64,000 bases of DNA. It comes from Zingiber officinale (Eukaryota > Streptophyta > Magnoliopsida > Zingiberales > Zingiberaceae). Of this stretch, positions 1 through 64,000 are shown one piece after another (within the stretch, counting starts at the first letter, position 1; each line of letters starts with the position of its first letter). The stretch spans positions 248,001 through 312,000 of the forward strand of contig NW_024589898.1 of NCBI RefSeq assembly GCF_018446385.1, given 5' to 3'. Position numbers and translations under genes: made by a program. The notes below the pieces were generated by a model, which did no database searches, was not told the DNA's origin, and worked only from the letters and a program-made list of their open reading frames with translations.

Positions 1-1026
1 TTTATTGATTTCATCTAAATCTATTTCGTTATTTTTTGAATTCAACTTTATTTTAATGTTTGAATTAATTATTTCAGATTTAATTAATGTGTTTGAATTG
101 ATTTGGTTAATGTTTTGTTTGACCAAGTCATGGATGATGTCAATTTGATCAAAGTTTTGATTGATTTGATCAAAATCTAGATAGTATTCAAATTGATTTG
201 GTTATCATTTGAATTTTTAGAATTATTAATTATTTTCATATTTTCTGAATTTTTAAAATTAATTAGATTTATTTTATCAGGTAATATCCTAAGGATATTT
301 TTGCATGTATTGTCAAATATATTATTTTCACATATATTTTCAGAAATATCCAAATTAACATGCATATTTTTTAAATTACTACTAGCAGGGGTATTTTGGT
401 AAATATTACTAACCTTTAATGCATCCCCTAATTCGGTAGGCTCTTCCGTTGGATTTGACTCGAGTCTGGATTCAATTTTGACTTGATCGTCTAACTCCAA
501 TAGCTCCTTGTGAAGGTTGGTCAGGCAGGTGCAAAACTCGTGGAAATTCTTGACCTTTCATATCCTACAAGTAACTTTGTTAGGTAATAAATCTGAAACT
601 AACTTTATTACCTTTTGGTTTGCTTCGAGTTTTGTGTTGATCTTCTTAGTGTCATGCCACCATCGAAGTCGTTCATGAGGATAAAAGTTTTCATCTACAT
701 CCTCCATAGATTGAATTCATGTCTACTGTACATCTCATATGGAGGTGATTCATGAATGCTTCATCCTTCGACTTGAGCCATTAAGCACTAAAGATAGAAA
801 ACTAAAAAGAGGTGCAAAGACTTTGTCTTGGATTAGCAGTGTTAGAGAAAAAATATAGTATTTCACTAATTTTTTAAAGAATAAAAAAAAAATTATTTTA
901 AATTTTGATAAATGCGATATTTTGCAAATACTAACCAACGATGAAAAGATGAGAATGAATTTTTGAAAACTAATTTTGAAGGGAAAAAACGAAAGGCGTA
1001 ACAATTCAGAGCCCCCCCTTGCTCGA
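1..1026 (-). mobile_element. Gag-side internal remnant of a minus-strand LTR element (element A)
   Basis: This AT-rich stretch reads best on the minus strand. A gag-like start region lies near 785 and an open segment of about 107 residues covers 177-500, rich in Asn, Asp and Lys; I do not recognise a named domain in it. The link to an LTR element is positional: the same element's primer site (4499-4510) and LTR (from 4513) lie just beyond the hAT transposon that separates the two parts. It is broken, with several breaks. Family is probably Copia-like, judging from the primer site and LTR type, not from a visible pol. A poly-T/A-rich leader lies at about 840-1000. Confidence 0.45.
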
Positions 1027-1034
1027 TTGGTGGA

Positions 1035-4000
1035 CAAGGGCGGATGTACCGGGGCGGCGCCCCCCCCCCCTTGGCGGTGGAACAAAAAAAAAAAAATCGA
1101 GGCGCAGGCACTTATAGGCTGCAACAACCGGAGAAAAAACACAGCGTCGAGCGAAAAACGGAGAAAACGAAGAGTCAAAGCCAATTCGTTTTTTTTATTG
1201 TGAATCACCTTGACGCATTTCCCTATATAAAGCATATATAAAGGTTTATTTTTTATATTTTTATTTATCCCTCCTCCTTTTTTTTAATTGACACGTTTCC
1301 TCAGTTTATTTTTTATATTTGGAAACGTTTATTTTTTATATTTTTATTTATCTCTCACAAAACCTTGAACCTTGTGATATTTCTTGCCCTTTATTTTTTC
1401 TCTCTGCAGTGTCGATCGCCGACGACCGACCAAATAGCAAAGCTGAAAACCCTGCGCCCAGCGCCCAAATCTTTTTTCTCTCTGCTGATTGTCGATCAAA
1501 GGAGGAACCCTTCCTGATCCATCTTTTTGTGCCAAAGTCCAAAGGTGAAGCCTTCGGCGTTCATTCAGGTGCGGATTTTATTTTATTTTATTAATAATTG
1601 TTTGATTGTTTCTTGATAATGTATGTTAAATTAATTTTATTTTTTTAAAAGAATTGTGTCGATGAATGATGTTAAATAATTAAATTGTGTTATTGTTAAA
1701 TTGTTCACATTACTTTATGTTGATAATTTTTTCCTATACATTATAATTTGTAGAAAATGTTCAAATATTTTGCAAAGAGGCCTTGGAGTTCAATTGAATC
1801 GTCTAGTGTTCCGGATGAAGAGTCTACTCCTGCACCACAACCACCACCACCTCCTCCTCTTCCGTAAATTTTATTTGAAAATATTGAAAATCTGAGTAGT
1901 GAAGTAGAAATTGTTACTGATCCTGGTTTACGAAAATTGATTGAAGAGTATGATGTTGGTTCTAGAGATCGTATTCGAAAAGAATATGTTGTTATGAGCC
2001 CTTGTCAACCTCGAGGCCATAATTTTCCAAGAAAAAAAATGGGTAAAGACAATAGATGTTTCAGAGAGATTTGGTTTAAAGACCGTGATTGGTTGGAGTA
2101 TAGTGTTTCAAAGGATGCGGCCTTTTGTTTCTGGTGTTATCTTTTTAGACCTAGTAATATAGGGTTTGGAGGAGATGATGTGTTTACGAGATCTGGTTTC
2201 ATAAATTGGAAAAAAGCAATTGAAAAATTCAATGAGCATGTAGGTGGAGTTGGTAGTGCGCACAATGAGGTAAGAATACAGTTTGAGGGTTTCAAGAATC
2301 AAAGACAAAGTGTGGAGTATTCATTTTCATCAGGGAAACATGAGCTTGAAGTTTCTTATCACAAACGCTTGACTTCCATTTTAAAAGTAATTCGATTTTT
2401 GTTGTTACAATGATTGCCTTTTCAGGGACATGATGAGTCTTCGACATCATCCAATAGAGGAAATTTTTTAGAATTGCTCAAATGGTATAGCTCAGAGTGT
2501 CCAGAAGTTGCGGCAGTTGTTGGAATGAATGCACCTGGAAATAATCAAATGATTGCCCCAAAAATTCAGAAGCAATTGGTGAATGCTTGTGCAGTTGAGA
2601 CCACAAATGCTATTCTAGCTGATCTTAGAGATAGGTGGTTCACTTTACTACTTGATGATGCTCGTGACTGTTCAGTGAAAGAGCAAATGGCAGTTGTTAT
2701 TAGACGATATGTGAACAAATATGGAGAGGTGATTGAATGATTTATGGCCGTAGTTCATGTTGCAACAACTACAGCTGCTTGTTTGAAGGAGGCAATCGAC
2801 TCTTTATTTGCTAAGTATGGTTTGTCAGTGGCGAGATTGAGGGGTCAAGGATATGATGGTGCTTCAAATATGTCTGTAGAATTTAATGGCTTAAAGTCAC
2901 TGATAATGAAAGAAAATCCGTATACATTGTATGTTCATTGTTTTGCTCATCAACTCCAGCTAGTGGTTGTAACTGTTGCTCAAGAAAATCAATATGTTTG
3001 TGATTTCATGTGGATTGTTGGTTCGATTGTGAACATATCTGCATCATCTTGCAAAAGGGCCGACAAACTTCGACAACTTGAACATGACAGAAAAGTTAAA
3101 CTTCTTGAAAGAGGAGAGATTAGTTCTGGTAGAGGACTAAACCAAGAAACTAGTCTAGCTAGACCTGGAGATACACAACGGGGGTCTCATCATTCAACTT
3201 TATGTCATATTGAACAAATGTGGCCATCTGTTATAGAGGTTCTTCAAAATTTGATTGATGATGGTGATCGTTCTTCTAAGGGTTTAAGTAGAACTTTGGT
3301 TGAAAGAATGGAGAGGTATGAATTTGTGTTTATTCTACTATTGATGAAACGTATACTGGCAATCACAAATCATTTGTCAACCGTTCTACAAGAGAAAGAT
3401 CAAAATATTGTGAATGTGATGCGTTTGATCAATAATGTGAAATACAAATTACAAAAGTTGAGAGATTCTGGATGGGATATTTTACTTGAGGATGTGAAGA
3501 AATTTTGTAACACTCATTCCATTGAAATAATTAATATGACAGATAACATCAACAGCCGTAGTCGTTTGAAGAGAGATGGAAAAAATGTTAATTTTTATCA
3601 CTACTACCATGTTGAAATCTTTTGTGAGGTAATTTCATAATTCTTTTTTTGTTTACCATCAATTAAATTCTTTTAAACAGTAACATATTTATTAATTTTT
3701 ACTTTTGTTGTTTGATTTTTTAAATTGTAGGTTATCGAAATTATTCTACAGGAGATGGATAGTTGTTTCTCTGAAACAACTACAGATTTGTTGATTTATA
3801 TGTCATGCCTTGATCCTAGGAACTCGTTCTCTAGATTTGATGTACAGAAGTTAGTGCGTCTGACTCATTTTTATGAGGATGATTTTTCTTGGAATGAGCG
3901 TATGTTGGTTGAACAAGAGCTTGAAACATATATTGATGACGTCAGATCAGATGAACGGTTTGAAGGCATTTCAGATTTAGGAGCTCTTGCAAAGAAAATG

Positions 4001-4467
4001 ATTGAAACAATGAAGAACCGTATGTTTCCTTTAGTTTATCGGATGATTGAGCTAGCCTTACTTCTTCCAGTTGCTACTGCAACCGTTGAAAGAGTGTTTT
4101 CGGCAATGAATATTGTCAAAACAGATTTGCGAAACAGGATTGGAGATGAATGGATGAATGATAGTTTAGCAGTCTATATCGAGAAAGATGTTTTTAATAC
4201 TGTCGACAATGAGCCAATTTTACAGCGTTTTCATAACATGGAGTCTCGAAGAATGCAATTGTCACGTATTCGTTAGTAGACTGCTTTCATATTTTAATAT
4301 TATTGTATGAGTTTTTTTCATAATATTGTACTTTTTTCCTCCTGTATGCCTAGTTATTTAAAAAATATTTTTTTAATTATATAGAAGTTATTAACTGTTC
4401 AAAAAAAAATAGCCGTACTCAAGATTACGGCCGCCCCTCCATGATTGAATTCCTGGATCCGCCACTG
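1035..4467 (+). mobile_element. hAT-superfamily DNA transposon (TTF zinc-finger type), nearly complete, 3.4 kb
   Basis: Both ends are defined. The 8-bp target duplication TTGGTGGA is seen at 1027-1034 and 4468-4475, as expected of hAT elements. The ends are short imperfect inverted repeats: the left begins CAAGGGCGGAT and the reverse complement of the right begins CAGTGGCGGAT. A C-rich run sits inside the left end (1060-1070). The interior carries a transposase reading frame (1757-4276) preceded by about 700 bp of non-coding leader with long A and T runs. It sits in the leader of element A, 24 bp from that element's primer site, so it is younger than A. The transposase has in-frame stops, so the copy is not autonomous, but its ends look intact. 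Confidence 0.88.
1757..4276 (+). pseudogene. hAT transposase (TTF-type zinc finger, DUF4371, hAT dimerisation), with in-frame stops
   Basis: Start chosen at the ATG at 1757, just after a likely leader intron acceptor (TTGTAG). The frame runs to a phase-0 intron at 3629-3730 (GT-AG, 102 bp) and on to 4276, about 806 codons, the usual size of this family. Order: Pro-rich N-terminus; TTF zinc finger at residues about 90-155 with a CFWC cluster; RNase H-like transposase core (DUF4371) with the Asp of LLLDDARD near residue 300 and GYDGASNM further on; C-terminal hAT dimerisation segment with LLPVATATVERVFSAM. Three in-frame stops (1865, 2411, 2738) break an otherwise open frame, all compatible with point changes. 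It resembles zinc-finger MYM-type 1-like proteins often mis-annotated as host genes in plants. Confidence 0.87.
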
Positions 4468-5143
4468 TTGGTGGATGCACCAATTCAGAGCGGTACCCGC
4501 TTTGATACCACTTGTTGGATCATAATAACACTAGGGGGGGGGGGGGGGGAATAGCTAGCGATCGTCGAGAATTCGAAAATCGAATCGAGTATGCAGCAAA
4601 AAATTAAAAGGCACAACGCTAACACAAACTAGTTTTACTTGGTTCGGAGTCTTCGTCGACTCCTACTCCAAGGCTCGCACTCGTCGAGTGTTTTTGTTGG
4701 GCAATTCACTAGCAGTTCGAAGAATAATTACAAATGTAAGTACAAGAATTCTTTAAACAATATCGACAACAGGAACATAAACTCGAGTCGCAGGTTGTCG
4801 GAGAAGCCTCGCAGCATCGCAAGAGCAGTGCGCATTAGAGCAGCCGTAGAATAATTTGTTGTTCTTTGCTCTAGGTGATGACCTCCTTATTAGGAAGCTG
4901 GGGCACCCGGATCCCTATAATTTGTTGTTCTTTGCTACAGGTGGTGGACTCCTTATAATTTGTTGTGGAAGAAGATGTAGTGGAAAGAAAAGGGAGGTCT
5001 TCCAAGAGGTTAGGAGGTGACAGTGCCAAAAAAACTCTAGGTTAATAGGGAACCAAGAACTCTGTCAAAATTCACCTAAATCTTTGGGGACCTCCTCTTT
5101 ATCTAGAAATTCAATCCGTTAACCCATAAATGATAACAGATTG

Positions 5144-6545
5144 TGTAGGATCGAGACGCGCTAGAGGGGGGTGAATAACGCTTGTGACATTCATGTTCAT
5201 TTTTAAAACTTCGGAGAGAACGTAGCGGAATAAATAAAGAGACGAAAAGTCAATGCAAATAAATCCAAGATTTACTTGGTTCGGAGCCTATGATGACTCC
5301 TACTCTAAAAAAAAGGTAGATCCGCTACCTTAGCGGCCCCCCTAGTGTCGGCCTCACGGATATGGAGGGAGGTTCATGCAGGTACACAGGCCATAGGCGC
5401 ATGGAGGGGTAAACCCCAGGTCGTCAGTTCCTGAGAATCGGCCCCTGGCCATTACGCCAGAGATACCATGCGCCCACCGTCTGCGCTACGCCCTGGGGGC
5501 ATGACTCCTACTCTAAAGCCCACACATGAGAGTGCTTTCGATGAGAAATCATTAATCAATAGAAGAATACAAATACAACTTCGAATGATTACAAGTAATT
5601 TGAACAATAAAAATACCAACGACTTTGGAGAATGAAATCTTCAGCGTAGTCATCGTCGGAGCAGCTTTCGGGCATCACAGAAGCTTTTTTTGAGCAGCAC
5701 ATAAGAGAAGAACTTCTTTGGATTGCTGTTATTGAGCCATTGGTCGAAGCCTCTTTTTATAACCCATTTCAGGCGCCTAGAACCGCTCCAGGTGTCTGGA
5801 CCGTTGATGTGGGTTTGGCCAGTCATCGTGCTCCAACTCAACTTCGGGATAACTTTTCTGGTTTGGGTGCTCGGTCCAGCTCCGAATGCCTAGGCCGCTC
5901 GGGTACCTGCGGCACCCACTCGGGCGACACTGGTCCAGGCGCCTGGACTCTCATTTTTCACACTTCTCTTTCCTGCAAAAAAAAAAAAGAAGAGTTAGTT
6001 CAAACAAATAATATGTAAAGAACGATAAGATTTGACAACATTCGGACTGTCCAGTCCTAACTTTGAGTTTCGTTGAAACTTTAGGTTGGACCGACGCCTA
6101 CTATTCCCTCTTTGAGGAACGCGCCCTCACCTACTTCTCTTAGGAGAAATTATTTTTTATCAAAACGGTCATCTAGATCGCCTGGACTTTTATTTAGTGT
6201 TCGAGACTTTAGGACTTTATGCCGAACATCTGATCCACGATCCGTTCAGTCTCCCACCTGACGTCTGCGACCCCTAGGATTTTCACCTATAGTCCTCGAC
6301 TTTAGGATTTCGCCAAAGTCCTCGGCTCGCTAAAACTTTGCTCAATCTCCCTGACCATAACTTCGTTGTCTAACCGCAGCTAGGACTTTCCATCTACCTA
6401 ACCGCAACTACGACTTTCCTTTATCTAAGATTACTTAGAACTTTCCTACATATTTAGTTCAACTTATTAGATAATAAGATAACTTAACTTCCTTTTATTA
6501 TTATTAAAACATAGATTTAATTGTCTGATACTCCTTAAACCAACA
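5144..6545 (-). mobile_element. Solo LTR (family B), minus orientation
   Basis: A 1.4-kb LTR with TG...CA ends flanked by near-identical 5-bp duplications, GATTG (5139-5143) and GATTA (6546-6550), and no internal region: the product of LTR-LTR recombination. Read on the minus strand it has palindromic GGCGCC-type boxes (about 5770-5945), a TATA-like box near 5753-5764, the first arm of the conserved hairpin at 5275-5279 and the C-rich tract by the end at about 5157-5170. A SINE interrupts it at 5310-5500. It lies in the LTR of element A, so it is younger than A. The imperfect duplication suggests some age. Confidence 0.72.
5310..5500 (-). mobile_element. tRNA-derived SINE with 17-bp target duplication
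   Basis: The 17-bp direct repeat starting ATGACTCCTACTC flanks it exactly (5293-5309 and 5501-5517). Read on the minus strand the body starts GCCCCCAGGGCG, has an A-box-like TAGCGCAGACGG about 12 bases in, a B-box-like GGCCGATTCTC about 60 bases on, and ends in a T run just before the duplication, a 3' end known for several plant SINE families. Length 191 bp. The insertion falls in the stem-loop module of solo LTR B. I do not know the family name. Confidence 0.8.
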
Positions 6546-6672
6546 GATTAAACTAAAGGGTTACAAATATTGAACCTGGATTTAATAATCCGAAACCCAA
6601 TAAATATAAGAGATTTGGATTTCACATTTTCAACTTTCAAATAAATCTACTTAATAGGAATAATAAAATCCA

Positions 6673-8120
6673 ATCTCTACTAGATGTTCACGACTTTATC
6701 TTGCTCGTTCGAAATTACTAAGTTTTCTTGGAAAAATTTCATTTTATCCTCCGTACTTTTATCTAATTCTATCAAATTTAAATATCTCAGTCATGGTAAA
6801 TTTTCACTTCTTTCCGGTTCTCAGTTCCCCCTCTCCTCTTCTACCTCCAGAGAAAACAAAAGAATTTAGAAATCAGGAAAAAAATTTCACTGAGATCAAA
6901 TTTACTCTCTGCTAAAATTTACTCTCTTTTTTTTTTCAAACAAAACGCTGAAATCAAATATGAATCTACGCGTTCTGTTCTTTCCCTCTGTTCATGGCAG
7001 CAATATTTGGCAATATCCATATATGGCCGTGGACTGGATTCTTGCAGAGGTTTGGCCGTAGCAGAATCTCGGAATGATTGCTATCACTGTACTATATGTA
7101 TGCTACAAGGGGATTGCTGTGATTCCGCTGGCATTGTACTGCATCATATCTGTGATAATCTATGGAGTTTGGACTATCTCATTTAATGAAATGTGAAGGC
7201 TCTTGCTATTTTGTGCTGGGAAGTTTGTTCATTGATGAACATACCGTTTGTTTTCAGGATCCGTAGATAGATGACACTATAAAGTTCAAGAGAAACTATA
7301 GTTCAGCGATCTTCCTGTCAGAGGTCGAACAAGGTAGATGTCTATGAGATTGACGATGGAGGCTAGGAAAGTCGGCTGATGGCAATTGATCTCAAAGGGC
7401 TTGTAAAATTCTAATCGGCACATTTAACTTTTAGATTTACAAAGGATGTACTTAATTTTCAATGTTGTCCCTCCCACTAACCACTGTGTGGTATTGTTTT
7501 CCAAAAAAAATGATTAATGTCCGCTATCCACTAAGGACGATTTTTTTTAAATAATACATCATAATTTAGCCTAAAGTTTAGATTCTTAATTATCATTCGA
7601 GGATTTAATCATGACACTCTACCTTAACTCATAGGATTATATTCAAAGAATAACATGGTGCTGTTAGATTTCAAATAATATCATTGTGATATTAATTTTA
7701 GAATTTATGTAACACTAAAGTGGTGTTAAATTTTAAAATACAGCATCAGAATGCACCACCATACTGATACTGTTCTTGAAATGTAGCATCCCATGGTGTT
7801 CTTTAAATGTAATATTACAATGATCGATGTGAGACATAAAATAAAAAATAAATGTGTCTTTTGATTTTAGTAAAAATATAATTATATTTATTTCTATTGT
7901 TTTTTCATAATTTGTCCTTAACGTGAAGAGATATAAATTATATAATCAACTTATAATATATTACAAAATGATTAGGAGATGTAAGAAGTTTTTTCTTAAG
8001 TGCATATCTCCATCAAAAATTAATTTCTATCTCATTATAATAAATCTATGCTCCTCTAACTAATTAAACATTCTTTTAGGATAATAAATGAGGAGCAGAT
8101 CTCTTGGTCTTTTTTTTCAG
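6673..8120. other. Intergenic DNA without a recognised gene
   Basis: AT-rich DNA with no frame that resembles a known protein. 6950-7260 is slightly richer in GC and could be a decayed transcript fragment, but nothing supports this. 7620-7810 holds a loose internal likeness of short AT-rich phrases. No RNA gene seen. Confidence 0.4.
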
Positions 8121-8129
8121 ACTAAAGGA

Positions 8130-8425
8130 TAAATCACTCATAATTACGACAATATCGTGACCGTGATCCGATTGTAATTGGTTATGATCCCTTTTTGGAT
8201 TTACCACCCCTTCTAAATTATAATTTAGTTCGAAGAGGACAGTCGGAGGTCGTCCGGAGATGACCGGTGGCGGACAAATGACTAGGTTGCTGGACGCCGA
8301 GAGGATGACCTCCAGGAGGTCTCCAGATATTTTCTCTAAACTAAACTATAACCTAAAAGGAATGATAAATTTAGAAAAAATTATAATTAATTATGATCTC
8401 ATTATAATTATGAGTAGTCAGTAGT
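8130..8425. repeat. Foldback / MITE-like inverted repeat
   Basis: The two halves are long imperfect inverted copies. The left arm starts ACTCATAATTAC (about 8130) and runs through CTAAATTATAATTTAG (near 8212); the right arm, reverse-complemented, starts ACTCATAATTATAAT (about 8425) and runs through TTTTAGGTTATAGTTTAG. A GC-richer core at 8225-8330 separates them. No clear target duplication was found, so class is open; a non-autonomous DNA transposon is likeliest. Confidence 0.5.
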
Positions 8426-8450
8426 CCATCTTTTAATTGAAAAAAAAAAA

Positions 8451-8602
8451 CTCGGAGATCTGTTCTCCAACAGATGGACCGAGACATCTAGAAGTAAAAA
8501 AAACTAGGAGATTTGTTCTCCAACAGATGGACCGAGACATCTAGAAGTAAAAAAGACTAGGAGATCTGTTCTCCAACAGATGGATCGAGACATCTAAAAG
8601 TT
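8451..8602. repeat. Tandem repeat, 53-bp unit, about 2.9 copies
   Basis: Copies start at 8451, 8504 and 8557, an exact 53-bp period, with about 90% or better likeness. Each unit holds two overlapping dyads, GGAGATCTGTTCTCC and CTGTTCTCCAACAG, then GACATCTAGAAG and an A-rich tail. Confidence 0.9.
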
Positions 8603-8650
8603 AGGTGTGATTTTTAAGAAATTTGTAATTTTAAATGTCTTGGAAAGGTT

Positions 8651-8677
8651 AAATAATAATAATAATAATAATAATAA
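8651..8677. repeat. (AAT)n microsatellite
   Basis: Nine or so uninterrupted AAT units just downstream of the 53-bp tandem repeat. Confidence 0.9.
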
Positions 8678-8799
8678 AATAAGAAAGAATGGTCTTTTAG
8701 TCATAATTTTTTTAATCATTCTATTTCTTTACCCATGTAAACAAGAAAAGGTTTTTTTTTTTCCTGGAATTGATCGTCTCCCAAATTAGTCGATTAAAA

Positions 8800-9420
8800 A
8801 GTTAAAATTACTAAACAAAAATACTGTTTCCTTTTTTTGAATTTCTCCCTGAAAATTTCTTCCTGATCTCTACATATCTATTTCCATTCGCCATGGTAAA
8901 AAGAGCCTACGCTAATTTAGCAACCGTGTCAATGTGGGCAGCACTTTCGCTAACATGTACAACAAAACGCAGTAATTTAAAGTAAACTGATTCAATTGCT
9001 CTGCAAGAAAAACCAGGGAGCAGAAGTTGTTTGTGCTCTTCTACTTTTTGCTAAAACATTGTGAATGTATAAAAACTCTCACTAAAAAATAATAATGATT
9101 TAGAGAGGAAAATCTGAGACGAAAAATATTCATTTTAAAATTATAATAAATTTGGTGATAAAAATAAATCTCAACCTAAATTACCAACAAAATCTGCAAC
9201 AATCTAAAGATTAGAAGAATAAGTTAAATTTATATTATAGTAATTATAAATCGTAGTTATTATAGTAATTATGATTTTATAATTATTACAATATGAATAT
9301 ATATGGGAACATGATTGTACCTGTATGTAATTGTTATGGAATCATAACTATAATAATATGAGTATTTTTATTATATTAAATATATAATGTAATAATTACA
9401 AAATCATAGATGTTATAATA
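8800..9420. other. AT-rich intergenic DNA
   Basis: No gene or RNA recognised. 9220-9420 is very AT-rich with repeated TAATTAT words, like a decayed MITE, but no ends could be fixed. Confidence 0.4.
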
Positions 9421-9421
9421 T

Positions 9422-10790
9422 GAATGATACAAGCTGTTACAAACGAACTCAGGTATAATATGGTAGTCAAAGTCATGATACATAACAGTCAAAATCAAGG
9501 TGAGGTAGCGGTCCAAGTCAAGGAGGTGGCAGTCAAGAGGCCACTTGCAACAAGGCTTGGTTCCACGCCTAGCACTAAGCCCCTCAGTGTCAGGATGCTC
9601 GGCCAATAGATCAGTTTGACCAAAGGAACCTAGTGCTCCATGCCTATAGTAAGACGTTTAGTATATACCCGATCAGTCATCATCCGTTCGGGTTCAAGAG
9701 AGTCCCAACTGACTGTAGGGCCGACAAGAATAATATTCGGATAGGACCCAGGGACCTAACATCCCGCTCTATGTGCCTAGTATACAATGTGCTAATCTCG
9801 CAATCAGTCAAACATAAGGGTCTTCACTGTTTATTCTCTCATCCTCTTGTATATGGGAGGCCAGATAAACAACTGACTAGAGTTACAGGGCTCAGTATCC
9901 TTATCTTTGCCAAGCAAACATATAAGACAAATCTCAGAAAAAACCTGACTGGATTTCCAGAGTTCAAATATCACTTTGGGGACAAACCTTCCAGTATAAG
10001 GATGATTGGCTTAAAGTACCAGTCAGGCTTCTCAAGGGCTCAATTCTCTATTCTTCAGAAACAAGTATCCCTGCATATGGTCGGTTGATCTTAAAAATTG
10101 TCCAAACTAAGGGATTTTACTTTCCATTACTTCATTATCAGATCTCCAACATTACACAGTATATATCCGAGCGATCTTAAGGGTCGAACGTCCTACCATA
10201 CTCAGTACTATGCTCTTATGTATACACCCGATTGGCTAAATGTCCGGTCGAGATATCTTCGGGGACCAACCACATTGCCAGAGAATTGCAACAGTCCGTC
10301 AAAGAATACTTGTTAGAGAATATTCTTTTGTTATTACATAGACATTTAATATAACCTTCCTCGAAGGTGACTCTACATTTTTCATTAGTTGATACTTTAT
10401 GACGACATATTCTTTCAACTGTCTCATTAATGATGTCAGTTACAAAAAAGGTACACATGGGTAATGGAAGATTACTCGGATGGTGACTATACACCTCCCA
10501 AAATACATATTCTCTTATTTGATAACTTCTGACACCCAACATTCTCTACCACTTCATGATTGTGGATGTTATGAGAGGTGGTATATAAAGGGGGTCATCT
10601 CCGATGCCAAGGTACGCCTGAAGACGCTTTTGAGATGCTTTACACTTTAATACGCCTTGACACGCTCTGCTACATAGCTACTATTCAATTTCCCGCTCGG
10701 GCATTACACTGACTTGAGCATCAGAGGACCTTCGCCAGGGACCCCTATAAGGATTTAGAGCGCTAAACACGCAGAACGTGTAATGGAAAA
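9422..10790 (+). mobile_element. Probable Ty3-type LTR remnant
   Basis: Long non-coding sequence with the layout of a Tat-type Ty3 LTR: a start near TGATACAAGCTG, a dispersed set of CCGATC/CGGTCGG phrases, a strong TATA box at 10582-10590 (TATATAAAG), and downstream the phrase pattern CACTGACTTGAGCATC followed by a CCAGGGACCCC block, seen near U5 of this group. No gag or pol follows. Open frames in it (for example 9633-10088) resemble nothing and are taken as chance. Ends approximate; fossil. Confidence 0.5.
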
Positions 10791-11210
10791 ACTAACTAGA
10801 TGTTTTTAGAAGATCCATACGAAGAAGAAAACATATACTAAGTATGTTAAAAAGGAGTTTTACTTTTGTTACATAAACACGAACTCCTGACAACAAGGAT
10901 CTCAGCATGATCATGTGCCCGTGCCTCTATTGGTATCCACACGAACAAGCCTTCCGTTCATCTCACGAACTCACAAAGTGGAGAAGAATACCAACCAAGG
11001 TTGTGTTAGCAACCCTAAGGAAGATTTCAGTCAAAGGAAAGAAGAAGAAGAAGCTCTACTCAAAATGAGATAGAAAAGGCCTATAGGTCCCATCAACTGG
11101 CAAGAGAGACCCCTGTAAGGATCTAGAGTGCTAAACACACAAAAAATGCAACGAATAAACTAGCTAGATCTTTTCAGAAGATCCATACGAAGGAGAACAC
11201 ATATACTAAG
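10757..11210. repeat. Direct repeat of about 90 bp in an unclassified repeat region
   Basis: 10762-10850 and 11123-11210 share the order GAGCGCTAAACAC / GAGTGCTAAACAC, then CTAGAT, then AGAAGATCCATACGAAG, then CACATATACTAAG. The preceding phrase GACCCCTATAAGG / GACCCCTGTAAGG is also duplicated. The spacer looks like retroelement LTR sequence of unknown family. Confidence 0.6.
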
Positions 11211-12265
11211 TGTTGGAGCAATCTGGGTACCCTAGGTTTTGTTATTTGGCCAAAGATTTAAGTTAGGTTTATTGTTATATTTGATATGCATTGTCAGTGT
11301 GCAAGATACAGTTACAACAAGGAGAGTCCAAGTGTGATCTTGGCAAAGGAGAAAAGTCCAAGGGTGAGTCTTGGCGGTGTAAGTCCAAGTATGTAGTCTT
11401 TGCAACGTAAGTCCAAGTGTGAGTTGACAATGGATAAAGTCCCGGAGGTGCGACCTCTTGGTAAAGGAAGACCCGACAATAAGGATAAGACCGAAGGAAG
11501 CTCTAGAAGGTAAGGCGTGAATGATGGGGAGCATCCGAGGGACGCGAGACTGATGAAGGAGGCTAGAATGCTAGGTCTAGGTTGTGCGGGCAAGGACGCG
11601 TGCATGAGAGATTGTACTCGGGGTAAAATTCTAGGTTTAGGGTTTTACTGTAGCAATTACTGTAGTAGTGCTGTAGTAGTCAACTAGTGTTTTCATCAGT
11701 TGACTGATAGCGAACATAATGTCTCTGTTCGCTCAACCCATGTGAAACAGTCGACTGATATTTTTACTAGTCGATTGGTATCGAGTCGTTGGTCTATAAC
11801 GGTCGAATTCCACTTAGTATCAGTCGACTAGTGGTTTTATCAGTCGATTGGTCGCGGAAAACACAACTATGTGTTTCCTCCCGAGTTCTATTTAATAGAA
11901 CTTGTGGTGCTTGGCCAAGGTTGACGAAAATAGAGGTGGTTAACCCCTATTAGAGTCTCCAAGGTCTTCTTGAGTGATCAAGAGCTTGTGCGAGTTTGTG
12001 GCAAGGTTTCTCCACCCACAAGGAGCTACTCGAGCTAGCCGGAGGTTTTTCGGGGAGTTATCCACCGACGGATTGGGATCGTCCACCTTACGGATAGTCG
12101 TGGAGTAGGAGCTTCATCTCCGAATCACGTTAAACAACGTGTTAGGTTTGCCTCTTTTTGTTAGTGTTTGTCTTGTATTTCCGTTGTGCACACTAATCAT
12201 TGTAAGAAGCGACGTTTTGGGTAAGATGCCATTCACCTCCCTCTAGCGGCGTCAAGGTCCCAACA
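11211..12265 (+). mobile_element. 5' LTR of element C
   Basis: Starts TGTTGGAGC and ends CCCAACA, followed at 12268-12279 by the tRNA-iMet-type primer site TGGTATCAGAGC. Inside: a set of AGTCGACT-type palindromes (about 11675-11860), a TATA-like box at 11889-11898, the hairpin module at 12099-12129 with outer stem CGTG/CACG and inner GGAG/CTCC, and a C-rich tract near 12233. Length 1055 bp. No second copy of this LTR is in the window. Confidence 0.75.
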
Positions 12266-14267
12266 AGTGGTATCAGAGCTAGGTCGCTCTTCTACGAACA
12301 AATCGTCGAGGGAGCATAGCGCTAGAGGAAGATGGAGTCAGAAGGCCCGCTTAGATAGGATATCCGGATCCCACCTCCATATGACCGAGAAGACTTTAGG
12401 TATTGGAGGTCTCGCTTGGAGATTTGGTTCTAAATAGATTGGGTTTATTGGATGGCATTGGAGGATCCATTCGAAGCTTCGACAGACAAGAAGGGAAAAC
12501 TCCTCCATCCTCGATATTGGACCAAGGAGCAAAGGGAGTAATCAGAGGCGGATAAGGAGGTAACGAAAATTTTATTGAATTTATTGCCCCCTAACGTTTT
12601 GGTGAGTGTAGGTAAATTCGAGAATGCAAGTGACCTGTGGAAAAAGGTAATTGCATTTCATGAAGATCCTACAAAACTCCAAGTAGTGAAGGAACCCAAG
12701 GAGAATGACTCATTAGTTCAAGAGGAAAAGGACTAATCAATTGTTAACACGTGCTCAACACCTGAGGAGGAGAAGGAAGGTGAGGAGGCATCATCTATAT
12801 CTTCAAGGGAGGAAGAAGTGGAATCGTCCACATCATCAAGTGAAGGAAGAAGAGTAATATAAGGAAGAGGAGATCTTTGAACCTCAACCCTCCACCTCAA
12901 TTACCAAGAAGAACGCAAAGGACCATATCAAATGCTTTAAGTGTGGTAAGATGGGGCACTACAAGAGTAGATGTCCTTCACTCAAGAAGGTAAAGGAGGT
13001 AAACCCTAAACTCACTAAAGTTAATTTAGAAACTAATGTGAGTTGTAAGAAGAAGAAGGAGAAGAAACATATTAGGTGCTTTACATGTGGTGAGTGGGGT
13101 CACTACCACATAAAAGTGCCCAAGGAGAGGAGAGCTCAAGAAATTGGCGCACTTGAAGAAATGAGAAAAAAAAGAGGAGCTCAAGTCAAGGAGGAACTTC
13201 AAAGGTAAAAGGGAAGGTAATCTCTATTTTAAAATTTAATCCAAGTTCTAATTCTTATATGCTTGTTAGAAATAATGTAGATTATTTACCCAAGCATAAT
13301 CATGGATTTATGTACAATGATAGGAATAGAGTTAATATAGGTGATAACCCTAGGAGACCTATTCATGACAAATCTAGTAAGGGTAGACCTAATAAGACTC
13401 AAACCATTTTGCTTAAGGGAAGGAAAATAGGTGAAAACCTAAGCATAAATCCCAAGAAGGGGAGACATATGTCTAGAAAGGTGGGTAGGTCTAGGGATGC
13501 CCAAGTTGGACATGTTGATTCAAGGGTTAGAACCCTAGAATTAGAAAATCAAGCCTTGAAGGTAAGACTTGAAGAAATAGAGAAAGACCTAGATAAGTTC
13601 ATTATTGGACCTAGAGGACTTGATATGTGTTTGGGTGGTCAAATATCTAAAAGTGTCAAATTGGGTCCCTTCCATGCCAAGTGGAGGTCAAGTGCTAGGG
13701 TGACATATGACATTGGTAAGGGAGGTGTGACAAAGGACAAGGGAGAGTCATCCAAGGCCAATAAGAAGGAATATGCTAGGGTGACATATAATTATGACAA
13801 CGATGAGGTGTCCAAGGTGAAGGACAATAATAAATTAACCAAAGACAAGGTGTCTAAGGTTAAGAAAGTCAAGTTTATAGGCCAAGTGTCACCTATGGTA
13901 CACCATGTGAGTGTAGCCATAGTGGATGAGTCACCAAGGGAGGTGATTAAGGTTAAGATTCCTAAAGTTAGGAAGAGCCCCTGGGACCCATGGTAGATGT
14001 GTTACCAAATGTGCAAAGTGGTTAGGAGATGGACTTAAGTCTCTAACCTAGTAGATTGACATAATTGGGATGTGTTTCATGCATTGAAATATGAATTGGG
14101 TTCATAGTACATGAAATTAGTTTTTGATGTATAGATGTCATATAAACTAATATTAGGGATACATTATGATTTAGTATGGGCAGATACATTAAGAGGAAAC
14201 CAAAACTAGGACTTTAGGTGAAAGTTCAATTGAACCATTTAGCTAATTTTAAATTTTAGGATCTGTG

Positions 14268-14271
<4 letters not shown>
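12266..14271 (+). mobile_element. Internal gag region of element C (Copia-like)
   Basis: After the primer site a gag-like region begins near 12331. Retroviral-type zinc knuckles are visible: CFKCGKMGHYKSRC at 12933-12974 and a related CFTCGEWGH segment near 13078. A Lys-rich open segment follows at 13259-13996 with a short coiled-coil-like stretch (repeated LE/LEN pattern). No protease, integrase or reverse transcriptase was recognised before the (AT)n tract. The copy is broken with several breaks; without the 3' LTR it cannot be dated. Confidence 0.65.

Positions 14272-14301
<30 letters not shown>
14272..14301. repeat. (AT)n microsatellite
   Basis: An uninterrupted run of 15 AT dinucleotides downstream of the gag region of element C. 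Confidence 0.95.
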
Positions 14302-14303
<2 letters not shown>

Positions 14304-14529
14304 TAAGTAGACATGAATAAAATAGACCTCTCCACAAAATTTGAGATTTTTTGGAGGTCTGTGAAATTTTTGGCGCCTTTCTGAAAGTGGGTCAGATTAG
14401 AAAGACTGATTCCTGTTTGCATCCCCTGCTCTCATCTAAAGTATTCGTTCAATCAACCTCACAACCACTTGCCCAATACACCATTTCTCTAGCTTTTAGA
14501 CAGGATCAATGTTTATGATAGAGATATTG
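14302..14529. other. Short non-coding stretch
   Basis: No reading frame or repeat could be identified between the (AT)n tract and the SINE-like head. Confidence 0.35.
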
Positions 14530-15860
14530 ATGTGCCCCAGAACAGGGTTGAGTTGGTTAGTGCGGAGCAGAATTGCTACCATATGGTAAGAATTTGAATT
14601 TTAACAAAGCCGAGGGAAAAAAGTGTTGGTGCAGGTTGCACTAATAATCTGGTTTTGATGTATGATAAATAAGTTAAAGTTAGATATGTTGTTTATCTAA
14701 CCTTTCTACCAAGCATGCAGGAGTTGACTGGTCTAAATGACCTGATACTAGGTTGAAATCCAACTAGGTCCGTGAGATTCGATAGCTGGTGGGAAGTCCA
14801 GATAGGTCCGCGGAGCCCGATATCTAGCGGGAAGTCCGATTGGGTCCGCGGGACCTGACAACCGACCGAAGTTCAGTTGGATCTGCGGACCTAACAATTG
14901 GCTTGAAGACCTGGTGGGTCAAATGCAAGTCAAGTGGCTGCAGTTGGTAAGTGGAGGTAATCAACTGGAGGAAAGATCTAGTGAGGATGCGCTCCCCGTT
15001 GAGGGAACTGTAGGCGTCGGTTCAGCTTATAGGTCTATTTGGGAAACCTAAGTTGAGATCTTGACTAGATCCTGGTCTCGGGGAGATAGGATCTAATTAC
15101 TACTCATTTTATTATGTTGTGTTAACTCTATTTTGTAGGGTAAAAATATTTTCTATTACCTGGATTAACCTTTTCTGCAGGAAAGAAGCTATTGAAGAAA
15201 AGGGGATTCCGGGCGTCCGGAGTAGTTCGCCTAGGCGGGTGTCCCGGGCAGTCCGGGCACCCGGAGTTGGTCCAGGCGTCCCGATCCTAAAATTCATCTA
15301 CAATATGAGGTGGAGCGCGTTGGCTGGCCGAGCCATGTGGTTTAGGCGCCCAAAGGGGTTCTAGACACCCGGAATGGGCCTATTTAAAGGCCTTCGACCA
15401 GGAGCTTCTACACAACAACTGCTACGACTTTCACTCGCTCGGTGATCCAAAAAAACTCCTGCGACGTTGTGACGCTTCTCCGACAACCACAGATCAAGAT
15501 TTCTCACTTTCTTTGTTGTCAGTAATTTTCATATATAGTTCCTGTATTCAATTTGTAACCATTCGAACTGTTAGTGGATTGTCTAATGAAAGTATTCGAC
15601 GAGTGCGGACCTTGGAGTAGGAGTCGTCGAAAGCTCCGAATCAAGTAAAACTAATTTGTGTTAGCATTATCTTTTTTACTTTTGTTTTCGGTTGCGTAAC
15701 TTAGTTTTAAATCAAATGTTTCGAAGATCGTTATTCACCCCTTCTAGTATTTTTTCGATCCTACAAAAAGCCCTTCTTGCACTGATCAATTGTAGTTTCA
15801 TAATTTATCTCCTTATAGATATTCATGAGATCGACCATGTGAGACCATTAGGATGGTAAC
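14530..15860 (+). mobile_element. SINE copy split by solo LTR D
   Basis: The head (about 14530-14618) matches the head of the neighbouring SINE at 15881: GTTGAGTTGGTTAGTGCG against GGGCTAGTGGCTAGCGC, then a degenerate B box and AAAGCCGAGG against AAAGTCGAGG. After the LTR, 15771-15860 resembles that SINE's tail (TTCATAATTTATCTCCTT against TCTATGATTTATTTCCTT). So the solo LTR at 14624-15765 seems to lie inside a SINE. The likeness is moderate and by eye. Confidence 0.5.
14624..15765 (+). mobile_element. Solo LTR (family D)
   Basis: TGTTGG...CTACA ends with a perfect 5-bp target duplication AAAAG (14619-14623 and 15766-15770) and no internal region. It contains GGCGC/GGGCACCCGG boxes at about 15205-15370, a TATA-like box at 15381-15390, the hairpin module at 15611-15645 (outer CTTGG/TCAAG, inner GGAG/CTCC) and a C-rich tract at about 15737. 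Length 1142 bp. Confidence 0.85.
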
Positions 15861-15880
15861 TTTCATATATTATCATGATT

Positions 15881-16066
15881 CCCCTCGGATGGGGCTAGTG
15901 GCTAGCGCATGAGGTGTTATCACAATGAGGTATGAGGTTCGAATCTCGATAAAGTCGAGGTAAATGCCTCCCTTATATGCTAGTCATTATTCTAAAGGCT
16001 AGTAATCGTCTATGATTTATTTCCTTCATGTTGACCTTGGGATAGATTGATAAAGGCTTTTATACC
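15881..16066 (+). mobile_element. tRNA-derived SINE
   Basis: Starts CCCCTCGGATGGGGCTAGTG, with an A-box-like GGCTAGCGCATGAGG and a near-consensus B box GGTTCGAATCTC at 15936-15947. The body runs to about 16066. A weak direct repeat, TATCATGATT (15871-15880) against TACCATGATG, may be its target duplication. Same family as the split copy just upstream. Confidence 0.7.
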
Positions 16067-18151
16067 ATGATGATGAGCGAATACGGATACCTATGTTATT
16101 TTATATAAGAAGTTGATAGGGTCCATTTGGGAAAAAAAATAAAAATAAAAATTGAGGTGTTTTTTTTCCTCGATATATTACTCCTAGGAAAACTTTTTCA
16201 AGCCGTAAGAAAGGTCTGCACGCAAAAAACTATGAAAAAAAATTCCTAAGTTAAATGTTAAATTTCTTGTTGAATTGTCTTTTTTTTCTTCCCTCAATCT
16301 GCATGGTCTCCCACTTGGTGTGTCTCTCTCTCTTGTACTGTTCTTTTTCCTCTCTCTTAGTCTGCTTTTGCTGTCTCTTTCACAACGATTGACAGTCTGC
16401 TGGCTTGCCCCTCTGCGCCAAGGCAAGTGATATGAACATGTTTGAAGAAGAAACTTTCGTTGGGAGGATAAATAAACCAAAAGAAAACATGCCCCGAGAA
16501 GATACATAATACACGGGGGCGCACTCACCACTGGCGAGCTTGAAGGCAGCACTTTGGCAATATTTTTAATGGATGGAAATGATGGAAAGAGAGCCCAACA
16601 AAGATGCTGCATTCCCCCATTCTTCTTGAGCTTCTCGCCATTCTTTTGAAGTGAGTTTGCCCCACCAACAACTCATCACACAGGATGGAATTATGGAATC
16701 ATAGCGGCGTGTGAGCCTTCCCTTGCATGGAATAAATTAAACAATGTCATTGGGATGAACTAATGTTTTTTGAGTATTTATTAATCTACACAATGCTCCT
16801 GATTGTTTGTTTTTGGAGAAAACAAATACAAATCGTTTTGAGTTCGTACTCATGTTTTTGCCTAGGTTTGCCTAGGCTATCAAATCAAAGAGGTATAATT
16901 TACAGTGTTCTTGTGACCACATGCTGGTAGAAGCATTATTAAAATGATATGATAAAATGATTTAGTGAATTGGATGGTCTAATGCACAAAAGATCGAACA
17001 ATCTCATCACATCCAGTAAGAAGTTTGTTGGTCAGTGAACATTCTCACTCAATGTTAACCATTATTGAGATAAATTATTGTTTATTAGAATTTTAGAACC
17101 CTGAAGTGTAGTTCCAACTGCAGTTTGCATGCTATTTTTATTTATTTTTTCTTCTAAAAACTGACCAAAACTAACTACTGATTTCTATTTGTCAATTTAA
17201 AATACTGAATGATCTCTCTCATTTCACAGTTTGTAGATATCGTTTCCCATTTTTCAGTCAGTGGAGTGGAGCTCTCAGAGGAGCGATGCAGACATTATTA
17301 AAGTCTGTTCTCATGCCATTTCCATCTCTATCCTCCCTCGTTTGAGGAATCCCAAAATGACATGATCAAGATCCAACGGTGCTTCACAATCCATCTATTT
17401 TGTCTTCGAGTTGTGACAGCTCGAGAGAAAGGTACTGAACAAAGTTGCCTTGTCCATCTTCACTCTTGCTCTCTTTTGTCCTCTTCTCATGCAGATGGCT
17501 TCGCTTTTATCAATAAATTGTAACTTTCATTCTGGCCCTATTTCTTTTCTGTTCTAAATTATCTCGTGATATTTTGTTGCTTCTAGATTCGGTCTCGTAC
17601 AAACCTGCTCTGGAAATTTCTTATAGTTTTTTTAATATCCAACTAAATCCGCCATTTGCTCACTCCCAACTGCCAAACTCAGATCTTTATGTCATTTTTG
17701 TTGTTCAAACATCTTGTATTTTTCATTGTCAGCGTATGAAGTGTTTCCCATCCCAATCCTAGTTCTTATCCAATTGTTCAATCTGCCAGAACAATTCCCC
17801 TTCAACACACTTGCACAGCCATTGTCAGCTTGCATCCGCATGGTATTTGCTCTTTATAGCAGTCATTCAACCAAGTATACATCTCACTCATTCCCATAAA
17901 GCAAGGATTTTCCTCATTTTTTATTTATTTATACGCTCGTTTCCAGATTCTAGCATTCCAGCATCATAAGGTGGCAGGCATGTGTGTCCCTTGCTTTTCC
18001 TCTTCCTTTACTCACCACTGACTGCATCAGGAGGAAGAAGAAAGAGAGGGCTACCAAAGCCTGCACTCTTCTTCTTCCAATTCATGAGAAGAAGACTAGA
18101 ATCCACAAGAAGAGGCCATTAATGATTTGATCCAGGATTCAGCACTTCATC
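16067..18151. other. Upstream region of the receptor kinase, no gene seen
   Basis: No reading frame here resembles a known protein; the longest (minus strand, 16184-16612) is of low complexity. 17200-18150 is pyrimidine-rich and likely contains the promoter and 5' leader of the downstream kinase gene, but no TATA box could be chosen with confidence. 16120-16190 is an A/T homopolymer-rich patch. Confidence 0.4.
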
Positions 18152-21100
18152 ATGGGAAGCTTCTTACTCAAGTCTGGTGGTTCAATGAGACCAAGGAGGA
18201 GTAAATATGCACACGAGCTGTTTCTGGTGGCTTTCCTCTTCTCCTGGGCTCCCTCTGCTGCGCTTCTCTCCCCTAAAGGCGTCAACTATGAAGGTAACGC
18301 GCCAACCTGTTTTTGTTTCGGTTCCTTCTTCCCCTCTGATGTGTTCTTCTTGGGGTTTTGCTTTCACAGTTCAAGCTTTGATGGGAATCAAAGCCTCTTT
18401 GAAAGACCCCCACAGCGTTCTTGAGAACTGGGATCAGGACTCTGTGGATCCTTGTAGCTGGACCATGGTTACCTGTTCGTCCGAGAACTTAGTCATTGGC
18501 CTGTGAGTGCCCTACACACATTCTTTCCCCCTTTCGCTTGTTCTTGCTTTGTTTTTAGAAGTGATTCCTAGTTTTATCTTCTCAGAGGAACTCCAAGCCA
18601 AAATTTATCCGGCACACTCTCTCCGAGCATTGGCAATCTGACAAATCTTGAGATTGTGTGAGTTCTCATTTGGATAACGAGAACTGGTTTAGGGAATATT
18701 TTTTTCATTGCTCATCTTGGACATGTTACTTTGCAGGCTCCTCCAAAACAACAACATATCAGGACCCATGCCTAAAGAGATTGGAAGGCTCTCAAAGCTC
18801 AAAACGCTTGACCTCTCCAACAATTACTTCACTGGTGAAATCCCTTCCTCCATAAGCCTGCTGAAAGATCTACAGTACTTGTAAGAACAAAGTGGTGTAG
18901 TGTGCCCTAATTTTGCCCTTTTAGGCTATGGATCCATGAGTTGATTATATACTTTTGTGAAATGAAACCAGGAGGCTTAATAATAACAGTCTCTCAGGAG
19001 CATTCCCTATGTCTTTGACCAATCTGACACAGCTTGCGTTCTTGTAAGCCATCACATGAGCTTGTCATTCGATGAACTACCGTACAGGAACTGTTTGGCT
19101 GAGAACTTTCTGTTTCATGATTCAGGGACTTGTCTTACAACAACTTGAGTGGGCCTGTACCGAGTTTTCCGGCAAAGACATTCAAGTAAGAAAATTTGGC
19201 TTCTCTTCTCCATCTTTGTCTTTAGTTTTATCATTTGAAACATGGCATACTGTTAGAGCTGTGTCTGCTCATATGGAATAGTCAGTGAGCATTCAATTGA
19301 GTAGACCCTCAGTTCCTAAAAATTGGCATCGTTCATAACCTCAATGTTGTGAATCCTACTATCATTGGAAATCGATGCCTCTTTTGTATGCGATAATTAA
19401 ATTTACATACGGTTGGCAAATATCTTAACTGTTGCATTTGCTTCATTTTCTACTCAGAACAGTGTAAAATTTTGTTTTTTCTACTGAGAATGGTACTTCA
19501 GTATTTTATTGAGTAGTAATGATCCCTCTTGTTTGATTGTATTTAGTTATATAACCTCAATATTTTGAATTTTGCAGCATTGTTGGAAATCCTTTAATTT
19601 GTGCTATTGATTCGGAGAAACAGTGCTTCGGGATGACTCCCATGCCGATGTCCTACGACTTGAATAATTCAGAGAGTTAGTCAAACTTGAATCTTGTGAT
19701 TTCTTTTTCTTTGTTTTAGGGAATATTTTGTTTAAATGCATCAAAAGCAAGATTATGTGACAGATTTAATTCAGATTTTGATCTTTGACATAGTGTACTT
19801 GGTGTTTATAGATGTTATAGTATTTTTTTGCTTCTTAATTTGTGTTTTTTTTGTCTTCTGTCTTTCAATTTTAACTTCCATTCATATATCATGAAGGCAC
19901 TACGATCGTATCAAAACCAAGAAACCATAAAGTTGCTATGGCAGTTGGATTCAGCTTTGGTTTCTTCGGTTTAGTAGTTCTAGGTGTTGGGATACTTCTT
20001 TGGTGGAAGCAAAGGCATACCCAACAAATTCTTTACCATGTCGATGGTGAGTAATGAGTAAGATCTATTAGCATCTTGATCCTTTAAATACTACATCAGT
20101 GCTGACTCAAGAACATAATATTGTCAATTGGTACAGAACAACATGATGAGGAAGTCTGCCTTGGAAATCTAAAGCGGTTCCAGTTTCGGGAACTTCAGAT
20201 TGCGACACATAACTTCAGCAGCAAGAACATACTCGGTAAAGGTGGCTTTGGAATAGTTTATAAAGGCCATCTAAAAGACGGGACTCTAGTAGCTGTCAAA
20301 AGGCTCAAGGATGGAAGTGCCGTTGGTGGTGAGATCCAGTTTCAGACTGAAGTTGAGATGATTAGCCTGGCCGTTCATCGGAACCTCCTTAGACTCTGCG
20401 GATTCTGTATGACTGGAACCGAGAGGCTGCTTGTGTACCCGTATATGTCAAATGGAAGTGTTGCTTCTAGGCTCAAAGGTAACCACCAAAGAACAAAACC
20501 TAATGGTTACTATAATAAGATTTATAGTTGCTTTGAATGATTTGTTTAGTTGGAAGTTATGATGAAATCTAAAAAATGATTATTTAGTCGGTCAACATTC
20601 ACATTCAGATACATAAATCTGGTAAATCCTTTAATCCATTTCTTGTTGATATAGGAAAACCCCCATTGGATTGGACTACTCGAAAGAGAATAGCACTGGG
20701 AGCTGGAAGAGGTCTACTCTACCTTCATGAGCAGTGTGATCCAAAGATAATTCACAGAGACGTAAAGGCTGGTAACATTTTGCTAGACGATTATTGCGAA
20801 GCCATAGTAGGTGACTTTGGACTAGCAAAGCTCTTGGATCACCGGGACTCACATGTAACTACTGCTGTCCGAGGTACCGTTGGACACATTGCTCCGGAGT
20901 ATCTCTCTACTGGGCAGTCGTCTGAAAAAACAGATGTTTTCGGGTTCGGAATACTCCTACTCGAGCTCATCACTGGCAGGACAGCTTTAGAATTCGGGAA
21001 GTCTGTGAACCAGAAAGGCACCATGCTCGATTGGGTAAGAATGATGAGCATCACCATTGTTGGATTAATCATATACTGATACGGTAATTCGTAGTCACCT

Positions 21101-21448
21101 ATGCTTTCTTTACCATGAATTCAGGTGAAGATGATCCATCAAGAGAAGAAGCTCGATATGCTCATCGATAAGAACTTAAAGAACAACTACGATCTGATTG
21201 AGCTTGAAGAGATTGTGCAAGTTGCGCTCTTGTGCACACAGTTCCTCCCTGGCCACAGGCCCAAAATGTCTGAAGTCGTGCGAATGCTCGAAGGCGATGG
21301 CCTCGTGGAGAGATGGGAAGCGTCACAGAGAGTCAACTCCCAGAGCTTCAAGATGCCCGAGTTCAGTTTCGCAGAGAGATGCTACTCTAACCTTACCGAT
21401 GACTCGTCCTTGCTTGTCCAAGCAATCGAACTCTCCGGGCCAAGGTGA
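18152..21448 (+). CDS. NIK: NSP-interacting kinase-like LRR receptor kinase (NIK, LRR-II family)
   Basis: Eleven exons: 18152-18293, 18370-18502, 18586-18657, 18737-18880, 18972-19043, 19126-19185, 19578-19675, 19897-20046, 20137-20478, 20655-21034, 21125-21448. All junctions are GT-AG and keep the frame, giving 638 residues, the size of Arabidopsis NIK1. Signal peptide at about 20-38; LRR N-cap with [14 protein letters not shown] exons of 72, 144 and 72 bp, as in the SERK/NIK group; one membrane span at about 252-275. Kinase: P-loop GKGGFG 324-329, Lys345, HRD Asp440, DFG Asp458, activation loop with Thr473-Thr474, matching NIK1's regulatory Thr474. The C-terminal [12 protein letters not shown] is typical of NIKs. 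Known role of the family: plasma-membrane kinase that binds geminivirus NSP and damps translation in antiviral defence. Which NIK paralogue is not settled. No damage seen. Confidence 0.95.
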
Positions 21449-21959
21449 CAGCTAAGTAATTCAAGATGTGCAGCCAGTGAAAACAATATTCTGAAGTTTG
21501 ACGGAGACTGCTATTAATCGCGAAGCGAATACCATGCTCGATCCTAAAGCTGTGCACTTGCTAAGTTAGGTGTGGGCATACCATAAAAACGGCAAGCTCA
21601 GACTTGGAGCAGGATGAAATGGATAAAATAGTTGTGAGATTGTTAAAAAGTTGGGTCTTTGATGATTGTTCAGTGAGCGATGAAGGAACTCAAGAACAAT
21701 TTGCTGTTTCAATGGATTTTTGTTGTATGTAGCCCTGTTTTTTTTTTTTTTTGAAGGAATGAAAGTGAAGGATTTTCTGATTCAGTGGAACTGAGAGATT
21801 TCGTGCTAAATATAAATACAAATTGAAACACAACACCTAAAAACCATAATTTGAAACTTCAGGTGGAAAAATGAAAATTTCCATAATGATGACGTGGCTA
21901 TGGAGCAACCTTGTCTCTACTTTTACCAGTTACCTCATCTCCTTCTTCCTCCCCGTGCC

Positions 21960-21967
21960 TATAAATA
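21960..21967 (+). promoter_or_regulatory. TATA box of the SppA gene
   Basis: TATAAATA lies 35-42 bp before the ATG at 22002. It decides the start: an in-frame ATG at 21894 lies upstream of this box and is unlikely to be transcribed. The 5' leader would be very short (about 10-15 bases). The whole gap to the kinase gene upstream is 553 bp. Confidence 0.65.
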
Positions 21968-22001
21968 CGGGGTGAAGGGGAGGAGGAGGAAGAGGGTTTC
22001 C

Positions 22002-25000
22002 ATGGCCGCACTTCTACTCAATACACCGCCTTCCTCCCTCTCCCTCCTCGGCTTCGCCAGCCTCCGCTCCTCCTCCTCATCCTGCCGCCGTCCTCTCCTC
22101 CGCCTCGCCTCCCCTCCCATTCTCTGTCGATACCGTGTCCGAGCCCTTGAATCCTCCTCTGCCGCCTCCAAGACCGAAGGCGACAACGAGGAGGCGGCGT
22201 CAAAGAATGGGGAGGGTTTCGATTCAGATGGAGCCGTGGCAGAGAAGACAAACGGCGCAGTCGGGGAGGCGGAGGGCAGGGAGTTCCCCGTGGAAGAGGA
22301 GTTCGAGATGGAGGAGTTCGATTGGTGGCGGCTCTTCGTGGTGAAGACGAGGATGCTCTTCGCGCTTCCCTGGGAGCGCGTCAAGAAAGGGAGTGTCCTC
22401 TCCATGAAACTTCGCGGCCAGGTGGGTCTTACTGGTTCTCCTGCTTTCTTTTCTTTGTTTTTGTCGGGATTTGCATGCCTGATGAAGAAAAGTCGAGTAC
22501 TAGTGATTCCACCAATTCGTTCATTAGGATCGTGAAACCTGATGCCAATAAATGAATGTGCCCTCAGACGTGGGGTATTTTGTTGCTTCCTAGACTTGAA
22601 ATCGTCAAAGATATGTGGCTTAATAAGTGCCCAATTGTTGTTGTCTGGGATATTTCAGTGCGCCATTTTCAAGTTCGACCACAGTAGAGTTTGCCTACTG
22701 AAACACCATACCCTACTTTGCCAGACCATGATACAATGTCTGAACCTATGATTTGAAAAAACATAATGTAGACATTTAACCATTTGTCGGCTTACTTTAC
22801 TTTCTCTAATTAAATAGAAAAATTGAGATGAAAACGGGGCAAAAATATTTGGAATATTACCACAAAAATTGGTGAGTCTGCATACTAGTTCGAACCCATT
22901 CTACCAACGCGTGTTCCAACTTATAAGAACCGCAGATGATTTGGCCTCAAACAATCTAGGACCTTTGGCCTCTTTGGTTGTTATGCATAAGTAGATATTA
23001 GACAGATTAAATGCACCATCATGTTGCATTTACTTTGTTTTAGTGCAGATATCTGATCAGCTAAAATCACGCTTCTCTTCTGGGTTATCTTTACCTCAAA
23101 TTTGTGAGAATTTCATAAAAGCAGCATACGATCCTCGGGTATCCGGAATTTATCTTGAAATTGAACCATTAAGCTGTGGATGGGCCAAGATTGATGAAAT
23201 ACGACGACATATATTGAATTTCAAGAAGTCAGGTAATGATAATTCATGCAGTGAAGTTAATCTTGTTAATTCTTGAAAAATAGTGGTGATAAAAATGCTA
23301 TGAAAAGTGATTTTGTGAGTCTAAGATAATTACATTTTTTTTGTTTTTTTTCCTCCCAGATGATTCCTTAGAATGAGCAGAAATTCATTCCTTGCTCGTT
23401 CATATACAGGTAATCATGAGAGAACAAGAGTTGAGAACTTGAGATGAGAAGATTGTTTTGGGTGGAGGATGAGGGTTGGGGTAAGAGGATAGTTATAGAG
23501 AAATGCAATTTATTAAGGTTTTTTTAAGCGTTGGGTATAATTTTTTACAGCCAAATGATCATTATGTTATGATGATTTTAAAATTTCTAACCATTTGAGG
23601 GGTAAAGTTGTTGCTAGAGTTTGAATTCTTTTTTTTTGGGGAAGAATTTTAAATGGACATGTGCTTAGATCATGCCCCAACTCAACACACGATCAGCCAC
23701 ACTGGCCATGACATGAGGTTGGGAATCCCTTTCCTGACATAGATCCATAAGTCTAGCTGTAAATCTGTGATGGACATAGCTTGGCCTTAAGCTTGGGCTA
23801 TGCTGAGAGCCATTCGACACCCCTGCCTTGGTCTGCTACCTGTTGATTATCAACACTGAAGTGAACTCCATTCTCTTTGCCAAGCCAACTGGTAGGTGGG
23901 ATCTTATGATCCCATCCCTCTATCTTTTGGTATACATCCTGACCTTATATTCTCACTGCTATAGAATATTGAATAATTTACTTAATTCTCCAACTCAGTT
24001 GATGAGGACTAGTGGCTTGCTGCAAATGATGAAAACAACTTTAGACTTTGCACCTTCCACAATTGGTTTCAAGCACACTTTTGCTTTTCATAGTTTTGAC
24101 TCTCAAGTGGTTTCTTTTATTAAGAAAATAGAGGAAGCATGAATGGTACCGATTTGTAATGTTATCAGGATTACTAAATGTGCATGAATAAAACAACTTT
24201 GGAAGCATACCAACCAACTAACTAATAAGCGTACTAGTGCTCGCATAACTATACCACTAGTAGGTGAGAATCATGCTAAGCTGTTATCTATCGACATTCC
24301 CTTATTACATGTGTTCTGAAAACGTAAAGGGAAAATCATCTTATTATTGTGAAAATGCGTATAGTGGGCTATGTAACAGGTTGATTTATGAAGAACTTAA
24401 TGTTGACAAATGAACCAATATGAACCTAAACCGGTGAAAGCAAGGACAAAAGTATGGTTGATTAAGGAGATGAATCTGAGTGTCATTGCATGTCTCACGA
24501 AAACAACTTGATCACATATTTTATGGATTGATTTGCTTTGTTTAAGCTCTTCTTGTTAAAGATGATTATGGATCCATTAAGATTGTCTGGCCTTTTGCTT
24601 CGTATATCAATGAAGCTCTTTTGCTTGGTATACCTTTTTAATTTGCATGGAATGCAACTTCATTTGATTCAATGATTGAAAATTGACTTCAGTCTGTAGT
24701 TTTTCTATACAGTTCGATACTTAACGTTGATATTTTCTCTCTCTAGGTAAGTTCATTGTGAGCTACATACCCATATGTGGAGAGAAAGAGTACTATCTTG
24801 CATCTTCCTGCGGAGAATGCTATGTCCCTCCTAGTGCTTATGTTGCATTATATGGTTTGACTGTTCAATCATCATTCCTTGGGGGTAATTCTATTAGCAA
24901 GAAAATATATGTTGTTTGATAAGGGGAAATAATCTGCCAAAACCGGAATTCAACCACTTATTAGATTAAATAGTTTTGTATGGTATCTGATTTCAGATTT

Positions 25001-28000
25001 GCTTCAGCTTGACTTGGACTACCCATTATTTTAATTCTCAGGCGTGCTTGAAAAAATAGGAATTCAACCAGAAATTCAGAGAATTGGAAGATATAAAAGT
25101 GCTGGGGACCAATTATCCCAGAAAAGCATGTCAAAGGAAGTTTGTGAGATGCTTACAACTTTGCTTGATAATATATATGAGAATTGGCTAGAAACCATTT
25201 CTTCAACTCTAGGTGTTGTATCTTTTGAATCAAATCTTATAATTTCAAATTCAACATGTCTGCCTCTTACAATCATGATTTTGCTTTGTTACAGGAAAGA
25301 GAAGGGATGAAATTGAGGACTTCCTGAACTCGGGAGTTTACCAAGTGGAGAGGCTTAAAGAAGAAGGTTATATAACAAACATATCATATGATGATGAGGT
25401 GCAAACTTCTGTTTGTTTCATGCGTTAGAAAAATTGTAACATAGAAAGTACTTCAATTTTTTTTAGCCTTGTTTTCATCGGAATCAATATATTAATTTTG
25501 AATGCTACACATTATATTTGTTCCCTTTATAGACCTGAAGTTCTGAGATCCTTGAATTTCTTGTCTTGAATAAAACTTGAAGATATATCCATGCATCTAG
25601 TTTGGGCTTTGAAGTACATCTTTTCAAAGATATAATCATGCATCTAATTCGAGTGCATCTTTTTCTCCTCTTTGATTTGGTGTCATCCATCACATGGAAA
25701 CTAATTTTCTTTAGCTATATGAAAGTGGAAATCACTTGTTTCAACTTACAATCAGTTGGTATACTATCATTTCTTTCATACTCTTATCCCTTCTCTATGC
25801 TTTCTTGCTGCCAGGTTAAGTCAATGCTAAAGAAAAGATTGGGTCAAAAGGATGAAAAGGATCTTTTGATGGTTGATTATAGGTAATTATTATCTTAGGC
25901 AGATAATTACTGATATCATAGGGGAGATTGCATTTAGTTGTGGCTTGCTCTGAAGCCCATATTTGAATATCCTTTGGGTGCTCGTCATATTGCAACTGTT
26001 TTACTTGTTTCATTTGGAGTACGGAACAAGATACTAAATTCGTTTACTTTCAACAGGAAGTATTCTAAAGTACGAAAATGGACCCTTGGGTTGGAAGGAG
26101 GTAAAGAGCAAATTGCTATTATTAGAGCCTCTGGAAGCATAAGTCGCACTCGTAGCCCTTTGAGTGTCTCTGGTTCTGGCATTGTTAGTGAGCAACTAAT
26201 TGAGAAGATTCAGGGAGCCAGAGGTTTGTTCTGAAATTTTTTATTTTTGGTTGCTGGGTGGAAATCCTACTCAATTTGTATATAAATGCAAACTTCTGTA
26301 TATCCTTGGAAAGGTTTGGGATGTTAAATTGAACATGTTCTATAAAGTTCCATGGACATACTTTATGTTCTTATCCAGTTCAAGCTTAAAATAGGTGAGT
26401 CTCATAGTTTTTGTAATTAGGTCTTCTAGTAATACCAAAGCATTTGCATTCGAGCATGAATATGTTAATCCTTTTCATGCTTGAACAGAACAAAACTGTA
26501 CAGTACGTGCTAGGGACTAAGAAAATGATTGATGGAAAATCCTTAGAAGAGGTTCATAGCAAGAAAGGCTATTCTGGTGTTTAATTGTGTTAGAAAGACA
26601 TTGAACTCTTCCAAATGGAAAATGGATTTTTAAGATTTGTCAATTCATAGATGTCTAATCAAGGACTGGACTCAGAAATACTTAACAACTTTGTATTTTC
26701 GGTGCCTCTATCATTCCAGTTGAATTAGTTTTAAGTTTGCTGCTGATATTTAACTCTTGTAAAATTTAACATAGGATTTCTTTTATTTCTGTTTTTTTCC
26801 CTGTGCTGTTTGACTGTTTAAGAGTTGAAATTGTTCAATTCTCTTGCCACAGAATCAAAAAGGTATAAAGCTGTCATTTTGCGAATTGACAGCCCTGGTG
26901 GTGATGCTCTTGCTTCTGACCTGTAAGTGCTATAAATCCTGGACATCGATTTTATTTAAGATGGCAGCTGATTGGAGCAAAGAATTGGCATCTAAGTGGT
27001 TTACATATTTCAAATCTTATCAAGTATGGTCACATCTTGATGCCATAATGGATCTTTTATAAATTATGGAACAATAGGGGAATGCAAGCTGGTGGGAGTG
27101 CATTCAAGTTACCTGTGTGTTTTAAAAATTTGTGGTGAATGTAAACTACCTATTCATGTGTTGATAAAGTCATCCTTGTGTAGTTATTCTAACTTCAAAC
27201 ATTGGTCTGATCTCATTAAAAACTCTAGCAATGCTAAAGGAAGTTGCTTATGTTTTGTGTTAGTGCATCCTCCAATAGTTATATTGATCTGTGAGAGTAA
27301 TGCTTTAGAAAAGTTATTTGGCAAAACCATCTTTCATGGCAATCATATCTGTTGGATGATTACTTTTCAAATGAGAACATTAACCATATTATGCATCATT
27401 TGCATTTGAATAGTAAGAATTACTGCATCTGTCCAAGTGTTGTATGTGCACATATATGACATCTAGGAGATGATTAAGACTGCCAAAAATGCTCCAGTGG
27501 CACATTTCTTCTTCCCTTTTGATGATTAAGACTGCAGGTTTCACAGTTGTGTTATTTTCATGTTATTTTTCATTTCTATGATCTAATTTTTGTTATTGTT
27601 TCTGTTGCTACATAATAAACATTGCATCCATGATTTAGCATGTGGAGGGAGATAAGGCTTCTTGCTGCTTCTAAGCCTGTGATTGCAACAATGTCTGATG
27701 TTGCTGCAAGTGGAGGCTACTACATGGCTATGGCTGCTGATGCTATTGTGGCTGAAAAGCTTACTTTGACAGGTTCTATTGGAGTTGTCACAGGTAGTTA
27801 AATTGATTAATGTTGTCCTTTTGAAAAGTTTATAATGTTATTAAGATGTGCAATGCTTTAGCCTCCAAAACACGCACATAAAGTAAAAATTCTCGAGTGT
27901 TATGTGAATATTCTTTTTGATAATAATTATAACATTGCCATCTCTGGTTCAACATTCCTGTTATCCATCTTGGGTTTAACTTTAAACCTCCTCTTCTCTC

Positions 28001-31000
28001 ATTTTTCTACTTCAACATGATGGCGAAGCACATTAAGCTTTTATTTTCTCCCTTCATACAATTTAGCTATATTCAACCCATGTATCCAATTTAACTCCCC
28101 TGAACTAGATTTGATTTGTCACATTTTATTCTATATCTTATCCAAGTAAATATAGCTTCAAATGCACCAAGTTGGGGATCCAAAAGAGCACATCTCAAGA
28201 AAAAACTCTTAACAAATACATATGGTTTTAGTGTTGATCTCTAAATTGTGGCTTAGAATTCTCATCCTAGTAATGCCATGACAAATGATTTTATCTATAG
28301 CATGAACTTTATGATTCATTATTTTTTCCTACCAATGGTAATTATATTCTCATCCTAACAAAGCCATGACAAAATGATCTATCTATAGCATGAAATTTAC
28401 GATTCACTTTTCTCCTACTAAAGGTAATTATTTGCAATATATACATATACAAAGTATACCAGATGTTGCATGAATTATTGTGTCACTAAAGCAACTCAAC
28501 TCTCGACAAACAGACAAGGAAGCAAATAATATTATAAACTCAAGACAGGATGCACAAGGGATCCTAACCTCTTTTTATATATTCATAATACAACTGGGTC
28601 ATGAAAAAAATTAAACTTATCTCTAAGTTGTAACAAATTTTTAAAAGGTAATAACATATTTAAAATAACAAAAAAAAATTGTAGAAAAAAAATCCTAATG
28701 ACTTAAAACACTATGTCAAAACCATTCTAGCTTTTACAGGTTTTGACTCTATTGAAGCTGGTTAATATTTCTGGTTACTTGACTACTTAAAGCTTACCTT
28801 CACTCTCTTCCCTTCTTACTTACCACTGGAAGAACTTAAACTACTAGTCTACAACTTTGCTTGACATGTTTATCTTTATCTGATAAATTATTTGTTAGCT
28901 AAATGGTTGATTTGTTGAACTGCAACGTAAAAGAAAAATCAGAGTTATTATTCTATTTGTTAAGGTTAAGTATAGATTTGACAATTTTCAAATATCTTAT
29001 GCTTTTGGGTTAATGGTTAATTAATCAAACTTCTTATTGTACCAAGGCAATTTTGGTTGCTGGAACTTGTTTAACATCACTTGAAACCAATCATAGGTAG
29101 GTTTAGCTTAAACAAGCTATATGAGAGGATTGGCTTCAACAAGGAGATTATTTCACGGGGAAAATATGCGGAGCTCATTGCTGCTGACCAGCGGCCTTTC
29201 CGGTAAACATATGTGCTTTCTTTGAGTAACATTTATAGACGTGAGGACTCTCTGACGCATAAGGTCTTGTATGTTACTGAACATCTCCTTCCAGACAAAG
29301 ATATTTTTGCCTTCCATATCATTACTTATTTCCTTTCCTGGGAAAGTATAATTTTGTTTGCAATTGTCTATTACGACATATATTTATTGTTATTCATGCA
29401 GACCAGATGAAGCAGAACTCTTTGAAAAGTCAGCACAGAATGCTTACCGTCTATTTCGAGATAAAGCAGCATTCTCACGGTCAATGCCTGTAAGATCTTA
29501 TATATGCTTTAATAAGCTGTACTATATCGTCCTAAGATAGTCCTCTTGATATATCACTTGTGAAAAGGTGGAAAGAATGGAGGAGTTTGCTCAAGGACGG
29601 GTATGGAGTGGAAAAGACGCTGCATCTCGTGGATTGGTTGATGCAATTGGTGGGTTCTCCCGAGCTGTTGCCATTGCAAAACACAAGGCAAAAATACCAC
29701 AAGAGAGACAGGTTTGTATCCGTTTTCTACTAATGTTGTGCATGACACAGCATGAAAAGTGAATCTTATACAAATAGGTACCAAAAGAAAATTAAAAAAA
29801 AACATTGTAGAAAATAGTGAGGTTATTGATAGAACTCCTTCCTTCCATCTCCCTCTCTAATAAACAAGTCACAATGGTAATGCATTGGTAAAAAAAGTAT
29901 CTTGATAAATTTCAAATGCTTGATGCAAATATGGTGCATTTGGCTGATTGGAACAACTATTCTTTAACTTACAAATTTATATGGAATAAATATTTTTATA
30001 TTTAGTTGCAAAAAATTAGCTCATAATAACAATTTCACGAAATTGTGATTCCCAATTCATAATGAGCAGCTTTTTTTTGCTTTCTATATTTCACGAATAA
30101 TATTTCTTATCTATTCCTTTTTAAAAATATTTACTTGTAAAATATTTCTTATTCTATTTAACCATTTGGGTCAAACACTTCTATTGGGTTGAAATAGTTG
30201 GGTGAACCATCTGGGAGGAACCTTGTTTTTATTGGGGTGGTTACGCTCATCAGGCGGATTGAGTCAACTAGGTTGAGTTGGTAGGCCAAGCTTTATCGTT
30301 TGTTTGTGTTGATCAAGTGGAGATAGATGGATGTGATTGGCCTTAGCGGTTCAAACAATTGGATTACAGAGGACAGATGGAGTGTTGGGACTAATTAGGG
30401 TTGGGGTTCGATGGTTTAGCTGATTAGTCCACCAGTCTAGGCCAATTAGACTTAACGGGTCAAACATGCAAGTTGGGTTGAGTGAGTTAGGCTATCTAGA
30501 TAAATCAATTGATTGATTAAACATGTTGAGCCAATTAGGTTAGTTGAATTGGTTGGGTCGATCTAATTGATTAAGTCAGTAAAATTAATTAGATAAAAAG
30601 GTCAAATGGCTAGATGGGTTGTTAGGGTATGGATCAACAAGGCAGATGGTCAAACGAGTCAGGGAGAGTGGTTCGAGGGATTCGAGGTAGATCAATTAGA
30701 GCCAATTAGGTAAAACAAGTTGGTTGAGCTGAATGTCGAGTCGAATAGGTAAGACTATTCACACCATACTGGGTACATTTTAAGTTAGACACATCAAATA
30801 CAATATTTCATGTAGGATATCTTATCTATAAACCCAAGCAATCAATGCTTATAGGACTCTATTTATTATCTTTTACATTCCTTAGAAATAGTTATTTCAT
30901 TCCTTTTCTATTATTGACTTTCGTTGCTGGATTTTCGTACTCTTAAGCCTCCATAATTGCGCTAGCAAAATTTCTTAAGTGTTGGTTGCAACTATATATG

Positions 31001-31298
31001 CATATACAGTTTTTTGTGCATAATCTTTAGAGTTCAGATGATAATGCATTTGTGACACCACCAGGTTAAGCTAGTTGAGGTGTTAAAACCTTCGCCGACA
31101 TTACCTGAAATAATAACTGGGATTGGAAACACTCTCCTAGGGCTGGACAAGACAGTGAAGGAAGCATTGCTGGGTCTAAACTACTTGAATGGAGTTCAAG
31201 CTAGAATTGATGGCATTCTATTTGAAAGTGTGTCACATGCATCGGATGACAACCCCATCTTCATGATCATAAAGGATTGTCTAAACTCACTACTGTAG
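22002..31298 (+). CDS. SPPA: Chloroplast serine protease SPPA (signal peptide peptidase A / protease IV)
   Basis: Thirteen exons: 22002-22421, 23049-23232, 24747-24884, 25042-25212, 25295-25398, 25815-25882, 26057-26223, 26853-26922, 27639-27793, 29097-29202, 29402-29489, 29568-29711, 31065-31298. Frame holds throughout: 682 residues, close to the Arabidopsis protein. Ser/Arg-rich N-terminus (about 1-50) fits a plastid transit peptide. Two S49-type halves: the first with RYKSAGDQ, whose Lys266 corresponds to the general-base Lys of E. coli SppA; the second with [13 protein letters not shown] and [12 protein letters not shown], whose Ser465 is the expected nucleophile, then LTGSIGVVT. The plant enzyme is thylakoid-associated, light-induced and thought to take part in turnover of photosystem proteins. 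The donor of exon 7 (GTTTGT) is weak. Introns 2, 9 and 12 exceed 1.3 kb and hold repeats. No stop inside exons. Confidence 0.95.
28258..28431. repeat. Tandem duplication in SPPA intron 9
   Basis: Two adjacent copies (28258-28345 and 28346-28431), both starting ATTCTCATCCTA and ending GGTAATTAT, about 85% alike. Local duplication of intron DNA, no coding meaning. Confidence 0.85.
30170..30760. repeat. Degenerate GGTTGAGT/CCAATTAG-rich repeat in SPPA intron 12
   Basis: Words such as GGTTGAGT, GGTCAAAC, CCAATTAG and GATTGATT recur every 15-40 bp without a fixed period, on a G- and T-rich sense strand quite unlike the AT-rich intron around it. It looks like an old decayed minisatellite. The true exon 13 acceptor lies downstream at 31063-31064. 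Confidence 0.5.
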
Positions 31299-32163
31299 AA
31301 AAGCAACTACCGTTTTTTGTTGCATTGCTCAAGCTATTCTACACTAAAGAAAGATCAAAAGTTAAGATTAGAACATGCAGAATGTAATCTTCCAAGGTAA
31401 GGGACGGGAGTTTCTAAGTCTTGGTTGCATTGCACGATGTATTTGTCATATTATTCATAATCCTGCAAGTGTATAACTAAATCCAAATGTAGTCTTCTTG
31501 TGTCCATGTTTATGTACAAGTCAAACATTGTATACTTAAATACATAACATCAAAGGAAATTTTTACTGATGCAGAGTTTGTTAAGTTGGAAAAGGGTACT
31601 CGAGTTGTCAAACTATATTTGATAGAATAGAATGGCAATTGAAATAGAGTAACATTTAGTTGGAATTAATTGAATGATCAATACTGATGCTGGAAATACT
31701 GCTGCATAGATTAGCATATGTTTGCTTTGTAGCTACCTGAGCCACACACATGGGCCTCATCCATTTATGTTTAGATTTATAAAAGCTTCCACTCAAAGTA
31801 AATACTATATTGATTCAATCTAAATTCAAGTTGATTCTGATTCTTCCTTTCATCTCTTGTTATTTGACTCTAGTGGTAACAAATGACTACAAATTTCATA
31901 CTCTCTTTTGATTTTTAAGCTGCCTGGCTTTGATGCGGTGGAATGAGAACACACCCGTCTTGCTTGTCAAAATAAATTTATACTGCTTTAGTTGGAAGGC
32001 TCAAAACTGAAGTTCGTTTCGTCAGACATTTGATATCATTACTTAAATATCTCGGTGCAGCCAAATTAGGTTTGAATGCAACAATAGCAGACTGGTGCTG
32101 AAGCCGCACATAGTTGATGCGAAGAGCAAGGAAAGTGTTAACGTGTTAACATCTCTCGTGCAA
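31299..32163. other. Gap between convergent SPPA and bZIP genes
   Basis: 865 bp shared 3' flank of two convergent genes. Probably both 3' UTRs; no exact poly(A) signal could be chosen. No repeat recognised. Confidence 0.5.
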
Positions 32164-32571
32164 TCATTTAGATCTCTCTGCATCACACTTTTCAAGTTTC
32201 TTTTGCAGCTCAGCTTCTTCATTCTTGAGCTGGCTATTCTCGTCAACCATCTGATCATACTCTGTAATCACTCGGTTCAGCTCATTGAGAAGCTGGCAGT
32301 TTGCTGACTGGAGATGGACGACCTGTGAGTACAACTCGCTGATATGGTTTTGCTTCCTCATCCGTGACCTGCGAGCCGACTCTCGGTTTGATATCATCCT
32401 CCTCTTCCTCCTTTCTTCATCTTGGCTGACTACTTGGTCATGATGAAATACTTCATCTGAAATGATCACACCACACATCACTGGAATGATCTCCAAGTCT
32501 TTTGAAATATGAGGCATATCGTAGTACGAAGGTGAAAGGTAGCTAACGCTGGCAACCTCTCCAGATTGCAT
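32164..32571 (-). CDS. bZIP transcription factor, group S-like (bZIP43 type)
   Basis: Intronless frame of 135 residues, the small size and single exon expected of plant group S bZIPs. Basic region at residues 52-74 with the N-x7-R signature (Asn62, Arg70) in ISNRESARRSRMRKQ, preceded by ERRKRR, which can serve as nuclear signal. The zipper follows at the right spacing: Leu80, Leu87, Leu94, Val101, Met108, Leu115, Leu122, seven heptads. Family members bind ACGT-core DNA as homo- or heterodimers (often with group C bZIPs). The N-terminus (1-50) is short and acidic-aromatic, without a named domain. The 5' leader seems to be only about 140 bases and I saw no conserved sucrose-responsive upstream frame, which argues against subgroup S1. 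Exact orthologue unknown. Confidence 0.9.
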   Translation of the reverse strand: MQSGEVASVSYLSPSYYDMPHISKDLEIIPVMCGVIISDEVFHHDQVVSQDEERRKRRMISNRESARRSRMRKQNHISELYSQVVHLQSANCQLLNELNRVITEYDQMVDENSQLKNEEAELQKKLEKCDAERSK

Positions 32572-32740
32572 GATGGATTATGATATCTGAACAAGAACAG
32601 AAAGAAGATGATACAAAGAGATGTTCAAGGGAAATGGGAGAAAACTTTGAAGGTTGGTGACTAATTTGTGGGGGAAACTGAAAACACTTCCATGAGATCA
32701 GCCTACTGCCTGATGGAGATGTGCAGATGCAGGTAATGCC

Positions 32741-32750
32741 TTTATAGTGA
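32741..32750 (-). promoter_or_regulatory. TATA box of the bZIP gene
   Basis: On the minus strand this reads TCACTATAAA, about 170 bp upstream of the ATG at 32571, which leaves a leader of about 140 bases. Confidence 0.6.
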
Positions 32751-32759
32751 TTTTTTTCG

Positions 32760-35700
32760 AAGAAAAAATTATGTGCTCACCATTATGAACTGTCTGAAGG
32801 TCATCAAGCAGCGATGACCTTCTCATAACAATTACACGGTGCTACCACCATTAAGGCAATTTCTGATTGGCTAATAGGGACAGGCATTTGCCATAAGTGG
32901 GAGTATCAGGATAATAATATCATGTTTTTTATGTTTTAATTATGGATATATCCGGGCACCATCATAGTGATAAATGGATCATGGTAGTTTTAAATGCATT
33001 AGTAAGGTCATGCTTCAGTATAGTGTTTAAATTTTATGTGGTGTTATGTTATTTTAGAACGTATTAGATTATACTCTGCTAGTTATATTCATTTAGCTCG
33101 GACTGTAATTTGGGATGGTAGCTTCAAGAAGGTTGAATTTGGTTGATGTTGCTTGAGAATTAACTGTGCTTATCTGAGAATATAGTTTGTTTCCATCTGA
33201 AAGCAATTACGAATTCAGTTTGCTTTGCCGAGTTGGTTGCAATTGGGCAGGCTTGTACGAGGTGCGGTAGAGCACTTGGTCTAACTTAGTTTTGATTGAG
33301 AATAGGGTCGCAAGGCTCCTTTGTCCTTTCCTTTTGGCTATAAGCTTAAGGCGAGGGTGTGCATAGGCTTAAAAAGCTTTTGAGAAAGGATTTTTTTTCA
33401 ATGATTGGAGAAGCTCCTCATCTATAGACTTCTTCAATGTCTCCACTTTATTACCATAGCTTACCATTGAATATCTTGCAGTCACATTGTAATTCTATAT
33501 GTTACGTGCAGAGTCCATCCGTTGATGTTTGAGGTTTTTGAAAGATTGAACCCATATTAGACCCACATTAGGGATTGTATCAGTACTCCAAGAACGTTCT
33601 ATTTTGGAAAGAAGATAAATTTTTTGAGAAGAGTTGTGTTATTTGACATGGCGAGCATGGCTTTAATTTGCATGATAAGACAATGGGGGTCACTTTTCAT
33701 AAAGTGAAGAAACAGTAAAAGATACTTGAGTGCATCATTATGTCGAGTGCATCATTATGGACCCCTCTCAATTGGAAGCGAATGGATAATTAGGTAACAA
33801 GTGCTACCAATTCTCTTGAACAATTTTTAGAATTATTCAGTCCTTCATAAAGGAGGTTCTATTGCTTAGAGTACAATCAAATTTTTTATTAAAAAAACCT
33901 TTCCCAAAGCAAGCAAGATATGCTCATACAATACATATATTTATTTATTTTTGAAAAGTCTGCTGCTGGAGCCTAAAGTTTTGTGTTATGCTCATATATT
34001 GTTTTTGTTCAGTACCTACTTATAGTGAAGTTTCTTCTAATTTCACTTATCCATTGGTTCAGTTTATCCACACAATTTATTGCACTCACAAATTCTACTT
34101 ATTCTAGACTGTGTATGGTATCAATACAAAAGTATCTTGCAGCTGATTCTGATTACTGTGAATCTGATTTGGTGGATTATGACTTCTTTTAGTGTTATGA
34201 TTCACTGATCATGTCACATAAGTATGAATTCACCTTTTGATTCTCACATTCCTCATCTACCTCTGTACCCATGTTGTATATCCGGTCCAATACTCCAACA
34301 CTCAGTATTAGATATATTCCCTATATCTGACTACAAGCTTTTTCTCAGTTTTCCAACTAGTTTAGATCAGCTATATGAGTCTGCTGTTGAACAGTATGCA
34401 AGTATATGGAAGGGTAAACTTAAAAGTAAAATACAGAGATAATGACATTGTCAATCTTCCTCCTTTTCTGTGTCTGACAATGATCTCCAATAAAATGCAT
34501 GCCTTTCTTGCATCACTGATTATATTATTGTCAACATGCCTTTGTGGCAATTATACACGAAGCAAAGGCATTCATACAAAATCTCCGTTTGCAACTTTTT
34601 GCTAGCAAGATTTTTTTCTTTTGATTCTAGCAAGGGTACCTCTCACTGGAAAGTTAGTTTATGCAGATTGAGTGGAACATTTGCTTTTCTTGTTGGCTTT
34701 ACTTAAAAAATAATTTGCAGCAGTTTGTACTTGAAAATGACAACAAACACCAAATATTTTGCCAATCTATGAGTTAGATTACAGAGATATTCAAAGGCTT
34801 GCTCGCAAGGATTGAATTCGAATTAACTCTATTTCTTCCAAAATTGCTACAATGGTCTCCAGAAGTAAAGAAACAGTAACAATATTGATGGATTTGCAAC
34901 TGGTGGGTGTTAGAGAGGTAATTTACGTTTATTTGTATCAATTCTTAGTAGAACCAAAATACTATCTTTGTGTTGGGCTAGAAGACTGGATTTATTCAAA
35001 ATAAGAATGCTTGGCATGAATAGCTCACTTAAACTTCGACTCTCCCTGTCATTATGAGTTCATCTATTTATCTATCTTTTTTGTCTTGTCTTACAATTGT
35101 TTCGTTCTACAAACTTGAATCTAGTTTTTACTCGTTGACAAAGATCTATGCAACAACCAATTCCTGTCATTGTGGGGGGCATGTAAAGGTGTAATTTAGC
35201 AGTAAACATAACCCGTCAAAGCACTCTCAATCTGGTGTTTGAACGGGAGACAAGCAAATCTTTCTGATGGCTTTAGCTTTAGGTTAATGTCAACTTCATT
35301 TGCTAACATTGTTCTTGCATCCTAACCTGATCGGGCTACGTGGCATTGACCAAAACGACCGGAGCTAGGAGAACATGATGCATTTTTTGGCTTCAGAGGT
35401 TGAAATTTACTCTGGTGGATGCTTTGGAACAACCGACACTAACTTTTGACTCTTCCCTTTGTCTTCCAAAGGTAGTGGCCAACTCATTCAATGGAATCAA
35501 TTCGTTAGGAGACTAAATGACAATCTTTTGGAGGCCATTAATTATTGATCTTGTGCAGCAAAATAAAGGATGTCAAATATGATATAACGGTTGACATGGC
35601 TTCCACATTTCATATAAATATTTCAATCTTTTATCATATGCAATCTAAGGACATCTCTCAGGTTAGAGCTCTTTGCAATTTTTTATTTAAAATATCCAAT

Positions 35701-36280
35701 ATCCCATCTTAGTGTCACATCAAAAATATAAAAAACTATCACTCTCTTAATAAAATATCTCCTTGTAATTTTTTATTTTTTGTGGATTCTACATTATGAT
35801 TTTTTTGCACATCATTAGTTACTAATGTCACTCATATTATTAATTCTGAGATGATAGAGCAGATTTAAAATGTTACTATTGTTCTTAAACTAAAACCCTT
35901 GCATCCATAATGATTAGAGTGTTTTTCTTCCAACTTTTTCATTTCATAAACATCTTTAAATTTTTTTTTCCTTGGATATGCCCTTATAGGTCTTGGAAGA
36001 GAAGACTAGAATAGCCTTTTTTGTTCAGCAGTCAACATGGTCTGACCCCAGACCGAGGTGTATAATGGTAAATGTCTCTCTGTTCTCGTCTAGCTTGAGC
36101 AATGAATGCCAGACCACTAGCTATTACATTAGTTGTCAGGAGAACCTCCGTAATGAATCATAAATTTGTCCCTCCTTTTTGGAGGTTCAAGTGTCTCTCT
36201 AATATTCAGCATCCTTGAATATCCTTCCTGAGCAAGTCGTTCATTTAGGTACTTGGTTCCGCTAAGATTGTGTTAGTGTG
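32760..36280. other. Intergenic DNA, no gene recognised
   Basis: Only short, low-quality frames (33983-34192, 34224-34442) that resemble nothing known. No RNA gene or clear repeat boundary. 35650-35880 is AT-rich with scattered inverted words, possibly a decayed MITE. Confidence 0.4.
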
Positions 36281-36283
36281 TTA

Positions 36284-36443
36284 GAGCATCCATAATGGCA
36301 TTAATGCTTGAGGTATTAACACCGACGTAAATGTACTGTAGCATTAACGTGTTTAATTCTTTGAACACGTTAATGCATGCAAATAAAAAAAAAAAAAACT
36401 TTGGTATTAACACATGAAAGTGTTAATGGCATTGTGGATACCG
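36284..36443. mobile_element. Tourist-like MITE (PIF/Harbinger type)
   Basis: 160 bp flanked by TTA on both sides (36281-36283 and 36444-36446). The ends are inverted: left GAGCATCCATAATGGCATTA, right (reverse-complemented) CGGTATCCACAATGCCATTA. The 3-bp TTA target and these ends fit PIF/Harbinger MITEs. A poly-A run sits in the middle. Confidence 0.75.
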
Positions 36444-36446
36444 TTA

Positions 36447-38400
36447 ACGAAGGGATGAGGAAGGTTTTGATTGGATGGAGGCGTAGTATCTGCAAGTGGA
36501 GAGGGGCATCAAGATGATGCACCCTTCCATTGCAAGTGCCTTAGCCGGCACACAGCCAGCCTCTTCCCCCACTCCATCTCCAAGCTGTTGCATTTTGTAG
36601 GTTTGAGAAGAAACTATTTCATGGTGGTAAAAGGTGAATACGTTCGTCTCCAGTGCCTCCGTCAACCCGTCCCAGGATTAACACGGAAGAGGTAAATCAC
36701 GGTCACAAAATTAAGGTAGAGTAAATTTTTTAACATGACTGGACCCATCGCTCCACGGCTTCATACCTCATAAATCTTCGAAGAAATTTTTTGGAAAGCT
36801 TCAGTACCAATGTACTTCATGATTGTACAGTAGGGATCAATTTGCTAAGGTTGGAGTTGCCTCGGCCATACAAATTGACTACTTTGGCTTGGCTGGATCA
36901 TGTGCCCAAAATGGAAGTTTGAATCAATTACGCGTCAACGTGTCAGTCAAAATTAACGGTAGATATATAGTCGGCGACCACAAGCAATGTTTAGAGTGCT
37001 ATTGCAGGGATTATAACTAGTAGTATCTCGCTTTACCATTAACTGTGATAATGGGCGTCAACTTCCCGCATGACACGGGGTTGTTGCTCTCACGTGTTGC
37101 ACGGTCGTGAAAGGAAAGCCAAACTATTTTCACCTGACTTGAGTTCACCATTGGTACGACCATAAAAGATTCAATCTATTCAAATATTTTGAAAAATAAA
37201 TAAGATCAAAATTTAAATTCCAAGGAATGAATATTTTAAAAATTAATTTTTAAATATACATAAATTATTTTAAATTTATTTGATAGACTAATCTTATTCA
37301 CTCTAGATGACGTGTATATAACTTGATCGAACTCATTTTCTACTTAATCAATTGATAGGCTACTTTCAGTTGCATTAGGACAGATATTATCTATGATTAA
37401 TTCTTTTCTAGGGAGTATGAGACTACTTTAAAGGGACCGCTAAGGCTAAGGGGACGGTTTCACTTTACTCAACGATAAAGCACCCATACAGTCTTTCAAG
37501 CATTTATGATTTGAATTCTAACCATAGTGCATTATAGAACATTTTCCTATAGTTAGATGATAAATTTGAAATGTTGAGTTGTCAGTTGCAAGCACCTTTA
37601 AATTTACTAGATGATTGATAAAAAATATTCATAGGATGAAATTAGTCATCTTTGAAATTAGTCGATATGAAAAATTGAATATCAAATTATTCAACCTGAA
37701 GAACTAGATATCTTATACTTGTTAAAAAAAAACTACTTTAGACTCACTCTATGATTAGATTCAAGGGGTTAAGGCCTATGCAATGGTCAAATTCAGATCA
37801 AATTTCATATTCTATGTCCGCATATCCATTGGATATTAGATATTCATCCCATACTTACTAAAAATTCGGATATCTTCTATACTAATATTTTTTTTCTTTC
37901 CAAATTGAGATTTAACGATCCTCATCTATATCCCACCAATGCAAATGAAGAACTAGGGTTAGTCCTTATATTTACGGTCCAGATCACCCTCCTCCTTGTA
38001 TTACCAAAATATACTCTCAATATTAGATGGGCTTCTGAGTTGGGCTTCTCATTTTGTGTTATGCACAGTTAGAATCCCCAAAAGTCATTATATTATTGAA
38101 TTATTACTATAAAAAAGCAAGAAAAATAATCTTCAAGGAGTGAGTTTCCTTCGCTCATAATACTATTGACAGATTATATTCCATATAGAATATAACATTG
38201 TTAAAGAAATGCGTTGCCTGTGTAAATACTTTTAAAAAAATCACTCCACATGTAATAAATAGACTAGTTCATAATTATCTCTACCTATTTTATTTCTGCA
38301 ACTAAAATGAAGCAACATTTATTAGTAAAGCAGCAGGTGCATTAAAAATTTGACATTGCATCTTTCAAACAAACAGGACATTTTTTTTCAACATGATAAG
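36447..38400. other. Intergenic DNA, no gene recognised
   Basis: 36460-36700 is GC-richer with overlapping short frames on both strands (about 73 residues each); neither resembles a known protein. The rest is AT-rich and unremarkable. Confidence 0.4.
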
Positions 38401-38416
38401 CCCTATCTAAAAAAAA

Positions 38417-38571
38417 CTTAAAAAGAGCATATGCCCGAAGCTCTCGTCATATAATATCTCATAAAAGGATTCATTATACGTAATTTTATTCTATTTTTCA
38501 CAAAAAATTATTTTCAGGATTCGAACCTGTACCCTTTTGATCACAAAACAACAACTTTACTATTACACCTT
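38417..38571 (-). mobile_element. tRNA-derived SINE, minus strand
   Basis: On the minus strand the body has an A-box region TAGTAAAGTTGTTG and a strong B box GGTTCGAATCC (38517-38527 region), the layout of common angiosperm SINEs. A direct repeat flanks it: CCCTATCTAAAAAAAA (38401-38416) and CCCTTATCT plus eight A (38572-38588), a target duplication of about 16 bp. Confidence 0.75.
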
Positions 38572-38588
38572 CCCTTATCTAAAAAAAA

Positions 38589-39933
38589 TAAATAAATAAA
38601 ACATCTTTAAAATGATTCTCCATGAGTGCCATCTAAGTGGAGTGGGATAAAAGAAACAACACAACTCCACGAAATCAGGTCAGAAAAAGTATGAACTTAT
38701 CAGATAAAGAACCTGGAGAGAAAAAGAATCTTAACCAGAACAATCGGGATAAGTTATTGTACTAAACAAACATTGTGTTCAACCAGATCATTAGTTGATG
38801 TTTCAATAATATTGAAGGATTTGCATCTGCATTGTTAACCAAAACTACTTTATCTAATTAAGAAGAAAAAGTAAAGCAGGTTTATATAAAAAAAACAGAA
38901 TGAATCATTGCAGTATAATGGCTAAGCACATGGCATCTCTTATTCAATTCATACGTTTTTGCCTCATTGATTGCCAGATGATACGGTGAATATGACTTTA
39001 GCTTACAAAGATCAAAGTTAGGTAAATAACTCCGGAGATTTTGCAGAAAAAGAGAAAAGGAACTACGAGCAGATTGTGAAACATCGTTTATCTTTTACGT
39101 GCCATCTAAAGATGGGAACAGAAGGGCAACAAAGTTATCTCTAGCATACAATTAAACAAAACATTAACTTATAGGGAAACATGATACGACAGATCAACAA
39201 TTGATGGAGGCATTATCTGATACATATATGATCAACACAGAATGACAGAACTCAATTTCAACTCACATGAATGATCTATCAATTTATCACCAGTGACGAG
39301 CAGCAATCAACCCATGAAAAACTTTCATTGAAGAACTCGGATAAGATAAAATTAAAGCGCAGAAGTATGCCTGTTTGGTTTTATTAACAACACTGAAAAA
39401 GGGAAACACAAAATACAGAAGAAATGAATTCTGCATTTCCATAAACAGCCGGAGGTTATGTAACATGCATTAAACACTCAGTGAATAGATCGAGTCATTT
39501 TTTTACTGTGTGCAACTACCAATCAATGGGCAATTCACGAACATATTAGCAATTTCGCTATTCAACACTTCATGAAGCACACTGTTGTCTAAGTTCTGGA
39601 TCATATACTAAGATCAAATGTTCCTTTATCGAACTAGAACAATTTGGGACATCAAACATTAGCATAAGTAAGCAGTCAATTCAGTGACCGGAACATGACA
39701 ATTCAGAAGCTAAAACAGAAGCCACCAGTTGAATGGATGGTTATTAGTATATGTGGTAGCTGCTTTAAAAACCAATTGTCACAAGAACAATTGATGAACT
39801 ATAATAAGTACCATATCATTCCCTAAAATCGACATAAAGCATAAGATCAAAGGCCATAGCTCCACATGACAACATCAGAAAAGAAGCGCACCATTTCAAA
39901 TCTTGTGTGCATCTTATAGCAGAACCTTTGGCC
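38589..39933. other. Downstream flank of the RING-H2 gene
   Basis: AT-rich DNA without recognised features. The last few hundred bases before 39934 probably include the 3' UTR of the minus-strand RING gene. Confidence 0.4.
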
Positions 39934-41232
39934 TTACGGGATCGAAGTTTCAGGTATCATTTCAAAATCATACCTGAGCTGTGATTCATCAAGGGAGATG
40001 ACACCATTTGCCCTCCTGGCTTTCCGCTTCTCATATTCAGGATCATCCGTTGGCAATTCGAATCTACAAAGGGGACAGGTGTTTCTGATACATAGCCATG
40101 GGAGGATGCAGTCCTCGTGGTAATGGTGAAGGCAAGGCAGCCTCTTGACTTGCTCCTCTACCTGAATTCCATCCTTGCAAACAGCACAAACAGCATCGAT
40201 CTCGGTGGTATCTTCTTTCCTTAGCACCACCGAAGGGAGGTTCTCGACCACTGACTTAGCCGCCGGTGGACTGCCCTTGGAGTTGCTATTTTGCTCGAAC
40301 AGTTGTCCGAACAGTACCTCATAGGGCTCGTAATCGGAGGCATAGGCGAGACCATCCTGGTCCTCAAAGTAGGCTCCGACTTCATCAGGATCGAGTGGAC
40401 TCCTTCCCAGATCGTTCATGGCCAAGAGAATCTGCCAATCGACGTTTCTGACCACCGCTTCATCTTCAACCTCAGTAACCGTCAACACTCTACTCTCATC
40501 CGACCTCGCGTCGTGGCCAAGAACCATTACATCAATAGAATCTCTTTCTTCGTCCTGACCGTCGATCTCCTCCCACTCAAATCCCTCGTTGACGTCCCTC
40601 CGGCCGTCGCCCAGTTGGAGGCTGTCCCAACGGAGAGGAACATCGAACTCATCAGAGAGCCCGTACTGCCCTACGCCATCATCGGAGTCCATGCCCATTT
40701 CAGCCACCATTTGCTCGCCGAACATGGCGACGATCTGTTCATCGGAATCTGAATCGGAGTCGATTCCGGTAACCCTAAGGCCACCTTCATCCATATGCCG
40801 GGTCCTGGAGAACTCGGTCGAGTCGGAAGGGCAGCGTCTCTGCCCAACGAAGAAGTCGTCGGAGGCCCAATCCGGGACGATCATTCCCCGATCCGCAACA
40901 TCCGCCGTTTCGCTCTCGTCATCTTCCCCGTCGAACACGGAATCGAGGCCAAGGCACCCAGGGCGCTCGAGCTCTTCGAGGTCGTTGTCGGACCAAAACA
41001 CCGGGGGGATGAAGGGGCGAGGGCAGGAAGGGGATCTTGGGCGGCGTCGGAAGAGGTCGAGGGAGAGAGAGGCGTGGTCGTCTTCGGAGTAGTCGGAGGC
41101 GGTGTCGAGGTCGGCGGAGGAGGAGAGGGAGGCGAAGGGGGACGACCAGAAGGGCGGCGGCGGAGGAGGGGGATCTGGGTCACCGGCGAAGTGGGGAAGC
41201 AGCAGAAAGAGATCGGGATGGTTGTCCGCCAT
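39934..41232 (-). CDS. RING-H2 E3 ubiquitin ligase, intronless
   Basis: Single exon, 432 residues from the ATG at 41232; an ATG further upstream (41355) would add a hydrophobic, Ser/Leu-rich 41 residues and is judged less likely because MADNHPD begins a plausible acidic, Pro-rich N-terminus. The C-terminal RING-H2 is complete and canonical: Cys349, Cys352, Cys367, His369, His372, Cys375, Cys386, Cys389, with the Trp (CILPWL) that contacts E2 enzymes. The long middle is very acidic (Asp/Glu/Ser-rich, several SDSD runs) and likely disordered; a conserved-looking block NDLGRSPLDPDEVGAYF precedes the RING. The layout resembles plant CIP8/RING1-type cytosolic or nuclear E3 ligases. Substrate unknown. 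High GC at the 5' half, low at the RING end. Confidence 0.92.
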   Translation of the reverse strand: MADNHPDLFLLLPHFAGDPDPPPPPPPFWSSPFASLSSSADLDTASDYSEDDHASLSLDLFRRRPRSPSCPRPFIPPVFWSDNDLEELERPGCLGLDSVFDGEDDESETADVADRGMIVPDWASDDFFVGQRRCPSDSTEFSRTRHMDEGGLRVTGIDSDSDSDEQIVAMFGEQMVAEMGMDSDDGVGQYGLSDEFDVPLRWDSLQLGDGRRDVNEGFEWEEIDGQDEERDSIDVMVLGHDARSDESRVLTVTEVEDEAVVRNVDWQILLAMNDLGRSPLDPDEVGAYFEDQDGLAYASDYEPYEVLFGQLFEQNSNSKGSPPAAKSVVENLPSVVLRKEDTTEIDAVCAVCKDGIQVEEQVKRLPCLHHYHEDCILPWLCIRNTCPLCRFELPTDDPEYEKRKARRANGVISLDESQLRYDFEMIPETSIP

Positions 41233-41260
41233 TAACGGCGACGCGATCGCTCGCTTCTTC

Positions 41261-41277
41261 AGAGAGAGAGAGAGAGA
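41261..41277. repeat. (CT)n tract in the RING gene leader
   Basis: AG repeats on the plus strand, i.e. a CT run on the transcript about 30 bases upstream of the ATG. Such CT microsatellites are common near plant transcription starts and may be part of the core promoter. Confidence 0.7.
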
Positions 41278-41399
41278 TGCAAGGATGCGAAGGCAAGGCA
41301 AGAAGGCAATTAAAATGGTCGGGCAAGGAGACGCTACGTGTGATCGTATCTCCAAATATACCCGATTTGAGTCACGGCATCGACGCGGTGGTCATCTAA

Positions 41400-41991
41400 A
41401 GGAGCTTCCGTGTTCAACGCCCGGTCCGATGCATGCCACTTGGGTAAGTCGTGAGCCGGGCTGGGTATGCGGTGGTTCGAGGCGAGTAATAAATGGGCGG
41501 GTCAGGAGATGGGTATACCCGTGGGTAAATCATAAATGAGTATCAGATAAATTTTTAAATTTAGTAAATTATTATAAAATTTGAATGCGATCAATTTTTT
41601 TAATTTTACTTTTTTTTTTAACCCTCAAAATCAACGGCGGAGCCAAATTCAGATTAGAATATAAATAATCAATTGTAGATTTGAAATTATTTATATTTTA
41701 AAAAACATTAGGATGGATTCAATATAAATTGTTTTTGAATGGGGCACGTGAGTTGGTAAAAATCCACGGAAAGATTTGGTCAATCTTTGGACAAGAAGCA
41801 ATTGGAATTTGGAAGTGGGTAAGAGCTGAAATTAAACGACTAAGAGGCGCTCTTTGTTTTTTCTGTTCTTTTTTAAAATACGTTTTCTTAATAGCTTTGC
41901 AACTTCTTCCCCATCTGCCGAAGAGTAAATATTTCTACATATTTATAATACTCATGTTTACCTTATCAATTAAATATTTCTCCTCAAATAT
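41400..41991. other. Upstream flank of the RING gene
   Basis: Non-coding, with a GC-rich patch at 41400-41530 and AT-rich DNA after it. No gene seen. Confidence 0.4.
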
Positions 41992-41995
41992 TTAA

Positions 41996-42210
41996 AGATG
42001 TTTGGTTTATATTTTTTATATTATTTTTTATTTTTTATTTTTAATAAAATGAAAAACGTGTTTAATTTATATTTTTCATGTTCATTTTAAAAAAAAAAAG
42101 AAAATATTTTCTAATAAAACAAAAAATATGAAAAAAATTATTTTCTGAAAAACAAGAAAATATGATTTTCTGAAAAATAAAATAAAAATATAAACAAACC
42201 AAATACACCC
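41996..42210. mobile_element. MITE with TTA/TTAA flanks
   Basis: 215 bp flanked by TTAA (41992-41995 and 42211-42214). Inverted ends: left AGATGTTTGGTTTATATTTT, right (reverse-complemented) GGGTGTATTTGGTTTGTTTA. Interior is nearly pure A/T. TTA-type target suggests PIF/Harbinger origin. Confidence 0.65.
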
Positions 42211-42612
42211 TTAAATTTTATAATTAAATATTCTCCCAATTAAATATTTATGGATCCTATCTACCAAACATCCCACTCAAATATCTTAAATTACACCATC
42301 AAATATTTCATTAACTAAATATTTATAGATCGTGCGATCATTTTATTAATTTACATATAATTTTATATTTAAATAAAATTAATTATATATTTTTAATTCT
42401 TCAATTTACTATATTCCATATACCATTTATCCATAAATATTTTTTATTTAATATTTAACTATATACTTTAATAATTATTTTAATATTAATTTATTATTTA
42501 AAGTGAAACATTACAATACAAGAGTATAAATTTTAAAAGAAATAATACAACATATAAATATAAATGTTTTAGGAATTTGAAATTAAAATGATTAAATATT
42601 TTCACAGAGAAA
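42211..42612. other. AT-rich non-coding DNA
   Basis: About 80% A+T with recurring AAATATTTAT words; may be part of the transposon whose coding remnant follows, but no ends were seen. Confidence 0.35.
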
Positions 42613-42832
42613 TTAATCATTCACTTGTGACAATGAATGTTTCTCAAATATATCCAACCAATTCGTGATGAAGTTGATGATGCACCTGAATATCACATAA
42701 CTCGAAATTTCTTCGAATGTATTAAGCAAATTCGATGGTTGAGCCATAATTCTCTGTGATAGTATCATGACATTCGTCCTCCACAATCATATTGTGTAAA
42801 TTAATGCACGTATACATGATTTCTTTGTATTT
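42613..42832 (-). pseudogene. PIF/Harbinger transposase C-terminal remnant
   Basis: On the minus strand from 42832 the frame reads an MYTCINLHNMIVEDE block, the conserved end of the plant DDE_Tnp_4 / Harbinger-like nuclease (usual form ILHNMIVEDE). About 110 bases on, in another frame, a VHHQLHHELVGYI block matches the usual closing motif of this family (HxQLxxDLVEHIW), then a stop. One frameshift between them and a premature stop show it is decayed. It is cut off on its 5' side by the LTR starting at 42856. Confidence 0.72.
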
Positions 42833-42855
42833 ATTCATAAATAAATGTCGCCTTG

Positions 42856-43731
42856 TGTTGGTCCCCTAGCAGCCCGCAAGAGGGGGGGGGGGGGGGGTGA
42901 ATAGCCCTGCATAATTAAAACAAATACCTTTCTCGACTTTGGAAATAATAATAAACCACTTGTAAAAAAAAACTAATTAACAGAAAGAAAGAAGAGACAA
43001 ATCATTTATTTAGTTTGTAATCCCAGGATTGCTAATCCAAGACATTGAAAGTTCACTATAAATCTCCTTCAGGCGGAGAAGCCTCTTACAACAGTTAAAA
43101 CATTCAATTACAAAGCTAAACAGAAGAAGAATCGTTTACAAGTGTTGTATTTAGCTACTGGGATCAGGGCTGTATTTATAGCCCTTATTAGGGCGCTTGG
43201 AAGGGTTTCAGGTATCTGAACATGGATAAAACTTTATCTACGTTGCAACAGATCGCATCGCAACGGATTTGGATAAAATCTTTAGTCTGGGCGCCTGAAC
43301 TATTTTCGCACATGGGCGCGTCGCCAAGGTGCCCCGGCTGGACTAAGCCGGTTCGGGTCTACCTGAAGTTGACTTTTTATTCGGGCCTTCTGCTTTGACT
43401 TCGCTCGCTTGAGTAATTTCGGCCATCCAGAATAGGGCTCACTCGAACTCATTTTTCGAGCCTTCTCGAGCAACCTTCCGCTCCGGCTTCTCGTCCCTCG
43501 GAAACGCCTCGAGCCTCCTTCTCATCTGCTAGTGTACTCTTTCATAGCGCCTCATCCATCGGATGTACCGAGCCCGTCGACTCTCTCCCGTACCATCCTT
43601 CTCGCTAGTTGCATCTTTTGCTTAACTTTTTGTGCTCCTAAGTTCCTGCACACTCAGATACGAGCATGAAGCCACAACAGGACCTAACTTGACTTGGTTG
43701 ATCACATAAAAAGTACCATGGGGTACTTACA
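42856..43731 (-). mobile_element. LTR (family E), minus orientation, 3' LTR
   Basis: 876 bp with TGTTGG at the left and CTTACA at the right. Just right of it, 43732-43746 reads on the minus strand as a purine-rich tract (AAAAAGAGGAAGGT), so this is a 3' LTR with internal sequence to its right. It has a long G run (42881-42897), a hairpin-like module (about 43014-43041, inner AATCC/GGATT), a TATA box at 43173-43180 and GGCGC-type boxes at about 43190-43350. Confidence 0.7.
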
Positions 43732-44149
43732 ACCTTCCTCTTTTTGATGTGAGCAACTCAAGTTAAGTTAGGGTAAATCAAAACCAATTAACAAAAAATT
43801 ACAAGTACATGATTTAAAAAAAAAATGTATCCTTCCCTTATACTTAATCTCTAACTCTCCCTATTTGATCACGTTAAAAATGAGGTATGTCATGAAAATA
43901 ACTTGAAATAAAATTAAAACTTGAGGTATGCCATTAAAATAACATGAAACTTCAAGATTCTTCCTTGCTTGCTTGTGATTTGCGAGAGCGAAGTTTCACA
44001 AATTCCACCTTCTTGAGAAAACAGAAGGGTAAGATGTAGATGCTTCCATATTCTCAAATCTTCATATATCCTCATGTACTAGTTAAGTTTTATATCCCAA
44101 GTTGGGATGAATAACCATAGATACATTCCAGGTTACTAAGGTATTAGGC
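43732..44149 (-). mobile_element. Internal 3' fragment of element E
   Basis: Polypurine tract followed by AT-rich non-coding sequence of the E element; no protein domain recognised. The junction with the Ty3 element on the right is not clear. Confidence 0.4.
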
Positions 44150-44365
44150 TGTTGTAATTTCGAGCGAGTGGATATGTTGAAGTCCATTGTGCCATAATAT
44201 TTCGGACGGGCATATAATCCTGACGAGATAATATGCTGAATTCCCGCGCACCATGATATTTCGATCGGGCGTGTAATCCCGAGCGAACTAATATGATGAA
44301 TTCCCGTGCGCTATGCTATTTCGATCGGGTGTTTAATCTCGAGTGAGTTGATATGATGAATTTTC
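44150..44365. repeat. Tandem repeat, 60-bp unit, about 3.5 copies
   Basis: Units starting ATATTTCGGACGGGC (44199), ATATTTCGATCGGGC (about 44258) and CTATTTCGATCGGGT (about 44318), each followed by TAATCCCGAGCG and ATATGATGAATTCCCG; a weaker unit precedes. It abuts the larger array to the right. Confidence 0.8.
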
Positions 44366-45560
44366 GTCTAAGGTTTAAAATCTCTGGTTCTTCCTAAGGA
44401 AGCCCGACCTTGTTACTCCCTAAGATTCCCGATCGATTGTAATGATTTAAAATCTCCGGTTCCTTCTAAGGAAGCCTGACCGGGTCACTCCCTAAGATTC
44501 CTGATCGACTGTGTATGATGGTTTAAAGTCTCCGATTCCTCCCAAGCAAGCTTATCGGGTCACTCCCTAAGATCCCCGATCGATTGTAGAGGTTTAAAGT
44601 TTCCGGTTCCTCCTAAGGAAGTCCAAGCGGGTCACTCCTTAAGATCCTTAATCGACTGTGTATGATGGTTTAAAGTCTCCGGTTTATATGAAGGAAGCCT
44701 GACTGAGTCGCTCCCTAAGATCCCCGATCGACTGTGTATGATGGTTTGAAGGCTCCGATTCCTCCTAAGAAAGCTCGACCGGGTCACTCCTTAAGATCCC
44801 CGATCGATTATAGAGGTTTAAAGTCTCCGGTTTCTCCTAAGGAAGCTCGAGCGGGTCACTCCTTAAGATTCCCGATCGACTATGTATGATGGTTTAAAGT
44901 CTCCAATTCCTCCTAAGGAAGCCCGACCGGGTCACTCCCTAAGATCCCTGATCGACCGTGGAAGTTTAAAGTCTCCGATTCTTCCTAAGGAAGCCCGACC
45001 GGGTGACTTTCTAAGATCCCTGATCGATTGTGTATGATGGTTTAAAGTCTCCGGTTCCTCCTAAAAAAGCCCGACCAGGTCACTCCCTAAGATTCCCGAT
45101 CGACTGTGTATGATGGTTTAAAGTCTCCGATTCCTCCTAAGGAAGCCCGATTGGGTCACTCCCTAAGATCCCCGGTCGACTGTAGAGGTGTAAAGTCTCC
45201 GGTTCCTCCTAAGGAAGCCCGACCGGGTCACTTCTTAAGATCCTCGATCGACTGTGTATGATGGTTTAAAGTCTCTGGTTCCTCCTAAGGAAGCCCGACC
45301 AGGTCACTCCTTAAGATCCCCGATCGACTGTGTATGATGGTTTAAAGTCTCTGATTCCTACTAAGGAAGCTCGACCGGGTCACTCCCTAAGATCCCCGAT
45401 CGACTGCAGAGGTTTAAGGTCTCTGGTTCCTCCTAAGGAAGCTCGACCGGGTCACTCCCTAAGATCCCCGATCGACTGTGGAGGTTTAAAGTCTCCAGTT
45501 CCTCCTAAGGAAGCCCGAGCAAGTCACTCCTTAAGATCCCCAATCGATTGTATATGATGG
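44366..45560. repeat. Tandem array, about 74-bp unit, 16 copies, 3' region of the Ty3 element
   Basis: Sixteen units, each with GGTTTAAAGTCTCCGGTTCC, then CCTAAGGAAGCCCGACCGGG, then TCACTCCCTAAGATCCCCG and ATCGACTG. Two linker variants occur, long (GTGTATGATGGTTT) and short (GTAGAGGTTT), giving units of about 75-77 and 71-73 bp. The array lies directly downstream of the integrase region of the minus-strand Tat element. Tat/Ogre-type elements are known for tandem repeats in the stretch before the 3' LTR, some of which seed satellites. A frame across three units (45330-45557) is an artefact of the period. Confidence 0.92.
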
Positions 45561-48500
45561 AGGGTCAATTTGTTTGCCCGAGGAGAGTTTATATGTTCAT
45601 CGGGGGATGTTCGTCTGCACTTTTTCATTATGTTCAAAAATTAAATGAAATACATGAATGAGTTACATGCATACTTGTTCAAGTTCTATAAGACTACAAG
45701 TGGTTCGCGCTCAAAGGTCGTTCGAGATTCCTCCCATCCACGTCCTGGAGATAGTAGGAACCCGAAGCGAGCTTTTGTATTACCTTATATGGTCCTCCTC
45801 ATTGTGGTGCCAACTTACTAACATCTCCGACAGGTTTGATGCGCTTCCATACTAGATCACCGACTTGGAAGAACCTTGGGATTACCCTCCTGTTGTAGTT
45901 CTGTCTCATCCGTTGCCGATATGATGTAAGGCGGGCTACTACTCTATCATGAATTTCTCCTATAAGGTCCAGCTCTATAAGATGCCGACCTGAATTACCA
46001 TCATCATATAACCACCTCCGATTAGATTCCACCCCAACCTCTATAGGGATTACTGCTTTTCCACCATACACCAACTGAAAAGGAGTTATGCCTGTAGCTT
46101 CTCTGAGAGTAGTACGATATGCCCACAATACACTAGGAAACTCAGCTACCCAGCTACCACCAACAAGATCTAATTTAGTTTTAAAACCTCTAATAATTTC
46201 CCTATTGGTTATCTCTGCTTATCCGTTGCTCTATGGGTAAGCCACAGAGGTAAATGCTTGTGTAATACCATATCCCGCACACCATTCCTTAATCCTTTCT
46301 CGTTGGAATTATCTTCCATTATCAGAAACCAGCTTGTGTGGAATACCAAATCTACAAATGATATGTTGCCATAGGAATTTGATAATCGCGTGTTCAGTAA
46401 TCCTGGCCAATGGTTCAACCTCCATCCATTTTGAGAAATAGTCTACAACCACCAATAGGAATTTCCTTTGTGCTATTACCAAAGGAAAAGGGTTAACTAT
46501 ATCCATACCCCATTGATCAAAAGGACAAGATACTATAGAAGTTTTCAATAGACCAGTGGGGTCATGTGTAATGTTCTGATGCTTCTGACAAGACATACAT
46601 GTTCTTACCGGTCGAGCTGCATCTTCTTGTAAAGTAAGCCAAAAATACTCAGCCAATAATATTTTGCGAGCTAAGGATCTCCCTCCTATATGACTGCCAC
46701 AAGAACCCTGATGAACCTCTTGGAGAATATATTGTATATCCTTCGGCCCTATACACTTGAGCAGAGGACTAGAGAAAGCCTTTTTATAAAGCTGATCGTC
46801 CACCATAGTATATCGGACATCCCTCTTCTTGAATATCCGTGCTTGTTCTTCATCTTCTGGTAGAACACCTTGCTGAAGGAATAAAATGATTGATGCTCTC
46901 CAATCACCTTGTATTTCTGCATCGGTCTGTCGTTCAATATAGGATACCAACACAATCTGCTCTACAGGCCTATCCAAGTTCCAAGGTATTATAGTTGAGG
47001 CCAATTTAGCCAACTCATCTGCCACTTGATTTTCTGATCGAGGGATCTTCTATATAGTTACTTCTTGGAACTCTAATTTCAACTTGTCAAATGCTTCTGC
47101 ATATAATTTAAGTCGCTTATTATTGATTTCAAAATTTCCTGTTAACTGTTATGTTACTAGCTGGGAGTCAGAATACATCCAAACTCGAGCGGCCCCTACA
47201 TGCCGAGTGACCTATAACACTGCAATCAGTGCTTCATATTCTGTTTCATTATTAGTGGCTCTATAATTTAACTGGATAGAAAGTTGCATCCGATCATCCC
47301 TTGGTGATATAAGAAGAATCCAAATACCACTACCTTGTCGAATAGAAGATCCATCCACATATATTTTCCAAGTTCCATCTTCCTCTGGGCCTTGTATCTC
47401 TGTTATAAAGTCAACCAGAGCTTGTGCCTTAATTACCGACTGAGACTGATATTGTATATCATATTCACTAAGTTCCGTCATCCATTTGATTAACTGCCCG
47501 GATGCCTTAGGATTAAGAAGAACTCGACCGAGAGTGCTGTTAGTTAATACTATAATTGCATGCGATAAGAAATATGGACGTAATCTTCTAGCTACTAAAA
47601 CCAATCCATAAGCCAACTTCTCAAGTATAGTATAGCGACACTCGGCTCCTTTTAGTAAATGACTCAAAAAGTATACAAGTTGTTGTTTCTTTCCATCTTG
47701 CCTTACTAGAACCGAGCCTACAGCATGCTCATTTGCTGACAAGTAAATCCATAATGTTTCTTCTACTATAGGCTTGGCTAATACGGGTAAAGTTGACAAA
47801 TAATTTTTTAATTCTTAGAATGTCTGGTCACATTCTTCATCCCATTGGAATTTAGTAGCCTTCCTTAGTATCTTGAAGAAGGGGAAGCTTCGGTCAACCG
47901 ATCTAGAAATGAAGCGAGATAGCATGTGATTTTCTTACTCGATTTGAGTCACCATCAGTGGGCCCTCCCGCTATCATGTTAATGTTGCTCCAGGCGGCAT
48001 TACTTCTGTTTTCTTCTTGTCGAGCGGAGGATGGTTCTTGTTGCATCTGTTCGGGCATTTGCACCTGTGTTTGCCTAGTGGGGAGTTGTAACACTACGAA
48101 TTGTGGTTCAGTTGTTCTATACTCCAGTTTGAGGGGACTATTCTGTCGTAGATAAGATGGCTGATTAGGAAATGGAGCATGTCGGCGATACCGAACATTA
48201 CTCATTTGCTGATTCTTCAGAGCAAAGCAATTCTTTGTGTTGTGGGTCTTCATCATATGATACATACACCATCTTTGTGGAGCTGACTGCGACATCTCCA
48301 CATGCTGAATTGCTTGTGGTCGTGGCTTCGGTGGATGATGCAGAGGACCTGCTTGTGGTCCTCTAGGGGGTTGAACAAGAGCCATAGGACGTTCATTAAC
48401 TGGAGTAAGATTAGGTAGAATGCCCTCCTTTTTTCGAGCAGCTTGAGTTTCTTCAACATTAATAAATTTAGTAGCTCTTTCAATTAATAAATCAAAGTTG

Positions 48501-49382
48501 GTGGGAGAATTTCTCACCAGATCTTTAAAGAAGTCACTATCATTGAGACCTTGAGAAAAGACACTCACCAGAATTTTAGTAGTGACAGAAGGAACATCAA
48601 TAGCCACTTGATTAAATCTTTTAATATAAGCTCTAATACTTTCTTTGGGCCCCTGTTTAATAGAGAAAAGACTCCACGGAGTCTTTTGATATCTCCTGTT
48701 ACTAGAGAAATGGTGGAGAAATACCTTCCTGAAGTCCTTGAAATGCCTAATAGAGTTTTCTGACAACCTTTTGAACCACCTCTGAGCAGCACCTCCGAAA
48801 GTGGTTAGGAACATTCGACACTTGACTCCATCAATGAATTGTTGTAATAGAGCCACGTTCTTGAACTTGAGTAGATGATCCTCTGGATCTGTTGTTCCAG
48901 AGTATTCTCCAATGTTTAGGTAAGAGATCATCCAGTACCCTCTGAGAGAAAGGAATGACTATTCTCTCAGGGGAACTATCATTGGCCACCATTTTCCCCT
49001 TACGCTTGTCCCTTACTGGTGCTTCACTAGAGGATTCCTGAAGTATTGGTCGACGTCCTCCTTCTTCAATAGGAGTATGGAAAAAGGGCCGAGGACGATG
49101 AGTGGGAGAAACAATAGCAGGAGGTATGTAAATGTTATCTTCCTCATCCATACCTCTTTCCCTTTGAGGATTGGTTGTAGAGATGGCCGGATTTACCGCC
49201 ATGGGTAGCATTCCATTAGTATTAGCTTGTTGTTGTTGTTGCAAAGCTTTCTGTACCCTTGCAGCGATGAGTAATTCTAGATCTTCTTGTGTTAAAGTGA
49301 CGATATGGGTTTTTCCAACGCCCTCCATCGCGAAGATTTAGATTCAGGTGAAAATTCCCACAGACGACGCCAAATTCGATCC
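44366..49382 (-). mobile_element. Ty3 retrotransposon, Tat lineage, internal region
   Basis: Read on the minus strand. Near the right end lies TTTGGCGTCGTCTGTGGGAA (about 49350-49372), the leader typical of Tat elements. Parts seen: gag, about 47900-49330, including a retrotransposon-gag core (EYSGTTDPEDHLLKF, then WFKRL) and an IAGGPTDGDS block; an RNase H region, about 47200-47800, with a second, archaeal-type RNase H start (KIYVDGSSIRQGSG) that marks the dual-RNase-H Tat lineage; and integrase, about 45800-47030 (HHCC-like start, DQWGMDIVNPF, FGIPHKLVSDNG). Protease and reverse transcriptase were not recognised. Broken, with several breaks. The tandem arrays lie on its 3' side. Confidence 0.85.
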
Positions 49383-51070
49383 TGTCTAAATCCAATGAGA
49401 TGAAACACTGGTGTTCTGGTGAATGAAGATGGTGAATAAGATGAGTCCCGAGGATCTAAAGAAACTCGGGTGCAGTGGATCTCCGGTGAAACTCCGAGGG
49501 ATGATTAGGAAGGTAGATGAAGAAGATCCTGGTGTTGTAAATCTAAAGAATGAAACCTCCAATGAAGTAGATTTGAAGAGGATGAAGTTTGACAAAGTAG
49601 ATCTGATGAAGGAGAACTCTAGCGAAGCAGATCTGTTAGAGAGAACCTTGCCTGCGCACCATGAGATCAACCAACAAAGCGTTAGTGACCTAAGACCGGG
49701 GTGAGAATCCCTGGCTAGACCCTCCGATGTTCAAGTCAGTTCTCTCGTTGGAAGATGAAGGAAAAGGAAGAAGAACAATAAAACTGAAGTGGAATTAGGG
49801 TTTGAGTGATGATGTTCACCTTTTTTGGCTAGCGGAGGGGATTCCCCTTTTTATACCACCTCATATAACCTCCGCAGTCATGAGGTGGACCCCGGTTCGT
49901 TAGAGTTTGTTAGGAGATGACGTCATCTGTAATAATAGTTCAAGGAATCTTTTTTGTACTCCAGATGTACCTTCTTTGTCGTTTAGTTCACTTGTAGAAG
50001 TTTCTAGAAAATATTTCCCGTCAAATGAAACAGGCTGTCATATGATCACATATTGTTCACATATTATTAATATAACAGATGTATTTGTATATTGAGAATA
50101 TTTTCTGTTAAGCTAATTTTGGTCAAGTATATGTAAAAGATGTAACAAGGTTGTTTATGCCCGACCGGATTTTGCCAGGTCGATCTTATACTAATAGCCT
50201 TAGAAAAGTGCGTGTCTATATGCCCGTCTGGGATTCTATTATCGAGCGTATTATGCCTATGCTCAATCGGATATTTCCAAGCCGAGCCCGTTCTGATAAC
50301 CTTAGTAAGTTATATGTCTGCTCGCCCGCCCTAGATTATATTACCGAGTGGGTTATGTTCATGCTCGGCCGAACTTCTACTACCGAGTGTGTTATATTTA
50401 TATTGTGTTTATGCCCGATTAGGCTTTGTCTACTGAATCATGTTGAGCCTTATAATATGCCATTGGTCTTCGCTTGGCCGGTTATATGATAGAGATTGCT
50501 TAGGAATGCATACCTTTAAGCTCGGCTGGGATTTTCCTGCTGAGTGTTCCTAGGTTCATTGACACTCTGGTACTTTAGTTTAACTAGTACTTTATGCTCG
50601 GTCGAACCTCGACTGTCGAACGTATCTGAACACGCTAGTCCTTTATCTATTTTTGTTCAGTCGGGCTTACATTCTCAATCGAGTTTATATTCTCGGTCGG
50701 GATTACATGCTCGACCGAGGATCTCCTGCCGAACGTATGTGTGTGTGCTAATATTTCACTTATTTTGGTTCGTTCGATACTCCATGCTCGGCAGAGCTTT
50801 GCCTGCCGAACATATCTACATGTGTCGTGCCCTTAGTTAGTTTAGCATGGCTGGTCTTACATTTTTGACCGGGATTTGCTTACCAAGCGTATCTATCTTA
50901 CTCGAGCCTCCCTACTTGTTCTTTCTTCTCCTTATATCTCTTTTCTCATTATTGTACAGGATCTGCTTCTTATAACCCGTATCAGTGTGCAATTCCCATC
51001 TTCTTCAAATGAGAGAGATAAAATACAATATCAGAGAAATCATAAACAAAAAAGAAGATTTGCTCCTTAG
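49383..51070 (-). mobile_element. 5' LTR-side sequence of the Ty3 element with degenerate repeats
   Basis: On the minus strand an LTR-like end falls at about 49383 (GATTTAGACA), next to the Tat leader. Going right, 49420-49740 has repeated GATGAAG/AGATCTG phrases, then a mixed stretch, and 50150-50920 is a degenerate tandem region with phrases such as ATGCTCGGCCGAAC, CTGCCGAACGTAT and CCGAGTG every 60-100 bp. The outer end is uncertain (about 50.9-51.1 kb). No protein seen. Confidence 0.5.
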
Positions 51071-51175
51071 CGATCACGTGGGTCAGTAAGACAATGAGAG
51101 AATATGGGGGAACAGGGAAAGCATCTAAGTAACTAAGTTTGCACATGTTCTTAAAAGGCAAAACTTTGAGCAGTT

Positions 51176-54006
51176 TGTTAGTGTGATGCTAATTAGAAGT
51201 AGATATCCGTCTACCACTTATCATAAATTCACACTCAATTTGGGGATTGATAGTTCTTGTAAAAACCTAAACCACATGAATTCTAAAACATAAAGAACTC
51301 ACATATAAGAAATACATGAACAAGAAAATCTAGTTTCATCAATTAAATATGACATAAGAAAAATAAATACATAAACATAATGATAAAGAACCTGATTGAA
51401 GAGTCATGTCTTTGTCCTTTAGCCTCATTTAGAAGACCTTGAGGAAGAAGCGGAAGCAAACGGGGAGGATTTTCCAAGGGACTTAGGGGATGACAGCGCC
51501 GTAAAGCTTCTTGTCAATGGAGAATAAGAAACTATGTCAAGATTCTTCCCTAAACCCTTAGGGACCAACCTTATATATAGTGGACATCTATTATCAGCTC
51601 ATAGATGATAATAAATGTGAAACTATAGGTCCCTATATATAGTGAACATCTATTATCAATATATAGATGATAATAGATGTGGGGCTATAGGTTCTACACA
51701 TACAAGATTTACATCGAACAACCGAACCCAATAAGCCTAAGTTAGATCACTTTAATGAGTTCAATTTGTACTCATATGCATAACTTACAATTAAGCCCAC
51801 TAATTAGAGACAATAACCAACAATCTCTCACTTGGGCTATTTGTGAGTTGTATATGGAACACAAGTAAAACTTTAGTTGATATCAAACTTTATGGGTACG
51901 GAATACTCCTGTAAATAATCTGGTCCATTAATTTCATTGGTATAGGACTAAAGAGGTCATAGCTACTGTATATGATCATAACAAGCCCCAACAGTAATCA
52001 CAATATCAATGTCATTAATGACATAGATCAAGATGTAGATGTGTAGAGTGAAAATTATATGAAATATGATCAGTACATGTCAATTTTCAATTGGTCCTAA
52101 GATGACCTCAAAAGAGGTCAGATTATATTTGCAAAATACTTTATGCTAAACTGCAATAGCAAATCATGATCCAAACTGTATGATTCAAAAAAGGAATCTA
52201 TATCTTATTTACAAACACCAAATACTAAACAACCATAGTAAATAATGATATCATAGTCAGAGTGTCAAACAAACATATAAATTCCCATTAATGTTTTGAA
52301 CTTTAAGTACATACAATAATCAAAATAAATGTTTATCTTTATTAATCAACATAGAGCAATAAATACAGACTTCTACTAGATGAGTTCTTCTTCCATAAGA
52401 AGGACTCATATATCCACAACATGCGCATGAACACCTTAGGTACCAAGCCTTTGGTGAGTGGATTGACGAACATGGAATTTGTGTTGATGTGCTCTACCAT
52501 AATCTAACAACTCTGAACTCTTTTTTAACTACTAGAAACTTGATGTCGATGTTTTTAGACTTTGACGAACTAGGATTGTTCTTGGCATAAAGTTCTGTGG
52601 CTTTATTATCACAGTATATCCTTAATGGTCTGTCAATGCCATCAACGATCTGCAATGCTGTGATGAAGTTTCACAGCCAAATCCTGTGATTGGATGCTTC
52701 ATAGCATGCTACCAACTCTGTCTCCATAGTAGAAGTGTCTACTAGCGTTTGCTTGTTCCTCTTCCAAGATATAGCCCCTCCAGTAAGCATGAAATATATA
52801 GCCCGAAGTATATCTTCTGCTATCCAAGCATCCAGTAAAATCGGAGTCTGAATATCCAATCACCTCTAGATGATCTGATCTCCGATACGTGAGCATATGT
52901 CCTTTAGTTCTTTGCAAATACCACATCACTCTCTTTACCACTTTCTAGTGCGATGGTTCTGAGTTACTTACATATCTGCCTAATATCCCTACTATAAATG
53001 CTATATCTGGTCAAGTACAAATTTGTGCATACATGAGACTTCTCTCTGCTGACGTATATGAGAATTGTTCCATCTCCTTTATTTCAAGTTCAAGCTGTGG
53101 ACACTAATGCAAGTTAAACTTGTCACCTCTTGACACAAGTGTGACACTAGGTGTATAGTTCTGCATACCATACCTTATAAGCACCTTTTCAATATAGGTT
53201 TGTTGTAAAAGTCCAAGAATACCTTTTGAACGATCATGATAGATCTATATGCCTAAAACAAAAGATGCTTCACCAAGATCTTTCATTTCAAAATTACCAG
53301 ATAGAAATGACTTGGTTTGATGCAGCATATCCTTATTATTGCTCGCAAGTAATATATCGTCCACATACAAAATAAGTATAACAAATTTGCTCCCACTGAA
53401 CTTGACATATACACACTGATCAACAGGGTTCTCTTTAATCTAAATGAGATAATCACTTGATCAAATTTCTGGTACCACTGAGGGGATGCCTGCTTTAAAC
53501 TATAAATGAACTTCTTTAATCTACATACTAGGTGCTTTGAGTCTTTGCACCATATATATAGACTTCTCTATGTCTCCATTGAGAAATACAACCTTTACAT
53601 CCATTTGATGTAGCTCTAAATTATAATAAGCTACAAGTGTCATGATTACCCTAAGGGAGTCTTTCGTTAACACTGGTGAGAAATTTTCCTTGTAATCAAG
53701 GTCTTCTTTCTGAGTGAATCCCCTGTCAACAAGATGAGCCTTATACTTTTTGACATTGCCCCTTGAATCCTGCTTGGTTTTAAATATCCATTTACAACCA
53801 ACGGACTTCTTTCCTTCAGGCAATTCAACAAGTTCCTAAACGTTATTGTCTGCCATAGACTTCAACTCTTCTTGCATGGCGTTAATCCATCTTTTAGGGT
53901 TAGTGCATTATTTAACTTCTTGGAAAGATGTAGGATCACCTTCCAACCCTATGTCAAAATCATGCTCTTGGAGATAAACATAATCATGAGAATTTGTGGT
54001 TCTCCG
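51176..54006 (-). mobile_element. Copia retrotransposon (element J), minus strand, 3' part
   Basis: A 3' LTR spans about 51176-51822 (right end CCAACA), next to a purine-rich tract on the minus strand (51823-51838). The internal region holds a Copia RNase H (about 52670-52945, with GYSDSDFTGCLDSRRYTSGY) and reverse transcriptase (about 53400-53830, with GCKWIFKTK and HQMDVKVVFLNG). It stops at 54006, where element F was inserted. Broken, several breaks. Its LTR resembles that of element A. Confidence 0.8.
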
Positions 54007-55279
54007 TGTTGGTGTGGGAAGCATCTGACGATCGAACATAAGTTTTGATAATGGAAAAGGAGTCAAAATTAAGCTTATTTGTGATCTAACATATCTGATG
54101 GAGATTGCAGGAAAGTCCTAAGTGCTCTTAGGCAAAAGTCCTAGCTGCGGTTAGGCAAGGTGAAAACCCTAGGGGGTGGTAACCCTAGGTCCTAGGGGGC
54201 GGTAACCCTAGGTGGAGGAAAATCCCAAGGGGTGGTAACCTTAGGTCTTAGGGGGTGGAAACCCTAGGTGGAGGAAAATCCTAAGGGGGGGGGGTAACCT
54301 TAGGTCCTAGGGGGTGGTAACCCTAGGTGGAGAAAAACCCTAGGGGGCGGTAACCATAGGTCCTAGGGGGTGGTAACCCTAGGCAGAAAGTTCAGTCGGT
54401 CTGGAGGATCAGACTGCCACCAGGTAATTTCTCCTGAGGGAAGTAGGTGAGGACGCGTTCCCCGCAGAGGGAACAGTAGGCGTCGGGTCGACTTAGGGTT
54501 TCCGGTCGGAGATTCGAAGTCCGATGACTGTCACACTCTATATTCATACTGTTATTTATGTGCTAACATTGTCTTGCAGGGTATGTTGTTGTTTTGGGAC
54601 TAACATGTCTTGTAGGTACAAAAGGAATAAGCTAAGCCTCGGATGAACAGTATTCGAGGCGCCTCCATGGAGCTTGGAGGCGCCTTGGGTGCAAAGGAGC
54701 TGAAGTCTGCGCGGTAGTGCTGGAGGCGCCTTGGACCAGAGATTGGAGGCGCCTTGGATTGACTTGAAGGCGCCTTCAAGTGGATAAGTTGTGACCAGGT
54801 CCGTTCTGATCCACGCGGCTGACTCGGCTTGTTGGAGGCGCCTTGGATGGTGTTGGAGGCGCCTCCAGCAGTGCATAAAAGGAGCTCTCGAGCAGCAAGT
54901 TAAATCATCAATTCTTAAGCGAGCTTTTTCCATCTAGCTACTTACGAGAAGCTTCGGCGAAGCAACAACTTGACGCCGACGACCCGGAATTCTAAATATG
55001 ACATTTCACTCGTCGTTGGTATACTCTTTTATTACTGTTAATTGTACTTGCTTGTAAAAGATTTTCGATATTATAGTTGTTACCCATCGGAAGCGATCAA
55101 CGATCGCAGGCCTTGGAGTAGGAGTCTCCACAGGCTCCGAACCAAGTAAATATCCTGTGTCCTTCTGTGTTTTTCTTTTCTTTACTGTTTTCGCTGCTTT
55201 AACTCGAACAATTTATGAATTTGAAACGTGTGAAAGCCACGAGCACTATTCACCCCCCCTAGCGCTTCTCGATCCAACA
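54007..55279 (+). mobile_element. 5' LTR of element F
   Basis: TGTTGGTGTGGG start and CGATCCAACA end, followed by the iMet-type primer site TGGTATCAGAGC at 55282-55293. It contains a 57-bp minisatellite (54166-54385), seven GGCGCC palindrome boxes (54655-54867, the last as GGAGGCGCCTCC), a TATA-like box at 54873-54882, the hairpin module at 55112-55146 (outer CTTGG/CCAAG) and a C-rich tract by the end. 1273 bp. Inserted in the Copia element J. Confidence 0.85.
54166..54385. repeat. Minisatellite in LTR F, 55-59-bp unit, about four copies
   Basis: Units begin AGGTCCTAGGGGG at about 54187, 54243, 54302 and 54357, each followed by GGTAACCCTAGGTGGAG and AAAATCCTAAGGGG. CCTAGG palindromes recur at unit starts and middles. 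Confidence 0.85.
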
Positions 55280-56919
55280 ATTGGTATCAGAGCGAGGTAG
55301 CGTTGATCTGGTGTAACCACCAATCACGCATTTCTTTCGTGGTGTTTTCTATTTTTCGGAGTCGATTGGAATTAGCATAATTGCTATTTTCTAATCAAGT
55401 TCTTTTCGTTATCGAACTCTTTTCTCGAAGTCGGTGCAACACCACTCGAGAACATAATTTACCCTTATTTTCATACCGCACTACTAATCCAGGATCAAGT
55501 CCTGGGATATTCTTTTGTTATTTTTCTGTCTCAGATCTAAATGGCCCACAAGAAGGCTACAACACTGTCCATTCCCCGCTCTTCACCAGAGAGGACTTCG
55601 GTTACTGGAAGGGCAGAATGGAGAACTTCCTGAAGATCCAGTTCGAGAAGTGGATGATCGTCAAGACCGGATTTGAACTATCAACTAACGAAGATGGCAA
55701 ACCAACACCCTGCGAAGACTGGGATCCAACATTAATCAAGAAGGTGGAAGCAAATGCCAGAGCAATGTGTACCCTCCAGTGCGGATTGACGAAGGAGGAG
55801 CTAAACCGCGTCGGCCCATTCTCGAGCGCCAAGGAGCTATGGGAGAAGATGATCAAGCTTCACGAAGGGACCTCTGACACCAAGGTAAGTAAGAGGGACT
55901 TAATTTTTAAAAAATTATACAATATTAAATTGCAGGAAGGTGAGACGGCTGCCCAACTCCACGCCCGGATACAAGGTCTACTCAATGACCTTCATGCGAT
56001 CGGACAAAAGGTGGAGAACCGGGACATAATCAGGTACTCTCTGAACGCTTTTCCGAGGAACACCTTGTGGGCATCAATGGTAGATGCTTACAAGGTTTAT
56101 AAGGATCTTTCTTGCATTAAATTAGACGAGTTATTCTTCGAATTTGAGTTGCATGAGCAGATTAATGCACGCCCTACCGAGAAAGGGTTGGCTTTGGTTG
56201 CAGGTACAGGAAGAGCACGTGAATCGAAAACAAAACGTAGAACCAAGCCGGAGTCAGAAGAAGAACTAGATTCGGACGATGATGACGACGAGCTCACAAC
56301 CGAAATCATCAACCTGGTGAAGAAACTCTACAAAAAGAAAGGCTTCAACAAAAAGGATGTCAGAAAGGTCATCTAATCCAAAGAAGCCCAACCAAGCTCA
56401 AAGGTCAAATTCGAGGCGACGTGCTACGGGTGCAATCAGAAGGGGCACATCAAGGCGAACTGCCTGAACCAGAAGGATCCGAAGAAATCAAGGAGAAAGA
56501 AGGCCCTGAAGGTAACGTGGGACAAGTCCTCTTCTGAGGAATACGACGACGAAGAACTCGAGCAGACGAGTTTTCTCGCGTTGATGGCCTGGGACTACAC
56601 CAACGAATCAGGAAGCGAGGACGAATCGGAAGCCGAGTCTAAGAGAAGCCACAGATCCATATCTGTTTTCGAAGGGCCAAATCCCTCTGTAAGTACGAAT
56701 CGCCTTTACAGTTTAATTAATTATTTAATGCATAAAGTAGCTAAGTCAAAGTTCAGATCAAGTCACTTCTAAAGGAGGTAACATCCCTTAAAGAAGCGAC
56801 TAATAACGAATCCTTGACTGAATCTATTCAGACTGGAACCTCAACTCAAGTCCAAAAACTTGAGGAAGAGAATTCCAGCTTGAAAAGTCAAGTCAAGGAT
56901 TTGAAGACTACGTTGGAAC
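55280..56919 (+). mobile_element. Gag region of element F (Copia-like), part before the nested element
   Basis: Primer site, then a gag frame, about 55540-56380, with the UBN2-type gag core (REDFGYWKGRMENFL, then LWEKMIKLHEGTSDTK and VSKRDLIFKKL). An Asp/Glu-rich stretch follows, then a CCHC zinc knuckle CYGCNQKGHIKANC at 56422-56463 and an acidic tail. The region is interrupted at 56919 by element G and resumes at 61338. No pol in view. Broken, few breaks. Confidence 0.8.
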
Positions 56920-58015
56920 TGTTGGATCTCGTGGTTGTTTTGATGTGATCAACCTAGTTTAGGTTAGGTCCTGTTTGTCTGATCCCTGTGTCTAAGTGTG
57001 CAGGAGCTTAGGAGCGCAGGAAGTCGAGCGGTAGACGCAGCTAGCCAGAAGGACGGCACGGAAAGGGAGCCGACGGGATCGGTGCGTCCGAAGGACGAGA
57101 GAGTTGCGGAAGAGTACACCGGTGGACATGAAGAACGTGCGCGACATTCGAGGGACGTAAAGCCAGGACGGAAGACTGCTCGAGGAGAAGGCCGGGAATT
57201 GGGTTCGGGCGAGCCCTATTCCGGTTGGCTGAAATCACCCAAGCAAACCGAACCAGAGCAAGTCAACCGGGAGTTGACTTGACAAATGTTCGGTCGACCG
57301 AACGCCATGATCGGTCGACCGAACCCCTATCAACAGAAGGCAGCCGTTGGTGACACATCAGCAGACACGTCAACAACCAGCTGTTGGCTGATCGGTCAAC
57401 CAGACCCTCTGATCGGTCGACCGAACCAGAGATAAACCCAAGACTCAGTCAAGCATTCTGATCGGGCCAGCTCAGGGAAAGACCGTTGGCTGATCGTTCG
57501 ACCGAATAATGGGATCGGTTGACTGAACGTAGGCTCGATCCACACAGACTGCATCTGGACGGAAGGTTGGCCAAGTACGCAAGTTTGGTCGACCGAATCT
57601 GGGGATTGGTCGACCGAATCTGGGGATTGGTCGACCGATCCCTCTCGAGTCAAAACCTGATCTCGAAGATCAGGTGATCTGATAAGCTTTGGAACCCCCA
57701 TATAAAGGGGCCTCGAACAGCAATGAAAAAACAAGTATGTACTTTCATTTCTTAGCAACTTCTGTGCTTTCCAATTGTGTAAAAGGCTTCTCCGCCTTCA
57801 GAGAAGGAGACTCTACTAGTGCGCCTATTCAACCGCCTTGGATTAACAACTTTCTTGGTTGTAACCAAGTCAAAACCGCTGAGTCGTCTCTTTTATTTTC
57901 TGTTGTTTATTTTATTATTCTTGTTGCTTTATCTTAGAGTTGAAAGTTTGAGGAGGGTATACTTTTTGAGTTACAGGCAATTCACCCCCCTCTTGCCGGT
58001 CCCGCTGCACCATCA
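56920..58015 (+). repeat. 5' LTR of element G
   Basis: Holds about ten GGTCGACC-centred palindromes (57289-57650; best form TTCGGTCGACCGAA), a TATA box at 57701-57710, the hairpin module at 57836-57868 (outer CTTGG/CCAAG, inner ACAAC/GTTGT) and a C-rich tract near 57985. Confidence 0.88.
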
Positions 58016-58470
58016 AGTGGTATCAGGGCCCAACAGCCTCGGAAGGACTAACCGCCGTCTGAAGCACAAAGATCAGGACAATGGCCGGCGCGAACATTCA
58101 TCCCCCGAAGTTTGACGGAGATTTCGCTACATGGAAGCGAAAAATGGAGGTATTTTTTAAAACTAAATTTGATATACTCTTAATAATGAAATATGGATAT
58201 GAAGTGCCAAAAGACAAAGAAGAGTACAACTGGACGAAGAAGAGCAGGCTGATTTCGTGGCCAACGGAAAGGCTGAGTTCCACCTACTCAACGTTCTGCC
58301 GCCTCAGGAGGTAAGTCGGATCGGAAGCTACGACTCTACAAAAGACCTCTGGGAAAAATTCCTGGAGCTTCACGAAGGTACCTCCGAAGCGAAGCTTGCA
58401 AAGCGTGACATCCTCCGGATACAACTAACAAACCTCCGGATGAATAATGGCGAGAAGGTAGCGCAACTCC

Positions 58471-58695
58471 TAGGGGTGAACATTCAGTTAATTCGGTTAA
58501 TTTGATATTAATTTTGTATAAATTCTTTTTATTGTTATTTTAAACAAATTTAGTTAATTCGGTGTTAACTGAAATAACTAATTCAGTTAATTCAGTTTTA
58601 GTAAAATTTTGATTTGATTCAGTTAGCCAACACTAAATCGATTTTTGGTTAATTCGGTTAATTTATGGACCGAATTAACCGAATGCTCACCCCTA
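58471..58695. mobile_element. hAT-type MITE inside element G
   Basis: 225 bp with an 8-bp target duplication GCAACTCC (58463-58470 and 58696-58703), the hAT hallmark. Inverted ends: left TAGGGGTGAACATTCAGTTA, right (reverse-complemented) TAGGGGTGAGCATTCGGTTA. The interior repeats GGTTAATTCGGTTAAT words. It has no coding capacity. Confidence 0.9.
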
Positions 58696-60281
58696 GCAAC
58701 TCCAAGCAAGGATTAAGGAGCTAATAACTCAACTAAGCAACCTTGGAGAAGAAGTAACGAACCGAGACTCGATCCGGTACGCGCTCAATGCCTTGCCCAG
58801 AACTCCAGAATGAGCATCCTTAGTAGATGCATACTACATCTCTAAGGACTTCGAGGTAAGTACTTTAGAAAATTTGTTTTCTACTTTTGAACTTCACGAA
58901 TCTCCAGTTGCAGAGCCTAATGGAGTAGAGATGACTAGTCAGAACATTGCCTTAAAGGCAAGAATAAATAGTTATGACTCCGAAGCCTCGATCGACGAAT
59001 CCGAAGTGGCTTTATTGGTAAGACGTTTCAATAATTTTTTTAATACTAATAAATTTAAATCACAGTCGAGGAAGCATCAACGTAATAAAAGGATGATCTA
59101 ATACTATAATTACAACGAGGAAGGACACATCAAGGATGACTGCCCCAAACTGAAGAAAAAGAATAAGGAGAAGCCTCAAAAATCGACGTCCTCTACACGC
59201 AAGAGTCTAAAGGCTACATGGGATGATTCTTCATCCTCCGAATCAGACGTCGAAGAATTCTCGGGGTTAGCGCTAATGGCTAACCATCAGCTGGAAGAAG
59301 AGTCAAGTTCAGAAATGAGCATAGATGAAGGGGGAGGAACATCAGAAGAAGAAAGCTGCGATGAAGGGGGAGCTACGGATATACAGGTAAGTGAGGTACG
59401 TAATCTAACTCCCAAGCACTCCTTTAAATTTATTAAATCTCTTTCTAAAGATTTACTTAAATTAGAAAATGAGAATGCAGATTTAAGTAAATTGCTAGAT
59501 AATTTAAAATCAGAAAATGATCATTTGAAAATGCAAATTGAAAAGTTGAAATATGCTGCATGTTCAAATGTTTTTAAAAAATCTAAATTAAGAATTTTTG
59601 ATAAATTAAACTGGTATATTAGAATGCATCAAGGTCAACTTAGGAAAATTCCTAAAACTTATGTACCCCCTAGATTTTTGATTAATCCTGTAGGAAGGAA
59701 CCTCTATTGGGTTCCAAAATCTATGCTAAATTAAAATTGTTATAAATTAAGGCTGTCATAAAAGAGATTAAATGTTTAGAATTTCTTTATGAAGCTTTGT
59801 CTAAGGAAGTGGTTGTTTCTCTAATAACCAAGAAGGCCTAGTGCCTCGCCACGACCTGGAAGCTGAAATATCGAAATAAACTGTTTAATTAACTTTCTGA
59901 TAAAAACATTAAAATTAGAATTATATAATGCTTTGAAAAGTTTTTAAACATTTCCTTGAAAATTCTTCAAAAATATTGTTCATAAAATTCTAACTTAGAA
60001 TTTTGTTAAAAAATGTCGGAACAGGAAATCTTTTAAAATTTTTTTACTTGGAAAATCATTTTTTTTACTTAGAAAATTTTTTTCCCCGTTTTTACTGTGA
60101 TTAAAGGGGGGGGGGGGACTTTAGTAACAAGTTTAGGGGGAGTTAGGAAAATTAAAAATTTTTATTTATTTTTTAAAATTTTGTGCTTAAAATGTTAGTT
60201 TCGTATTTTTCTTAAAATTACTATTTGTTTGTTTTTACCCTAACTTAAACTTGGGTTGATGCACATCAAAAAGGGGGAGAT

Positions 60282-61332
60282 TGTTGGACCCCGTGGTTGT
60301 TTTGATGCGATCAACCTAGTTTAGGTTAGGTCATGTTTGTCTGATCCCTGTGTCTAAGTGTGCAGGAGCTTAGGAGCCAGGAAGTCGAGCGGTAGACGCA
60401 GCTAGCGAGAAGGACGGCAGGGAAAGGGAGTTGACGGGATCGGTGCGTCCGAAGGACGAGAGAGCTGCGGAAGAGTACACTGGTGGGCGTGAAGAACGTG
60501 CACGGCGTTCGAGGGACGTAAAGCTGGGACGGAAGACTGCTCGAGGAGAAGGCCGGGAATTGGGTTCGGGTGAGCCCTATTCCGGTTGGCTAAAATCACC
60601 CAAGCAAACCGAATCAGAGCAAGTCAACCGGGAGTTGACTTGACATGTGTTTGGTCAACCGAACGCCATGATCGGTCGACCGAACCCCTATCAACAGAAG
60701 GCAGCCGTTGGTGACACATTAGTAGACACGTCAGCAACCAGCTGTTGGCTGATCGGTCGACGGGACCCTCTGATCGGTAGATCGAACTGGAGATAAACCC
60801 AAGACTCAGTCAAGCATTCTGATCGGGCCAGCTCAGGGAAAGACCGTTGGCTGATCGGTCGACCGAACGCAGGCTCAATCCACACAGACTGCATCTGGAT
60901 GGAAGGCTGGCCAAGTACGCAGGTTCGGTCGATCGAACCTGGGGATCGGTCGACCGATCCCTCTCGAGTCAAAACCTGATCCCGAAGATCAGGAGATCTG
61001 ATAAGATCTAGAACCCCTATATAAAGGGGCCTCGAACAACAACGAAAAAAAAGTCTGTACTTTCATTTCTTAGCAACTTCTGTGCTTTCCAATTGTGTAA
61101 AAGACTTCTCCGCCTTCAGAGAAGGAGACTCTACTAGTGCGCCTATTCAACCGCTTGGATTAACAACCTTATTGGTTGTAACCAAGTCAAAACCGCTGAG
61201 TCGTCTCTTTTCTTTTCTGTTATTTATTTTATTATTCCTGTTGCTTTATCTTAGAGTTGAAAGTTTGAGGAGGGTATACTTTTTGAGTTACAGGCAATTC
61301 ACCCCTCTCTTGCCGATCCCGTTGCACCATCA
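60282..61332 (+). repeat. 3' LTR of element G
   Basis: Second copy of LTR G, with about eight GGTCGACC-type palindromes (60650-60960), TATA box near 61019-61026 and the hairpin at 61154-61186, where the inner stem is ACAACC/GGTTGT, one pair longer than in the 5' copy. Confidence 0.88.
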
Positions 61333-61337
61333 GGAAC

Positions 61338-63050
61338 GGTTCACTTTGGGTTCTAAGAATCTTGATCTGATTCTTGGAAAACAAAAAGCTGTTTACAACC
61401 GATCCGGACTTGGATTCAAAGCAAATAGAAAATTTCGATCTTATTTATCTTTAGTGAACAGACCAAATAGTAAAATAGTCCAAGCATGTGTACCTATGTC
61501 CAACTTAGTTAATCAAGTTGGACTTGGTCAATATTGGGTCCCCAAGGATCAAGTACACTACCTTGATAGACCATATCGAGGCTATGATCCAGGAGAGCCA
61601 AAAGAAAAACTGTATTAATAAAAAGATAAATCATCAAAAAAAAATAATTAAAATTTAAGTTAAATTAACATTAAATTAAATTAAATTAAAAACTTAAATC
61701 TAAGTTATAAATTAAAACATAAAAGGTAAATCAACAATATAGGAGGAGGCTTCAGAATAACTGACACCTCTAAAAATAACCTACCCGACAGGGCAACCAA
61801 AAGCAACCTACCCGGCAAGGTAAGTAGAACTAATTAGAAAGGGAACAAGTTTAACTTGACCTATGGTATTGGTGAAATTTTGGATGATAGTACGTTAGGG
61901 AAGTTTAATCTATGCATGTCTAGGAAGATATGGCTTCGACCTGGTGCATTTGGCTAAGTGGAACTAACCGAAGCTACCCTTTATGGATCATAACCAGTTA
62001 GACCAAAGTTTTGTATTAAGTTCAGTGGATCCTATTTGGAAAAACCTCGAAGGCATGGTTACTTTAATGATGCCCAAGTGACTCACCATAGCCCAGAAGT
62101 TTATCCAAAGAATGCCTATTTGTTGAGCCCAAAACTAAACCTGAATCTAACACAAAGTTAACTCAAACCCTATAATTGAACTCAATTCATCTCACAAAAT
62201 TATAGGATTCCCTGATTTGAAATTTAGATCGGGTGAAATGACTAAGGATTAAATTAATAATTAAAATCAAATAATTAAAAATCAAATTAATAATTAAAAA
62301 TCAAATCAAATCAATAATTAAATTAATAATTTAAAATCAAATCAAATTAAAGTTAAATCAAAATTAAATCAAATTAAAGTTAATTAAAATCAAATCAAAT
62401 TAAAATTAAATCAAATTAAAATAAAATCAAATTAAAATCAAATCAAATTAAAGTTAAATCAAAGTAAAATCAAATCAAATTAAAGTTAAATCAAATTAAA
62501 ATAATATTAAATTCTTTTAAAAACTTATTTAAAAATACTTTCAAAACTTATTTATTTTTTTTTAAAAAAACTTATTTAAAACATTCTTTTAAAAAAACTT
62601 ATTTAAAAATTCTTTTCAAAACTTATTTAAAAATTCTTTTAAAAAAAATTTATTTAAAAAAAATTCTTTTAAAAAAAATTCTTTTAAAAAACTTATTTAT
62701 TTTTTTTAAAAAAAACTTATTTAAAAAATTATTTTAAAAAACTTATTTAAAAATTCTTTTCAAAACTTATTTAAAAATTCTTTTAAAAAACTTATTTAAA
62801 AATTCTTTTAAAAAAACTTATTTAAAAATATTTTAAAAACTTATTTACAAATTCTTTTAAAAAAACTTATTGTAAAAATTCTTTTAAAAACTTATTTTAA
62901 AATACTTTTTAAAAAAACAACTTATTGTTAAACAACAACTTAGAGTTAAAATTTTTAAAATTCAAAATCATACCAAATCTGTGTGTACAAATTCAAATTT
63001 TTTAAAAGAATTTTCAAACCTAATGGAAAATGAATTTGAAATGAGTTTAG
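61338..63050 (+). mobile_element. Element F, internal region after the nested element
   Basis: 61338-61618 continues the gag side of F, with a QYWVPKDQ block like the closing YWVPK of element G's gag. From 61620 the sequence is non-coding and turns extremely A/T-rich (two low-complexity blocks, 62215-62940). No pol or 3' LTR of F appears before 63050, where another LTR begins. Confidence 0.65.
62215..62940. repeat. Two adjacent A/T-rich tandem blocks
   Basis: 62215-62515 is built of AAATCAAATTAAAAT variants (unit 10-16 bp). 62516-62930 is built of CTTATTTAAAAATTCTTTTA variants with a period of about 25 bp, some 16 copies. Both are strand-asymmetric and lie inside element F. Confidence 0.85.
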
Positions 63051-64000
63051 TGTTAGAACCAAAAGTAGCTAGAGGGGGGGGGGGGGGGGGGGGAATAGCT
63101 CGTCGCGTTCGCTCGTTGCTCGGCGTTGCTTGTTTCTTCCAAGATGTGCAGCGGAAATACAAAGAAACAATCACACAACGCTAACACGGTTGGTTTACTT
63201 GGTATCCACCTCACAAGAGGTGACTAATCCAAGGATCCACACAAACACACACACCCTCCACTAAATAAAACTCTCTTTTATGGTAACTACCAAGGGCGGA
63301 GAAGCCCTACAAGACTCAATACAAGAAGAGAGGGAAAGGATACAAGAAATACAAGCTTACAAGCTTACAATGAGTATAAACCCTAACCCTAGCTTCTCTT
63401 CTTGGCTTTGATCCGCCTCTTGACTTGGAGAACTTCCAAGATCCTTCAAGAACTGGCGATCTGAGCTTTGTGAGTGCTGTGGAGGAGCCGAGAGATCCGG
63501 AGGAATCGAGAAGAGGTTGCCAAGGAATCGTGCGCTGCGCCTTTATCGACGCCAACGGTCGGATCCCGATCGATTCAATGTTCCCAATCGATCGGGAGGC
63601 TTTGGATCGATCCACGGATCGATCCAGCGCCGCGATAACGCCGGATCGATCCATGGATCGATCCAACGCTTATCGTGGAAAAGCCCCAATCGATCCACCG
63701 ATCGATTGGGACATCTGGATCGATCCACGGATCGATCCGGAGGCTCGCTAGCAGAAGGCTTGATCGATCCACCGATCGATTCAGCCTCCTGATCGATCGA
63801 TCGATCAGCCTGGATCGATCCATCGATCGATCCAAAGTTGGTTTTTGCCCAACACCAAGTCCCAAGCCTACCAAACCAACACCGGTCAACCTTGACTGTT
63901 GGTACACCATGCCTAGCATCCGTCACCCTTGACCCGCTAGGACTTCCCACCAAGTGTCCGGGTCAACCTTTGACCCACTTGGACTTTTCTATTCATGCCA
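63051..64000 (-). mobile_element. LTR (family H), minus orientation, cut by the window end
   Basis: Starts TGTTAGAACC at 63051 with a 20-base G run at about 63074-63093. On the minus strand it has the hairpin module at 63198-63233 (outer CTTGG/CCAAG, inner CACCTC/GAGGTG), a TATA-like GATAAAGG near 63540-63547 and, upstream of that, eight paired GATCGATC modules (63558-63835). The far end and any target duplication lie outside the window. It was inserted in the A/T-rich interior of element F. Confidence 0.75.

Follow-up and report, generated by a model that had tools for sequence, protein, structure and literature searches.

A hairpin upstream of the LTR end is, as our analysis suggests, an RNA structure under selection in many plant copia LTR families; the structure is well supported, and its function is what we infer. 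In a sample of 100 LTR/PBS sites from the 3.09 Gb genome, picked blind to the hairpin, 63 carried it in its typed form (63/100), located 80-200 nt from the LTR end.

Hairpin classes in the window

The window, that is, the whole 64,000-nucleotide stretch of Zingiber officinale DNA that was analysed, holds the following hairpins, with those of LTRs A, B, E and H on the minus strand:

4638..4672, minus strand: hairpin A, type I, CTTGG AGTA GGAGTC..GACTCC GAA CCAAG
5275..5309, minus strand: hairpin B, type I, 5' outer arm partly decayed (TTTAG/CCAAG), outer pairs 4/5
12099..12129, plus strand: hairpin C, type I, CGTGG AGTA GGAG..CTCC GAA TCACG
15611..15645, plus strand: hairpin D, type I, CTTGG AGTA GGAGTC..AGCTCC GAA TCAAG
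43014..43041, minus strand: hairpin E, a decayed type II relative, CTTGG ATTA GCAATCC..GGATTA, 3' outer arm not found
55112..55146, plus strand: hairpin F, type I, CTTGG AGTA GGAGTC..GGCTCC GAA CCAAG
57837..57869, plus strand: hairpin G of the first LTR, type II, CTTGG ATTA ACAACT..GGTTGT AA CCAAG
61154..61186, plus strand: hairpin G of the second LTR, type II
63198..63233, minus strand: hairpin H, type III, CTTGG ATTAGT CACCTC ttgt GAGGTG GATA CCAAG

Three classes were thus distinguished, type I (A, B, C, D and F), type II (G and the decayed E, in which the 5' arm survives with some of the inner stem, but not the 3' arm) and type III (H). Eight places given in the first-pass annotation agree with these positions to within one base, E being decayed; the first G hairpin, which had been put at 57836-57868, is present one base further on, at 57837-57869. 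The description of the carriers as eight otherwise different families was too strong, since A, B, D and F represent a single hairpin class (AGTA/GAA, GGAG/CTCC). Likewise, paired changes at a fixed position had been put forward as the mark of a selected structure; because the window hairpins belong to three classes only, few such changes fall at one homologous position inside the window, and it is the covariation of unselected arms across the sampled sites that supports the proposal. A search of the window against Rfam 15 yielded no match at the gathering score. Across the genome, patterns related to hairpins C and F were found at 25,999 and 38,606 sites, respectively.

Specificity of the typed hairpin

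Over the 260 nt scored at each site, the typed hairpin was detected in none of the reverse complements (0/100), in none of the reversed sequences (0/100), and in 0-3 of 100 sites per round over 20 rounds of shuffling. Without a position limit the type II rule was unspecific, with weak window matches on both strands and 13 matches on the reversed control, and the type I rule gave two extra A/T-rich matches in the window, on the minus strand. A structure-only descriptor (5-bp outer and 4-bp inner stem) was tried and rejected as a test: it matched 87/100 real LTR ends versus 63-78/100 dinucleotide shuffles (ten rounds). Pairing by itself is hardly above chance, and the excess lies in the typed hairpin at its position and in the covariation of unselected arms. 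Accordingly, when pairing frequency is compared with that under shuffling, a check that the first-pass annotation had proposed, the shuffles come close to the real LTRs for pairing as such, whereas for covariation they do not. Hairpins with other middle pairs were also sought, and 149 places versus 23 in the control were recovered; this candidate was set aside, those listed mostly resembling single mutants of known families, with the 5' arms outside the part that was viewed.

Covariation and folding

Covariation was gauged by arm shuffles and flank clustering. In the outer stem, with arms that had not been chosen for pairing, 156 of 165 cells were paired, compared with a mean of 113.7 and a maximum of 135 in 5,000 arm shuffles. 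For 85 unique rows, 397 of 425 outer cells were paired (arm-shuffle maximum 335), and sliding the arms left 143, 68 and 131 of 425 paired. When one hairpin per flank-only cluster was taken (14 clusters, selected by a rule that demands pairing), 68/70 outer cells (shuffle maximum 64) and 55/56 inner cells (shuffle maximum 49) were paired. Two-sided changes were observed in type I at outer positions 2-4 and in type II at outer position 2 and inner positions 1 and 5, each outer position having just one to three frequent pair types. The outer covariation of type II is weak, being matched by 46/2,000 shuffles, and type III is invariant and therefore uninformative on this point. Among the 28 type I hairpins scored at inner pair 5, U-G occurred in 12 and U-A in one, and 15 were unpaired. 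For unique copies, G-U and A-C cells of the outer stem were also compared; this was discarded as a strand test, as the counts were about equal (17 vs 18) and hence give no strand evidence.

The hairpin is among the better-conserved LTR stretches in four groups. When the surrounding RNA was folded thermodynamically, the outer stem had a mean probability of at least 0.5 in 12/16 type II loci, 16/17 type III loci and 7/30 type I loci, the last figure coming from a folding model that gives the sarcin-ricin (S/R) motif no bonus. We infer that the hairpin would fold in the sense RNA.

A sarcin-ricin-like internal loop in type I

In type I, AGTA and GAA are constant between variable stems, and these letters match the core of the bulged-G motif known as sarcin-ricin or loop E, given as A3 G4 U5 A6 / G9 A10 A11 in the available part of PMC8450098. 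As in the sarcin-ricin/loop E motif of rRNA and 5S rRNA described in that part, AGUA/GAA stands between two Watson-Crick helices in the type I window hairpins. The 2/12 pair, usually non-canonical in the motif, is G-C in type I, and a G-C juxtaposition at this place is reported in the same text not to block the base triple; the loops of types II and III differ from AGTA/GAA. The anchor AGTA[G/A]G..GAA was found on the sense strand in 33/100 sites and on the opposite strand in 2/100. An S-turn fold of the type I loop is predicted from these letters. The earlier reading of the hairpin as a selected RNA structure gains from the compensatory stem changes, the constant sense-strand internal loop and the position; the jobs listed for it (polyadenylation, packaging or first-strand transfer) are candidates.

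Position in the LTR and neighbouring leader features

The hairpin sits upstream of the LTR end, in a part of the LTR expected to be transcribed (R/U5), and a TATA-like word precedes it in many of the loci shown. In these loci TTGTAA-like words also stand upstream of it, and AAGTAAA with T-rich sequence often comes after it. Poly(A)-ended type I copies, sought genome-wide to map R, appeared at two places and formed no clear set. The neighbouring features located in the window were:

15592..15606, plus strand: SL2, upstream hairpin of LTR D, GTATTC gac GAGTGC, imperfect
55093..55107, plus strand: SL2, upstream hairpin of LTR F, GCGATC aac GATCGC
12268..12279, plus strand: PBS after LTR C, TGGTATCAGAGC, initiator tRNA-Met
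55282..55293, plus strand: PBS after LTR F, TGGTATCAGAGC
58018..58029, plus strand: PBS after the first LTR G, one mismatch
58002..58008, plus strand: CCGCTGC close to the LTR G end, complementary to the D-arm of tRNA-Met
63148..63156, minus strand: anti-D-arm box in U5 of LTR H, TTCCGCTGC, tRNA match

SL2 is a second covarying hairpin upstream of the first, present in one group, in which both sides change at several positions. A U5 stretch able to pair over at least 8 bp with the primer tRNA's D-arm, as judged from sequence complementarity, was found in 38/63 carriers and was missing at 8 bp in 25/63; the same box occurred in 0/37 non-carriers. In the shuffle control, 47/630 reached 8 bp with any part of the tRNA body. 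T-arm complementarity, with only the longest helix per LTR scored, was seen in 1/63 carriers and 6/37 non-carriers.

Host elements

The carrier LTRs belong to Ty1/copia, as a PBS complementary to initiator tRNA-Met adjoins the LTR end (tRNA-Met genes were compared). Copia proteins, which cover some of the window LTRs, were Retrotran_gag_2 in F and RVT_2 in L142, downstream of the carrier L034. The Gag of F represents the clade of most hairpin carriers tested:

55381..56373, plus strand: Gag of the F element (Retrotran_gag_2)

With the best match scored, F-type Gag was present on the element's own strand in 34/40 carriers and in 3/11 strict non-carriers, two of these three being decayed carriers; L033 has F-type Gag and lacks the typed hairpin. 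No F-type Gag was found in 1.45 kb of the two L031-type carriers tested, and carriers of this type are distant ones. Nothing had been said in the first-pass annotation of a loop E-like motif, a second hairpin, an anti-D-arm box or a link to one Gag clade.

A search for RT at 1e-5 gave matches in the carriers L142 (type I, CGAGG) and L143 (L031 type), and in the non-carriers L149 and, weakly, L147, with none in L141, L144, L145, L146, L148 and L150, nor in L151 at 1e-6. Type II LTRs are spaced 2.4-3.3 kb apart, and the interior of the G element in the window contains gag matches and no match in the search for RT. The hairpin is kept in gag-bearing elements that are apparently too short for pol. 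On the basis of this G element and the LTR spacing, type II elements resemble the TR-GAG elements in that they appear short and gag-bearing, with little room for pol.

Proposed role and alternative explanations

Our preferred reading, held with somewhat less than even confidence, is that the covarying S/R hairpin belongs to a structured 5' leader and would serve packaging and/or the start of reverse transcription. This role is proposed because the hairpin is retained in apparently short elements, and mostly together with one Gag clade and an anti-D stretch in U5. Telling against it are the low outer-stem probability of most type I folds, the weak type II outer covariation, the 25/63 carriers lacking the anti-D stretch at 8 bp, the two L031-type carriers devoid of F-type Gag in 1.45 kb, and L033, which has that Gag but no typed hairpin. 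The hairpin would be one module in a leader ordered as upstream hairpins, S/R hairpin, anti-D-arm box and PBS, and most likely would provide recognition and spacing for the primer-tRNA complex and the Gag of the element itself, the outcome being packaging of genomic RNA and/or initiation of minus-strand synthesis. Elements devoid of pol would need to retain such cis signals for mobilisation in trans. From its co-occurrence with one Gag clade, the hairpin is a candidate packaging signal for Gag. A more far-reaching version, which we regard as doubtful, is a lineage-wide plant copia R/U5 module, in which the S/R hairpin would be bound by the element's own Gag or by a host protein of the 5S-rRNA-binding type, the U5 box would capture the D-arm, RNA choice and primer loading would be one step, and an alternative downstream 3'-arm pairing of the C type would act as a switch.

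Retroviral poly(A) hairpins bring the signal close to the cleavage site or mask it in the 5' LTR. The hairpin could similarly be a poly(A)/R-region element, bringing a far-upstream TTGTA-like signal near the cleavage site or hiding it in the 5' LTR, and the TTGTAA-like and often TATA-like words upstream, with AAGTAAA and T-rich sequence often downstream in the loci shown, are in keeping with this; the poly(A)-ended type I copies, however, were limited to two genome places without a clear set, and the packaging RNAs of BARE are reported to be non-polyadenylated in the accessible part of PMC3735527, so that we rate this reading as rather unlikely. It is unlikely that the leader structure governs ribosome loading or nuclear export of gag mRNA: gag accompanies the hairpin in 34/40 carriers tested, and the G element in the window joins gag matches to the lack of an RT match, but the location before the PBS equally suits RNA replication signals.

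Two further readings would dispense with a selected signal in the element's RNA. That pairing reflects shared ancestry alone, with few independent changes, agrees with most tested carriers falling in one Gag clade and with the few frequent pair types per outer position, but one-sided changes would break the stems, and joint changes occurred at type I outer 2-4, type II outer 2, inner 1 and 5, and several SL2 positions, which makes it very unlikely. We consider it highly improbable that the hairpin is a DNA palindrome acting as a transcription-factor site or feeding small-RNA production: although among unique copies the outer stem has no more G-U than A-C, the AGTA/GAA loop is fixed and strand-specific (33/100 vs 2/100), joint letter changes in the stems would hardly be tolerable for a protein-binding DNA site, and U-G is found at inner pair 5 in 12/28 type I hairpins.

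Relation to known systems and significance

Retroviral R/U5 hairpins, such as the poly(A) and TAR-like ones, likewise lie in a repeated LTR part near the leader; they differ in host and superfamily, and the likeness seen is one of position. The 5' leader of Ty1 functions in packaging, dimerisation and the start of reverse transcription and makes extended contacts with tRNAiMet, according to the available portion of PMC4974528. From that portion, it shares with the carriers described here the copia superfamily, the initiator tRNA-Met primer, a structured 5' end and D-arm complementarity beyond the PBS; Ty1, however, has its extra complementary stretches downstream (3') of the PBS, with a pseudoknot at the 5' end, whereas in our carriers the anti-D box precedes the PBS, within U5, and upstream stands a covarying hairpin of S/R type. 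Conserved non-coding LTR elements have also been described across divergent plant copia, namely TATATA, the CAACAAA poly(A) site, U3 palindromic boxes and an inverted repeat at the PPT, and the hairpin is not among them in the accessible parts of these reports (Benachenhou 2013, PMC3601003; Bousios 2010, PMC2829016). No published description of the hairpin was found in our searches, including one with the stem letters, in which the papers listed appeared from their titles to be unrelated, and the terms stem-loop, hairpin, secondary structure and dimeriz are absent from the available part of a 2025 review (PMC12786077).

Cis-acting RNA signals seem to have been little mapped in plant LTR retrotransposons. 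With a predicted 3D motif, tens of thousands of pattern sites in a single genome and natural compensatory variants, the hairpin lends itself to structure probing, to Gag-binding tests and to cDNA assays. As an RNA mark, it would help to spot and class solo LTRs and gag-only elements, and it allows the mobilisation of elements lacking pol to be tested.

Hairpins in the window

All the two-part hairpins that the first-pass annotation had claimed for LTRs A to H, which are of Ty1/copia type, were present at its places to within one base, although the one in E was decayed. Three types were distinguished by the internal loop between the outer and inner stems, given here in the element's sense orientation: AGTA/GAA in type I (A, B, C, D and F), ATTA/AA or AAA in type II (G and the decayed E) and A(T/C)TAGT/GATA in type III (H).

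Hairpins and accompanying leader and coding features (coordinates, strand where assigned, feature)
4638-4672, minus strand, hairpin A, type I
5275-5309, minus strand, hairpin B, type I
12099-12129, plus strand, hairpin C, type I
15611-15645, plus strand, hairpin D, type I
near 43014-43041, minus strand, hairpin E, decayed, type II
55093-55107, SL2 (second hairpin, upstream of the main one) of LTR F, GCGATCAACGATCGC
55112-55146, plus strand, hairpin F, type I
55381-56373, Gag of F, Retrotran_gag_2
57837-57869, plus strand, hairpin G, type II
61154-61186, plus strand, hairpin G, second copy, type II
63148-63156, minus strand, anti-D-arm box (complementary to the primer tRNA D-arm), in U5
63198-63233, minus strand, hairpin H, type III

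The window also held hAT transposase pieces (1868-4273, plus strand; DUF4371 and Dimer_Tnp_hAT), Gypsy-type pieces (46312-48958, minus strand; Retrotrans_gag, RT_RNaseH and integrase), a tandem array repeating at intervals of 72, 76 and 147-148 bp (44372-45590) and a short-period array with many 11-14 bp steps (62421-62952).

Frequency of the hairpin at LTR ends

The first-pass annotation had taken paired changes at a fixed position as a sign of a selected RNA structure, a reading that equal pairing at shuffled LTR positions would refute. As regards frequency the shuffles came near: a structure-only descriptor matched 87 of 100 LTR ends vs 63-78 of 100 after shuffling (ten rounds), so that two short stems by themselves hardly exceed chance. 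For this reason, sites chosen without regard to the hairpin were used. The genome of 3,090,333,446 bases had 88,537 matches to CANNTGGTATCAGAGC (LTR end plus primer binding site, PBS), and the 100 that came first were taken; their last 260 nt were distinct in 99 of 100.

A typed hairpin, required to lie 80-200 nt from the LTR end, was found in 63 of these sites, hereafter carriers (30 type I, 16 type II and 17 type III), a count that is no independent prediction since the typed rule was drawn up after inspecting those sequences. In the same 260 nt the rule matched 0/100 reverse complements, 0/100 reversed sequences and 0-3/100 dinucleotide shuffles over 20 rounds, and at least five of the 37 rejected sites (L044, L045, L071, L077 and L120) resembled decayed members. 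Genome-wide, a second pattern (TTCACCCCCC..PBS) had 25,230 sites, a type II pattern fixing part of the outer stem had 35,177 (239 in its control), and two patterns with free outer arms had 25,999 and 38,606, against 4 and 17 for the reversed patterns.

Covariation and conservation

It was in covariation that the earlier claim stood. The anchor AGTA[G/A]G..GAA at 80-200 nt, defined by sequence only and with no pairing required, was present in 33 of the 100 test sites, whose outer arms were paired in 156/165 cells, even with L077 matched at a wrong GAA and scored 0/5; when the 3' arms were shuffled among these sites the mean was 113.7 and the maximum 135 (5,000 shuffles). Among 85 unique hairpins from the first 100 places of each of the two patterns with free outer arms, 397/425 outer cells were paired, vs at most 335 in 5,000 arm shuffles and 143, 68 and 131 with the arm displaced in one direction by 1, 2 and 3.

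In the 30 type I hairpins, the main outer pairs were C-G (1), G-C or U-A (2), U-A or A-U (3), G-C or C-G (4) and G-C (5), with four G-U and four unpaired among 150 cells, and arms differed on both sides (CTTCG/CGAAG, CTTGG/CCAAG, CGAGG/CCTCG, CGTGG/CCACG, and TGTGG with CCACA or CCACG). Type II varied at outer pair 2 (U-A or C-G) and at inner pairs 1 and 5 (A-U/G-C and C-G/U-A), and its outer covariation was reached by 46 of 2,000 shuffles; type III varies too little to be scored.

Grouping the 63 carriers by flanking sequence alone gave 14 clusters, and one hairpin from each was scored: 68/70 outer cells were paired (maximum 64 in 5,000 shuffles) and 55/56 inner cells (maximum 49), while type I alone gave 43/45 outer cells, reached by 1 of 5,000 shuffles. 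The anchored-site shuffle is the cleaner test, because the clustered carriers had been picked by a pairing rule. The hairpin is among the better-conserved LTR stretches within four groups, with same-size windows of equal or higher identity, those overlapping the hairpin included, numbering 13/282 (III), 4/294 (II), 5/271 (I-CTTNG) and 34/298 (I-CGNGG).

Internal loop and predicted fold

Between its stems, type I has AGUA (5' side) and GAA (3' side); the sarcin-ricin (S/R, loop E) core is numbered A3, G4, U5, A6 and G9, A10, A11 in the available text of PMC8450098, A10 being our interpretation of that numbering. The hairpin differs in having G-C at the variable lower pair, a juxtaposition that did not stop the base triple according to the same text. 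The anchor was strand-specific (33/100 sites in sense vs 2/100 on the opposite strand, searched without position limit), and together with the core letters this predicts the order outer stem, S/R motif, inner stem and apical loop. The type II loop, AUUA/AAA, may be a relaxed form of such a motif.

In ViennaRNA context folds, whose energy model does not account for the S/R motif, mean outer-stem probability reached 0.5 in 7/30 type I, 12/16 type II and 16/17 type III hairpins; the low type I values count against its outer stem dominating without the motif. Type I inner pair 5 was U-G in 12 of 28 scored, U-A in one and unpaired in 15. Folding as sense-strand RNA is indicated by the strand-specific loop, the covariation surrounding fixed loop letters and this U-G; outer-stem G-U and A-C cells, about equal (17 vs 18), were not used as a basis.

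Elements carrying the hairpin

For each of 51 distinct elements, the downstream 1.45 kb was compared with the Gag of F, scoring the best match alone, on the element's own strand. This Gag matched in 34 of 40 carriers, the other six being L010, L023, L024, L041 (best match on the opposite strand), L031 and L043, and in 3 of 11 strict non-carriers, of which L013 and L044 are decayed carriers and L033 is a real exception. The Gag of L033 was 33% identical to that of F, and its LTR end had none of the three hairpin types.

L031 and L043 are of one type, with AGTA/GAA and an inner stem of 3 bp. Downstream of L031, the reverse transcriptase (L143) was 39.8% and 29.4% identical, in two pieces, to that downstream of L034 (L142), and 38.5% and 41.1% to that downstream of the non-carrier L046 (L149). 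By these identities, two or more distant copia lineages seem to have the type I hairpin. A copia reverse-transcriptase fragment in the window (52518-53937, minus strand) was 29-31% identical to that of L149.

Among the first 100 type II places there were 17 same-strand neighbours 2.4-3.3 kb apart, taken as LTR pairs too close for pol. Element G, with LTR repeats from 57017 and 60378, had two F-type gag matches and no reverse-transcriptase match in its interior. Element L019 (L141/L151), with hairpins 6.8 kb apart, had an F-type gag and, in the stretches compared at 1e-5 (L141) and 1e-6 (L151), no reverse-transcriptase match.

Neighbouring leader features

Directly upstream of CTTNG hairpins, the letters of SL2 vary and its pairing is kept: automatic picking found it in 12 of the 17 loci listed (e.g. 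GTACTC/GAGTAC, GTGGTC/GACCAC, GCGATC/GATCGC and TAGGTCC/GGACCTA) and passed over AAGTTC/GAACTT in L071 and shorter or imperfect forms in L050, L070 and L104, all recognized by eye. Type II and III LTRs had in common a further CTCC..GGAG hairpin (GGCTTCTCCGCC..GGAG) upstream of the main one, e.g. at 57760-57815, which may be a first stem of the leader.

A TATA-like word was searched in at most three loci per group. Of the 11 type II loci shown, 10 had it 143-156 nt upstream of the hairpin, and seven type I loci had it 208-240 nt upstream; in the remaining type I loci it was at other distances or absent, and no such word was detected in the three of type III. The hairpin is thus probably part of the transcript.

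For the C-type family, an alternative pairing of the 3' outer arm with downstream sequence is possible, over 8 bp (GAACCTCG/TGAGGTTT) in L034, L057 and L065, 7 bp (GAACCAC/GTGGTTT) in L082 and 5-6 bp in most other loci, with no such pairing above chance in L080; this might be a conformational switch. The partner just after the hairpin (GAGGTTT or GTGGTTT) changes together with the arm.

Complementarity to the primer tRNA

The start of the initiator tRNA-Met had 71 exact genome matches, and both of the two examined were called tRNA-Met (CAT) by ARAGORN. Excluding the PBS part, stretches of at least 8 Watson-Crick pairs to the tRNA body were found in 39/63 carriers, 38 of them at the D-arm (all or part of TTCCGCTGCGC) and the remaining one at the T-arm, vs 47/630 shuffled carriers for pairs anywhere in the tRNA. 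The anti-D-arm box was found in 0/37 non-carriers, seven of which had another stretch of 9-10 pairs, located at the T-arm in six of them and at the D-arm's 3' half in L097. CCGCTGC was absent from all 37 non-carriers and occurred in 36/63 carriers, where its distance to the LTR end was mostly 70-107 nt, and 14 nt in four. According to the available text of PMC4974528, primer packaging and initiation in Ty1 are aided by sequences that lie 3' of the PBS and can pair with the T and D arms.

Possible function

The hairpin was not found described in the open-access literature searched, including the available text of PMC3601003, PMC2829016, PMC12786077, PMC3735527, PMC4974528 and PMC4032725, and may be in print elsewhere, e.g. 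in subscription journals. Its structure is well supported; as to its job, poly(A) control, translation or export are less likely alternatives to a part in packaging and/or in starting reverse transcription. We prefer the latter, since the hairpin lies in the leader ahead of the PBS, accompanies a Gag clade as well as the anti-D-arm box, and persists in elements that seemingly offer little beyond gag and cis signals.
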